DNA from: Rhodobacter capsulatus
GTDB taxonomy: Bacteria; Pseudomonadota; Alphaproteobacteria; Rhodobacterales; Rhodobacteraceae
DNA length: 38,752 nucleotides
Assembly (NCBI RefSeq): GCF_005144475.1
Contig: NZ_SWJZ01000090.1
Span: 1 to 38,752, forward strand
Direction: 5' to 3'
Shown: piece by piece, positions 1-38,752 of the stretch
Numbering within the stretch: the first letter of the stretch is position 1
Layout: each line of letters opens with the position of its first letter
Notes under the pieces: model-generated
What the model was told of the DNA's origin: nothing
Databases searched by the model: none
What the model saw: only the letters and a program-made list of their open reading frames with translations
Program-made: the position numbers and the translations under genes

Positions 1-3
1 CCG

Positions 4-41
<38 letters not shown>

Positions 42-42
42 G

Positions 43-66
43 TCGCCTCGGCGCAAGCCGAGGCGA
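43..66. other. Perfect 10-bp stem-loop with GCAA loop
   Basis: The arms TCGCCTCGGC and GCCGAGGCGA pair perfectly around a GCAA tetraloop. On neither strand is it followed by a U-tract; on the minus strand it runs into the poly-G tract. It may be a back-up 3' end for metK transcripts or part of the next gene's terminator. Its function is not shown. Confidence 0.55.
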
Positions 67-84
67 AATCCCCTGCAACGCATG

Positions 85-107
85 AAAAAGGGAGCCGAAG
101 CCCCCTT
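85..107 (-). terminator. Intrinsic terminator of metK
   Basis: On the minus strand, 24 nt after the metK stop, an 8-bp stem AAGGGGGC/GCTCCCTT (one G-T pair) closes a TTCG tetraloop. The T-rich 3' arm runs straight on into TTTC, giving the run TTTTTC. This is the standard rho-independent form and ends the phoH-to-metK run. Confidence 0.8.
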
Positions 108-130
108 CCCCGTGATCTTTTGAAACCGGC

Positions 131-1297
131 TCAGACCGCTTTCTTCAGCGCCTCGACCAGATCGGTGCGCTCCCAGCTGAAGCCGCCATCGGCTTCCGGC
201 GCGCGGCCAAAGTGGCCATAGGCCGAGGTGCGCGCGTAGATCGGGCGGTTCAGATCCAGCTGCGTGCGGATGCCGCGCGGCGTCAGATCCATGCATTCGG
301 CCACGATCCGCTCGATTTCCGCATCCGGCAGCTCGCCCGTGCCATAGGTGTCGGCATAGATCGACAAGGGCTTCGCCACGCCGATCGCATAGGACACCTG
401 GATCAGGCAGCGCTTCGCCAGACCGGCGGCCACCACGTTCTTCGCCAGATAGCGCGCGGCATAAGCGGCCGAGCGGTCCACCTTGGTCGGGTCCTTGCCC
501 GAGAAGGCCCCGCCGCCATGCGGCGCCGCGCCACCATAGGTGTCGACGATGATCTTGCGCCCGGTCAGACCGGCGTCGCCATCCGGCCCGCCGATGACAA
601 AGGTCCCGGTCGGGTTCACCCACCATTCGGTCTTTTCGTCGATCCAGCCCGCCGGCAGCACCGCGCGGATATGCGGCTCCACGATGGCGCGGATGTCATC
701 CGAGGTCTGGCTTTCGTATTTGTGCTGCGTCGAGAGCACGATCGAGGTGACGCCGACCGGCTTGCCATCCTCGTAGCGCACCGACAGCTGCGATTTCGCA
801 TCCGGGCCCAGCGTCGGCTCGGCGCCCGATTTGCGCACATCGGCCAGACGGCGCAGGATCGCATGCGCATACTGGATCGGCGCGGGCATGAGTTCCGGCG
901 TCTCGTCGGTCGCATAGCCGAACATGATGCCCTGATCGCCCGCCCCGTCCTTGTCGACGCCTTGCGAGATATGCGCCGATTGCGGGTGCAGGTAATTGGC
1001 GAAGTTCAGCGTCGCCCAGTGGAAGGCGTCCTGTTCATAGCCGATATCCTTGACGCAATCGCGCACGATCCCGTCGATGCGGCCCATGAACTCGGCCAGT
1101 TTCGCCTTGTCGGAAAGACCCACTTCCCCGCCGACAACCACCTGATTGGTGGTGGCAAAGGTCTCGCAGGCGACGCGGGCATTCGGCTCTTCGGCAAGGA
1201 AGGCATCCAGAACGGCATCGGAGATGCGGTCGCAGACCTTGTCGGGGTGACCCTCCGAGACGGACTCGGAAGTGAAGACATAGTTAGAACGTGACAT
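131..1297 (-). CDS. metK: S-adenosylmethionine synthase
   Basis: Makes S-adenosylmethionine from methionine and ATP in the cytoplasm; the enzyme normally works as a tetramer. The 388-aa product has the family's usual length and carries GHPDK near residues 16-20, the ATP-binding GAGDQG at 118-123 and the glycine-rich loop GGGAFSGKD at about 261-269. The start is the ATG at 1297, preceded by GGAG nine bases upstream. An in-frame ATG 15 nt further upstream lies inside the riboswitch and would put the sequestering element into the coding region, so it was not used. The gene follows lnt on the same strand after 63 nt, and that gap carries a SAM/SAH riboswitch, so product feedback on translation is expected. 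Confidence 0.97.
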
Positions 1298-1304
1298 GGG
1301 GAAG

Positions 1305-1350
1305 TGCTCCATTGATGTGTTCCCACCCCGCCAGGAAGCCGTTGGAGTGG
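1305..1350 (-). promoter_or_regulatory. SAM/SAH riboswitch upstream of metK
   Basis: In the lnt-metK gap the minus strand shows a 7-bp stem (CCACTCC with GGGGTGG) enclosing AACGGCTTCCTGGC, followed after a short linker by ATTGATGTG's complement and the segment AATGGAGCA. The CAACGGCUUCCUGGCG loop plus a downstream UGGAGCA that holds the ribosome-binding site is the consensus of the Rhodobacterales SAM/SAH riboswitch, which is known to precede metK. The GGAGC can pair with the GCTTCC of the loop as a pseudoknot. Ligand binding should therefore hide the Shine-Dalgarno sequence and shut down metK translation. Identified by motif memory, not by covariance search. Confidence 0.88.
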
Positions 1351-1360
1351 TGGAGCGACG

Positions 1361-2896
1361 CTAGCCCCCGATTCTGCGCCGGTCAACGCGCGATTTGCGC
1401 CCAAGCCCCCAAACGAGGGCAACTGCGGCGATAAGACCTGCCAGCCACGGCCCGTCACCCCAGCGCGCATAGGGCGGCGCGGCCAAAGACCCGGGCAAGG
1501 CCGCGTCGATCACGCCCTGCTGCCCCATCGGCAGGCTTTCGACCACCCGGCCCCGCGCGTCGATCAGCGCCGAAATCCCGGTATTGGCAGAGCGCGCCAG
1601 CGGCAGGCCGAATTCGATCGCCCGAAACCGCGCCTGCACCAGATGCTGCACCGGGCCCGACATCTCGCCGAACCAGGCGTCATTGGTGATCTGCAACAGC
1701 CAGTCCGGGCGGCGATCCGCATGCATGTCCTGCGGAAAGACCGCCTCGTAGCAGATGAGCGGCTGCACAAGACCAAGACGGCCCAGATCCAGCAGCTTGC
1801 GCGCCGTGCCCGCGGAATAGCCGTTGCCCGCGCGCGCGGCGAAAGCGGTGATGCCGAACCGGGCGAGCGCATCGCCAAAGGGGATGTATTCGCCAAAGGG
1901 CACCAGATGCACCTTGTCATAGACCGGGCCGATCGTGCCGCCCGCCCCGATCATCGCCAGCGAATTGAAATAGCGCAGGCCTTCCTCGCGCTGGATGCCG
2001 ACGGCAACCGGCACGCCGCGCGCCGCCTCGGCGATCATCGTCAGACCGTCGCCCGCCCGATCGAGCAAAAAGGGCACCGCGGTTTCGGGCCACAGGATCA
2101 GATCCGGCGCGGCCTTGCCCGGTGCGGGCGGCTGCGCGGTCAGATCGAGGTGGCGAAAGAAGAATTCCTCGGCATAGTCGGGGCGCCATTTCAGATCCTG
2201 CGGCGCGTTCGGCTGCACGATGCGCAGATTGACCGGCGTCGCCCGCGGCGGCACCGGCTGCGCCAGCTGCCAGCTGCCCGCGCCCCAAAGCCCCGCGATC
2301 ACCGCCGCCGAAACGCCCACCGCCGGCAGACGCCAGTTTGCCCGGGGCATCAGCCAGGGCAGCACGGCGAGACACAGCGTCAGTGCGCTCAGCCCCATCG
2401 CGCCGACGAAAGCCGCGCCCTGCGCCAGCGGCGTGTCGATCCAGATATGGCCGAACAAAACCCAAGGTAATCCGGTGAAGATGTAGCTGCGCACAAGATC
2501 GGCGCCGAAAAGCCCGACCGCCACCCCCGCCGCGCGCGAGACCGAAGCCCCGCCCAGCCGCGCGCCAAGGCTCATGCCCACGGCCCAGAAAAGCCCCATG
2601 CCCAGCGCCATGAAAACCAGCGCGAAAGGCGCCATCCAGCCATAGATTTCAGGTTCCACGAAGAAGGGCTCGACGATCCAGAACATCGCCAGCGCCGCAT
2701 AGCCCGTGCCCGCCGCCAGCCCGACCCGAAAGGGAGAGGTCGCCTGCCCCATCGCGACCAAAAGCGACAGCGCGACCAGCGCCACGCCCCACAGCCCGAA
2801 CGGCGCCTGTCCCAGCGCCACCCCCGCCCCAAGGAGCGCGGCCAGACCCCAGACAAGGATCTTGACCGCAGGATTGTAAAGCGGGGGCACGCGCAT
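1361..2896 (-). CDS. lnt: Apolipoprotein N-acyltransferase
   Basis: Adds the third acyl chain to the N-terminal cysteine of lipoproteins in the inner membrane, the last step of lipoprotein maturation. The 511-aa product has several N-terminal membrane segments (about residues 12-210), a periplasmic nitrilase-fold domain, and a C-terminal membrane segment near 485-500. The catalytic triad expected from E. coli Lnt is visible: E271 in LWPETAVPF, K328 in YDKVHLVPFGEY and C382 in LICYEAVFP. It starts 21 nt after the corC stop, with only a weak CGGA-type ribosome site, so coupling to corC is likely. The corC-lnt order matches E. coli ybeX-lnt. Confidence 0.95.
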   Translation of the reverse strand: MRVPPLYNPAVKILVWGLAALLGAGVALGQAPFGLWGVALVALSLLVAMGQATSPFRVGLAAGTGYAALAMFWIVEPFFVEPEIYGWMAPFALVFMALGMGLFWAVGMSLGARLGGASVSRAAGVAVGLFGADLVRSYIFTGLPWVLFGHIWIDTPLAQGAAFVGAMGLSALTLCLAVLPWLMPRANWRLPAVGVSAAVIAGLWGAGSWQLAQPVPPRATPVNLRIVQPNAPQDLKWRPDYAEEFFFRHLDLTAQPPAPGKAAPDLILWPETAVPFLLDRAGDGLTMIAEAARGVPVAVGIQREEGLRYFNSLAMIGAGGTIGPVYDKVHLVPFGEYIPFGDALARFGITAFAARAGNGYSAGTARKLLDLGRLGLVQPLICYEAVFPQDMHADRRPDWLLQITNDAWFGEMSGPVQHLVQARFRAIEFGLPLARSANTGISALIDARGRVVESLPMGQQGVIDAALPGSLAAPPYARWGDGPWLAGLIAAVALVWGLGRKSRVDRRRIGG

Positions 2897-2917
2897 GGAA
2901 TGTCCGTTCTGTTCAGT

Positions 2918-3823
2918 CTATTCGGCGGCGACGCCCGGCAGCCGCACGCGCAGCCGTTTCACCCGGCGCGGATCGGCATCGACCACTTCGAATTCGACGC
3001 CGTTTTCCGCCACGATCACCTCGCCCCGGGTGGGCACCCGGTCGATCTGCATGAAGACAAGCCCGCCCAGGGTGTCGATCTCGGCGCCTTCCGCGGCATC
3101 GGCCAGCTTCAGCCCGATCTCGGCCTCGAAATCGGTCAGCGGCGTGCGGGCCTGCACCAGCCATTGACCGGGCTTTTCCAGCTTCCACAGACCGTCTTCT
3201 TCCTCGTCGTGCTCGTCCTCGATCTCGCCGATCACCTGTTCGATCAGGTCTTCGAGCGTGACAAGCCCGTCCACCCCGCCATATTCGTCGATCACCAGCG
3301 CCATGTGGATGCGCTGCAGCTGCATCTTCTGCAACAAAACGCCGATCGGCATCGAGGGCGGCACATACAGCAGCGGGCGCAACAGCTTGCGCAGCGAGAA
3401 CCGGCCCGGGGCGCCGCCAAAGCCATGCGCCAGCGCCAGATCCTTCAGGTGCACCAGCCCCATCGGACTGTCGAGCGTGTCCTTGAACACCGGCAGGCGC
3501 GAATAGCCCTGGGTGCGGAAGACCTCGACCAGCTCGTCGCGGGGGGTGGTGACCGGAACGGCGACGATTTCCGCCTTTGGCACGGCGACATCGCCCACCC
3601 GCATCTTGCGCAGGTTGCCCAGCCCCGGCAGGCCCAGAGGGGCGGCCGCGGTGGCGGCGGATTGCGCCTCGGAGGCGTCAGCCTCGCCCGGAGAGGCGCC
3701 AAGCGCGCCCAGAATGCGCCCGAAAAAGCCTCTAGGCTGAGGTTCGTTGCTACTCTCGCCGGCTTCGGGTTCCGAAGCGGGCGCGGCGGCGGCGGAATTG
3801 CTTCCGTCTGCGACTTGTCCCAT
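2918..3823 (-). CDS. corC: CorC/HlyC-type CBS-domain protein
   Basis: A 301-aa soluble protein of the YbeX/CorC family, linked in enterobacteria to Mg/Co handling and more recently to ribosome and RNA homeostasis. After a low-complexity N-terminus come two CBS domains: one around MRVGDVAVPKAEIVAVPV and YSRLPVF, the second around RIHMALVIDEYGGVDGLVTL. An acidic stretch (EIEDEHDEEE) and a C-terminal transporter-associated CorC_HlyC domain ending in RVKRLRVRLPG follow. It has no DUF21 membrane domain, as in YbeX. The start has AAAGGA five bases upstream. It lies 29 nt after ybeY, so it belongs to the same transcription unit. Exact biochemical role is unproven. Confidence 0.9.
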   Translation of the reverse strand: MGQVADGSNSAAAAPASEPEAGESSNEPQPRGFFGRILGALGASPGEADASEAQSAATAAAPLGLPGLGNLRKMRVGDVAVPKAEIVAVPVTTPRDELVEVFRTQGYSRLPVFKDTLDSPMGLVHLKDLALAHGFGGAPGRFSLRKLLRPLLYVPPSMPIGVLLQKMQLQRIHMALVIDEYGGVDGLVTLEDLIEQVIGEIEDEHDEEEDGLWKLEKPGQWLVQARTPLTDFEAEIGLKLADAAEGAEIDTLGGLVFMQIDRVPTRGEVIVAENGVEFEVVDADPRRVKRLRVRLPGVAAE

Positions 3824-3852
3824 CGTTCCTTTCCAAATGTGCCCGTGCGGGG

Positions 3853-4365
3853 CTAGATCTCGTAGGGATTGGCAATCCCCAGAGCGGCCAAGATACGCAC
3901 TTCGATGCTTTCCATCAACTGCGCGTCTGCGTCGCGGATGTGGTCATAGCCCAGAAGATGCAAAACGCCATGTATCACCAGATGTGTGACATGATCGTGA
4001 ACGGATTTGCCCGCGGCCTCGGCCTCGCGCGTGCAGGTCTGAAAGGAAATCGCGATGTCACCGAGGGAATCGCGTTCGCCCGGCACGAAGGGCTCTGGGA
4101 AGTACGGCTCCTCGCCGTCGTTTTCCGCCGCCAGATCCTGCGCGGGCCACGAAAGGACATTGGTGGGCGTGGGCTTGCCGCGGAATTCGGCGTTGAGGTC
4201 CGCGATGCGGGCATCGTCGCAGCCGATCAGGCTGATTTCCCAGGCCTCGGGGTCAAGCTCCTGATCGGTCAGGACAACCCGGGCCACGCGTTCCGAAAGC
4301 CCGGCAAGGTCGATCCCCTGCCAGGCCGCTTCCTCGATCAGACAATCAACCAGCGGTTCCTTCAT
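3853..4365 (-). CDS. ybeY: Endoribonuclease / rRNA maturation factor YbeY
   Basis: A single-strand-specific metallo-endoribonuclease needed for 16S rRNA 3'-end maturation and late ribosome quality control. The 170-aa product carries the family's zinc-site signature HGVLHLLGYDH near the C-terminus (three His ligands) and the GKPTPTNVLSW segment in the middle. The start is not certain: ATG at 4365 fits the family N-terminus, ATG at 4377 is also possible, and neither has a clear Shine-Dalgarno. Either choice overlaps the 3' end of phoH, so translational coupling is likely. The phoH-ybeY-corC-lnt order is widely conserved. Confidence 0.93.
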   Translation of the reverse strand: MKEPLVDCLIEEAAWQGIDLAGLSERVARVVLTDQELDPEAWEISLIGCDDARIADLNAEFRGKPTPTNVLSWPAQDLAAENDGEEPYFPEPFVPGERDSLGDIAISFQTCTREAEAAGKSVHDHVTHLVIHGVLHLLGYDHIRDADAQLMESIEVRILAALGIANPYEI

Positions 4366-5365
4366 CCGCCCGTTCATAAGCGCCAATGATCCGCGCCACA
4401 AGCGGGTGACGCACCACATCGGCGGCGGTGAAATAGTTGAAGGAAATCCCCTTCACGCCGCCCAGGATGCGTTCGGCATCGGCAAGCCCCGAGGCCGTGC
4501 CGCGCGGCAGGTCGATCTGCGTGCGATCGCCGGTGATCACCATCCGGCTCCCCTGCCCCAGACGGGTCAGGAACATCTTCATCTGCATCGTCGTGGCGTT
4601 CTGCGCCTCGTCCAGCACGACAAAGGCATTCGACAGCGTGCGCCCCCGCATGAAGGCCAAGGGCGCGATTTCGATGCGCTTTTCCTCCATCAGCTTGGCC
4701 ATCTGCTTGGCGGGCAGAAAGTCGTTCAGCGCGTCGTAAAGCGGCTGCATGTAGGGATCGACCTTGTCCTTCATGTCGCCGGGCAGAAAGCCCAGACGCT
4801 CGCCCGCCTCGACCGCCGGACGGCTCAGGATGATCTTGTCAACGAGCCCGCCGATCAGCATCGTCACGCCGACGGCGACGGCCAGATAGGTTTTCCCGGT
4901 GCCCGCAGGCCCGATGCCGAAGGCCATTTCATGTTCGAACAGCGACCGCACATAGGCCTTTTGCGCATCCGTCCGCGGCTCGACCTGTTTCTTGCGGGTG
5001 CGGATTTCATATTTTCCGGCCGCGAACATTTCCAGCTGTTCATCGACGGACACGCCGTCATGGCCCAGATCCGACATCCGGATCGCCGCGTCGATCTCGC
5101 CCGCGTCGATCGGCTTGCCCGCCTCCAGCCGGGCATAAAGCGCATTCAGCACCCCTCCGGCCAGCCCCTGCGCGTCGGGCGTGCCGACGACCGCCAGCTG
5201 ATTGCCGCGGCGCAGGATATGGACCGACAGCTTGTGTTCGATCTGCGCCAGATTGCGGTCGAATTCGCCGCACAGGTCGATCAGCAACCGGTTGTCAGGA
5301 TACTCCAGAAGCGTCTCGTAGGCGTCCTGAGTGCGGGGCGGGGGGGTGATCGCGCTGAAGCCCAA
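4346..5365 (-). CDS. phoH: PhoH-family ATPase (YbeZ)
   Basis: A cytoplasmic ATPase/putative RNA helicase that partners with YbeY in RNA metabolism. The Walker A motif GPAGTGKT is at about residues 152-159 and the Walker B LDEAQN at about 251-256. I start it at TTG 5365: AAGGGAG lies six bases upstream, and the next upstream ATG (5467) would add 34 residues with no resemblance to the family. From TTG the product is 339 aa, the normal PhoH/YbeZ size. It is first in the five-gene run to metK and overlaps ybeY. The preceding 100 bp of non-coding sequence must hold the promoter, but I cannot name its boxes with confidence. Confidence 0.93.
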   Translation of the reverse strand: MGFSAITPPPRTQDAYETLLEYPDNRLLIDLCGEFDRNLAQIEHKLSVHILRRGNQLAVVGTPDAQGLAGGVLNALYARLEAGKPIDAGEIDAAIRMSDLGHDGVSVDEQLEMFAAGKYEIRTRKKQVEPRTDAQKAYVRSLFEHEMAFGIGPAGTGKTYLAVAVGVTMLIGGLVDKIILSRPAVEAGERLGFLPGDMKDKVDPYMQPLYDALNDFLPAKQMAKLMEEKRIEIAPLAFMRGRTLSNAFVVLDEAQNATTMQMKMFLTRLGQGSRMVITGDRTQIDLPRGTASGLADAERILGGVKGISFNYFTAADVVRHPLVARIIGAYERADEGTAG

Positions 5366-5479
5366 TAACGTCTCCCTTGGCTGGGTTGGTAAAGATATGG
5401 TGCACCCCACCCGGGTCCCACGCAAGCGCTGGTTCACCCGAAACCGGCCCGCAGAGAAAAAATTCATCTGCGCGACATG

Positions 5480-5513
5480 AAAGCGGCCGTGCCAAGCAGG
5501 GCACGGCCGCTTT
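5480..5513 (-). terminator. Strong stem-loop terminator after the lipoprotein gene
   Basis: A perfect 14-bp inverted repeat (AAAGCGGCCGTGCC and its complement) closes a 6-nt loop. Read on the minus strand, the 3' arm ends in TTT followed by CATG, 33 nt after the lipoprotein stop. It should end the OmpA-like/lipoprotein operon before phoH. Confidence 0.75.
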
Positions 5514-5545
5514 GCCCGAATTTTGGGCAGATGCTGATTTCCCGG

Positions 5546-5848
5546 TCAGAGATAATCCGGGATCGGCGAGCCCTGCTTGAACGGGCCGACGGCGGTGTTC
5601 GGCGGCGCCGCGCCCGAGCAGATCGGCTTGCCGTAATCATCGACGCGCGCGCTCATGTAGCCCTCGACGCCATCGTCGATGATCCAGTGATCGCAGCCCT
5701 CGGGATCGACCCAGACCCCGGCCTTGAGCGTGCTCAGATGGTGGGAGTTGATGCCGCGGTCGATCGACTTGTCGGGACCATAGCTGTCGTCGCAGGCCGC
5801 GAGCGCCAGCGCCGCGGCGCCCAGAAGCAGGAGTTTCGTGCCGTTCAT
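5546..5848 (-). CDS. Small lipoprotein with W-DP-GC-HW motif
   Basis: A 100-aa predicted lipoprotein: Lys-containing N-terminus, hydrophobic stretch LLLLGAAALAL and a lipobox LAAC, with Cys at about residue 18 and DD just after it, which may favour inner-membrane retention. The mature part carries VWVDPEGCDHW and DDGVEGYMSAR, the same motif as the OmpA-like protein encoded just upstream. The start is ATG 5848 (GAGGGGC eight bases before it); an in-frame ATG 15 nt earlier is less well placed. It begins 11 nt after the neighbour's stop and is followed by a strong terminator, so the two genes form an operon. Function unknown; probably a cell-envelope partner of the neighbour. Confidence 0.85.
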   Translation of the reverse strand: MNGTKLLLLGAAALALAACDDSYGPDKSIDRGINSHHLSTLKAGVWVDPEGCDHWIIDDGVEGYMSARVDDYGKPICSGAAPPNTAVGPFKQGSPIPDYL

Positions 5849-5859
5849 GGTGATGCCCC

Positions 5860-6417
5860 TCACTTCACGCAGATCACTTCGACGCGGCGGTTTTGCGCCA
5901 TGCCCGCGGCGGTGGCGTTCGTCGCTTTCGGCATCCGCTCGCCATACCAGTTCACCGCCAGCACCGGGGCGCCGACCTGTTGCGCCACTCCGGCGACGGC
6001 CTCGGCGCGGCCCTTCGACAGGCGCATGTTGTATTCATCCGAGGCGCGGCTGTCGGTGTGGCCGGTGATGATGAAGCTGCGCGCCTGCGCGGATTGGAAG
6101 AATTGCTGCAGGGTGCCGCGCCCGGTCGCGGTCAGCTTCGTGCTGTCGGTGGCGAAAAGCGTGTCGGTCTGCAGCACGCCGCAGACGTTGCGGTGACAGA
6201 CCGGGCGGCCGTCGCGGGTCTTGCGCGCGTCCATGTAACCCTCGGTGCCGTCATCCATCGCCCAATGTTCGCAGCCGTCGGGGTCGATCCAGATCGCCGG
6301 AATGTAGGTCTCGGCCTTTTGCTGCGCCGCCACCGGGCCGACCGAAGCCGCCAGTGCCAGAGCCGCCGCACCAAAGATCGCGACCACGGGTTTCCCCCCC
6401 AGGGTCAATCTTGTCAT
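5860..6417 (-). CDS. OmpA-family periplasmic/outer-membrane protein
   Basis: A 185-aa exported protein. A signal peptide with a hydrophobic core (VVAIFGAAALALAASVGPVAAQ) is followed by a short domain with AIWIDPDGCEHW and DDGTEGYMDAR. The C-terminal OmpA-like peptidoglycan-binding domain spans about residues 80-185, with the typical IITGHTDSRASDEYNMRLSKGRAEAV segment split across FIITGHTDS and NMRLSKGRAEAV, and the ending NRRVEVICVK. It lacks a beta-barrel, so it probably tethers something to peptidoglycan. GGAGG lies eight bases before the start. An inverted repeat CGCCCCGGC/GCCGGGGCG (6441-6461) lies in its 5' leader. First gene of a two-gene operon. Confidence 0.9.
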   Translation of the reverse strand: MTRLTLGGKPVVAIFGAAALALAASVGPVAAQQKAETYIPAIWIDPDGCEHWAMDDGTEGYMDARKTRDGRPVCHRNVCGVLQTDTLFATDSTKLTATGRGTLQQFFQSAQARSFIITGHTDSRASDEYNMRLSKGRAEAVAGVAQQVGAPVLAVNWYGERMPKATNATAAGMAQNRRVEVICVK

Positions 6418-6637
6418 CCCCCACGCCTCCTCGAATGGACCGCCCCGGCCGGGCCGGGGCGTTAACGAATATGAACCACAGTAACAAAAGCTTGAGACAA
6501 GGAAAGGGCTTTCGCCCGGTTATTGTGGCCTTTCCGGGAACAAACCGGGGCGCAATGCGTGCAAATTGGGACAATTTCGGGGCAGATGCAGCAAATCCCG
6601 CGCAACCGGGAAAGCTGTCCCGGGCTGCCCCAACGGG

Positions 6638-7957
6638 TCAGAGCAATTCGCCCGCCAGCGAATTCGGCGCCGAGGCGGTGATTCTCACCTGTGCCAATGT
6701 GCCCGGGGTGATGCCCTCGGCCGTCACATGCACCGCATGCAGGTAATCCGACTTGCCGACCCATTGCCCGGGCAGACGGCCGGGTTTCTCGAACAGCACG
6801 CCCACACTGCGCCCGACCATCGAGAGCTGCGTGGCCTTTTGCTGCGCGGTGATCAGCGCCTGCAGCTCCTGCAGCCGCGCATCCGCCACCTCGGCCGCAA
6901 CCGGATCGCGGCTGGCGGCGGGTGTGCCGGGACGCGGCGAATATTTGAACGAAAACGCCGCGCCAAAGCCCACGGCGCGGATCAGATCCAGGCTCGCCTG
7001 ATGATCGGCCTCGGTCTCGCCGGGGAAGCCGACGATGAAATCGGAAGACAGCACCAGATCGGGCCGCGCCGCACGCAGCCGCTCGACCAGCCGCAGATAG
7101 TCCTCGGCACTGTGCTTGCGGTTCATCGCCTTCAGGATCGCATCCGAGCCCGATTGCACCGGCAGATGCAGATAGGGCATCAGTTTCGGTTCGTTGCCAT
7201 GCGCTTCGATCAGATCCTCGGCCATGTCGTTGGGGTGGCTCGTGGTGTAGCGGATGCGGTCCAGCCCGTCGATCCGGGCCAGCGCGCGCACCAGACGGCC
7301 AAGGCCCCAGACGCCGCCCGGCCCCTCGCCGTGATAGCCGTTGACGTTCTGACCCAGAAGCGTGATTTCCCGCACGCCCTTCGCCACCAGCTTTTCGGCC
7401 TCCGACAGGATGCGGGCCACGGGACGCGAGATTTCCGCGCCCCGCGTATAGGGCACGACGCAGAAGGCGCAGAACTTGTCGCAGCCCTCCTGCACGGTCA
7501 GAAAGGCGGTGGGACGCGCCTGCACCGGGCGTTCGGGAAGCTTGTCGAACTTGTCCTCGGCGGGGAATTCGGTGTCCACGGGGCGTTCGCCGCGCCCGAC
7601 CGCCGCCACCATCTCGGGCAGGCGGTGGTAGTTCTGGCTGCCGACGACCAGATCGACCAGCGGCATGCGGCGCATGATCTCTGCGCCCTCGGCCTGCGCG
7701 ACGCAGCCCGCGACGCCGATCGTCAGGCCCGGTTTCGCCTCCTTGAAGGGGCGCAGCCGGCCCAGATCGGAATAGACCTTTTCGGCGGCCTTCTCGCGGA
7801 TGTGGCAGGTGTTGAGCAACACCATGTCCGCCTCGGCCGGATCGTCGGTCAGGGTGTAGCCCTGCACGCCCATCGCCTCGGCCATGCGCTCGCTGTCATA
7901 GACGTTCATCTGACAGCCATAGGTCTTGATGTGCAGCTTTTTCGGCGTGTCGGACAT
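6638..7957 (-). CDS. miaB: tRNA-2-methylthio-N6-dimethylallyladenosine synthase
   Basis: A radical-SAM methylthiotransferase that converts i6A37 to ms2i6A37 in tRNAs reading UNN codons. The 439-aa product shows the UPF0004 domain with its three cluster cysteines (YGCQMN, LNTCHIR, VAGCVAQ), the radical-SAM triad in [16 protein letters not shown] and a C-terminal TRAM-like region ([14 protein letters not shown]). The start is ATG 7957 with GGGAGG four to five bases upstream; the longer frame adds 17 residues unlike the family. It appears to be transcribed alone, and the enzyme should depend on the SAM made by MetK. Confidence 0.96.
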
Positions 7958-8039
7958 GGGGCCTCCCGGGGGTTGGCGCCCGATACCGCAAACGCGCCGG
8001 TGCCGCAAGTTTTGCGGCGGGACGGTTCCGGCGAGCCAG

Positions 8040-8064
8040 AAAAAAAGGGCCGGTTGCCCGGCCC
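8040..8064 (-). terminator. Intrinsic terminator of hemP
   Basis: On the minus strand GGGCCGG, loop GCAA, CCGGCCC is followed directly by seven T residues (the A run at 8040-8046 on the plus strand). It is a textbook rho-independent terminator 46 nt after the hemP stop. Confidence 0.92.
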
Positions 8065-8109
8065 CAAGTCAGCGATGAGAGAGTGCGGGGACGCTGGCAG
8101 ACCGCGATC

Positions 8110-8271
8110 TTACTTGGTCAGGATCAGCTTTCCCTGCCGCGTGATACGCAGCGTATAGGTTTGTCCGTCGAGATCGATCTGTGCCAGATTGCCGCCCCTG
8201 GTCAGAATGCGCGCATCATGGGCGGGCAGGACCGGGGTGGCGGTGCCCGACAGCGGAAGGCTCATGTTCAT
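8110..8271 (-). CDS. hemP: HemP-family hemin uptake protein
   Basis: A 53-aa protein whose C-terminal half (RILTRGGNLAQIDLDG, then YTLRITRQGKLILTK) matches the HemP family, small proteins tied to hemin uptake and, in some bacteria, to activation of the hemin-receptor gene. The start is ATG 8271 with GGAGG seven bases upstream; a second ATG lies six bases downstream. Its ATG overlaps the stop of the upstream 54-aa gene as ATGA. No receptor or ABC haem genes lie nearby, so it is an orphan hemP here. It ends at a strong terminator. Confidence 0.88.
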   Translation of the reverse strand: MNMSLPLSGTATPVLPAHDARILTRGGNLAQIDLDGQTYTLRITRQGKLILTK

Positions 8272-8432
8272 GCGCGCCCCTCCATCCGGTCCAGGATCGC
8301 CTCGTGGCGGTGGGCGTGATCCAGCCCGGTGCACAGCGCCGTGACCAGATCGGAGAGCGAGAAGGAAACCTGCCCCCGGTCGTCGCGCGGCGGCGCGGCC
8401 GGACAGGTGCGGAAGGAAAGGGCAAGGGCCAT
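8268..8432 (-). CDS. 54-aa protein translationally coupled to hemP
   Basis: A short frame from ATG 8432 to a TGA that overlaps the hemP start (ATGA). GAGGA lies seven bases before the ATG. The product begins MALALSFRTCPAAPP, has a central SFSLSDLVTALCTGLDHA segment and ends ILDRMEGRA. The codon choice (strong G/C third position), the good ribosome site and the 4-nt overlap support a real gene. I do not recognise the family. It probably shares regulation with hemP, which in Rhodobacterales is normally iron-controlled. The 75 bp upstream are locally AT-rich and must hold the promoter, but no named iron box was identified. Confidence 0.7.
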   Translation of the reverse strand: MALALSFRTCPAAPPRDDRGQVSFSLSDLVTALCTGLDHAHRHEAILDRMEGRA

Positions 8433-8507
8433 GGGCAGATCCTCGGCGGGTTGCGATCGATGCCCTAAACCTGACAGAAATGATTGGGTATGTAAAGCCC
8501 GAATCTT

Positions 8508-10706
8508 TTAGTCGGATACACCCTGACGCAGCGGAGCCGCCCCCCCCTCGGCCACAGGATCGGGCAGCGGCTCCCGCAGCGGTTGCGGACGGCCGAAGTG
8601 ATAGCCCTGCGCGGTCTCGAAACCGAGCCCGCGCAACAGATCGGCCACCTCGGCACTTTCCACCCCCTCGGCCACGGTGCGCAGACCGAGCGCCTGCGCC
8701 AGCATCACGATCGCCCGCAGGATCGGCGCGTTGCGCGGATCCGCCTGCAGCCCCAGCACGAAGGATTTCTCGATCTTCAGCCCGTCGATCGGCAGATCGC
8801 GCAGATGCGACAGCGAGGCGAAGCCGGTGCCGAAATCATCCAGCATGATCCGCACCCCGGCGGCGCGCAGCCGCGCGAAGCCCGCGACCAGCTCGGGGGT
8901 GCGCTGATCGACCAGCACGGTCTCGACGATTTCCAGCTCGATCTGCGCCGGGCTGACCCCCGCCCGCGCCAGCGCCCGCAGCAGATAGGCGGCGAAATCG
9001 ACCCGGCGCAGACTGTGTTCCGAGACATTCACCGCCACCCGCCCCAGCCCGTGCCCAGATCCCAGCCCCGGCCCCTGCCCCTGCCCCGGTCCGGCGCCGC
9101 AACCAGACCCGGGGCGGCGCAGATCGGCCAGCACCCGGCGCAGCACCGCCGCATCCAGCAGCGTGGCGCATTCGGGATCCTCGAGCGCTTCGGCCCAGTC
9201 GGCCGGACCGCTGACCTGCCCGGCCCGGTCGAAGATCCGCACCAGCGCCTCGTGGCCGTCCGGGGCGCCATCGGCCAGCCGCAGCTTCGGCTGATACCAG
9301 ACCCGGATCCGGTCCTCCTGCACCGCATCGCGCACGCAGGCGATGGCCCGGCGCCGCGCGCCGACGCGCGCCAGCATCGCGCCGCGCAGGAAATCGACAC
9401 CGCCGCCCGCGCGCTTGACCTCGCTCAGCGCCTCCTTGGCGCGGGCGAACAGCGCCTCGGGGGCGCGGCCGTCCTCGGGGAAGGCGGCAAGACCCATCGC
9501 CGCGCGCAGCCGCACCGCCCCGCCCGAAACCGCCAGCGGCACATCCAGCGCCGCCGCCACCGCCGCCCCCAGCCCGCGCGCCGCGGCATCCGGATCGGTG
9601 GCGGGCAGCAGCAGCGCGAATTCGTCGCCCACCAGCCGGGCGGCAAACCCGCCCTCGGGCAGCAACCCCGCCAGCCGTCCGCCGATCTCCTGCAGCATCG
9701 CATCGGCGCGATCCGCCCCGAACCGATGGTTCACCGCGCCGAAATCCTCGATGTCGATCAAGACCAGCGCCAGCGGCTCCGCCCCGGCACAGGCCGCGCG
9801 CAGATGGCTGCGGAAATAGTGCCGGTTCGCCAGCCCGGTCAGATCGTCCAGATGCGCCATCCGCCACAGCCGCTGCCGGTCTTCCTGCGCGCGGGTGATG
9901 TCGCAGACCACGCCCTGCACCCGCTCGACCCGGCCCCGCGCCCAAAGCGGCTCGCAAAACAGCCGGATCTGCCGCAGCGCGCCATCGGGGGTGCGGATCC
10001 CGGCCTCCAGATCCAGCGGCTGGCGCAGCGTCTCGGGCGTGGCAAGGCAGGTGCGCAGCTGCCCGCGCAGCGGTTCCGAGATCAGCCGGTCGAGCAGCGT
10101 GTCAAGCCCGTCCGCGGGGCCGGGGCGCAGCCCGAGGATGTCGAACATCCGGTCCGAGCCCTGCAGCCGGTCCTGCGCCGGATCCCAGGACCAGGCGCCC
10201 ACCTCGGCCATGCGCTCGATCTGCGCCAGCCAATGCGCGCGGGTCTGCGCCAGCGCCACCTCGCGCGCCTGATCCTCCTCGAAGACATGCCGCCGCTCGG
10301 CCTCGAACAGCGCCAGCGCGCTGCCCCCGGCTTCGGTCTGCCGCGCCGAGACAAGGCAGCGCCGCAGGCCGCCCTCGCGGTCGGGCAGCGACAGCGACAC
10401 CTCGTCAAGCCGCCCGTTCAGCCGCAGCTGCGGCACCAGATGCGTCGTCCAGAACAGCCGCCCCGCCGGGGACAGCAGCCCCGCCAGATCGAGTCGGCCG
10501 ATCACCTCGGCGGCGGGGCGGCCGATCCAGTCGCACAGCGTCGCATTGGCGCTTTCGATCCGCCCGGCGGCATCCAGCCGCAGCAACCCGCAGGGCGCCG
10601 TCAGCGCGGCGGGGCCATAGGCGGCACAAGCGCTGTCCGGCGCGGTCGGGTCCGGTTCCTGCGTCCTGCGTGCCGAGAGCGGGTTGGGCGGCATCGGCGG
10701 GCACAT
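8508..10706 (-). CDS. PAS-PAS-GGDEF-EAL cyclic-di-GMP protein
   Basis: A 732-aa cytoplasmic sensor/effector with no membrane segment. PAS domains span about 35-140 and 160-275, GGDEF about 285-445, EAL about 455-715. The cyclase signature reads LVGDEF (359-363), with Val in place of the first Gly, so cyclase activity is doubtful. The phosphodiesterase residues look complete: EAL at 486-488, NVSEHS near 560, EIVET near 592, DDFGTG at 623-628, LKIEKSF and EGVE at 680-683. A Gly/Gln/Pro-rich insert (about 532-555) interrupts the EAL domain. It starts 6 nt after the stop of the RsbQ-like hydrolase, so the hydrolase may supply a ligand for the PAS domains. The start could also be ATG 10694. Confidence 0.92.
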   Translation of the reverse strand: MCPPMPPNPLSARRTQEPDPTAPDSACAAYGPAALTAPCGLLRLDAAGRIESANATLCDWIGRPAAEVIGRLDLAGLLSPAGRLFWTTHLVPQLRLNGRLDEVSLSLPDREGGLRRCLVSARQTEAGGSALALFEAERRHVFEEDQAREVALAQTRAHWLAQIERMAEVGAWSWDPAQDRLQGSDRMFDILGLRPGPADGLDTLLDRLISEPLRGQLRTCLATPETLRQPLDLEAGIRTPDGALRQIRLFCEPLWARGRVERVQGVVCDITRAQEDRQRLWRMAHLDDLTGLANRHYFRSHLRAACAGAEPLALVLIDIEDFGAVNHRFGADRADAMLQEIGGRLAGLLPEGGFAARLVGDEFALLLPATDPDAAARGLGAAVAAALDVPLAVSGGAVRLRAAMGLAAFPEDGRAPEALFARAKEALSEVKRAGGGVDFLRGAMLARVGARRRAIACVRDAVQEDRIRVWYQPKLRLADGAPDGHEALVRIFDRAGQVSGPADWAEALEDPECATLLDAAVLRRVLADLRRPGSGCGAGPGQGQGPGLGSGHGLGRVAVNVSEHSLRRVDFAAYLLRALARAGVSPAQIELEIVETVLVDQRTPELVAGFARLRAAGVRIMLDDFGTGFASLSHLRDLPIDGLKIEKSFVLGLQADPRNAPILRAIVMLAQALGLRTVAEGVESAEVADLLRGLGFETAQGYHFGRPQPLREPLPDPVAEGGAAPLRQGVSD

Positions 10707-10712
10707 CGCGGC

Positions 10713-11522
10713 TCAGGCCTGCGGCGGGGGCGGGTCAAAGGCGCTCAGCAACGCCGCGGCCACCGCCTGCGGATGGCTGATATGCGGGCAATGGCCGGAA
10801 CTGGCGAGCCGCACCAGCCGACTGCCCGGGATCGCCCGATGCACGAAATCGACCGCCGTTTCGGGCGCGATCGGATCGTCGGGCGATTGCAGGATCAGCA
10901 CCGGCACCCGCAGCCGCGGCAAGAGCGCGCGCGTGTCCGAAAAGAACGTCGCGCGGGCAAAGGCCGAGGCGATCTCGGGGTCGTTGCGCTGCAGGCGGCG
11001 GGCGAACTCGTCGGCCAGATCCGGCCGGTCGGGATTGCCGGTGGCGACCGGCGCGAAACTGGCCGCCCAGCCGATGAAATTGCGGTCCATCAGGGTCAGC
11101 AGATCCTCGACCGTGTCGCGGCTGAAGCCGCCGTGATAGCCGCCCTCGTCCAGATAGCAGGCCGAGGGGCCGATCATCACCAGTTCGGCGAAAAGATCGG
11201 GCCGCTCCAGCGCCGCCAGCGCGCCGATCATCGCCGAGACGGAATGGCCGACGAAGCGCACCGGCCCCAGATCGAGCCGCGCCAGCAGGCCGACCACATC
11301 CTCGGCATAGCCCTGCAGGCGGGCATGGCGCTGGCGGTCGTAAAGCCTCGGATCGGCCAGGCCGCAGCCCGCGTGATCGAACAGCACCACCCGATGCCGC
11401 AAAGCCAGCGGCGGCGCGACGTCCTTCCAGACCGTCTGGTCACAGCCGTAGCCATGCGCCAGAACCACCGGCGTGCCCCGCGCGCCAAGCATGCCAAGGT
11501 TGCAATCCAGGTTGTCAAGCAT
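10713..11522 (-). CDS. RsbQ-like alpha/beta hydrolase
   Basis: A 269-aa hydrolase, the same length as Bacillus RsbQ and matching it along its length: HGYGCDQTVWKDVAP, FDHAGCGLADPRLYD, GHSVSAMIG, MIGPSACYLD, NFIGWAASFAP and SGHCPHISHP. The catalytic triad is S94 (GHSVSA), D216 (SPDDPIAP) and H244 (SGHCPH). In Bacillus, RsbQ works with the PAS-domain phosphatase RsbP in energy-stress signalling, presumably by making or delivering a small PAS ligand. Here the next gene, 6 nt downstream, encodes a PAS-PAS-GGDEF-EAL protein. The start is ATG 11522, with AGGGGC about eight bases upstream; the 13-residue longer form lacks family similarity. Confidence 0.9.
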   Translation of the reverse strand: MLDNLDCNLGMLGARGTPVVLAHGYGCDQTVWKDVAPPLALRHRVVLFDHAGCGLADPRLYDRQRHARLQGYAEDVVGLLARLDLGPVRFVGHSVSAMIGALAALERPDLFAELVMIGPSACYLDEGGYHGGFSRDTVEDLLTLMDRNFIGWAASFAPVATGNPDRPDLADEFARRLQRNDPEIASAFARATFFSDTRALLPRLRVPVLILQSPDDPIAPETAVDFVHRAIPGSRLVRLASSGHCPHISHPQAVAAALLSAFDPPPPQA

Positions 11523-11665
11523 CCGCCCTTGCCCCTGAAAGTTGAATCGGTCGTGCTGCAAACATAAGTCTACCGGTCAAAATTCGTTCTGCAAACCTTG
11601 TGACGCGAAAATCTTTGCAATCCGCGCGTGTTCCGGTTTGTCTGGCGCAAACGACGGGGGCGCGG

Positions 11666-12394
11666 ATGCGGATCGGGATCTTGGGGACGGGCGCGATCGC
11701 CGAGGCGGTGGTGCGGGGGATCGCAGCCGACGGGCACGAGATCACCGTCTCGGACCGCAGCGCGACCCGGGCGGCGGCGCTGGCGCGCGATGTCGCGGGG
11801 CTGCGCGTCGCGCCCAATCAGGCGGTGCTGGACGCGGCCGATGTGGTGATCCTCGGCCTCGTCGCCGGGGTGGCGGGCGGGGTTCTGCCGGGGCTGCGGT
11901 TCCGGCCCGGGCAGCGGGTGATCTCGCTGATGGCGGGGGCGGGCCTGGCCGAGGTCGCCGCCTGGGTGGCCCCGGCCCGGGCCGAGGCGGTGATGCTGCC
12001 CTATCCCGCCATCGCCACCGGCGGATCGCCGATCCTGGCCTTTGGCGACACCGGGCTGATCAGCGCGCTGTTCGGCGCGCGCAACCGGATTTTCGCGCAG
12101 ACCTCCGAGGCGGAGCTGGCCGACTTTCTGGTGGCGCAGGCGGTGCTTTCGCCGGTGGCGCTGCTGCTGGCGGAAACCGCGGCCTGGCTTGCCCCGCGCG
12201 TCCCCGACCCCGCCACGGCCGAGGCCTTCCTGCGCGATCTGGTCGGCTCCAGCCTTGCCGCCGGTCCGCTGCGCGATCTTCTGGCCGCGCTCGACACCGA
12301 GGGCGGCTACAACCAGCGCCTGCGTCAGCACATGGACCGCGCCGGGATGACGCGGGATCTGCGCGCCGGGCTGGACGGTCTGGCGGACCCTTGA
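11666..12394 (+). CDS. Pyrroline-5-carboxylate reductase-like dehydrogenase
   Basis: A 242-aa NAD(P)-dependent enzyme of the ProC fold. The N-terminal Rossmann motif is MRIGILGTGAIAEAVVRG (GxGxxA), followed by the SDRSATRAAAL cofactor loop. The middle has the ProC-like VISLMAGAGL and AVMLPYPAIA segments and the C-terminus is helical. Because it is shorter than typical ProC (about 270 aa) and departs from it at the C-terminal dimer domain, the substrate may not be pyrroline-5-carboxylate. The start is ATG 11666; the longer frame adds 22 residues without a fit. It is divergent from the RsbQ-like gene across about 140 bp. Confidence 0.75.
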   Translation: MRIGILGTGAIAEAVVRGIAADGHEITVSDRSATRAAALARDVAGLRVAPNQAVLDAADVVILGLVAGVAGGVLPGLRFRPGQRVISLMAGAGLAEVAAWVAPARAEAVMLPYPAIATGGSPILAFGDTGLISALFGARNRIFAQTSEAELADFLVAQAVLSPVALLLAETAAWLAPRVPDPATAEAFLRDLVGSSLAAGPLRDLLAALDTEGGYNQRLRQHMDRAGMTRDLRAGLDGLADP

Positions 12395-12498
12395 TCGCGG
12401 GGCTTTGATGCCGGGGCCCCCTGCCCCGTCCGCCCCGGTCAAGCCCGCTTGCATTTGCCCGCGCCATCCGCGACGTTGCGCAAAAAGGGGCCAGAGGC

Positions 12499-13371
12499 AT
12501 GGACTACGCTTCCCAGACCGACTTCCTGAGCATGGCGCGCGAGGTTCTGGCCGGCGGGCCGGTTGCGGTGATCCTGGTCGAGGATCTGGTCGAGGTGGAC
12601 AGCACGCTGCGCCACCATCTGAAGCTCGGCTTTCGCACGCTGATCCTGTGCGCCCCCGCGGCGCTGCGCCTGCCCGACGATCTGGCGGCGCAGGTTCACC
12701 GCATTCCCTGGGTGGCCAACCGTCCCGAGGCCTTCCTTGACGCGCTCAATCCGCTGATCGCCGCCGCGCCGAGCGGCACCTGGTTTTATTACGGCTTCAA
12801 CGCCGAATACCTGTTCTTCCCCTTCTGCGAGACCCGCTCGGTCCGGGAAATGCTGGCCTTCCACACCGAGGAACGCCGCTTCGGCATGCTGAGCTACGTG
12901 ATCGACCTTTATGCCGCCGATCTGGACAAGAACCCCGACGGGGTGAACCTGGCCGAGGCGATGCTGGACCGCACCGGCTATTACGCGCTTGGCCGCGCCG
13001 ATCCGGCCAATCCGGGCCACCCGCGCGAGCGGCAGCTGGATTTCTTCGGCGGCCTGCGCTGGCGGTTTGACGAGCATATCCCCGCGACGCGGCGCAAGAT
13101 CGACCGGGTCGCGCTGTTCCGCACCGCCCCGGGGCTTCGGCTGCGCGCCGATCACACGCTCTCGGACGAGGAAAGGAACACCTATGCCTGCCCCTGGCAC
13201 CACAATCTGACGGCGGCGATCGCGTCCTTCCGGGTGGCGAAGGCGCTCAAGCGCAATCCGGGCTCGACCTATGACATTTCAACGTTTCGGTGGCACAATT
13301 CGGTGCCCTTCGAGTGGTCCAGCCGTCAGTTGCTGGATCTGGGGCTGATGGAACCCGGGCAGTGGTTCTGA
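12499..13371 (+). CDS. Conserved protein, remotely glycosyltransferase-like
   Basis: A 290-aa soluble protein with no signal or membrane segment. AGAGGC lies just before ATG 12499. Segments such as NAEYLFFPFCETRSVREML, then GMLSYVIDLYAAD, and later GGLRWRF, IDRVALFR and ACPWHHN resemble in spacing the family-2-like glycosyltransferases with DADEF and GG-R-R-F blocks, but the acidic DxDEF metal motif is replaced by NAEYL. Glycan-related activity is therefore only a guess. It follows the ProC-like gene after 104 bp on the same strand, and no terminator is seen between them. Confidence 0.6.
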   Translation: MDYASQTDFLSMAREVLAGGPVAVILVEDLVEVDSTLRHHLKLGFRTLILCAPAALRLPDDLAAQVHRIPWVANRPEAFLDALNPLIAAAPSGTWFYYGFNAEYLFFPFCETRSVREMLAFHTEERRFGMLSYVIDLYAADLDKNPDGVNLAEAMLDRTGYYALGRADPANPGHPRERQLDFFGGLRWRFDEHIPATRRKIDRVALFRTAPGLRLRADHTLSDEERNTYACPWHHNLTAAIASFRVAKALKRNPGSTYDISTFRWHNSVPFEWSSRQLLDLGLMEPGQWF

Positions 13372-13544
13372 GCGGCTTGGGGGCTATTTGACGGCCGCCT
13401 GACAAAGATCACCCGGCACACCGCGCGCGCGGGCGATCGCGCGGTGCGCGTCAATGTCCGGGAACCTCGCCCGTGTCGCGTGCGGGTGCAGGCGAGCGGC
13501 CTCACCGTCGCGCAGGCGGCGGAGCGGCCGGGCACTGCCCCGCC

Positions 13545-14507
13545 TCAGAGCGTCAGCCACAGGTAAAGCGGCATGCCGAAGGTCAGGTTGAAGGGGAAGG
13601 TCACCCCCAGCGCCATCGTCAGCGAGATCCCCGGCTCCGCTTCGGGCAGCGCCATCCGCATCGCCGCCGGCACCGCGATGTAGGAGGCGGAGGCGGCCAG
13701 CACCACGAGCAGGAACAGGCTGCCGCCCGAAAGCCCGATCAGCGTGCCCATCCCCAGCGCAAGGGCGGCCCCGGCGAGCGGGATCAGCACGCCCGCCGCC
13801 AGCAATCCGGGCGTCAGGAAATGCCGCGCGCCGATCAGGCTGCGCCCCGCCGTCACCCCCATGTCGAGCAGGAACAGGCACAGGATGCCGGTGAAGGGTG
13901 TCACGATGAAGGGCGCGATCATCGCCATCCCCCGGTCTGCGGTCAGCGCGCCGATGCTGAAGGCGCCGACCAGAAGCACAATCGAGCCATTGGCCAGCAC
14001 CTCGCGCCCGAGCCGGATCGGCCTTGCCGCCGCGCCGCCGCCGCGATGCGCCAGCCACAGCGCCGAAACGATGGCCGGGGCCTCCATCGCGGCGGCGACC
14101 GCGACCATGTAGCCGTCATGCGCGATCCCGGCCCCGTCCAGCAGACTGGTCGCGGTGACGAAGGTCACGATCGAGATCGAGCCGTAATGCCCCGCAACCG
14201 CCGCCGCATTCAGCCGGTCGAGCCGGGTCATCGCCCGCAGCAGCGCATAGGCCAGAACCGGGATCACCAGCGACAGCGCCACCCCCGCCAGCAGCGTCAC
14301 GAACAGATCGGCGCGGATGCCATGCGCGGCCAGGCTGACCCCGCCCTTGAAGCCGATCGCCAGCAAAAGATAGATCGACATGAACTTCGAAGCCCCCGCC
14401 GGGATCGACAGGTCGGACCGCGCAAGCGCCGCGATCAGGCCAAGCGCGAAGAACAGGATCGTCGGCACCAGAAGATTCTGCGCCAGAAGCTCGAGAGGGG
14501 CGGTCAT
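13545..14507 (-). CDS. sbtA: SbtA-type sodium/bicarbonate transporter
   Basis: A 320-aa, about ten-segment inner-membrane protein of the Sbt_1 (former DUF897) family, whose cyanobacterial members take up bicarbonate with sodium. Recognisable blocks are LFFALGLIAALARSDLSIP, KFMSIYLLLAIGFKGGVSLA, AAVAGHYGSISIVTFVTA and SASYIAVPAAMRMALPEA. The start is ATG 14507 with GGAG six bases upstream; a longer frame adds 12 residues. No PII-like sbtB partner gene is adjacent. It is divergent from an OxyR/CbbR-type LysR gene across about 96 bp, so that regulator probably controls it. In a phototroph it could feed carbon fixation. Confidence 0.88.
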   Translation of the reverse strand: MTAPLELLAQNLLVPTILFFALGLIAALARSDLSIPAGASKFMSIYLLLAIGFKGGVSLAAHGIRADLFVTLLAGVALSLVIPVLAYALLRAMTRLDRLNAAAVAGHYGSISIVTFVTATSLLDGAGIAHDGYMVAVAAAMEAPAIVSALWLAHRGGGAAARPIRLGREVLANGSIVLLVGAFSIGALTADRGMAMIAPFIVTPFTGILCLFLLDMGVTAGRSLIGARHFLTPGLLAAGVLIPLAGAALALGMGTLIGLSGGSLFLLVVLAASASYIAVPAAMRMALPEAEPGISLTMALGVTFPFNLTFGMPLYLWLTL

Positions 14508-14584
14508 GTCAGGCTCCGTTGCAATGTCCGCGCAGGGATGCACGCGGAACTTGCATTGGCCAAATACTTAGTTTCTACCGGTTC

Positions 14585-14601
14585 CATAGTCAGAGGCTAT
14601 G
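14585..14601. promoter_or_regulatory. LysR-type T-N11-A dyad between sbtA and lysR
   Basis: CATAG-N7-CTATG is a 5-bp inverted repeat containing T14587-N11-A14599, the LysR-family consensus. It ends two bases before the lysR start codon and about 80 bp upstream of sbtA, so it suits autorepression and control of the divergent transporter gene. A second TAG-TTT-CTA element lies about 10 bp further from lysR. The ribosome site and promoter boxes here were not resolved. Confidence 0.5.
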
Positions 14602-14603
14602 AA

Positions 14604-15545
14604 ATGCGTCCCACCTTGCGTCAGTTGGAATATATCGTCGCCGTCGCCCGCCTTGGTCGTTTCGGTCTTGCGGCGGCGGCGCTGAATGTCAGCCAGCCGA
14701 GCCTTTCGGCGCAGATCGCCGAGGTCGAGGCCGATCTGGGCCAGAGGCTCTTTCGGCGCGATCGCGCCGGGGTGCAGCCCACCGCCGCGGGCGCCGAGGT
14801 GATCCGCCGCGCCCAGAAGATCCTGCGCGAGGTCGAGGATCTGCGCGCCAGCGTGACCCATGGGCTGCCCTTCGGCGGGCGGCTGCGGCTGGGGGTGCTG
14901 CCGTCGATCGGCCCCTATCTGCTGCCGGGGGCGATCGCCTCGATTCACCGCGAGCAGCCCGGCCTGCGCGTGGCGGTGCGCGAGGAAAACACCCAGGCGC
15001 TGGAACAGGGCCTGCGCGCCGGGCGTTTCGATCTGATCGTCTCGACGCCCGAGGACCACCCGAACACGCGTCAGGTCCATCTGTTCGGCGAGCGGCTCTG
15101 GATCGCGGTGGCGCGTGACGATCCGCTGGCCGCATCAGAGGCGCCGGTGCGGCGCGAGGATCTGCGGCGGCGGGTGTTCCTGACCCTGGACCGCGGGCAT
15201 CGGTTGTCGCGGATCGTGCATGCGCTGGCCTCGGGCTGCGACGGGATCGTGTCGGACGATTACGAGGGCACAAGCCTTGATTCCCTGCGCCTGATGGCGG
15301 CCTCGGGCGCCGGGATCGCGGTTCTGCCCGAGCTTTACGCCCGCGAGCAGGCGGCGCTGCGCCGCGATGTCGCGCTGCGGCTCTTGCAGGTCGAGGGGGC
15401 CAGCCGCGACATCGCGCTGATCCAGCCGATCGGGGGCGAGGAGATCGGACCGGATCTGGTTCAGGCCGCCCTGCGCGCGGCGGTTGCGGCGCTTGGGCTG
15501 GGGGGGTCGGGGACAGATCTGATCCCGGCCCGCAAGGGACTGTAA
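14604..15545 (+). CDS. LysR-family regulator, OxyR-like, divergent from sbtA
   Basis: A 313-aa regulator. The winged helix-turn-helix is at residues 1-60 (LRQLEYIVAVARLGRFGLAA, then NVSQPSLSAQI and the LGQRLFRRDR wing). The effector domain is of OxyR type (GVLPSIGPYLLPG, REENTQALEQGLRAGRFDL, GIAVLPELY). The redox cysteine of OxyR (C199) is R200 here and only one Cys (C212) is nearby, so peroxide sensing by a disulfide is unlikely. A metabolite linked to inorganic carbon or redox state is more plausible given its divergent sbtA partner. The start is ATG 14604; an upstream ATG at 14599 is in another frame. Confidence 0.88.
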   Translation: MRPTLRQLEYIVAVARLGRFGLAAAALNVSQPSLSAQIAEVEADLGQRLFRRDRAGVQPTAAGAEVIRRAQKILREVEDLRASVTHGLPFGGRLRLGVLPSIGPYLLPGAIASIHREQPGLRVAVREENTQALEQGLRAGRFDLIVSTPEDHPNTRQVHLFGERLWIAVARDDPLAASEAPVRREDLRRRVFLTLDRGHRLSRIVHALASGCDGIVSDDYEGTSLDSLRLMAASGAGIAVLPELYAREQAALRRDVALRLLQVEGASRDIALIQPIGGEEIGPDLVQAALRAAVAALGLGGSGTDLIPARKGL

Positions 15546-15723
15546 TCCCGACGAAAGCCTGTTCTGACGCGGCAGACGCGGCAGACGGGGTCAGGCGCCG
15601 CGCGGCGCGCCTCATTTCTTTCGCAGCGCCGCCCCCGGCAGGACGGACCGGCATGGTGAAGGTCGGTCAAGACGCTTGCCGAGAGACGGTCACTTGTGCC
15701 AGGCGCACCATCTTGCGCGGCGC

Positions 15724-17244
15724 TTACCGGTCCCCGTCCGGGGTTTCGCGCGTCGGAGCCAGCAGAAAGAACACCAGAACCGTCAACAGGCCCATCAGCA
15801 AGGCCGCGGCTGTCAGCAACACCGAATGGGTCGCGGAAAACGCGCCTTTGCCGGCCGTGATCAGCGCCGCCCCAAGCTCCGCCCCAAGCTGCTGCGCGGC
15901 AATGTAGACATCGCCGATCGAGCGCGCCGCCTGATCGGCCAGGGGGTCGGGAATGCCCTCGGGCAGGACCAGATGGGCGCCGAACACCCCCGACATGAAG
16001 ACGCCGAACAGCGTGATCCCCAGAGCGCCGCCCAGCTCGTATCCCGTCGCCTCGAGGGAGCCCGCGGCCCCCGCCTCATGCGTCCCGGCCGCGCTCATGA
16101 TCGCGATCGACGAGGCGGTCAGCCCGATGCTCAGCGCCAGCCCGAGCAGCGCCAGCAGCACGGGGGCAACCAGTCCGGCGTCGTGAAAATCGGTGCCTGC
16201 GAGGCCCGCAAGCGCCGCCGCCGAGATCGCCAGCGACAGGCAGGCCACCGGCCGCAGCCCGAAGCGCGCCGACAGCCCGCCCGCGACCGGCCCCCCCAGC
16301 GCCGCAGCCGCCATGAGCGGGACCATGAAAAGCCCGGCCTGAAGCGGTGTTTTGTCCAGCACATATTGCAGCTCCTGCGCCAGCGTCAGCTCGACCCCCG
16401 CCAGGGACCCGCTGGCCACGATCGCCATGATGATCCCCGCCACGATCGCCGGGCGCGAAAACAGCGACAGATCCAGCATCGGCGCGGGGCTGCGCAATTG
16501 CAGGCGGGCAAAGACCGTCAGCAGCGCCAGCCCGAGCAGCAGAACCGGCAAAACGACCGCGACCGGCTGTTTCGCGCCGAACCCGGCCTTGATCGCATAG
16601 ACCGTGGCGATCATGCCGAGGATCAACAAGACCGCCTGACCGATCGCCCAATGGCCGGAGGAGATCCTCTCCTGCCGGGGCAGCAAAAGCCAGCAGGCGG
16701 GCAGGACGATCAGCATCACCGGCACGTTGATCAGAAAGACCGAGCCCCACCAGAAATGCCCCAAAAGCGCGCCGCCGATCAGCGGCCCCACCGCCGCCCC
16801 GGCCGCGCCCACCGTTCCCCAAAGCCCAAGCGCAAGGCCGCGCTCGGCCGGGTCTTCGAAGGTGCGGCGGATCACCCCAAGCACGCAGGGCATGATCATC
16901 GCCCCGCCAAGCGCCAGCAGCATCCGCGCGGCAATCAGCTGCGCAGGATGTGGCGCGGCCGCGGCCAGCGCCGAGGCAAGACCGAAAATTGCCAATCCCG
17001 CCAAAAGGATGCGCCGGGTGCCGACGCGGTCGGCCAAGGTGCCCATCGGCACCAGCAGCCCCGCCATCAGCAGCGGATAGATGTCGATGATCCACAAGAC
17101 CTGGGTGTTGCTTGCCCCCAGCGCCTGGGTCAACGTCGGCACGGCCACATGCAGGATCGTCATGTCCAGCACCACCGGCAGAAAGGCCAGCATCACCGCC
17201 AGCAGCACCAGCCAGCGTTTCGGATCGGGTTGACGGACGGCCAT
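15724..17244 (-). CDS. DHA2-family MFS multidrug exporter
   Basis: A 506-aa, 14-segment drug/proton antiporter of the EmrB/QacA/SmvA class in the inner membrane. It shows DMTILHVAVPTL in helix 1, the motif-A loop GTLADRVGTRRIL after helix 2 and the motif-C-like LGLWGTVGAAGAAVGPLIGG in helix 5. SmvA-type exporters expel quaternary ammonium compounds and methyl viologen; the substrate here is not known. The start is ATG 17244 with AGGTG close upstream. It is divergent from a TetR gene whose probable operator lies in the spacer of this gene's promoter, so derepression by substrate is expected. Confidence 0.9.
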   Translation of the reverse strand: MAVRQPDPKRWLVLLAVMLAFLPVVLDMTILHVAVPTLTQALGASNTQVLWIIDIYPLLMAGLLVPMGTLADRVGTRRILLAGLAIFGLASALAAAAPHPAQLIAARMLLALGGAMIMPCVLGVIRRTFEDPAERGLALGLWGTVGAAGAAVGPLIGGALLGHFWWGSVFLINVPVMLIVLPACWLLLPRQERISSGHWAIGQAVLLILGMIATVYAIKAGFGAKQPVAVVLPVLLLGLALLTVFARLQLRSPAPMLDLSLFSRPAIVAGIIMAIVASGSLAGVELTLAQELQYVLDKTPLQAGLFMVPLMAAAALGGPVAGGLSARFGLRPVACLSLAISAAALAGLAGTDFHDAGLVAPVLLALLGLALSIGLTASSIAIMSAAGTHEAGAAGSLEATGYELGGALGITLFGVFMSGVFGAHLVLPEGIPDPLADQAARSIGDVYIAAQQLGAELGAALITAGKGAFSATHSVLLTAAALLMGLLTVLVFFLLAPTRETPDGDR

Positions 17245-17273
17245 GCTTCACCTGAAATCACGTTGCATCCGTC

Positions 17274-17301
17274 CATATAAATACATACGTATGGAATTCA
17301 A
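17274..17301 (-). promoter_or_regulatory. Exporter promoter with palindromic TetR operator
   Basis: On the minus strand TTGAAT (complement of 17296-17301), a 16-bp spacer and TATATG (complement of 17274-17279) form a good sigma-70 promoter for the MFS gene. The perfect palindrome CATACGTATG at 17284-17293 fills the spacer, so bound repressor would block RNA polymerase. It is about 34 bp from the tetR start, so the same site can control tetR. Confidence 0.65.
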
Positions 17302-17326
17302 TATCGCATCGCGCGCAGAGGAGACC

Positions 17327-17863
17327 ATGGGCAGAAAACCGACGATCACCCGCGACCATTTGCTCGATGTCGCCGAAGGGATCGTGCGCGCGGGCGGCGC
17401 CTCGGCGCTGACCATCGGTGCGCTGGCGCAGGCGGCGGGGATTTCAAAGGGCGGGGTGCAATATGCCTTTGCCAGCAAGGACGCGCTTGTGCGCGCTCTC
17501 ATCGACCGCTGGACCGGCCAGTTCGATGCGATGCTGGAGGGGGCGTCCGATGCCGATCCGCTGGACTTTGTCCGCCGTTACATCGCCGCGACCAGGGCAT
17601 CGCAGCAGGCGATGGACGCCAAGATGGCGGGGCTGCTTGTCAGCTATCTGGAAGACCCGGCCAATCGGCGCGAGACCCGCGACTGGTATCGCGGGATCTT
17701 CGACCGGCTGGGCGGAAACGCGGCGCAGGCGCAGGCGGCCCGGGTCGCCTTTCTGGCGGTGGAGGGGCTGTTTCTGATGCGGCTGAACGGGATCGATGAA
17801 ACCGGCGACTGGACGGATTTTCTGGATGACATCGAGGCGATCCTGGATCGGCTGACCGGCTGA
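17327..17863 (+). CDS. TetR-family repressor of the adjacent exporter
   Basis: A 178-aa regulator with the N-terminal TetR helix-turn-helix at about residues 9-50 (ALTIGALAQAAGISKGGVQYAFASKDALVRALI) and a ligand domain of TetR_C type. AGAGGAG lies three bases before ATG 17327. It is divergent from the MFS exporter with 82 bp between start codons, containing the palindrome CATACGTATG. Local repression of the exporter and of itself is the expected role. The longer frame from 17243 overlaps the promoter and was rejected. Confidence 0.9.
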   Translation: MGRKPTITRDHLLDVAEGIVRAGGASALTIGALAQAAGISKGGVQYAFASKDALVRALIDRWTGQFDAMLEGASDADPLDFVRRYIAATRASQQAMDAKMAGLLVSYLEDPANRRETRDWYRGIFDRLGGNAAQAQAARVAFLAVEGLFLMRLNGIDETGDWTDFLDDIEAILDRLTG

Positions 17864-17884
17864 GCGCCGCGGACCGCGGTTCGG

Positions 17885-18310
17885 ACCAAGTCGACGGGCA
17901 GGCAAGGCGGTCCGCCGCAATTCGCGGTGCGGGCGGTCTGCGGCTGGCTGACCCGCGCCGGGGGCGAGGGGACGCAGCGGGACATGGCCGAGGGGCTCGG
18001 GCTCGGCCGGATGCATCTGTCGCAGATCGCCGCGCGGCTCAAGGGCCTCGGGCTGATCGCGCGCCCGCCGCGAGCGACGGCCGGGCGAAATCGGGGCGAA
18101 ATCGGGGCGGCTCACCCCCGGCGCGCGTTGGCCCTGACCGTGGTCGCGGCTTTCGATCGGGAGGTCTTCGCCCGAGGCTGACGCGAGGCGGTGCGGGGCG
18201 GGATCATCAGGGGCAAGGTGCTCCTGGCCCTGTCCCGCAAGGAAAGCGCGCGGATCGTCCGGGCCTTCCGCACCTCGATGCAGACGCAATTCGGGCAGAG
18301 ACCCATCTGG
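17885..18310 (+). pseudogene. MarR-like regulator relic
   Basis: Just after tetR a frame without a usable start reads PPQFAVRAVCGWL, then GGEGTQRDMAEGLGLGRMHLSQIAARLKGLGLIARPP, which is the winged-helix core of MarR-type regulators. The N-terminal dimer helix is missing. An 11-bp tandem duplication (GGGGCGAAATC units, 18082-18103) disturbs the wing, and a TGA at 18179 interrupts the frame. The same frame continues with LSRKESARIVRAFRTSMQTQFG, which could be the old C-terminal helix. Codon bias is retained, so loss seems recent. The exact family is uncertain. Confidence 0.45.
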
Positions 18311-18478
18311 TGCCCGGGTCCGGCCCGAGGGCCGGGAGGGCACCGCCGACCCAGACCATGCGCGTCCCGATCACGCTATTTCAGAGCCAAAGCTCGATCA
18401 GATCAGCCCCGCCTGATCCCCCATAGGCCGCCCTGCATCCGGTTGCTTGCGCCCCCCGGGACCGAGAGGACCACCGAG

Positions 18479-18562
18479 ATGATGACCTTCCGCGACTTTG
18501 TGAAGAAGACCCCAGACGCCGTTCTTCTGCGCGAGATGATCGGCTTTGCCACCGAACGGCTG
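18479..18562 (+). mobile_element. IS256-type transposase N-terminal fragment
   Basis: MTFRDFVKKTPDAVLLREM followed by IGFATERL matches the conserved N-terminus of IS256/mutator transposases (DFVRKTPDADLLREMIGFAAERL type, recalled). GAGAGGA lies upstream of the ATG. The match stops abruptly at CTGCAG, where the sequence becomes the start of cas2 in the opposite direction. Only about 27 codons remain and no terminal repeats or target duplication were identified. It is the probable agent of the cas operon damage. Confidence 0.6.
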
Positions 18563-18589
18563 CAGGTCGCAGGTGACCAGAACCCGCAT
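18560..18589 (-). pseudogene. cas2: cas2 relic, first ten codons
   Basis: MRVLVTCDLQ reads like the first beta strand of type I-C Cas2 (VLVTYDV type), which carries its catalytic Asp here. It begins 1 nt after the stop of the cas1 relic, as in intact cas1-cas2 pairs, and then runs into the IS256 fragment. With ten residues the identification rests mainly on position. Confidence 0.45.
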
Positions 18590-18590
18590 C

Positions 18591-18650
18591 TCAACTCCAG
18601 CACCAGGGCGGGCAGGCGTCGATGTCGCCGCGCAGATGGCGGGCCAGCAT
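18591..18650 (-). pseudogene. cas1: cas1 relic, C-terminal end
   Basis: MLARHLRGDIDACPPWCWS and a stop resemble the very C-terminus of type I-C Cas1 proteins (LLARHLRGDLD-YPPFLW type, recalled). In-frame stops lie directly upstream, so nearly the whole gene (normally about 340 codons) is gone. Its position between the cas4 and cas2 relics is what an intact I-C operon predicts. Confidence 0.6.
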
Positions 18651-18685
18651 CGGGCGACCGGATCAGAGGATCGAAGACCGCGCGG

Positions 18686-18895
18686 TCAAGATTGGCGGCC
18701 CCTGCCCTTTCGGCTGCCGTCCTTGTCGGCCACGGCATGCGGCAGATCCCCTTGCGTGGTAAAGATATTCTCGTCCCAGAGCCGCCCGACCCAGAGCCGC
18801 CCGACATGGATCCGCGCCGCCCGCCGCAGGCCGTAAACCGCATGCTGCACCGCCGAGAGCGAGATCGTCTCCGCCTCTGCGGGCAGCGCGGCCAT
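18686..18895 (-). pseudogene. cas4: cas4 relic, N-terminal part
   Basis: From an ATG that overlaps the cas7 stop as TGATG, 69 codons remain. ETISLSAVQHAVYGLRRAARIHV matches the Cas4 start in which the first cluster cysteine sits in a YCPRQ-A-IH block, but that Cys-Pro is now YGLRR. A 15-bp tandem duplication (18773-18787 and 18788-18802) repeats the GRLW part. The frame then drifts to a stop. The nuclease core and C-terminal cysteines are absent. Cas4 normally helps select spacers; this copy cannot work. Confidence 0.72.
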
Positions 18896-19604
18896 CACAG
18901 AAGCTCGCGGATCTCGGCCCCCGCGGGCAGGCCCTCGCGGTCGCTCTCGATGCGGGTGTCGGCGACTTTCCGCGCGGGCACGAGGTTGCCAAGACCGCGG
19001 TCGTCCAATTCGCGGGACGCGCCATCGACTGCGCGGCGGAACGGTCATGTTCGAACATGTTCGCCATGCGCGACGTAAAGCCCATAGGGCACGATGTGCT
19101 TGCGGCCCATGGTGCGGCTGTTGGTGCGGGCCTCGCCCTCGGCGCGTTTCTTCTGTTCCGCCCCGGTCGTCGTCGCCATCCGGGTGATCGAGATCTCGAC
19201 CGGCAGGATCGGCTCGACCGAGCGGGCGAAGGTCATCTGCAGCGGCCCTTGACCTGACCGCAGTTGATGCCGGTGGACATCACCGCGCCAAAGATCCGCA
19301 CATCGAAAAAATGCGCGCACATCCAGCCGCGCAGCGCCCGGGCTTCCTCGTCGCCTTTCGGGTTGCGCTTCTTGGGCGCCTTGGGGTCATCGGCCCGCCT
19401 CGAAACATGGGCCTCACGGGGCTTTTCGTTCAGGATCGCGCCCGCCTGCACATCGATGCGGTGCCCCGCCTCGCCGCCGCGGGCCAGCTCGGCAGAGTTG
19501 CGCAGCTTGCGCTTGAGGCTGACGTCGGACACCAGACCATGGATCGTCTCGGGGGCCTGCAGGGTCGCATCGCCGCGGCGCCGTGCCGGATCGCGGGCTG
19601 GCAA
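18895..19604 (-). pseudogene. cas7: cas7 (csd2) relic, type I-C
   Basis: Pieces of the type I-C backbone protein Cas7/Csd2 are spread over several frames: HGLVSDVSLKRKLRN, ALRGWMCAHFFDVRIFGAVM and STGINCGQVKG in the first, then MTFARSVEPILPVEISITRM and RTMGRKHIVPYGLYVAHG in the second, NMFEHDRSA in a third, and a tail like the family's REGLPAGAEIREL. A one-base deletion near 19245-19250 breaks GQVKGPLQMTF, and an internal deletion joins GLYVAHG to NMFEHDRSA. About 710 nt remain of an expected 870. It is on the minus strand, opposite the WYL gene. No cas3, cas5 or cas8c remains upstream. Confidence 0.85.
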
Positions 19605-19709
19605 AAGGGGCGACCGCCGAGAAAAGGCATGGCTGCTGCAAAAATCAGGTCATCGACCCCCGGGGGAATCGTCTCGACAGATCGCCAGATCCTCCCTAAC
19701 CTCAAAGGG

Positions 19710-19733
19710 TGTCAATTTCTGGCGGGGGTGCGG
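19710..19733. promoter_or_regulatory. Intergenic start region of the WYL gene; minus-strand TTGACA
   Basis: Complement of TGTCAA at 19710-19715 gives a consensus TTGACA on the minus strand, facing the cas relics; the -10 (GGATCT at 17 bp) is poor. It may be the old cas promoter fused to cas7 by deletion. On the plus strand only a G-rich GGCGGGGG precedes the WYL start. Confidence 0.3.
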
Positions 19734-20717
19734 ATGTCCTTTTCCAAGGCCCAGGATCTGATCCGTCTGGCGCAGATGGCGGCGGCGCGGCGCAGCGGGG
19801 TCAGCCTTGAAGACATCGTTGCGGAATTTTCGGTGGCCCACCGCACGGCGCAGCGGATGACCCAGGCGCTTGAAGAGACCTTCGCCAATGTCATCGCCGA
19901 GGATGGCGAGGATCGCAAGCGGCGCTGGCGGATCGCGCCGGGGGCGCAGGCGCCGCTGCAGCTGCGCCCGGAAACCGCGATCGAGGCGCTTGACATCGCC
20001 GGGCGCGAGGCGGCGGCCGCGGGGCGGCTGCGGCACCGCCAGGCGCTTGCGGGGCTGCGCGACGGGTTGCTGGCGCGGCTGACCCACCGCGATGCCGCCC
20101 GCGCCGAGGCCGATGCCGAGGCGGTGCTTTCGGCGCTGGTCACGGTGACGCGGCCGGGACCGCGGGTCAGCCTTGCGCCCGAGATCCTCGACGCGGTGAC
20201 CGAGGCGCTGCGCGGCCCGTTCCGGCTGCGGGCGCGCTACAAATCCGCCGCGGCGCCCGACCGCATCCTTGAACCGCATGGCGTGCTTTTGGGCCACCGC
20301 ACCTATCTTGTCGCCCGCGATCCGGCCAAGGGCGCGCTGATCCGCACCTTCCGGCTGGACCAGATCGTGGCGGCCGAGGTGCTGGACGAGAGCTTCACCA
20401 TGGACCCGGGTTTCTCGATGGCGCGGTTCGCCGCGCAGTCCTTTGGCGTCTGGCAGGATCCGGCGCAATTCGGGCCGGTGGTCTGGCGCTTTGCCCCCCA
20501 CGCCGCCGAACGCGCGGCGGGGTTCCGCTTTCACCCCTCGCAACGGTTCGAGCCGCAAGCCGACGGCGGCCTGATCCTGCGCTTCGAGGCGGCGGGCTGG
20601 CTTGAAATGGCCTGGCATCTGTATCAGTGGGGCGATGCGGTCGAGGTGCTGGAACCCGAAGGCCTGCGCGCGATGGTCGCGGGCCATCGGCGGCCGGATT
20701 TCGACGCGATGCCCTGA
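19734..20717 (+). CDS. WYL-domain transcriptional regulator
   Basis: A 327-aa regulator: N-terminal helix-turn-helix (SFSKAQDLIRLAQMAAARR, then SLEDIVAEFSVAHRTAQRM), a central WYL domain at about 165-240 (FRLRARYKS, LEPHGVLLGHRTYLVARD, RTFRLDQIVAAEVLDESF) and a C-terminal WCX-like extension. WYL domains sense nucleic-acid or nucleotide ligands and such proteins often lie beside CRISPR-Cas or other defence genes, acting as repressors. It is intact while the divergent cas operon is ruined, so it may now control other targets or be on its way out. The start is ATG 19734; the open frame upstream to 19311 is the antisense of cas7. Confidence 0.9.
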   Translation: MSFSKAQDLIRLAQMAAARRSGVSLEDIVAEFSVAHRTAQRMTQALEETFANVIAEDGEDRKRRWRIAPGAQAPLQLRPETAIEALDIAGREAAAAGRLRHRQALAGLRDGLLARLTHRDAARAEADAEAVLSALVTVTRPGPRVSLAPEILDAVTEALRGPFRLRARYKSAAAPDRILEPHGVLLGHRTYLVARDPAKGALIRTFRLDQIVAAEVLDESFTMDPGFSMARFAAQSFGVWQDPAQFGPVVWRFAPHAAERAAGFRFHPSQRFEPQADGGLILRFEAAGWLEMAWHLYQWGDAVEVLEPEGLRAMVAGHRRPDFDAMP

Positions 20718-20831
20718 GCGGCACGCCACCGACCGTGGACAGCGCGCCGACCGCGCCGGGCCGCCGGAAAGTCCGCATGGCCTTCGGGGCACCGGCCCGA
20801 ACAGGCCCGGGACGCTGCCGCCGTTCCCCGA

Positions 20832-21065
20832 TCAGCGCCGACGCACCGAATTCCCGCCCGCCAGGATGCTGTTGATCAGCCTGGCCACGGCGGCATGCAT
20901 CTCGGCCTTGCCGTCGTCGGGCGGCACTTCATGCGCTGCCGCGGCATCCCGCAAGATCCCGACAATCTCGGTTTCCGGCAGGATCTTGTGATCGTTGAGG
21001 GCCAGAAGCAGGGATTCGCAGATCGTCAGCGCGGCTGTTCCGGCAATATCATCTTGGTCCGACAT
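20832..21065 (-). CDS. 77-aa conserved hypothetical protein
   Basis: A small, mostly helical soluble protein beginning MSDQDDIAGTAALTICESLLLAL and containing DHKILPETEIVGILRDAAAAH and MHAAVARLINSIL. This type of short protein is familiar from alphaproteobacterial stress-gene neighbourhoods, but I know no function. The start is ATG 21065; only a weak GTGAAG precedes it. It is divergent from the Crp/Fnr gene. Confidence 0.7.
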   Translation of the reverse strand: MSDQDDIAGTAALTICESLLLALNDHKILPETEIVGILRDAAAAHEVPPDDGKAEMHAAVARLINSILAGGNSVRRR

Positions 21066-21235
21066 GGCGGGCTTCACTTTCACTTGGGAGGCACACGGCC
21101 AGAACCTGGTCGGCACCGGCTGACTCTAGGCTCATTTCGCGCCCGAAGACTGATCCAGAGCAGCACGGCGCAGGTCTATTGCTGTTATGATCAGACTGAA
21201 TGAACCGCTGCCGATCCGTCTGGAAGGACCCCGAG

Positions 21236-21967
21236 ATGTCGATCCTTCAAAGCCCGCTCACCCGCAAGCTTTCGGTCTTCGTCGCGCTTTCCGATCGCGA
21301 TCTTGCCACGCTCGAACGGTTCCATCGACGGCGACGGATCTTTCAGTGCGGCCATGAGATGATCCACGAAGGGCAGATGAACGCCTCGGCCTTCATTCTG
21401 GCGCGCGGCTGGGCCTGTTCGTTCAAGATGCTGCCCGACGGCGACCGGCAGATCGTCGATTTTCAGGTGCCGGGCGATTTTCTGGGCCTGCGCAGCATCC
21501 TGTTCCGCACCTCCGACCATTCGATCGAGGCGGTGACGCAGATCGAGGCCTCCGAGGTCATCGCCTCCGACATTCTCGATGCCTTTGCCGATGCGCCGCG
21601 GCTGGCGGCCGCGGTGCTTTGGGCCGCCTCGCGCGACGAGGCGATGGTGGTCGAGCATCTGGTCGATCTGGGCCGGCGCAGCGCCGAGGAACGCACGGCG
21701 CATTTCCTTCTTGAACTCGGGGCGCGGCTGACGCTGGTGGGGATCGGCGACCGGTCCGGCTTCGACTGCCCGCTGACGCAATATCATCTGGCCGATGCGC
21801 TGGGGCTGAGCGCGGTGCATGTCAACCGCGTGCTGCGGCATCTGCGCGAAAAGGGGCTGATCACCTTTCAGAAGGGCCGCGTGCTGTTTGACGATTTCGA
21901 GCGGCTGCGGGCGCTGGCCAATTTCGACACCGGCTATCTTGATCACGAGGGGCCGCTGCTGCACTGA
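21236..21967 (+). CDS. Crp/Fnr-family regulator with atypical recognition helix
   Basis: A 243-aa protein: cupin-like sensor domain at about 15-130 (FILARGWACSFKMLPDGDRQIVDFQVPGDFLG split over two strands), a dimer helix and a C-terminal winged helix-turn-helix (LTQYHLADALGL, SAVHVNRVLRHLREKGLI). Compared with FNR (VETISR) the recognition helix reads AVHVNR: the DNA-contacting Glu becomes Val, Ser becomes Asn, and the Arg is kept. It has no N-terminal Fe-S cysteine cluster and no clear cAMP pocket, so its signal is unknown. GGAAGGA lies about seven bases before ATG 21236. It is encoded at the edge of a stress-gene island containing repeated Fnr-like dyads and may control it. Confidence 0.9.
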   Translation: MSILQSPLTRKLSVFVALSDRDLATLERFHRRRRIFQCGHEMIHEGQMNASAFILARGWACSFKMLPDGDRQIVDFQVPGDFLGLRSILFRTSDHSIEAVTQIEASEVIASDILDAFADAPRLAAAVLWAASRDEAMVVEHLVDLGRRSAEERTAHFLLELGARLTLVGIGDRSGFDCPLTQYHLADALGLSAVHVNRVLRHLREKGLITFQKGRVLFDDFERLRALANFDTGYLDHEGPLLH

Positions 21968-22167
21968 CACCCCGGCCCCAGCGCATGGGCGGCGGAATCA
22001 AGCCGCCGGTTGCACTCGCCCTCCCAGCCCCGGCGCTGCGCCGCTTCGGCGGCCTGAAGGTGCCCTTCGGCCCTGGCCTTCGCAACGCCCGCCGGGGCGG
22101 CGGCGCAGCGCGCGCGGATGGCGCGCATCTTTTCGGCGGTGCTGGGAAACCGCGGTCTGGGCGTCAT
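21943..22167 (-). CDS. 74-aa helical protein, third paralogue of the 63-aa family
   Basis: The frame from ATG 22167 (AAGGA six bases upstream) aligns without gaps to the 63-aa proteins encoded at 29361 and 38375: AEKMRAIRARCAAAPAG, HLQAAEAAQRR and RLDSAAHALG correspond to their AERMKTVKAAWDKAPEG, QYQAAEKAQAA and ALDAAVAALA blocks. It is more basic and diverged, contains three cysteines and has an extra tail GPGCQCSSGPS that overlaps the end of the convergent Crp/Fnr gene by 25 nt. Function unknown; probably a small soluble helical-hairpin protein. Confidence 0.65.
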   Translation of the reverse strand: MTPRPRFPSTAEKMRAIRARCAAAPAGVAKARAEGHLQAAEAAQRRGWEGECNRRLDSAAHALGPGCQCSSGPS

Positions 22168-22241
22168 GGCCTGTCCTTTCCCGGCTGCGGGCCGGAGCCT
22201 GCCGGTTGCGCGCAGCCTAGCCCCCGCGGCGGCGCCGCGGA

Positions 22242-22255
22242 CTGATCGAGATCGG
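22242..22255. promoter_or_regulatory. CTRAY-N4-RTYAG dyad, site 1 (imperfect)
   Basis: CTGAT-CGAG-ATCGG lies 75-88 bp upstream of the 74-aa gene start (22167, minus strand). The right half has one mismatch to ATCAG. It resembles an FNR box (TTGAT-N4-ATCAA) with C/G at the outer positions. Confidence 0.35.
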
Positions 22256-22294
22256 CCCGGCGCGTCGCGACCCGCACCGGCGGCGCTTGCGGGG

Positions 22295-22308
22295 CTGATG
22301 TCGATCAG
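22295..22308. promoter_or_regulatory. CTRAY-N4-RTYAG dyad, site 2 (perfect)
   Basis: CTGAT-GTCG-ATCAG (GCTGATGTCGATCAGC at 22294-22309) is a perfect inverted repeat 54-67 bp before the cupin gene start. A TGATACTCT segment about 30 bp further downstream could be the -10, which would put the dyad near -41, the class II position of Crp/Fnr activators. Confidence 0.55.
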
Positions 22309-22361
22309 CCCGGCGCGGGCGGCGGGCTGATACTCTGGACGCAACAACAGGGAGACGGATC

Positions 22362-22790
22362 ATGCACGGCTTTGTCGGACCGATCGAACGGCTCACGAAA
22401 GACAATGACGCGTTCCGCAGTCCTCTGTTCGGCACGGCGCAGATGGATCTGACGCTGTTTTCCCTGCGCCGCAAGGACAGTCTGGGCGCCGGGGAGCGCT
22501 CGGCATGCGATCAGTTCCTGCGCATCGTCACCGGCAAGGGCCGGATGACGATCGGCGCCACCACCTTTCGCGTGGGCGCGCGGGATGCGATCCTGATCCC
22601 GGCGGGCATGGGCTTCACGCTGCACAACATCGGTCGCAAGCGGCTGCGGGTCTATGCCGTGCAGGCGCATGGCGCCGCCGCCCCTGCGGCCGAGGCCGGC
22701 GGCCGCGCCGCGGCGGCACGGGCCAGCACCGAACGCGCCCGCCAGGACATGATCTCGGAAGGCGGGCCCGCGGATCTCTCCACGCCATGA
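22362..22790 (+). CDS. Cupin-domain protein
   Basis: A 142-aa protein with one cupin barrel at about 25-100. The second cupin motif is clear (DAILIPAGMGFTLHNIG, P-x-G-x2-H-x3-N type). In the first, the usual HxH is replaced by SACDQFLRI, so only part of a metal site remains; the DQF-RI form occurs in several uncharacterised cupins. The C-terminus is Ala-rich. GGAG lies seven bases before ATG 22362. Its stop overlaps the next start as ATGA; it heads a three-gene operon with a DUF6544-like and a BON gene and has a perfect dyad upstream. Sensor or protective enzyme roles are both possible. Confidence 0.85.
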   Translation: MHGFVGPIERLTKDNDAFRSPLFGTAQMDLTLFSLRRKDSLGAGERSACDQFLRIVTGKGRMTIGATTFRVGARDAILIPAGMGFTLHNIGRKRLRVYAVQAHGAAAPAAEAGGRAAAARASTERARQDMISEGGPADLSTP

Positions 22791-23569
22791 CCGCCCCCGC
22801 CATGACCCGCCCCGCCGCCGTCACCGCTCTTGCCCTGCGCCTTGGGGCGGACCCGGACCGGATCTGCGGCCAGGTGCATCTGCGCCAGCATGGCCGGATC
22901 AATCTGGGGCTGCCCCACGACGCCTGGCTTGCCTTCACCGCCGAGGAAATCCTGTCCGTCACCGCCTGCGCCTTTTCCTGGCGGGCCCGGCTTGGCCCGG
23001 CGCAGGCCGTGGTGATGCTTGACAGCCTTGACGCCGGAAAACCGGGCCGGTTCGGCGTCAGCGCCTTCGGCCGGGTGCCCATTCCCTTCGCCCCCCGCCC
23101 GCAGGCGCTGCCGCGCAGCCAGAGACTGCGCTATCTGACCGAATTGCCGCTTGTCCCCGATGCGATGCTGCACAACCGCGCCCTGCGCTGGGAAGAGATC
23201 GACGAGAGCCATCTGCGCGTCGCCACCGGGCTTGGCGCCGAGACGGTCGAGGCGACCTTCACGCTGGGCGCAGAGGGCCGCGTGGCCAGCATCTTCCTGC
23301 CCGATCCGTGGAATTTCTCTTCGCGGCGGGACACGGCGGCGGGCTGGTTCGGCAGCTATGCGGATTACGACCGCATCCGCAACCGCTGGATCCCGTTTCA
23401 CACCGATGTCCATCGCAGGCTTGCCGATCGCAGCATCGGTCTTTGGGTCGCGACGCTCTTTGACTGGCAGATGTCGGGCGACGGCCTCGCTGCGCCGGGC
23501 CCTTCCGCCCCCCGAAGGATGCCGCCCGCCGCGGCGCCGCCTCCCCCCTTGCAAGGAGCCACCCCATGA
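22787..23569 (+). CDS. DUF6544-like protein
   Basis: A 260-aa protein with no signal peptide. The block order resembles the DUF6544 (former DUF6920) family: SWRARLGPAQAVVMLDSL, then LRYLTELPLVPDAMLHNRAL, RWEEIDESHLRVATGL, VEATFTLGAEGRVASIF and a C-terminal DYDRIRNRWIPF. The fold suggests a ligand-carrying beta structure, but no function is established. The start at 22787 overlaps the cupin stop (ATGA) and its own stop overlaps the BON start (ATGA), so the three products are probably made together. The tail is Pro/Ala-rich. Confidence 0.75.
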   Translation: MTAPAMTRPAAVTALALRLGADPDRICGQVHLRQHGRINLGLPHDAWLAFTAEEILSVTACAFSWRARLGPAQAVVMLDSLDAGKPGRFGVSAFGRVPIPFAPRPQALPRSQRLRYLTELPLVPDAMLHNRALRWEEIDESHLRVATGLGAETVEATFTLGAEGRVASIFLPDPWNFSSRRDTAAGWFGSYADYDRIRNRWIPFHTDVHRRLADRSIGLWVATLFDWQMSGDGLAAPGPSAPRRMPPAAAPPPPLQGATP

Positions 23570-24225
23570 TCTCCGATCACGCGCTGAGACTGCAGGTTCT
23601 TGACGAACTGACCTGGGAGCCGATGCTGAACGCCGACAGCATCGGCGTGACCGTCTGCGACGGCGTGGTGTCGCTGTCCGGTCATGTCGAGAGCTACTGG
23701 CAGAAACGGGCGGCGGAAACCGCGATCGCGGGGCTGCGCGGGGTGCGCGCGATCGTCGATTGCATCGAGGTGCGCCTGCCCGATCAGGTGCAGCGCAACG
23801 ATGACGAGATCGCGGCGGCGGTCGCCGACCGGCTCGACTGGGTCGGCGCGATTCCGCGCGGCGCGATCGGGGTTCTGGTCGCGGACGGGGTCGTGACGCT
23901 GACCGGCATGGTCACGCATCAGTATCAGCGCGAGGCGGCCTTTCGGGCGGTCGATCCGCTCTGGGGGGTGCGCGGGGTCGCCAATCAGATCACCATCCGC
24001 GGCGCCCCGCGCGAGACCGGCAAGACCGACCGCGTGCGCGAGGGGATCCGGCGCGCCCTGGCCCGCAAGGGGGTGCTTCCCGACTCGGTGCAGGTCGAGG
24101 AACGGGACGGGACCGTGACCCTTTCGGGCACGGCCCGGTCGCTGCAGGAACACGACATCGCCGTGGCCGTCGCCTGGGCGGCGCATGGCACCACGACGGT
24201 CGAGGACAAGCTCCGCATCGACTGA
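23566..24225 (+). CDS. Triple BON-domain protein, copy 1
   Basis: A 219-aa protein of three BON repeats of about 65 residues (starting near LQVLDELTWEP, EIAAAVADRLDW and RVREGIRRALARKG), each with the V-DG-V-L-G signature. No signal peptide is visible, unlike OsmY. BON domains bind lipids or surfaces and such proteins are typically induced by osmotic or envelope stress. AAGGAG lies seven bases before ATG 23566, which overlaps the preceding stop. A close paralogue lies at 36805-37464 on the other strand, sharing SYWQKRAAET and GVRAIV segments. Confidence 0.92.
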   Translation: MISDHALRLQVLDELTWEPMLNADSIGVTVCDGVVSLSGHVESYWQKRAAETAIAGLRGVRAIVDCIEVRLPDQVQRNDDEIAAAVADRLDWVGAIPRGAIGVLVADGVVTLTGMVTHQYQREAAFRAVDPLWGVRGVANQITIRGAPRETGKTDRVREGIRRALARKGVLPDSVQVEERDGTVTLSGTARSLQEHDIAVAVAWAAHGTTTVEDKLRID

Positions 24226-24285
24226 GCGCGGGGCGCGCGGGCGGGCGCAGCGGGCCCCCGCGATCGGGCCCCGCTGCGGCGCGGT

Positions 24286-24684
24286 TCAGGTGTCCTGCGG
24301 CCGGGCCAGCAGGAAGGAGATGTCGCGCAAGGCCCGGCGGATCAGCTTTTGCTGACGCGCCTGTTGCCCCGGAAAGGTCAGGGCGAATTGCTCGACCAGA
24401 TAGCGCAGCCGCTCGGCCGCCTCAGGCCAGGTCTTCGCCGGTCCCAGAAGCAGCAGCGCATCGACGCCGTCGCGCGGCCCGGGCGCGGTTCTTGCCGGGT
24501 CCAGGCGACCACAGATCGCCCGCCGCACAAGAACCGCGAAGCGGTCTTCCGGATCGCGCCGGTCATCGAGCAGGATCACCTTGAACGAGGCCGCGCAGGG
24601 CGCCGGACCCGGTGCGCAGGGCTGCTGCGGCACCGCCGCCTGCGCGGGACGATCAAGGCCGTCAGGGGGCAATTCGCCGGTCAT
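24286..24684 (-). CDS. 132-aa hypothetical protein
   Basis: Soluble, with a Pro/Ala-rich N-terminus and a helical C-terminal half (TWPEAAERLRYLVEQFALTF, QQKLIRRALRDISFLL). I do not recognise the family. The ATG at 24684 overlaps the preceding gene's stop as TGATG, so it is co-translated with the 113-aa membrane-anchored protein. It is convergent with the BON gene, with about 60 bp between stops. Confidence 0.7.
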   Translation of the reverse strand: MTGELPPDGLDRPAQAAVPQQPCAPGPAPCAASFKVILLDDRRDPEDRFAVLVRRAICGRLDPARTAPGPRDGVDALLLLGPAKTWPEAAERLRYLVEQFALTFPGQQARQQKLIRRALRDISFLLARPQDT

Positions 24685-25025
24685 CACGCCCCCCGGGTCC
24701 AAAGCGCCGCGATGCAGCCCTGCGCCACGGCCCTGTCGAAGCCTGCGCGCAGCGCGCCCGGCAGCCAGCCGGTCTCGATCAGGATCTCAAGCTGTGTCGG
24801 CGGCGCATCCTGACGCAGCGCGGCCAGCTTGACCGCCCGTGCGGGATCGGCCATCGCCTGATCGACGCAGAGCGGCACCAGCGCCCGCACCACCTCCGCC
24901 TCGGCCGCGCGCCGCACGCCGGAGCGGAGTTCCCACCCCGCCCAGACAAAGCCCGTCGCCGCCGTCAGCAGGACGCCCGCAAGGGCACCCACCGCACCCG
25001 GCACGATCCACTCCGGTTTCACCAT
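24684..25025 (-). CDS. 113-aa membrane-anchored conserved protein
   Basis: One N-terminal membrane segment (WIVPGAVGALAGVLLTAATGF, followed by VWAGWELRSG) and a soluble part with VRALVPLCVDQAMADP, LEILIETGWLPG and AVAQGCIAAL. This block order belongs to a common but unnamed alphaproteobacterial family (GF-WGGW, ALVPIC, GWAT, VA--C). AAGGA lies six bases before ATG 25025. It is the first gene of a two-gene unit; a dyad (site 3) lies about 150-165 bp upstream. Function unknown; probably inner membrane with the C-terminal domain on the periplasmic side. Confidence 0.78.
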   Translation of the reverse strand: MVKPEWIVPGAVGALAGVLLTAATGFVWAGWELRSGVRRAAEAEVVRALVPLCVDQAMADPARAVKLAALRQDAPPTQLEILIETGWLPGALRAGFDRAVAQGCIAALWTRGA

Positions 25026-25175
25026 GAGGTTTCCTTTCACGAGAGCGGCGTCCGGCCTCGACACCGGCGCGCAAGCGGGACCGGGCGGCACGCGCCAATC
25101 CCGCTTGCGCGGGGCCGGGCTGTCCGGCGATCGCATGCCCCCGTCACAGGATAGCCCGGCCCCGCGTCGCGAAAG

Positions 25176-25189
25176 CTGATCCGGGTTAG
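25176..25189. promoter_or_regulatory. CTRAY-N4-RTYAG dyad, site 3
   Basis: CTGAT-CCGG-GTTAG (GCTGATCCGGGTTAGC at 25175-25190). Both halves fit the CTRAY half-site. It is 151-164 bp before the 113-aa gene and about 330 bp before the DUF1269 operon. Confidence 0.45.
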
Positions 25190-25259
25190 CCCCGCCTCCG
25201 CCCCCGCCTTTCCGGGCGGCCTCCGCGCCCCCCTTCCTGCGCACGCCCCTTCCCGCGTG

Positions 25260-25289
25260 GTTCTGTCCCGCGCAGTTCTGTCCCGCGCG
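25260..25289. repeat. Two head-to-tail 15-bp repeats
   Basis: GTTCTGTCCCGCGCA followed directly by GTTCTGTCCCGCGCG; the same string differs only in the last base. A third partial copy (GGTTCTGTGCC) lies near 25438. Tandem binding site or replication slippage are both possible. Confidence 0.7.
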
Positions 25290-25521
25290 ATTGCGCCCGC
25301 GCACCAACATGGATCAGCATGCCCCGCCGCGGGTCATGGCAGAGTCGGTCGGCCAGAACCGGGCACCGTCCGGGGAGGGCGCCGGAGCGGGAGAGGGCGA
25401 CGTCCATTCGCCCTTGATCCGGGCCGCAGCCGGGGTCCGGTTCTGTGCCACGCTGTTTTCGCATGCCGTCGCGCCCGCCATCACGGGCGGGCGCGCGGTC
25501 TGCCCATCAAAGGATACGGCC

Positions 25522-26049
25522 ATGCCCGAACTGATCGTGATCGGCTATGCAACCCCCGCGGCGGCCGAGGCGGCCCGCGCCGAAGTCCTTGGCATGGCCA
25601 GGGAATATCTTGTCGAGGTGACCGACGCCGTGGTCGCCACCGTCGATGACGCAGGCGGCATCCGGCTTGCCCAGATGGTCGATCTGCGGGCCGTCGGCGC
25701 GACCGGCGGCGCGTTCTGGGGGCTTTTGGCGGGCATCTTGTTCTTCAACCCGCTTCTGGGCCTTGTCATCGGCGCGACGGCCGGGGCGGTTTCTGGGGCG
25801 CTGGCCGATTACGGGATCGACGACGCCTTCATGCGCAAGGTCTCGGCGCTGTTGCAGCCGGGACATGCGGCGCTGTTTTTGCTGCTGAAAACCCCCGCCT
25901 CGGAGCGGATGGTGACGCGGCTTGGCGCGAAGGGGGGCGAGATCTTGCGCACGAATCTGGACCCCGCCGCGGAAACCGCCCTGCGCGATGCCTTTGCGAC
26001 GGCGCGCGACGGGCTGGGCAAGACCCTGCAAGGGGCCGAGCGTGCGTGA
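25522..26049 (+). CDS. DUF1269-family membrane protein
   Basis: A 175-aa protein: an N-terminal ferredoxin-like part (MPELIVIGYATPAAAEAAR, VTDAVVATVDDAGGIRLAQ), then a hydrophobic glycine-rich hairpin (AFWGLLAGILFFNPLLGLVI, GATAGAVSGAL) and a C-terminal soluble part (LLQPGHAALFLLLK, GGEILRTNL). The pattern is typical of DUF1269, small membrane-associated proteins often grouped with stress genes. AAAGGA lies about eight bases before ATG 25522. It overlaps the following DUF1003 gene by 8 nt; the operon goes on to a transglutaminase-like gene. Confidence 0.9.
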   Translation: MPELIVIGYATPAAAEAARAEVLGMAREYLVEVTDAVVATVDDAGGIRLAQMVDLRAVGATGGAFWGLLAGILFFNPLLGLVIGATAGAVSGALADYGIDDAFMRKVSALLQPGHAALFLLLKTPASERMVTRLGAKGGEILRTNLDPAAETALRDAFATARDGLGKTLQGAERA

Positions 26050-26767
26050 CGAAACGCAGTCTGCGCCGGCGGATCCCCTGCCCGGCGCGGGGTGCTGCCA
26101 CGTCTGCGGACGCGCGCTGCCCGCAACCGAGCTGCAACCCTTCCTCTCGGTCCGCCCGGGACTTTCGGCGCTGATCGAGGCCGAGGCCCCCGGCTGGGCC
26201 GAGGGCGGCCGGATCTGCCGCGCCGACATCGCCCGGTTTCGCCGTCTTTATGTCGAGCGGATGCTGGAAGACGAACGCGGCGAATTGGGCACGCTCGACC
26301 GGGCGGTGCTTGACAGTCTGGAAACCGGCCGCACGCTGAGCCGCCATCTTGACGCCGATCTGGCCGAGCGGCTGACCCTTGGCGAACGGATGGCCGATGC
26401 GGTGGCGCGGCTCGGCGGCAGCTGGCCGTTCATCTCGGGCTTTCTGGGGCTGCTCGTGCTTTGGATCGGGCTCAATGTCAGCGCGCTGCTGCACCGCCCG
26501 CCCTTCGACCCCTATCCGTTCATCCTGCTCAATCTGCTGTTGTCCTGCATCGCGGCGCTGCAGGCGCCGATCATCATGATGAGCCAGCGGCGGCAGGAAA
26601 CCCAGGACCGGCTGCGCGGCGAGAACGACTATCGGGTGAACCTGAAGGCCGAACTCGAAATCCGGCAATTGCACGAAAAGATCGACCACCAGCTGGCGCA
26701 TCAATGGCAGCGGCTGGTCGAGATGCAGCAGATCCAGATCGAATTGCTCGAGGAGCGCCGCAGATGA
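26042..26767 (+). CDS. DUF1003-family membrane protein
   Basis: A 241-aa protein. An N-terminal CCHVCGRALP segment could be a zinc knuckle; it is followed by a soluble region, two membrane segments (WPFISGFLGLLVLWIGLNV; FILLNLLLSCIAALQAPIIM) separated by the family's FDPYPF motif, then MSQRRQETQDR and a C-terminal coiled coil (AELEIRQLHEKIDHQLAHQW). This is the full DUF1003 layout. It starts at GTG 26042, overlapping the DUF1269 stop by 8 nt, with AAGGGG eight bases upstream. Its stop overlaps the next ATG (ATGA). Function unknown. Confidence 0.9.
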   Translation: MRDETQSAPADPLPGAGCCHVCGRALPATELQPFLSVRPGLSALIEAEAPGWAEGGRICRADIARFRRLYVERMLEDERGELGTLDRAVLDSLETGRTLSRHLDADLAERLTLGERMADAVARLGGSWPFISGFLGLLVLWIGLNVSALLHRPPFDPYPFILLNLLLSCIAALQAPIIMMSQRRQETQDRLRGENDYRVNLKAELEIRQLHEKIDHQLAHQWQRLVEMQQIQIELLEERRR

Positions 26768-27615
26768 ACCAATACGCCCGCCATGACGGACCCGATGCCA
26801 CCCCCGCGCTGCGCCTTGCGCTGGGGTGCCAGTTCCAGTTCGAGCTGCCCCGGCCGACGCCGATGATCGCGCGGCTCTGGATCCATCAAAGCCGTCTGGC
26901 CGATCTGGAGGGCACGGATCAGCTGCGCACCGATCCGCCCGTGCCCCTGCAGACCTTTCACGACGATTTCGGCAATTTCTGCACCCGGCTCGTCGCCCCC
27001 GCGGGCGGTTTCGGCATCGAGGTCGCCGCGGTGATCCGCGATTCCGGCCAGCCCGACCCGCACCACCCCGATTGCGCGGGGACCCCGGTCGAAGAGCTGC
27101 CCGAGACGGTTCTGGGCTATCTTCTGGGCTCGCGCTATTGCGACACCGATCTGCTGGCGCCGATCGCCTGGGCGCAGTTCGGCGCAAGTCCCGGCGGGCG
27201 GGCGCTGGTGCAGAAGATCTGCGATTACGTGCAGGCGCAGATCCGCTTCGATTACCTGCAGGCCCGCGCCACCCGCACCGCCGCGCAGGCCCATGCCGAG
27301 GGCGTGGGCGTGTGCCGCGACTATGCCCATCTGGCGATCACGCTGTGCCGCTGCATGAACGTCCCGGCGCGCTACTGCACCGGCTATCTGACCGAGATCG
27401 GCAGCTCCACCCCCGAGGCGCCCGGCGATTTCGCCGCCTGGATCGAGGTCTGGCTGGACGGCGGCTGGCGGCTGTTCGATCCGCGCAACAATGTCCCGCG
27501 CATCGGCCGGGTGCTGGTAGCGCGCGGGCGCGACGCCGCCGATGTGGCGATGATCCACAGTTTCGGCCTGCACCGGCTGACCGGCTTTCAGGTCCGCGCC
27601 GAACCGCTGGAGTAA
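26764..27615 (+). CDS. Transglutaminase-like protein with altered catalytic site
   Basis: A 283-aa protein with an N-terminal beta domain and a transglutaminase-like core at about 150-265. The nucleophile is present in EGVGVCRDYAHLAITLC and the third-position Asp in RLFDPRNN, but the catalytic His of the usual DFHAW motif is Ala (DFAAWIEVW). I recall related alphaproteobacterial proteins having DFSAWFE, so the substitution may be a subfamily trait. GAGGAG lies eight bases before ATG 26764, which overlaps the DUF1003 stop. Activity as a peptidase or cross-linker is therefore uncertain. Confidence 0.88.
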   Translation: MNQYARHDGPDATPALRLALGCQFQFELPRPTPMIARLWIHQSRLADLEGTDQLRTDPPVPLQTFHDDFGNFCTRLVAPAGGFGIEVAAVIRDSGQPDPHHPDCAGTPVEELPETVLGYLLGSRYCDTDLLAPIAWAQFGASPGGRALVQKICDYVQAQIRFDYLQARATRTAAQAHAEGVGVCRDYAHLAITLCRCMNVPARYCTGYLTEIGSSTPEAPGDFAAWIEVWLDGGWRLFDPRNNVPRIGRVLVARGRDAADVAMIHSFGLHRLTGFQVRAEPLE

Positions 27616-27674
27616 GGGCGCCCGGGCCTTGCCCGGCGCAACCGGCCCGGCTGGGGCCATGAAGGAGAGATCCG

Positions 27675-27809
27675 ATGCCCAAGGGCAAGAGCCATTCGAA
27701 CCGCGAAGCGAAGAAACCGAAGCAGCCGAAAAAGCCGGTGGCGGCGAAACCGGCCGATCTGTTCGCCAAGGGCGCGCAGCCCGGTCTGGGCGAGAAGAAG
27801 AAGCCCTGA
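27675..27809 (+). CDS. 44-aa highly basic conserved protein
   Basis: From ATG 27675 with AAGGAGAG seven bases upstream the product is MPKGKSHSNREAKKPKQPKK, a Pro/Ala linker, ADLFAKGAQPGLGEKKKP. Short Lys-rich proteins of the form MPKGQ-RSNKEAKKPK are widespread in alphaproteobacteria; their function is unknown, nucleic-acid binding being a fair guess. It is 59 nt after the transglutaminase-like gene on the same strand. Confidence 0.82.
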   Translation: MPKGKSHSNREAKKPKQPKKPVAAKPADLFAKGAQPGLGEKKKP

Positions 27810-27823
27810 AGCCCCGATCCTGG

Positions 27824-27873
27824 CCGACAGGCCCGACCGACAGGCCCGGCCGACAGGCCCGGCCGACAGGCAG
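27824..27873. repeat. 13-bp tandem repeat, nearly four units
   Basis: CCGACAGGCCCGA, then CCGACAGGCCCGG twice, then a truncated CCGACAGGCAG. It lies just after the 44-aa gene, in the 204-bp gap to the convergent sigma-factor gene. No other gene is seen in this gap. Confidence 0.85.
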
Positions 27874-28013
27874 AAAAGGCCCGGCCCGAAGGACCAGGCC
27901 GCGCGGCTTGCCGCGGCGCGGACACCCCTTGGGCGCATCGAGGCGGCGAAGCCCCCGCCCATGCCGCGCTGACAGATGCGCCGCCTTGCGCGCCTTGTCG
28001 GTGCGCCGCGGTG

Positions 28014-28577
28014 TCAGCCGCGGGTCCGCAGGCAGGGCCCGCGCAGATCCTGGAATTCGGCATGCGGCATCGGGGTCTCGCCCCGGGCCAGGCCCAGCCG
28101 GTCCAGCAGCAGCGCCCTGGCGCGGGTGACACGGGCGCGCACCGCCTCGGGCGAGAGCCGGATGGTTTCGGCGGTTTCGCGATGCGTGTAGCCCAGGGCA
28201 CCGACCAGCAAAAGCACGCGCCGGTGCGGCGCCGACAGTTGCCGAAAGGCGTCCAGAACGTCTTCCAGCGCCAGCACGCCGTCATGCGCGGGCAGCGCCA
28301 CCCCGCCGCGCGGGCCCAGCCGATGCAGCACGGCCGCCTCGCGCAGGGCCCTGCGGTGATTGGAAAAATGGATGTTGCGCTCGATGGTAAAAAGCCAGGC
28401 GCGCAGGTTGGTGCCGGGCCGGAAGCGGTCGAAATGCCGAACCGCGCGCAGCATCGTTTCCTGCACGAGATCGTCGGCCCTGTCGGGATCACGGGTCAAG
28501 GCCAGCGCGAAGCGGCGCAGCGCGCCGATGTGCGCGCCGATCCCGGCCGCGGGGACAGGCGGGCCTTGCTCAGTCAT
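28014..28577 (-). CDS. ECF sigma factor
   Basis: A 187-aa group IV sigma factor. Region 2 spans about 15-80 (RADDLVQETMLRAVRHFDRF, PGTNLRAWLFTIERN) and region 4 about 115-165 (LSAPHRRVLLLVGALGYTHRETAETI, VRARVTRARALLLDRL). The GTNLRAWLFTI segment is close to the EcfG general-stress group, but the flanking RKRRRE signature is not intact, so EcfG status is uncertain. ATG 28577 lies inside the end of the upstream 98-aa gene (8-nt overlap), the arrangement typical of a sigma factor and its regulator. No phyR is in the window. Confidence 0.88.
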   Translation of the reverse strand: MTEQGPPVPAAGIGAHIGALRRFALALTRDPDRADDLVQETMLRAVRHFDRFRPGTNLRAWLFTIERNIHFSNHRRALREAAVLHRLGPRGGVALPAHDGVLALEDVLDAFRQLSAPHRRVLLLVGALGYTHRETAETIRLSPEAVRARVTRARALLLDRLGLARGETPMPHAEFQDLRGPCLRTRG

Positions 28578-28866
28578 CGCAAAGCCTGCCCGACAGAAGA
28601 TGTCCCGTCCACCCCGTCCCGACGCCGGGGCCAGTGACTGCGCCAGTGCCGGGGCCAGCGCCGGGGCCAGCACCAAGACCGGCGCCGGGGCTGCGGCTCT
28701 CGACGATCGCGCGCATGCGCTGGATGAAGGCCTCGGTCTCGGCCTGTTCGACGCGCCGCGCCGCCGCGACCGCGGCCTCGGCCCGGTCGGGGGCGGCGCC
28801 GGTCCGGGGGGCACGCTCTGGCCGCTCGGGTCGGGTCTGGTCCAGTCGGGTCGCAGGATCGCTCAT
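28570..28866 (-). CDS. 98-aa protein overlapping the sigma gene
   Basis: The N-terminus is Arg/Pro-rich (MSDPATRLDQTRPERPERAP), a central helix reads AETEAFIQRMRAIVESRSPG, and the C-terminus is a Gly/Ala/Pro/Thr repeat (GLGAGPGAGPGTG and similar) encoded by 12-bp DNA repeats around 28620-28690. AAGGTGA lies six bases before ATG 28866. It does not look like NepR or a zinc anti-sigma factor, yet the 8-nt overlap with the ECF gene makes a regulatory role plausible. Dyad site 4 lies about 205 bp upstream. Confidence 0.65.
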   Translation of the reverse strand: MSDPATRLDQTRPERPERAPRTGAAPDRAEAAVAAARRVEQAETEAFIQRMRAIVESRSPGAGLGAGPGAGPGTGAVTGPGVGTGWTGHLLSGRLCDD

Positions 28867-29360
28867 CCGGGTCACCTTTCGGGTTGGGGCCGCCCGCGGC
28901 GACGGTCGGCCCGGCGCGCCCCGCGGACCAACGGGAGAGGCTGATCCGCGGGCGCGTTCCGGTCTGGCCGTCGCCGCTCGACCGTCCGGAACCAAGGGGG
29001 CCACGATCTTGCGAGCGCGGGCTGGAACGGCCGGTCCGCACAACCTTAACGACTGTGCCGCCCGCGGCCATTACCCAGGTTAGCGCGGCAGATCCGTTTC
29101 GGGCCCGGACCGCGCCCCCCGCCCCGATGCGCCGCGGCAAGACAGAGCTTGCGCCCGCCAGAACCGCCATCGCGCCCCGGGGCAAACCTGCATCAGGATG
29201 CGACTCGGCCCGATCGGCCAGGGTGTCGCATGGCAATCGAATAGCCGCTTGCCCTCGCCTCTGCCCAAAGCCCGGCAAGACGGCCCGGCGCGACGGATCA
29301 TCCCCGTCGACCGGATCGGCACAGCTTGCGGCCGCGGCAGACCGCACAAGGACGAAACCG
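28867..29360. other. 494-bp intergenic region with dyad site 4
   Basis: A non-coding gap between the divergent 98-aa/sigma unit and the 63-aa gene. It holds dyad site 4 (ATTAC-CCAG-GTTAG, 29070-29083, one poor half) and, from 29168, a leader shared with the 63-aa paralogue at the right end of the window. No open frame here has a good ribosome site. Confidence 0.5.
29168..29272 (+). promoter_or_regulatory. Shared leader/promoter block, copy 1
   Basis: About 105 bp, running from CATCGCGCCCCGGGGCAAAC to the AAAGCCC near 29272, is nearly the same as the complement of 38467-38572. Identical cores include CCTGCATCAGG, CGACTCGG and TGGCAATCGAATA. Similarity weakens between the block and the gene but returns just before the start codon (GCGGCAGACCGCAC, AGGACGA). 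Likely a shared promoter/activator region or a structured leader. Confidence 0.7.
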
Positions 29361-29552
29361 ATGAATCTCAACACCATGGCCTCGAACGCCGAACGCATGA
29401 AAACGGTCAAGGCCGCCTGGGACAAGGCGCCCGAGGGCCCGAAGAAAGCGGCGGCGCTGACGCAGTATCAGGCCGCCGAAAAGGCGCAGGCCGCCAAGGA
29501 CGATGCCGCCGTCACCAAGGCGCTGGACGCCGCCGTGGCCGCGCTGGCCTGA
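29361..29552 (+). CDS. 63-aa helical protein, copy 1
   Basis: MNLNTMASNAERMKTVKAAW, then DKAPEGPKKAAALTQYQAAEK and AVTKALDAAVAALA form a probable two- or three-helix soluble protein. AAGGA lies eight bases before ATG 29361. It is highly similar to the protein encoded at 38184-38375 and more distantly to 21943-22167. Function unknown; the charged, alanine-rich helices recall small stress proteins. It is transcribed alone and ends before a terminator. Confidence 0.85.
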   Translation: MNLNTMASNAERMKTVKAAWDKAPEGPKKAAALTQYQAAEKAQAAKDDAAVTKALDAAVAALA

Positions 29553-29565
29553 TCCGACAGGTCCT

Positions 29566-29585
29566 GCCCCGGCTTCGGCCGGGGC
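29566..29585 (+). terminator. GC-rich hairpin after the 63-aa gene
   Basis: GCCCCGGC, loop TTCG, GCCGGGGC (8 bp) starts 13 nt after the stop but is not followed by T residues. It probably stabilises the 3' end ahead of the next terminator. Confidence 0.4.
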
Positions 29586-29615
29586 GGTGCCGCAGGCCGA
29601 CGACCGGGGGTGCAG

Positions 29616-29635
29616 GGGGGCTTTCGCCCCCTTTT
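29616..29635 (+). terminator. Intrinsic terminator
   Basis: GGGGGC, loop TTTC, GCCCCC followed by TTTT on the plus strand, between the 63-aa gene and the convergent ABC transporter gene (stop at 29641). Confidence 0.75.
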
Positions 29636-29640
29636 CGCTG

Positions 29641-30315
29641 TCAGCCGGTCAGCTTGCCCTCGCCCACCACGATCCGGCGCGGACAGCTGGCGGCGATCGT
29701 CTCGTCATGGGTCGAGATCAGGAAGGCCGTGCCCTCGTCGCGGTTGATCTGGCCGATCAGCGCCATCACCTGCGCCGCCGCGGCGCGATCAAGATTGCCG
29801 GTGGGCTCGTCCGCCAACACCAGTTCGGGCGCGTTCATCAAGGCGCGCGCCACCGCCACGCGCTGCTTTTGCCCGCCCGAGAGATTGGCGGTGGGAAACT
29901 GGATCCGCGCCGCCAGCCCCATCCGCGCCAGCAGATCCGCCCCCCGCGCCCGCGCCGCGGCGGTTTCGCGCCCGGCCCGGATCGCGGCCGGAAAGACCAC
30001 GTTTTCCAGCGCGGTGAAATCGGGCAGCAGGTTGTGGAACTGAAACACGAAGCCGATGTGGCGGTTGCGGAACGCGGTCAATTCGGCATCGCTGGCCCGG
30101 GTCAGATCGACGCCCAGCATCTCGTGCCCGCCCGAGGTCGGCCGCATCAGCGTGCCCAGGATCGTCAGCAGCGTGCTCTTGCCCGAGCCCGAGGGGCCGA
30201 TCAGCGCCGCCCGCGCGCCGCGCTCCAGCGTCAGGTTGGCGCCGCGCAGCACCCGGGTTTCGGCCTCTCCGGTGCCGAAGGTCTTGACCAGATCGGTGAC
30301 GGTGACAAGGCTCAT
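29641..30315 (-). CDS. ABC transporter ATPase (LolD/MacB type)
   Basis: A 224-aa ATPase. The Walker A is GPSGSGKST (about 41-49), the Q-loop FVFQFHNLL, the signature LSGGQKQRVAVARAL and the Walker B LVLADEPTGNLD, with the H-loop in ISTHDE. TGNLD is typical of the LolD/MacB/FtsE group. The ATG at 30315 overlaps the permease stop (ATGA). With the permease and the HlyD-like gene upstream it makes a tripartite exporter (adaptor, permease, ATPase in order of transcription). Confidence 0.93.
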   Translation of the reverse strand: MSLVTVTDLVKTFGTGEAETRVLRGANLTLERGARAALIGPSGSGKSTLLTILGTLMRPTSGGHEMLGVDLTRASDAELTAFRNRHIGFVFQFHNLLPDFTALENVVFPAAIRAGRETAAARARGADLLARMGLAARIQFPTANLSGGQKQRVAVARALMNAPELVLADEPTGNLDRAAAAQVMALIGQINRDEGTAFLISTHDETIAASCPRRIVVGEGKLTG

Positions 30316-31514
30316 TGGCCGATCGCCGTGACCGGATCAAGCCGCGCCGCCGCCCGTGCGGGCAGGATCGCCGCGGCGATGGCGCAGAGCACCGTCAGCG
30401 TGATCGCCAGCCCATAGGCGCCCTGCGTGATGTCCATCGGCAAGGTGCCGGAGCGGAAATTCTCGCGCGTGGGAAACAGCAAAAGCGCGCCATAGCCGGT
30501 GGCCGCGCCCAAAAGCCCGCCCATCGCGCCGATCAGCCCGCCCTGCAGCACGAAGACGCCGACGACGAAGCGCCGCGACGCCCCCATCGCCCGCATGATC
30601 CCGATCTCGGGGCGGCGGCGATAGGTGGAGAGCATGAGCGAGGAGGCGACGCCGATGACGATGGTGATCATCGCGAAGCTTTTCAGGAAATAGCCGGTCT
30701 GCTTTTGCGCCCTCAGCGCTTCAAGCAGCCGCGCCCCCTCGCGCGTCCAGGACACCGCGGGCAGGCCGGTCAGGCCGCGCAGCCGCGCGGCGCTGGCATC
30801 GGCGGCATAAAGGTCGACCAGCTTGATCTCGATCCGGCTCAGCCCCTGCGGCAGCGCCATCAGGCTGCGCGCGGTGGCGAGGCTGACATAGGCCATGCGC
30901 CGGTCCGCCCCGCCCGCGCCGATTTCGTAGATCCCGCCCAGCGTCAGCCGCATGGTGACGCCGTGGCTCGATTGCAGCACCACGCTTTGATTGAGCGAAA
31001 GGCCCAGATCCTTGACCAGCCCCTTGCCCAGCACCACCACGCCCGCGCCCAGCCGCACCGATCCCGCCACCCGGTAGCGCGCCAGATCCAGGATCGCACT
31101 TTCCCGCCCCGGCTCCAGCCCGACGATCGAGACCTGCGCCACCTGTCCGCCGCGGCGCAAGACGCCCGATCCGATGATCTGCGGCGAGACCGCCTTGACC
31201 CCGGGCAGGGCTTCGATCAGCGGCAGGAAGTTTTCCGCCGCGCGCAGGGTGGCGGTTTCGGTCGTCGGCTGGTCGGCCCAAAGCACGCGGCCCGGCGGCG
31301 GCGCCAGCCGGGCCGGGGTGCGGGCCTCGGCCTCGATCGTCACATGCGCCATGTCGCCCGCCGTGCGCGCCAGGATGAATTCGGCCAGCCCCCCGATCAG
31401 CGCCGACATGAAGATGAAGACGAAGACGCCCGCCGCCACCCCCACCACCAGAAGCGCCGTCTGCGCCTTCGAGGCGCTCAGATACCGCGCCGCGATCTTG
31501 ATGGCATACAACAT
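30312..31514 (-). CDS. MacB/LolE-type ABC permease
   Basis: A 400-aa inner-membrane protein with the four-segment MacB/FtsX topology: first segment near residues 15-45 (TALLVVGVAAGVFVFIFMSAL), a large periplasmic MacB-like domain (about 50-270), and three C-terminal segments carrying MLSTYRRRPEIGIMRAMGAS and RFVVGVFVLQGGLIGAMGG. The ATG at 31514 overlaps the adaptor's stop as TGATG and its stop overlaps the ATPase start. Likely exports a lipophilic compound or peptide, or carries lipoprotein; the substrate is not evident. Confidence 0.92.
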   Translation of the reverse strand: MLYAIKIAARYLSASKAQTALLVVGVAAGVFVFIFMSALIGGLAEFILARTAGDMAHVTIEAEARTPARLAPPPGRVLWADQPTTETATLRAAENFLPLIEALPGVKAVSPQIIGSGVLRRGGQVAQVSIVGLEPGRESAILDLARYRVAGSVRLGAGVVVLGKGLVKDLGLSLNQSVVLQSSHGVTMRLTLGGIYEIGAGGADRRMAYVSLATARSLMALPQGLSRIEIKLVDLYAADASAARLRGLTGLPAVSWTREGARLLEALRAQKQTGYFLKSFAMITIVIGVASSLMLSTYRRRPEIGIMRAMGASRRFVVGVFVLQGGLIGAMGGLLGAATGYGALLLFPTRENFRSGTLPMDITQGAYGLAITLTVLCAIAAAILPARAAARLDPVTAIGQ

Positions 31515-32584
31515 CACTTGCCCTCCTCGCGCAGGATTTGTCCGTCGTGCAGGCCGGTGCTGTCGGTGATCACCCGGTCCCCGGGCGCCAACCCCGCGGT
31601 GACGATCAGCCGTTCGGCGGGCCAGTCGATCACGCGGACCGGCGTTGCGACCGCGCGCCCCGCGCGCAGCACGAAGACCGCTCCGCCTGTCAGAGCCGTG
31701 CGCGGCACCGTCAGCGCGGTGCGGCTGTCGATCACCACATTCGCGGTGACGGTCAGCCCGACCGGGGCGCGGACCGGCGCATCGAAGCCGATCTTCACCG
31801 CCAGCCCGCCGGTGTCCGGGTCCACCCGCGGCGCGACGGTCTCGACCGTGCCCATCCGGGTCTCGGCGCTGCCCAGCAGGAGCAACCGCACCCGCTGCCC
31901 CGGCGCGATCTGCAGCGCATAGGTTTCGTCCACGTCGGTCTCGACGCGCAGCCGCGCCAGATCGGCCAGGGTGAAAAGCGTCGTCGCGGTGTCGACGCGC
32001 TGGCCCGGATCGACCGCCCGCGTCAGCACCGTGCCCGCGACCGGCGCGCGCAGGGTATACCGGTCCAGCACGACCCGGGCCTGATCGCGCAGCGCGGCAC
32101 GGCCCGCCACCTCCTGCGCCGCGCCCGCAAGGCTGCGGCGGGCGTCGTCCAGCGTCACCTGCGCCACCTGTGCCCCCAGATCGCGGTTGCGCCCGAAGTC
32201 GGCCGCCGCCTGCGCCTGCAAGATCACCGCCTGCGCCAGCGCCGCCTCGGCCTGCCGCAGCACCGCCGCCTGGTGCCGGAGATCGAGCCGCGCCAGCACC
32301 GCGCCCGCCGGGACGACATCGCCCGCCTCGACCTCCACGTCTTGCACGACATCGCCCACCGCGGCGCGGATCGCCACCCGGGCGCGCGGGGCGATCTTGC
32401 CATTCACCGCCAGAACCCGCGTCACCGGCCCCGGCGTCATCGTCTCGACCGCCACCAGCGGCGGACGCGCGGCGCGCAGCTGCCACCACAGCGCCAGCCC
32501 AAGGCAAAGCAGCGCCGCCACCGCAAGAACAACCGGACGGCGCCAGCGCGGACGGTCTTCGGGAGGGGGGGCAAGCTCGGGCAT
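31514..32584 (-). CDS. HlyD/MacA-family membrane-fusion adaptor
   Basis: A 356-aa adaptor: N-terminal anchor (VVLAVAALLCLGLALWW), a lipoyl/barrel-sandwich half near 60-95 (VQDVEVEAGDVVPAGAVLARL), a helical hairpin (about 100-165) and a second lipoyl half (YTLRAPVAGTVLTRAVDPGQ), then beta-barrel and MP domains. It spans the periplasm to link the permease to an outer-membrane channel; no TolC gene is in the window. The start is ATG 32584 (GGAAGG ten bases before). Dyad site 5 lies 58-72 bp upstream, shared with the divergent MgtC-like gene. Confidence 0.9.
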   Translation of the reverse strand: MPELAPPPEDRPRWRRPVVLAVAALLCLGLALWWQLRAARPPLVAVETMTPGPVTRVLAVNGKIAPRARVAIRAAVGDVVQDVEVEAGDVVPAGAVLARLDLRHQAAVLRQAEAALAQAVILQAQAAADFGRNRDLGAQVAQVTLDDARRSLAGAAQEVAGRAALRDQARVVLDRYTLRAPVAGTVLTRAVDPGQRVDTATTLFTLADLARLRVETDVDETYALQIAPGQRVRLLLLGSAETRMGTVETVAPRVDPDTGGLAVKIGFDAPVRAPVGLTVTANVVIDSRTALTVPRTALTGGAVFVLRAGRAVATPVRVIDWPAERLIVTAGLAPGDRVITDSTGLHDGQILREEGK

Positions 32585-32642
32585 CGGGCGGGGGCCTTCC
32601 GGGCGGATCGCCGCCAGTTTAACGCCCGCCGCCGCCGCCGGG

Positions 32643-32656
32643 CTGACCTGGATCAG
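32643..32656. promoter_or_regulatory. CTRAY-N4-RTYAG dyad, site 5
   Basis: CTGAC-CTGG-ATCAG (GCTGACCTGGATCAGC at 32642-32657) is centred between the divergent exporter operon (start 32584) and the MgtC-like gene (start 32714). It is 58-71 bp from the latter and 59-72 from the former, so one site could serve both. Confidence 0.55.
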
Positions 32657-32713
32657 CGACACCGCGCGCGGGACATGCCCTGATGCCCCCGCCCCCGCAA
32701 CCCCGAGGCCCCG

Positions 32714-34000
32714 ATGGACAGCGCCCCCCTCCTCGTTCCCGCCCTTCTCGGTCCCGCCGTTCTTGGTCCGCCCGTGCTGAACATGGTCAGCGCGCTGGCC
32801 GTGGGCGCGCTGATCGGCGCCGAGCGCGAGCGGCGCAAGGGCGCGGGCCCGGCCCGCGCGCCCGCCGGGATCCGCACCTTCGCCATCGCCTCGACGGCGG
32901 GGGCGGTCGGTTTCGCACTGGGCGGGGTGGTGCTGCTTTCGGTGGTGGCCGCCTGTGTCGCAGCGATGCTGGCGGTGGCCTACAGCAAGCGGCCGCATCA
33001 GGATCCCGGCCTGACCACCGAGATCGTGCTGATCCTGACCGTGCTTCTGGGCGGGCTGTGCATCCCCTCGCCGCAGATGGCGGCGGCGATCGCGGTGACG
33101 ATCACCGGGCTGCTTTACGTCAAGGCCTGGCTGCACAATCTGGTCACCACGCTGATTTCCAAGGACGAACTGGACGATGCGCTGATCTTTGCCGCGGCGA
33201 CGCTGGTGATCTTGCCGCTGGTGCCGGATCGGCCGATGGGGCCCTGGCACGCGCTCAATCCGCATGCGGTCTGGATCGTGATCGTGCTGGTGATGGGCAT
33301 CGGCGCGGCGGGCTATCTGGCGGTGCGGCTTCTGGGGGCGCGGTTCGGGCTGCCGCTGTCGGGGGCGCTGTCGGGGTTCATTTCCAGCACCGCGACGATC
33401 GGCGCGATGGGCGCGCGCGCGCTGCAATCGCCCGAGCTGCGTCCGGCCTGCGTCGCCGGGGCGGTGCTGTCGTCCGTCGCGACGATCGCGCAGCTGGCGC
33501 TGGTGGTGGCGGCGATCAGCCTGCCGACCCTGTCCGCCCTGACCCTGCCGCTGGTCTGCGCCGGTGCCGCCGCGGCGCTCTACGGGGTGGCGCTGACACT
33601 GGCCGCGCTGCGCCACCCCGCGGGCGAGGGCACGCGCGGCGGCAGCGCCTTCAGCCTGCGCGCGGCGCTGGCCTTCGGCTCGATCCTGGCGCTGGTGCTG
33701 GTCGTCTCGGCCGGGCTGCAGGCGCAGTTCGGCGGCTCGGGCGTGCTGCTGGCCGCGCTGGCGGCGGGGCTGGTCGATACCCATGCGGCGGCGATCTCGG
33801 TCGCCACGCTTGTCGCCGCGGACAAGGTCGCCCCGGCCGATGCGGTGGCGCCGATCCTGGCCGCTGTGACCTCGAACACGCTGAGCAAGATCCTTGTGGC
33901 GGCGGTGGCGGGCGGCCGCGCCTTCGCCCTGCGGGTGGTGCCCGGCCTTGTGCTGATCGTCCTTGCCGCCTGGATCGGCACCCTCGCCCTGCCCGGCTGA
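32714..34000 (+). CDS. MgtC/DUF4010-type membrane protein
   Basis: A 428-aa integral membrane protein with about 11-12 segments. The N-terminal MgtC-like half has SALAVGALIGAERERRKG, PAGIRTFAIASTAGAVGF and GLTTEIVLILTVLLGG. The C-terminal half is DUF4010-like, with GFISSTATIGAMGARA and HAAAISVATLVAA. MgtC relatives modulate Mg or ATP homeostasis under stress; this double form is uncharacterised. Only a weak GAGG precedes ATG 32714. A hairpin follows the stop. Confidence 0.88.
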   Translation: MDSAPLLVPALLGPAVLGPPVLNMVSALAVGALIGAERERRKGAGPARAPAGIRTFAIASTAGAVGFALGGVVLLSVVAACVAAMLAVAYSKRPHQDPGLTTEIVLILTVLLGGLCIPSPQMAAAIAVTITGLLYVKAWLHNLVTTLISKDELDDALIFAAATLVILPLVPDRPMGPWHALNPHAVWIVIVLVMGIGAAGYLAVRLLGARFGLPLSGALSGFISSTATIGAMGARALQSPELRPACVAGAVLSSVATIAQLALVVAAISLPTLSALTLPLVCAGAAAALYGVALTLAALRHPAGEGTRGGSAFSLRAALAFGSILALVLVVSAGLQAQFGGSGVLLAALAAGLVDTHAAAISVATLVAADKVAPADAVAPILAAVTSNTLSKILVAAVAGGRAFALRVVPGLVLIVLAAWIGTLALPG

Positions 34001-34043
34001 CGGCCGCCTTCGCGCCTGCGGTGATCGGCCCCGGACCGGCTCA

Positions 34044-34071
34044 TTTCCGGGTTGTTTTGAAAACCCGGAAA
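34044..34071. other. 10-bp hairpin after the MgtC-like gene
   Basis: TTTCCGGGTT pairs perfectly with AACCCGGAAA across an 8-nt T-rich loop, 43 nt after the stop. No T-run follows on the plus strand, so it may be a processing barrier rather than a full terminator. Confidence 0.45.
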
Positions 34072-34077
34072 GAATCC

Positions 34078-34105
34078 TTGCAAAACCTGCAAATTCCGCT
34101 ATGCA
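34078..34105 (+). promoter_or_regulatory. Probable csp promoter
   Basis: TTGCAA (34078-34083), 16 bp, TATGCA (34100-34105). Transcription from here would give a 5' leader of about 115 nt before the cold-shock gene, as expected for cold-regulated mRNAs. Confidence 0.5.
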
Positions 34106-34227
34106 AGGAGGTGCGAAGTATTCCTGACCGCACCCTGTCTCCTTCATCGGCTTCAGTCTGCTCTTAGTTCTGACCAAGCCGAGCTGCCGCATTCTGCGGG
34201 CAGCATCCCCATGAAGGAGTGATCACG

Positions 34228-34434
34228 ATGGCCAATGGCACCGTGAAGTTTTTCAACCAGAACAAAGGTTTCGGTTTCATCGAGCCGGAAGGTGGCGCGC
34301 AGGACGTGTTCGTCCACATCTCGGCGGTCGAACGCGCGGGGATCTCGCGCCTGGCCGATGGCGCCAAGGTGACCTTCCAGATCGAGTCCGGCCGTGACGG
34401 CCGCAAATCGGCCTGCGATCTGGCTCTGGCCTGA
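34228..34434 (+). CDS. Cold-shock protein (CspA family)
   Basis: A 68-aa single cold-shock domain with the RNP1 motif KGFGFIEP (residues 13-20) and RNP2-like DVFVHIS (about 27-33), after the usual start MANGTVKFFN. It binds single-stranded RNA/DNA and melts secondary structure at low temperature or in stationary phase. AAGGAG lies eight bases before ATG 34228; a GTG at 34219 in frame is less likely. The long leader suggests post-transcriptional control. Confidence 0.95.
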   Translation: MANGTVKFFNQNKGFGFIEPEGGAQDVFVHISAVERAGISRLADGAKVTFQIESGRDGRKSACDLALA

Positions 34435-34464
34435 TCCGGACAGGCACCCTTCGGGGGCCGGCAC

Positions 34465-34668
34465 ATGTCCATGACACGCACGACACCTTCTCCCGGATTG
34501 TTCCGGGAGATCCCCCGCCCGCCGCAGACCTATTTCGAGATGACGGCCGCGGCGGCGAAACTGATCGTCCAGACGGAAGCCGCCAGCCGGGCCGACCGCA
34601 GCGCCACGCTCAAGGCGCAACGCCTTGCCCGTGACGCCGCCGCCCGCGGCGCAAAACCGTCGCGCTGA
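34465..34668 (+). CDS. 67-aa hypothetical protein
   Basis: It begins MSMTRTTPSPGLFREIPRPP and continues with QTYFEMTAAAAKLIVQTEAAS and a basic helix LKAQRLARDAAARGAKPSR. Soluble, mostly helical, not a family I recognise. Only a G-rich string (GGGGGCC) precedes the ATG, 31 nt after the csp stop, so it may be read from the csp promoter. Confidence 0.6.
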   Translation: MSMTRTTPSPGLFREIPRPPQTYFEMTAAAAKLIVQTEAASRADRSATLKAQRLARDAAARGAKPSR

Positions 34669-35060
34669 CGACCCATCTCCATCCCCGGAGAGCGCCGAAC
34701 CAGAGGCGTCGAACGGGGGCGGTTCCCGACACGCCCGGCCCCGGTCGTTCGACCTGCGGACGATGGCCCCGGCTTCCCGGCAAAAGCGTCGAGGCGGCCA
34801 GGCTGCTTGCGCAGGCAAGCCGCCTCCGCCGGACCACTCAACCTTGAGGGAGGCGGCGCGGGGAAACCCACGCCGCCTTTCCCATGTCATGCGGCGCCAA
34901 AGGCGAGCACATCGGCCCCGCGACACCGAAACCGCCGGATCCGAGCGCTTTTCCGAACCCGTCCGCGGGCCGGAGCCAATCGGCAGCGGCCGTCCTGGTC
35001 GCGCCCCCGGCGCCTGCCCTGGCCGCGCCGAGAGGTCCCGCGCTCTGGTGCCGGGCCTCG
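34669..35060. other. 392-bp gap with hairpins
   Basis: No frame with a credible start was seen. The notable structure is AGGCGGCG/CGCCGCCT (34851-34878) enclosing GGG-AAA-CCC and followed by TTCCC on the plus strand, a possible terminator for the csp/67-aa unit. A second imperfect stem-loop (about 34792-34826, AGGCGG/CCGCCT with an inner CTTGC/GCAAG) precedes it; the two might form a structured 3' RNA. Confidence 0.45.
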
Positions 35061-35201
35061 TCAATTTCCGTCGATCGTGACGCCGTGCTCGTTGATCTTG
35101 ATGTCAACGCCGCTCTGGCGTTCCTGATAATACAGATAGCCGGTCCCCGCCGCGACCACGGCCAGAACACCGATCAGCAGAAACAGAAAATTGCGGCTCA
35201 T
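35061..35201 (-). CDS. 46-aa single-pass membrane protein
   Basis: From ATG 35201 (AAGGA eight bases upstream) the product is MSRNFLFLLIGVLAVVAAGT, GYLYYQERQSG and a hydrophilic tail VDIKINEHGVTIDGN. It has one N-terminal membrane segment with the short charged tail probably outside the cytoplasm. Small proteins of this form (tail with DI-I---G--I) occur in many Rhodobacterales; function unknown. Ribosome site, codon bias and a clean stop support it. Confidence 0.8.
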   Translation of the reverse strand: MSRNFLFLLIGVLAVVAAGTGYLYYQERQSGVDIKINEHGVTIDGN

Positions 35202-35301
35202 GATGCGTCCTTCAGCGGGTTTCGGGCTTCAGACCATGCGTGAAGCCGGCGCGGATGTGACAGGGCACCGGACCATTCCGCGGCGCCCCGTTTCTCGGGG
35301 T

Positions 35302-35475
35302 CTACGCGTCGCGGATCGTGTCCTTGATGCCGCCCACAGCGTTCTGGATCTTGCCCGCGACCTTTTCGGCCTCGCCTTCCGTCTCAAGCTTCTTGTCGCC
35401 GATGGCCTTTCCGATCGCCACCTTGGCCTTGCCCTTGACGACCTTTGCGGAACCGGCAATCCGATCCTTGTCCAT
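35302..35475 (-). CDS. CsbD-family stress protein
   Basis: A 57-aa protein, MDKDRIAGSAKVVKGKAKVA, then IGKAIGDKKLETEGEAEKVAG and KIQNAVGGIKDTIRD, the standard CsbD layout. CsbD proteins are strongly induced under general or osmotic stress; their action is unknown. AAAGGA lies about eight bases before ATG 35475. Upstream is a candidate GGAAC-N16-CGT promoter and dyad site 6, so stress-sigma control with an activator is plausible. Confidence 0.93.
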   Translation of the reverse strand: MDKDRIAGSAKVVKGKAKVAIGKAIGDKKLETEGEAEKVAGKIQNAVGGIKDTIRDA

Positions 35476-35515
35476 GATGTTTTCCTTTCAGGGGGGTCAT
35501 GCGGGCGGCAGGGTC

Positions 35516-35539
35516 ACGTTCGATCCTGACGCCCGTTCC
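35516..35539 (-). promoter_or_regulatory. Candidate GGAAC-N16-CGT promoter of csbD
   Basis: On the minus strand GGAAC (complement of 35535-35539) and CGTGAC (from 35518) are 16 bp apart. EcfG-type general stress promoters are GGAAC-N16/17-CGTT; the fourth -10 base differs here. The inferred start site leaves a leader of about 30 nt before csbD. Confidence 0.4.
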
Positions 35540-35569
35540 GAACTATGGGGCCACGCCGTCCGGTCGGCA

Positions 35570-35583
35570 TTGACGCAGGTTAG
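35570..35583. promoter_or_regulatory. CTRAY-N4-RTYAG dyad, site 6
   Basis: TTGAC-GCAG-GTTAG lies 95-108 bp before csbD and about 30 bp upstream of the GGAAC box, near -68 of the inferred start site, a usual class I activator distance. The left half has one mismatch. Confidence 0.42.
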
Positions 35584-35748
35584 CGCGATCATGACTGCGC
35601 CAGGAGCCCGGGACAGCGGCGCGCGCCAAGCGGGCGCGTCGACCAGGTCGCAATCCCTCATTCCGGTTCCGTCCCCGGAGCCGTGAAGATCGGGCGGTCG
35701 GTGAGCGGAGCGGATTTCCCCCGCCCCGCTCTGGCCGGCAGGGGCGCG

Positions 35749-36582
35749 TCAGAAGGAATAGACGAGCGAGACCCCCAGCTTGTTCTCGGTCTTGACGGCG
35801 CGCGAGTCGTTGTACTCCGTCAGGTAGCTGATGCGGGTGGCGAACATGTCGGTCATCTTCACGTTCAGCCCCAGATCGTTGTTCACCCGTGTCGCGGTGT
35901 CCGACTCCAGGATATCAGTGTCATTCGTGGCGAAAAGCTTGTCGTTCAGCCGCCAGAACAGCCGCGACGAGGCGATGTAGCCGGTTTCGGTCACAGAGTC
36001 CTCAAGACCGTCCTGCAGATAGCTGACCCCGATGCCCGCCTGCACCCGCCAGCTCAGATCGCGGGTGTTGACAATGCGGTAGCCGGGGCCGACCCCGAGG
36101 AAGGCGTCGGTCTTGACGTCGTCGGCGGTGGCGGCAAGCCCGTCGGTCTTCACCCGGCCAAGCACGAAGCCGTAAAACGAGTCGTTGAAGTAGTAATTCG
36201 CGTCATAGATGAAGAAGGTGTCTTCCTTGGTCTTGTCGGAGTCGAATTCGGCAAAGTCCAGCACCATGCCGAGGTTCTGCACGAACGGGCCATTGGCAAA
36301 ACGCAACCGCGCGCCCAGGCTGAATTCGCTTGAATCCGTGGCGCCGGTCTTGCCCGCGTAACTCAGCGAGGCGCTGCCCGACATGCCCTCGCGATAGTCC
36401 GGGCTGCCGTAGCGAAAGGCATCGTTGCCGCGATCGAGGTCGATCTGCGCGGCGCGGTCGATGTCGTCGATGCGGTCGTCGACCGAATCGATGCCAACCA
36501 GCGCCGTTTGCGCAAGGGCCGCAGGCACGCCAAGCGCCAGCGCGGCAATCGTCGTGCCTGCCAGAAGAAGAATTCGGGTCAT
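35749..36582 (-). CDS. DUF481-family outer-membrane beta-barrel protein
   Basis: A 277-aa exported protein: signal peptide MTRILLLAGTTIAALALGVP with cleavage after ALAQ, then alternating amphipathic strands rich in aromatic and Asp/Asn residues (GSASLSYAGKTG, YYFNDSFYGFVLGRVKTDGL, SRLFWRLNDKLFATNDT) ending in LGVSLVYSF with the C-terminal Phe typical of barrel proteins. DUF481/YdiY proteins are induced by acid or salt stress in enterobacteria; function unknown. The start is ATG 36582 (AAAGG nine bases before). Dyad site 7 lies 53-66 bp upstream. Confidence 0.9.
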   Translation of the reverse strand: MTRILLLAGTTIAALALGVPAALAQTALVGIDSVDDRIDDIDRAAQIDLDRGNDAFRYGSPDYREGMSGSASLSYAGKTGATDSSEFSLGARLRFANGPFVQNLGMVLDFAEFDSDKTKEDTFFIYDANYYFNDSFYGFVLGRVKTDGLAATADDVKTDAFLGVGPGYRIVNTRDLSWRVQAGIGVSYLQDGLEDSVTETGYIASSRLFWRLNDKLFATNDTDILESDTATRVNNDLGLNVKMTDMFATRISYLTEYNDSRAVKTENKLGVSLVYSF

Positions 36583-36634
36583 GGTATGAACCTTTCGGAA
36601 AATCGGAACGTCCGGGCTGGACGCTTGCCGCAAC

Positions 36635-36648
36635 CTGACCCGGATCGC
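36635..36648. promoter_or_regulatory. CTRAY-N4-RTYAG dyad, site 7 (imperfect)
   Basis: CTGAC-CCGG-ATCGC, 53-66 bp before the DUF481 start. The right half has one or two mismatches, but the distance equals that of sites 2 and 5. Confidence 0.38.
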
Positions 36649-36804
36649 CCCCGCCGATGTTGCCGTGCATCAGTGTCGCGGCGGAAAAGCGGGGCCGGAT
36701 CGTGATTTGGCCGGAAGGCGGCGCAGATCCGCTGCCCGCCCGGCCGTCGCGACCCGCCCGCCCCGGATGACAGGGCGGACGGGGCCTCGCATCGGCAAGA
36801 AATG

Positions 36805-37464
36805 TCACCCAATGCGAATGTGGTTCTCGACCGCCACGGTGCCCGGCGCGGCCCAGGCGGTGGACACGGCCAGCGTGCGGTCGCGCAGCGTCGCGGCGCG
36901 GCCCGACAGCGTGACCGTGCCGTCCTTCGTCTCGACATGCACGGTATCGGCGGCAAACCAGCCCCGGTTCAAGGCCTTCCGGATATCATCGCTGATCTGC
37001 TGCGCATCGGCGCGCTTGCGCTGCGCCTCGCGGATCAGGATCTGATCGGCCACCCCGCGCACGCCCCAGAGCGGCTGCACCGCATGCGCGGCCGCCGCGC
37101 GCTGATACTGGTGATCGACCGTGCCCTTGAGCGTGATCACCCCGTCCTCGACCTGCACCTTGACCGCCCCCGTCGGCACGGCACCGTCCCAGTCAAGCCG
37201 GTTCACCGCGGCGGCGGCGATTTCCTCGTCGCTGCGCTGCACATGCACGGGCAGGCGCACCTCGATTTCCTCGACGATCGCCCGCACGCCCCTGACACGC
37301 GCCGCCGCGGTTTCCGCCGCGCGTTTCTGCCAGTAGCTGTCGGCATGGCCCATCAGCGTCACCAGACCGTCGCGCACCGTCACGCCGATCTGGTCCTCCT
37401 TCACCATCGGATCCCAGGCCAGCTCGGCCAGGACTTCGGTTTTCACACTGTGGTCGGAATTCAT
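36805..37464 (-). CDS. Triple BON-domain protein, copy 2
   Basis: A 219-aa protein of three BON repeats (from about EVLAELAWDP, EIAAAAVNRLDW and ISDDIRKALNRG), the same length and layout as the protein at 23566-24225. Shared blocks include IGVTV-DG-V-L-GH, SYWQKRAAETA, PLWGVRGVA and DGTVTLSG. No signal peptide is visible. AAGGAG lies eight bases before ATG 37464. Direct GTGAY repeats sit in its leader. Probably a stress-induced protein acting at membranes or the periplasm by an unknown route. Confidence 0.92.
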   Translation of the reverse strand: MNSDHSVKTEVLAELAWDPMVKEDQIGVTVRDGLVTLMGHADSYWQKRAAETAAARVRGVRAIVEEIEVRLPVHVQRSDEEIAAAAVNRLDWDGAVPTGAVKVQVEDGVITLKGTVDHQYQRAAAAHAVQPLWGVRGVADQILIREAQRKRADAQQISDDIRKALNRGWFAADTVHVETKDGTVTLSGRAATLRDRTLAVSTAWAAPGTVAVENHIRIG

Positions 37465-37502
37465 CGCATCGCTCCTTGCAAGGGGCGGCCGGGGCGCCCG
37501 GG

Positions 37503-37535
37503 GATCACACGGGTCACGGGGATCACGGGGGTCAC
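37503..37535. repeat. Four RTCAC units at 9-bp spacing upstream of BON copy 2
   Basis: ATCAC (37504), GTCAC (37513), ATCAC (37522) and GTCAC (37531), each separated by four mostly G bases; two 18-bp units. On the minus strand the units read GTGAY, close to the CTGAY half-site of the dyads, but arranged as direct repeats, 40-71 bp before the BON start. Confidence 0.7.
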
Positions 37536-37604
37536 GGCCGCCGCAGATCGTGAAGTTCCCCGGCCTCGAGACCGCGTCCGCGCGGGCGCAGCCGGGGGGC
37601 CTCC

Positions 37605-38111
37605 TCACTGGTCGAGACGCTGCACCACGGCATCGGCGAAGGACGCGATCATCGCCTTATAGTACACGTCGCTGTCGGGTTTCAGCTTGGCAAGCTCGGT
37701 CCCCTCGGGCAGGAATCTCGCCGTCGCATTCACGTCGACCGTCTGCTGCCAGTTGTCGAAATTGGAATTGTTCTTGGCATCGGTGAAGCTGACCGTGCCC
37801 ACCAGCCGGGTGTCGGCAAGGTTCATCGCTTCCTTCCAGGAATTGCTCAGTTCGAATTCCGACAGATCGACGGTGATCTTCAGACCGTCCTTGTCGGTGC
37901 GATCGACAAGGCGGCTGGTCAGCGCGTTTTCAAGATCGGCCTCGATCGTGGCATAATGCCTGGCGGCGGCGGCATTCGACAGCGCGGCCAGATCGATCTG
38001 CACGTCGATCGCGCTCACCTTGCGATCATCCGAGGCAAGGGCCGCGGTGGAAAGCGCCACCCCGATCAGCGTGGCAACGGTCAGCAGGCGGACAGGCAGA
38101 GGGCGTGACAT
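37605..38111 (-). CDS. 168-aa exported protein of unknown function
   Basis: A signal peptide (LLTVATLIGVALSTAALAS) is followed by a soluble domain: IDVQIDLAALSNAAAARHY, TSRLVDRTDKDGLKITVDL, LVGTVSFTDAKNN and SDVYYKAMIASFADAVVQRL. The IDVQIDL...LVGTV pattern suggests a mixed alpha/beta periplasmic domain. GGAG lies six bases before ATG 38111. It is 140 bp upstream of BON copy 2 on the same strand; not a family I can name. Confidence 0.8.
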   Translation of the reverse strand: MSRPLPVRLLTVATLIGVALSTAALASDDRKVSAIDVQIDLAALSNAAAARHYATIEADLENALTSRLVDRTDKDGLKITVDLSEFELSNSWKEAMNLADTRLVGTVSFTDAKNNSNFDNWQQTVDVNATARFLPEGTELAKLKPDSDVYYKAMIASFADAVVQRLDQ

Positions 38112-38183
38112 GGGGATCTCCGGTTTGGGGAAGGGGATACATGCGCCACCCCGGGCAACTGCACCGGGGCGGCACCTGTCGGG

Positions 38184-38375
38184 TCAGGCCAGCGCGGCCA
38201 CGGCGGCGTCGAGCGATTTCGTGACGCCCGCCTCATCCTTGGCGGTCTGGGCCTTTTCGGCGGCCTGGTAGTGCTTCAGCGCCGCCTCTTTTTTCGGGCC
38301 GTCGGGCGCCTTGTCCCAGGCGGCCTTGACGGTCTTGATGCGGTCGGCGCCGTTCGGCGTGGTGTTGGGGGTCAT
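38184..38375 (-). CDS. 63-aa helical protein, copy 2
   Basis: MTPNTTPNGADRIKTVKAAW, then DKAPDGPKKEAALKHYQAAEK and GVTKSLDAAVAALA; most positions equal the copy at 29361-29552. AAGGA lies eight bases before ATG 38375, with the same bases around it (AGGACGA-ACCG). The shared leader of copy 1 recurs upstream in matching order. Function unknown; a duplicated small stress-type protein. Confidence 0.85.
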   Translation of the reverse strand: MTPNTTPNGADRIKTVKAAWDKAPDGPKKEAALKHYQAAEKAQTAKDEAGVTKSLDAAVAALA

Positions 38376-38466
38376 CGGTGTCGTCCTTCGTGCGGTCTGC
38401 CGCGGCGACATGCTGCGTCGGTCTGCGCGAGGTGATGGAATTATCCGTCGCGCAGGGCAGGATGCA

Positions 38467-38572
38467 GGGCTTTGAGCAGAGGCCATGGCAAGCGGGTATT
38501 CGATTGCCATGCCGCACCCTGCCCCCTCTGCCCGAGTCGCTTCCTGATGCAGGTTTGCCCCGGGGCGCGATG
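38467..38572 (-). promoter_or_regulatory. Shared leader/promoter block, copy 2
   Basis: The complement of this stretch repeats the block at 29168-29272 with a few substitutions and one to two small length changes. The identical TGGCAATCGAATA and CCTGCATCAGG cores lie at similar distances from the start codon. It begins about 90 bp upstream of the 63-aa gene. Confidence 0.7.
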
Positions 38573-38606
38573 GGCGGCTTTCCGCGGGATCGCGGCCAAA
38601 ACATTT

Positions 38607-38630
38607 CCCCCCGCAGCAGGCTGCGGGGGG
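38607..38630 (-). terminator. Terminator-like hairpin of the right-edge gene
   Basis: CCCCCCGCAG pairs with CTGCGGGGGG around a 4-nt loop. On the minus strand AAATGTTTTGG follows, a modest U-run, 45 nt after the stop of the partial gene at the window edge. Confidence 0.6.
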
Positions 38631-38642
38631 GACAACCGGCCC

Positions 38643-38668
38643 TTGCGGCCCGTCGTTGCGGCCCGTCG
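38643..38668. repeat. Tandem 13-bp duplication
   Basis: TTGCGGCCCGTCG occurs twice head to tail just downstream of the partial edge gene; a slippage product or the start of a short repeat. Confidence 0.85.
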
Positions 38669-38674
38669 TTGGGG

Positions 38675-38752
38675 TCAGCCGTTGCGGCAGCCGGGGACGT
38701 TCAGGTCGCGGCAGAAATAGCCCGCGGCGCCGCCGACGACGGCGCCGGTGAC
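38675..38752 (-). CDS. C-terminal end of a glycine-zipper-like protein (partial)
   Basis: Only the last 25 codons are inside the window: VTGAVVGGAAGYFCRDLNVP then GCRNG and stop. The GAVVGGAAG segment resembles glycine-zipper outer-membrane lipoproteins, and two cysteines could form a disulfide. The rest lies beyond the right edge, so the family is uncertain. Confidence 0.6.
   Translation of the reverse strand, partial: VTGAVVGGAAGYFCRDLNVPGCRNG

Follow-up and report, generated by a model that had tools for sequence, protein, structure and literature searches.

The locus studied raises the question whether a Crp/Fnr-type regulator encoded in a stress-type gene island of Rhodobacter capsulatus controls its surroundings through an operator of its own. 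The window (the whole stretch of 38,752 nucleotides analysed) contains the gene of this 243-aa protein (21236..21967, plus strand), which was assigned by its Pfam domains and orthologues and carries the recognition helix AVHVNR. In a 255-aa frame, the protein exceeded the Pfam cut-offs for HTH_Crp_2 (61.7 bits; cut-off 27) and cNMP_binding (42.7 bits; cut-off 27.5); with a Crp-type helix-turn-helix and a cNMP-binding-like domain, it is a member of the Crp/Fnr superfamily. Its orthologues share 65-95% identity across 40 loci. It scored 68 bits against the FnrL model (cut-off 300) and 25.9 bits against the CRP equivalog model (cut-off 266), and the orthologues (n = 41) possess one to three cysteines each, short of the four-cysteine [4Fe-4S] set of FNR and FnrL. 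The best match among solved structures was FixK2 of Bradyrhizobium (PDB 4i2o; E 1.2e-16); an AlphaFold model (mean pLDDT 59) was left unused. Judged from the sequence, this protein is very probably an activator dedicated to a portable stress module, acting via CTRAY-N4-RTYAG dyads.

A first line of evidence consists of the dyads themselves. The original prediction had listed seven, at 22242, 22295, 25176, 29070, 32643, 35570, and 36635, as CTRAY-N4-RTYAG, and all seven sequences were retrieved at these positions. Three of them (22295, 25176, and 32643, all intergenic) have the strict form, whereas 22242 and 35570 deviate by one mismatch each and 29070 and 36635 by two. These three strict matches in the window compare with 0.14 expected, and none of 100 shuffles reached three. 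The 40 orthologue loci plus the window contained 90 intergenic dyads, versus four of the reversed pattern and 1.1 in shuffled DNA, with enrichment at spacer 4 only; the blind ranking of half-sites counts in favour of the motif as well (identical sites with their flanks were merged before the half-site and spacing counts). Twenty held-out loci, four of which had no strict site, harboured 27 dyads versus no reversed ones, and 66 further loci (80 named loci minus 14 already used) harboured 136 versus none. The excess over shuffled and reversed controls and the intergenic placement that had been predicted were found across these sets, in counts for which orthologous promoters are not independent of each other and gene calls came from a simple script, so that starts and intergenic borders are approximate; one erroneous gene call in the window was corrected manually. 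That GC-rich DNA yielded the dyads by chance is hardly credible in view of the shuffles, the reversed pattern, the other spacers, the held-out loci, and the promoter spacing described below, which exclude it for the set, though not for single weak sites. Indeed, 36635 behaves like a chance match, and of the 33 strict matches in the strain's own genome, 30 lie outside the window, 27 inside called genes and three not. A scoring matrix trained on 110 sites from the 40 loci plus the window itself ranked 32643, 25176, 22295, 35570, 21150, 38544, and 29183 as the best window sites, with 22242 tenth, 29070 twentieth, and 36635 (2.5 bits) outside the best 25. The better window sites are far beyond chance, yet they make up a local regulon of the island rather than one spanning the genome.

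Secondly, the dyads accompany the protein. In genomes scored as being without the regulator, 18 loci contained no dyads; this control set left out L178 (its genome, G002, has the regulator) and L179 (part of L177), and the control genomes G011 and G015 carry a distant Crp/Fnr protein (32%). The asymmetric form CTAAC-N4-RTCAG was present 3.11 times per genome with the regulator versus 1.64 times without it (p 4e-12), the reversed control not being higher. It replaced the symmetric pattern, which was too noisy in the genus-wide count (four genomes with close orthologues had 24 to 39, the other fourteen 10 to 31). Further, of two gene families of the island, the KAAWDKA small-protein family was found in 54 of 394 genomes and the DUF3185 family in ten, the regulator being present in every one of these 54 and ten genomes. 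A presence/absence control with CsbD gave little information, as PF05532 matched mostly another CsbD type (MNWDQIEGKW...), without a strict site in the groups with or without the regulator; among the few short-type CsbD genes in it, one had a near-strict site, two had weaker sites, and two had none.

Conservation in relatives, which had been set beforehand as a test capable of refuting the original prediction, was found too. Upon alignment of the window with the relative genome G002, sites 21150, 22242, 32643, and 35570 were identical, 22295 and 25176 kept both half-sites, and 29070, for which two copies were aligned, had a better form in one of them. In the promoter of the regulator gene itself lies a conserved variant site, the predicted operator CTGATCCAGAGCAG (21150..21163), and a strict site or CTGAY-N4-RGCAG was present upstream of the regulator in 36 of the 41 orthologues and in 61 of the 80 named loci. 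By means of this imperfect site, the regulator would also occupy its own promoter.

The recognition helix is consistent with these sites. The original prediction had proposed that AVHVNR reads a variant of the FNR box, and this argument fits, since all 41 aligned orthologues have Val or Ile in place of the Glu with which CRP and FNR read the third base pair of the half-site, with the Arg kept, and the third base of the half-sites is G or A. The CRP helix contacts, as far as they are given in PMC11253593, served as the reference for this substitution. With Val or Ile instead of Glu, the third base pair may be G or A, the outer base being C instead of T. It is very improbable that the dyads are read by another Crp/Fnr paralogue, such as FnrL or a Dnr protein, and that the local protein has other targets; FNR boxes do have the same TGAY-N4-RTCA core and TTGA-type halves are present in a few sites, but TTGAT-N4-ATCAA was absent from the discovery and held-out intergenic DNA and occurred once in the 66 further loci, and the sites track the local protein across its family, including its own promoter. 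The combination of helix Glu and Arg with TTGAT-N4-ATCAA sites, typical of FNR, FixK, and DNR, was not found for the regulator and its sites.

Thirdly, the dyads occupy a fixed place in promoters. In 18 of 41 target families, a -10-like hexamer starts exactly 29 bases past the centre of the dyad, versus 0.71 at other offsets, and TAnnnT occurred at +29 in 71 of 322 strict site-gene pairs, versus 0.78, being absent there in the other 251. The variant sites facing the regulator had TAnnnT at +28 or +29 in just 5 of 78 cases, their consensus being a T at +29 and an A at +30. Of the 183 sites that face no called gene, 13 had the hexamer too and perhaps belong to unlisted genes. This arrangement corresponds to the class II Crp/Fnr geometry, with the site centred near -41.5 relative to predicted starts and a fixed -10 spacing. 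Sequence statistics thus establish the promoter spacing, as they do the motif and its link with the protein, and from them we infer binding and activation by the regulator. A regulator dimer would bind CTRAY-N4-RTYAG near -41.5, stand in for the -35 element, and recruit RNA polymerase to promoters in which a -10 hexamer is retained. It is because of this promoter geometry that the regulon is predicted to be activated. Repression through the same sites, with the promoters blocked, is unlikely; a site over the -35 region can also block the polymerase, but a single fixed site-to--10 spacing is a hallmark of class II activation, and a repressor would tolerate many spacings.

The geometry also bears on binding by another co-inherited factor, for instance the 77-aa protein encoded next to the regulator, or on the dyads being promoter elements of the island's ECF sigma factor, which are together a very improbable explanation. 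The 77-aa family is present in 37 of 41 loci and, because the loci were chosen by the regulator protein, some room is left for such a factor; yet, both the geometry of the dyads and their -41.5 spacing are of the Crp/Fnr type. As to the ECF sigma factor, its family was found in only three loci and GGAAC elements had no sharp fixed offset (top count 6).

Activation by the regulator likely concerns, within the window, the regulator gene itself, the divergent 77-aa gene, three KAAWDKA genes, the cupin gene, gene 24684-25025, the HlyD/FtsX/ABC operon, and the CsbD gene, and perhaps the ECF sigma operon. Site 21150, facing the regulator, has TATGAT at +29 (TATGAG in G002) and, towards the 77-aa gene (20832..21065, minus strand) that shares it, TAGAGT at +28, as in G002. 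Site 22242..22255, listed originally without an assigned gene, was conserved as a site and is explained by a small ORF outside the gene calls (21943..22167, minus strand; 74 aa; KAAWDKA profile match, 55 bits; 68-aa orthologue in L042), with TAGGCT at +29 on the minus strand in the window and G002 alike. The predicted operator CTGATGTCGATCAG (22295..22308) precedes the cupin-domain gene (22362..22790, plus strand; Cupin_2 over cut-off), with TACTCT at 22331-22336 (+29) and TAGTCT in G002. Between a 113-aa gene without Pfam match (24684..25025, minus strand) and the DUF1269 gene, the predicted operator CTGATCCGGGTTAG (25176..25189) has TATCCT at +29 on the minus side (TATCGT in G002), facing the former gene, and no hexamer on the plus (DUF1269) side. 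The predicted operator CTGACCTGGATCAG (32643..32656) has TAAACT at +28 on the minus side (TAGACT in G002) and no TAnnnT on the MgtC side in the window or G002; its -10 placement suggests that it serves the efflux-type operon (29641..32584, minus strand), which encodes an HlyD adaptor, an FtsX permease, and, judged by its sequence, an ABC ATPase. The CsbD gene (35302..35475, minus strand; short type, 57 aa; PF05532 over cut-off) faces the predicted operator TTGACGCAGGTTAG (35570..35583; one mismatch), with CATAGT at +29 on the minus strand in the window and G002; this short-type family has an upstream site in 9 of the 11 loci possessing it. Two predicted operators with one mismatch, CAAACCTGCATCAG (29183..29196) and CTGATGCAGGTTTG (38544..38557; 10.7 bits), belong to KAAWDKA genes of 63 aa, namely 29361..29552 (plus strand) and its paralogue 38184..38375 (minus strand; products 74% identical). 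Both have CAGGGT at +29, of which only -11A and -7T fit, and the distance of 164 bp between 29183 and the gene start agrees with that in relatives (147-164, with a single 309). The weak predicted operator ATTACCCAGGTTAG (29070..29083; 5.8 bits; moderate support) may serve an ECF-type sigma factor gene (28014-28577; sigma70-ECF over cut-off) and the called gene upstream of it (28570-28866; together 28014..28866, minus strand), with TAAGGT at +28 on the minus strand and TAGGGT at +28 in both G002 copies.

The dyad 36635..36648 (2.5 bits), listed before a DUF481-like gene, was dropped as an operator, both halves being altered in G002 within a stretch of 328 bases that is otherwise conserved (95% identical). 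In favour of this dyad, a GACGTT with -11A and -7T lies at +29. Thus, of the dyads originally placed upstream of cupin, MgtC-like, and DUF481 genes, the first stood, 32643 fits the efflux operon better, and 36635 found no support. Likewise, the proposed tie between the local protein and the dyads was partly supported, the sites going with the protein, but not for 36635 and the MgtC target, and three sites (21150, 29183, and 38544) had been missed.

The operator itself may be asymmetric. One CTAAY and one CTGAY half were combined in 170 of 245 sites, and double-CTAAY sites were avoided (5 versus 33 expected). In asymmetric sites, the hexamer at +29 was found in 38 of 132 cases with the CTAAY half upstream versus 5 of 92 with it downstream. 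It is conceivable, albeit doubtful, that the island is a self-contained module with a directional operator and an operator code of its own, and that it travels among alphaproteobacteria, in part on plasmids. If so, two unlike half-sites would be recognised by one dimer, made up either of two identical subunits or of the regulator and a partner (the 77-aa protein, for instance), and promoter direction would therefore be encoded in the operator. A tRNA search of the window found none. An island with its own regulator and a matching switch looks like a portable, self-wired circuit, suggesting that stress genes are passed on along with the regulatory circuitry that serves them; stress as the signal is deduced from the gene content only. 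These results offer function hypotheses for several orphan small-protein families and illustrate a natural change at a specificity-setting helix residue, matched by a change in the sites.

Among known systems, Dufour et al. (2010) described groups A, B, C, and G as widespread, uncharacterised alphaproteobacterial Crp/Fnr proteins without the FNR-type helix, with motifs predicted from their own promoters, as outlined in PMC2908626. Judged by this description, the regulator likely belongs to one of these groups; a literature search for the helix string VHVNR found no publication. A widespread and apparently uncharacterised subfamily gains an operator, a promoter geometry, and a set of targets, all of them predicted. 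FNR/FnrL, FixK, and DNR, which read TTGAT-N4-ATCAA according to the account in PMC2908626, share the Crp/Fnr fold, the 5-N4-5 dyad, and the TGAY-N4-RTCA core. In contrast, the present system has an outer base C, a third base G or A, Val or Ile for the helix Glu (FixK2 of Bradyrhizobium, PDB 4i2o, has Glu at the aligned position where the regulator has Val), no four-cysteine iron-sulfur set, and a stress island instead of anaerobic metabolism. Finally, the alphaproteobacterial general stress response (PhyR-NepR-EcfG), in its general description, is alike in its stress-type genes, such as CsbD, and the island has an ECF sigma gene too, but here a Crp/Fnr protein with dyads takes the place of a sigma factor promoter.

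The predicted operator of the regulator, the local 243-aa Crp/Fnr-type protein (21236-21967 (+)), is a CTRAY-N4-RTYAG dyad. All seven dyads of the original prediction (22242, 22295, 25176, 29070, 32643, 35570, and 36635) were retrieved, and the window (69% GC) contained three exact matches to this strict pattern versus 0.14 expected from shuffles. Loci of up to 20 kb around each of 40 regulator orthologs were collected. When all 1024 half-sites were counted blind with spacings 3-8, GCTGA-N6 and CTGAT-N4, which are one site in two registers, ranked second and third. Across the called intergenic DNA of these loci and the window, 90 strict sites were found, versus four of the reversed pattern and a mean of 1.1 (maximum 5) among 20 shuffles, bearing out the expected excess over shuffled sequence; spacers other than 4 gave 0-4 matches each. 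The pattern was fixed before held-out and control loci were counted. In the held-out set, 16 of 20 loci harboured 27 intergenic strict sites (reversed, 0), and no strict site occurred in 35 kb of intergenic DNA from 18 loci of genomes scored as lacking the protein. A further set, 66 of 80 named loci, contained 136 strict and no reversed sites, in 58 loci; eight of the 66, from Oceanicaulis, Oceanibaculum, Thalassospira, Rhodobium, Hoeflea, and Filomicrobium, contributed nine sites (six loci positive). The TTGAT-N4-ATCAA box was absent from intergenic DNA of the discovery and held-out sets and occurred once in the 66 further loci.

The protein was scored as present (E<=1e-50) in 87 of 394 family genomes. 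CTAAC-N4-RTCAG averaged 3.11 per genome with the protein versus 1.64 without (p 4e-12), and its reversed control was not higher (4.21 versus 5.49). The small-protein family KAAWDKA occurred in 54 of these genomes, every one of which (54/54) also encodes the protein, and DUF3185 exceeded the cut-off in ten, likewise all with the protein (10/10); a DUF3185 match under the cut-off was found in G250, a genome without the protein. With candidate targets defined by a site at most 350 bp upstream (40 loci and the window), sites preceded a 141-aa family in 20/23 loci, a 104-aa family in 17/23, KAAWDKA in 14/23, short CsbD in 9/11, and an OmpA/glycine-zipper protein and DUF3185 in 7/8 each.

A dyad centred at -41.5 places the hexamer at -12 to -7, the class II geometry. 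Among 322 strict site-gene pairs, the -10-like hexamer TAnnnT started 29 bases from the dyad centre (+29) in 71, versus 0.78 at other offsets (nine at +28, five at +30), with -11A in 73% and -7T in 53%; by target family, it did so in 18/41 (0.71 at other offsets), and at sites without a called gene in front the hexamer was found in 13/183. The 245 distinct strict sites tended to be asymmetric, CTAAY being paired with CTGAY in 170 (114 expected from half-site frequencies), CTGAY occurring twice in 70 (98 expected), and CTAAY twice in five (33 expected). The hexamer at +29 accompanied an upstream CTAAY half in 38/132 versus 5/92 with CTAAY downstream (Fisher 5e-6, related promoters not being independent). 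CsbD sites were an exception, with CTAAY downstream in 16/17, yet -11A and -7T in 14/17.

Sites in the window were compared with G002, a close relative (regulator 95% identical). The 22242 site faces ORF 21943-22167 (-), a KAAWDKA profile match, with TAGGCT at +29 (same in G002). This 74-aa ORF, absent from the automatic gene calls, is convergent with the regulator and overlaps its 3' end by 25 bases. The 22295 site was assigned to the cupin gene (TACTCT; G002 TAGTCT), 25176 to gene 24684-25025 (TATCCT; G002 TATCGT), and 35570 to the CsbD gene (CATAGT; same in G002), and 29070 is a weak site toward the sigma operon (TAAGGT at +28; TAGGGT in two G002 copies). The 32643 site fits the efflux operon better than its proposed target MgtC: TAAACT lay at +28 toward efflux (G002 TAGACT), and TAnnnT was lacking on the MgtC side. 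The proposed site 36635 scored low and was altered in G002, yet GACGTT with -11A and -7T lay at +29. Sites 29183 and 38544 precede KAAWDKA paralogs, with CAGGGT fitting at -11A and -7T only; the paralog regions 29183-29552 and 38184-38557, matching upstream in site, CAGGGT, and a common CATGGCAATCGAATA stretch, are likely a duplicated unit. Also, two similar proteins, presumably BON-type, flank the island, one per side (23566-24225 (+) and 36805-37464 (-)), suggesting internal duplication.

Of 41 promoters of the regulator itself, 36 carried either a strict site or the variant CTGAY-N4-RGCAG, and neither was found in L043, L057, L058, L062, and L072. In the overlapping set of 80 named loci, 61 had one (8 strict, 53 variant), 18 had another sequence, and one lacked a gene call. 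As the mismatch is kept across loci, sequence comparison suggests that the variant may be a weaker site under selection. On its divergent-gene side, the hexamer lay at +28 in 30/73; on the regulator side, TAnnnT occurred at +28 or +29 in just 5/78, although the consensus bases at +29 and +30 are T and A. The window copy (21150) has TATGAT at +29 toward the regulator (G002 TATGAG) and TAGAGT at +28 (same in G002) toward the divergent 77-aa gene (20832-21065 (-)).

Outside the window, 27 of 30 strict matches in the same genome lay inside called genes, giving no support to a genome-wide regulon. Relatives of the protein were found on 66 of 72,556 plasmid records (E<=1e-30), 18 at 60-80% identity; the two plasmids examined were typed conjugative and mobilizable. 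At the plasmid loci L275 and L276, the regulator adjoins a groEL, hflK/hflC, rimK, fatty acid desaturase, or transglutaminase gene, with transfer genes nearby.

Cys61 and Cys178, the latter just N-terminal of the helix-turn-helix, were invariant in 15 aligned orthologs and possibly form a redox switch. Of 41 orthologs, 40 have the recognition helix A-(V/I)-H-(V/I)-N-R, and the remaining one has S-V-H-V-N-R. CRP mutants at Glu181 have a changed preference at the G4:C4 pair of TGTGA. CRP reads this pair through Glu181 and Arg185 (PMC11253593). The regulator, in contrast, has Val or Ile in place of Glu, and the matching base in its sites is G or A.
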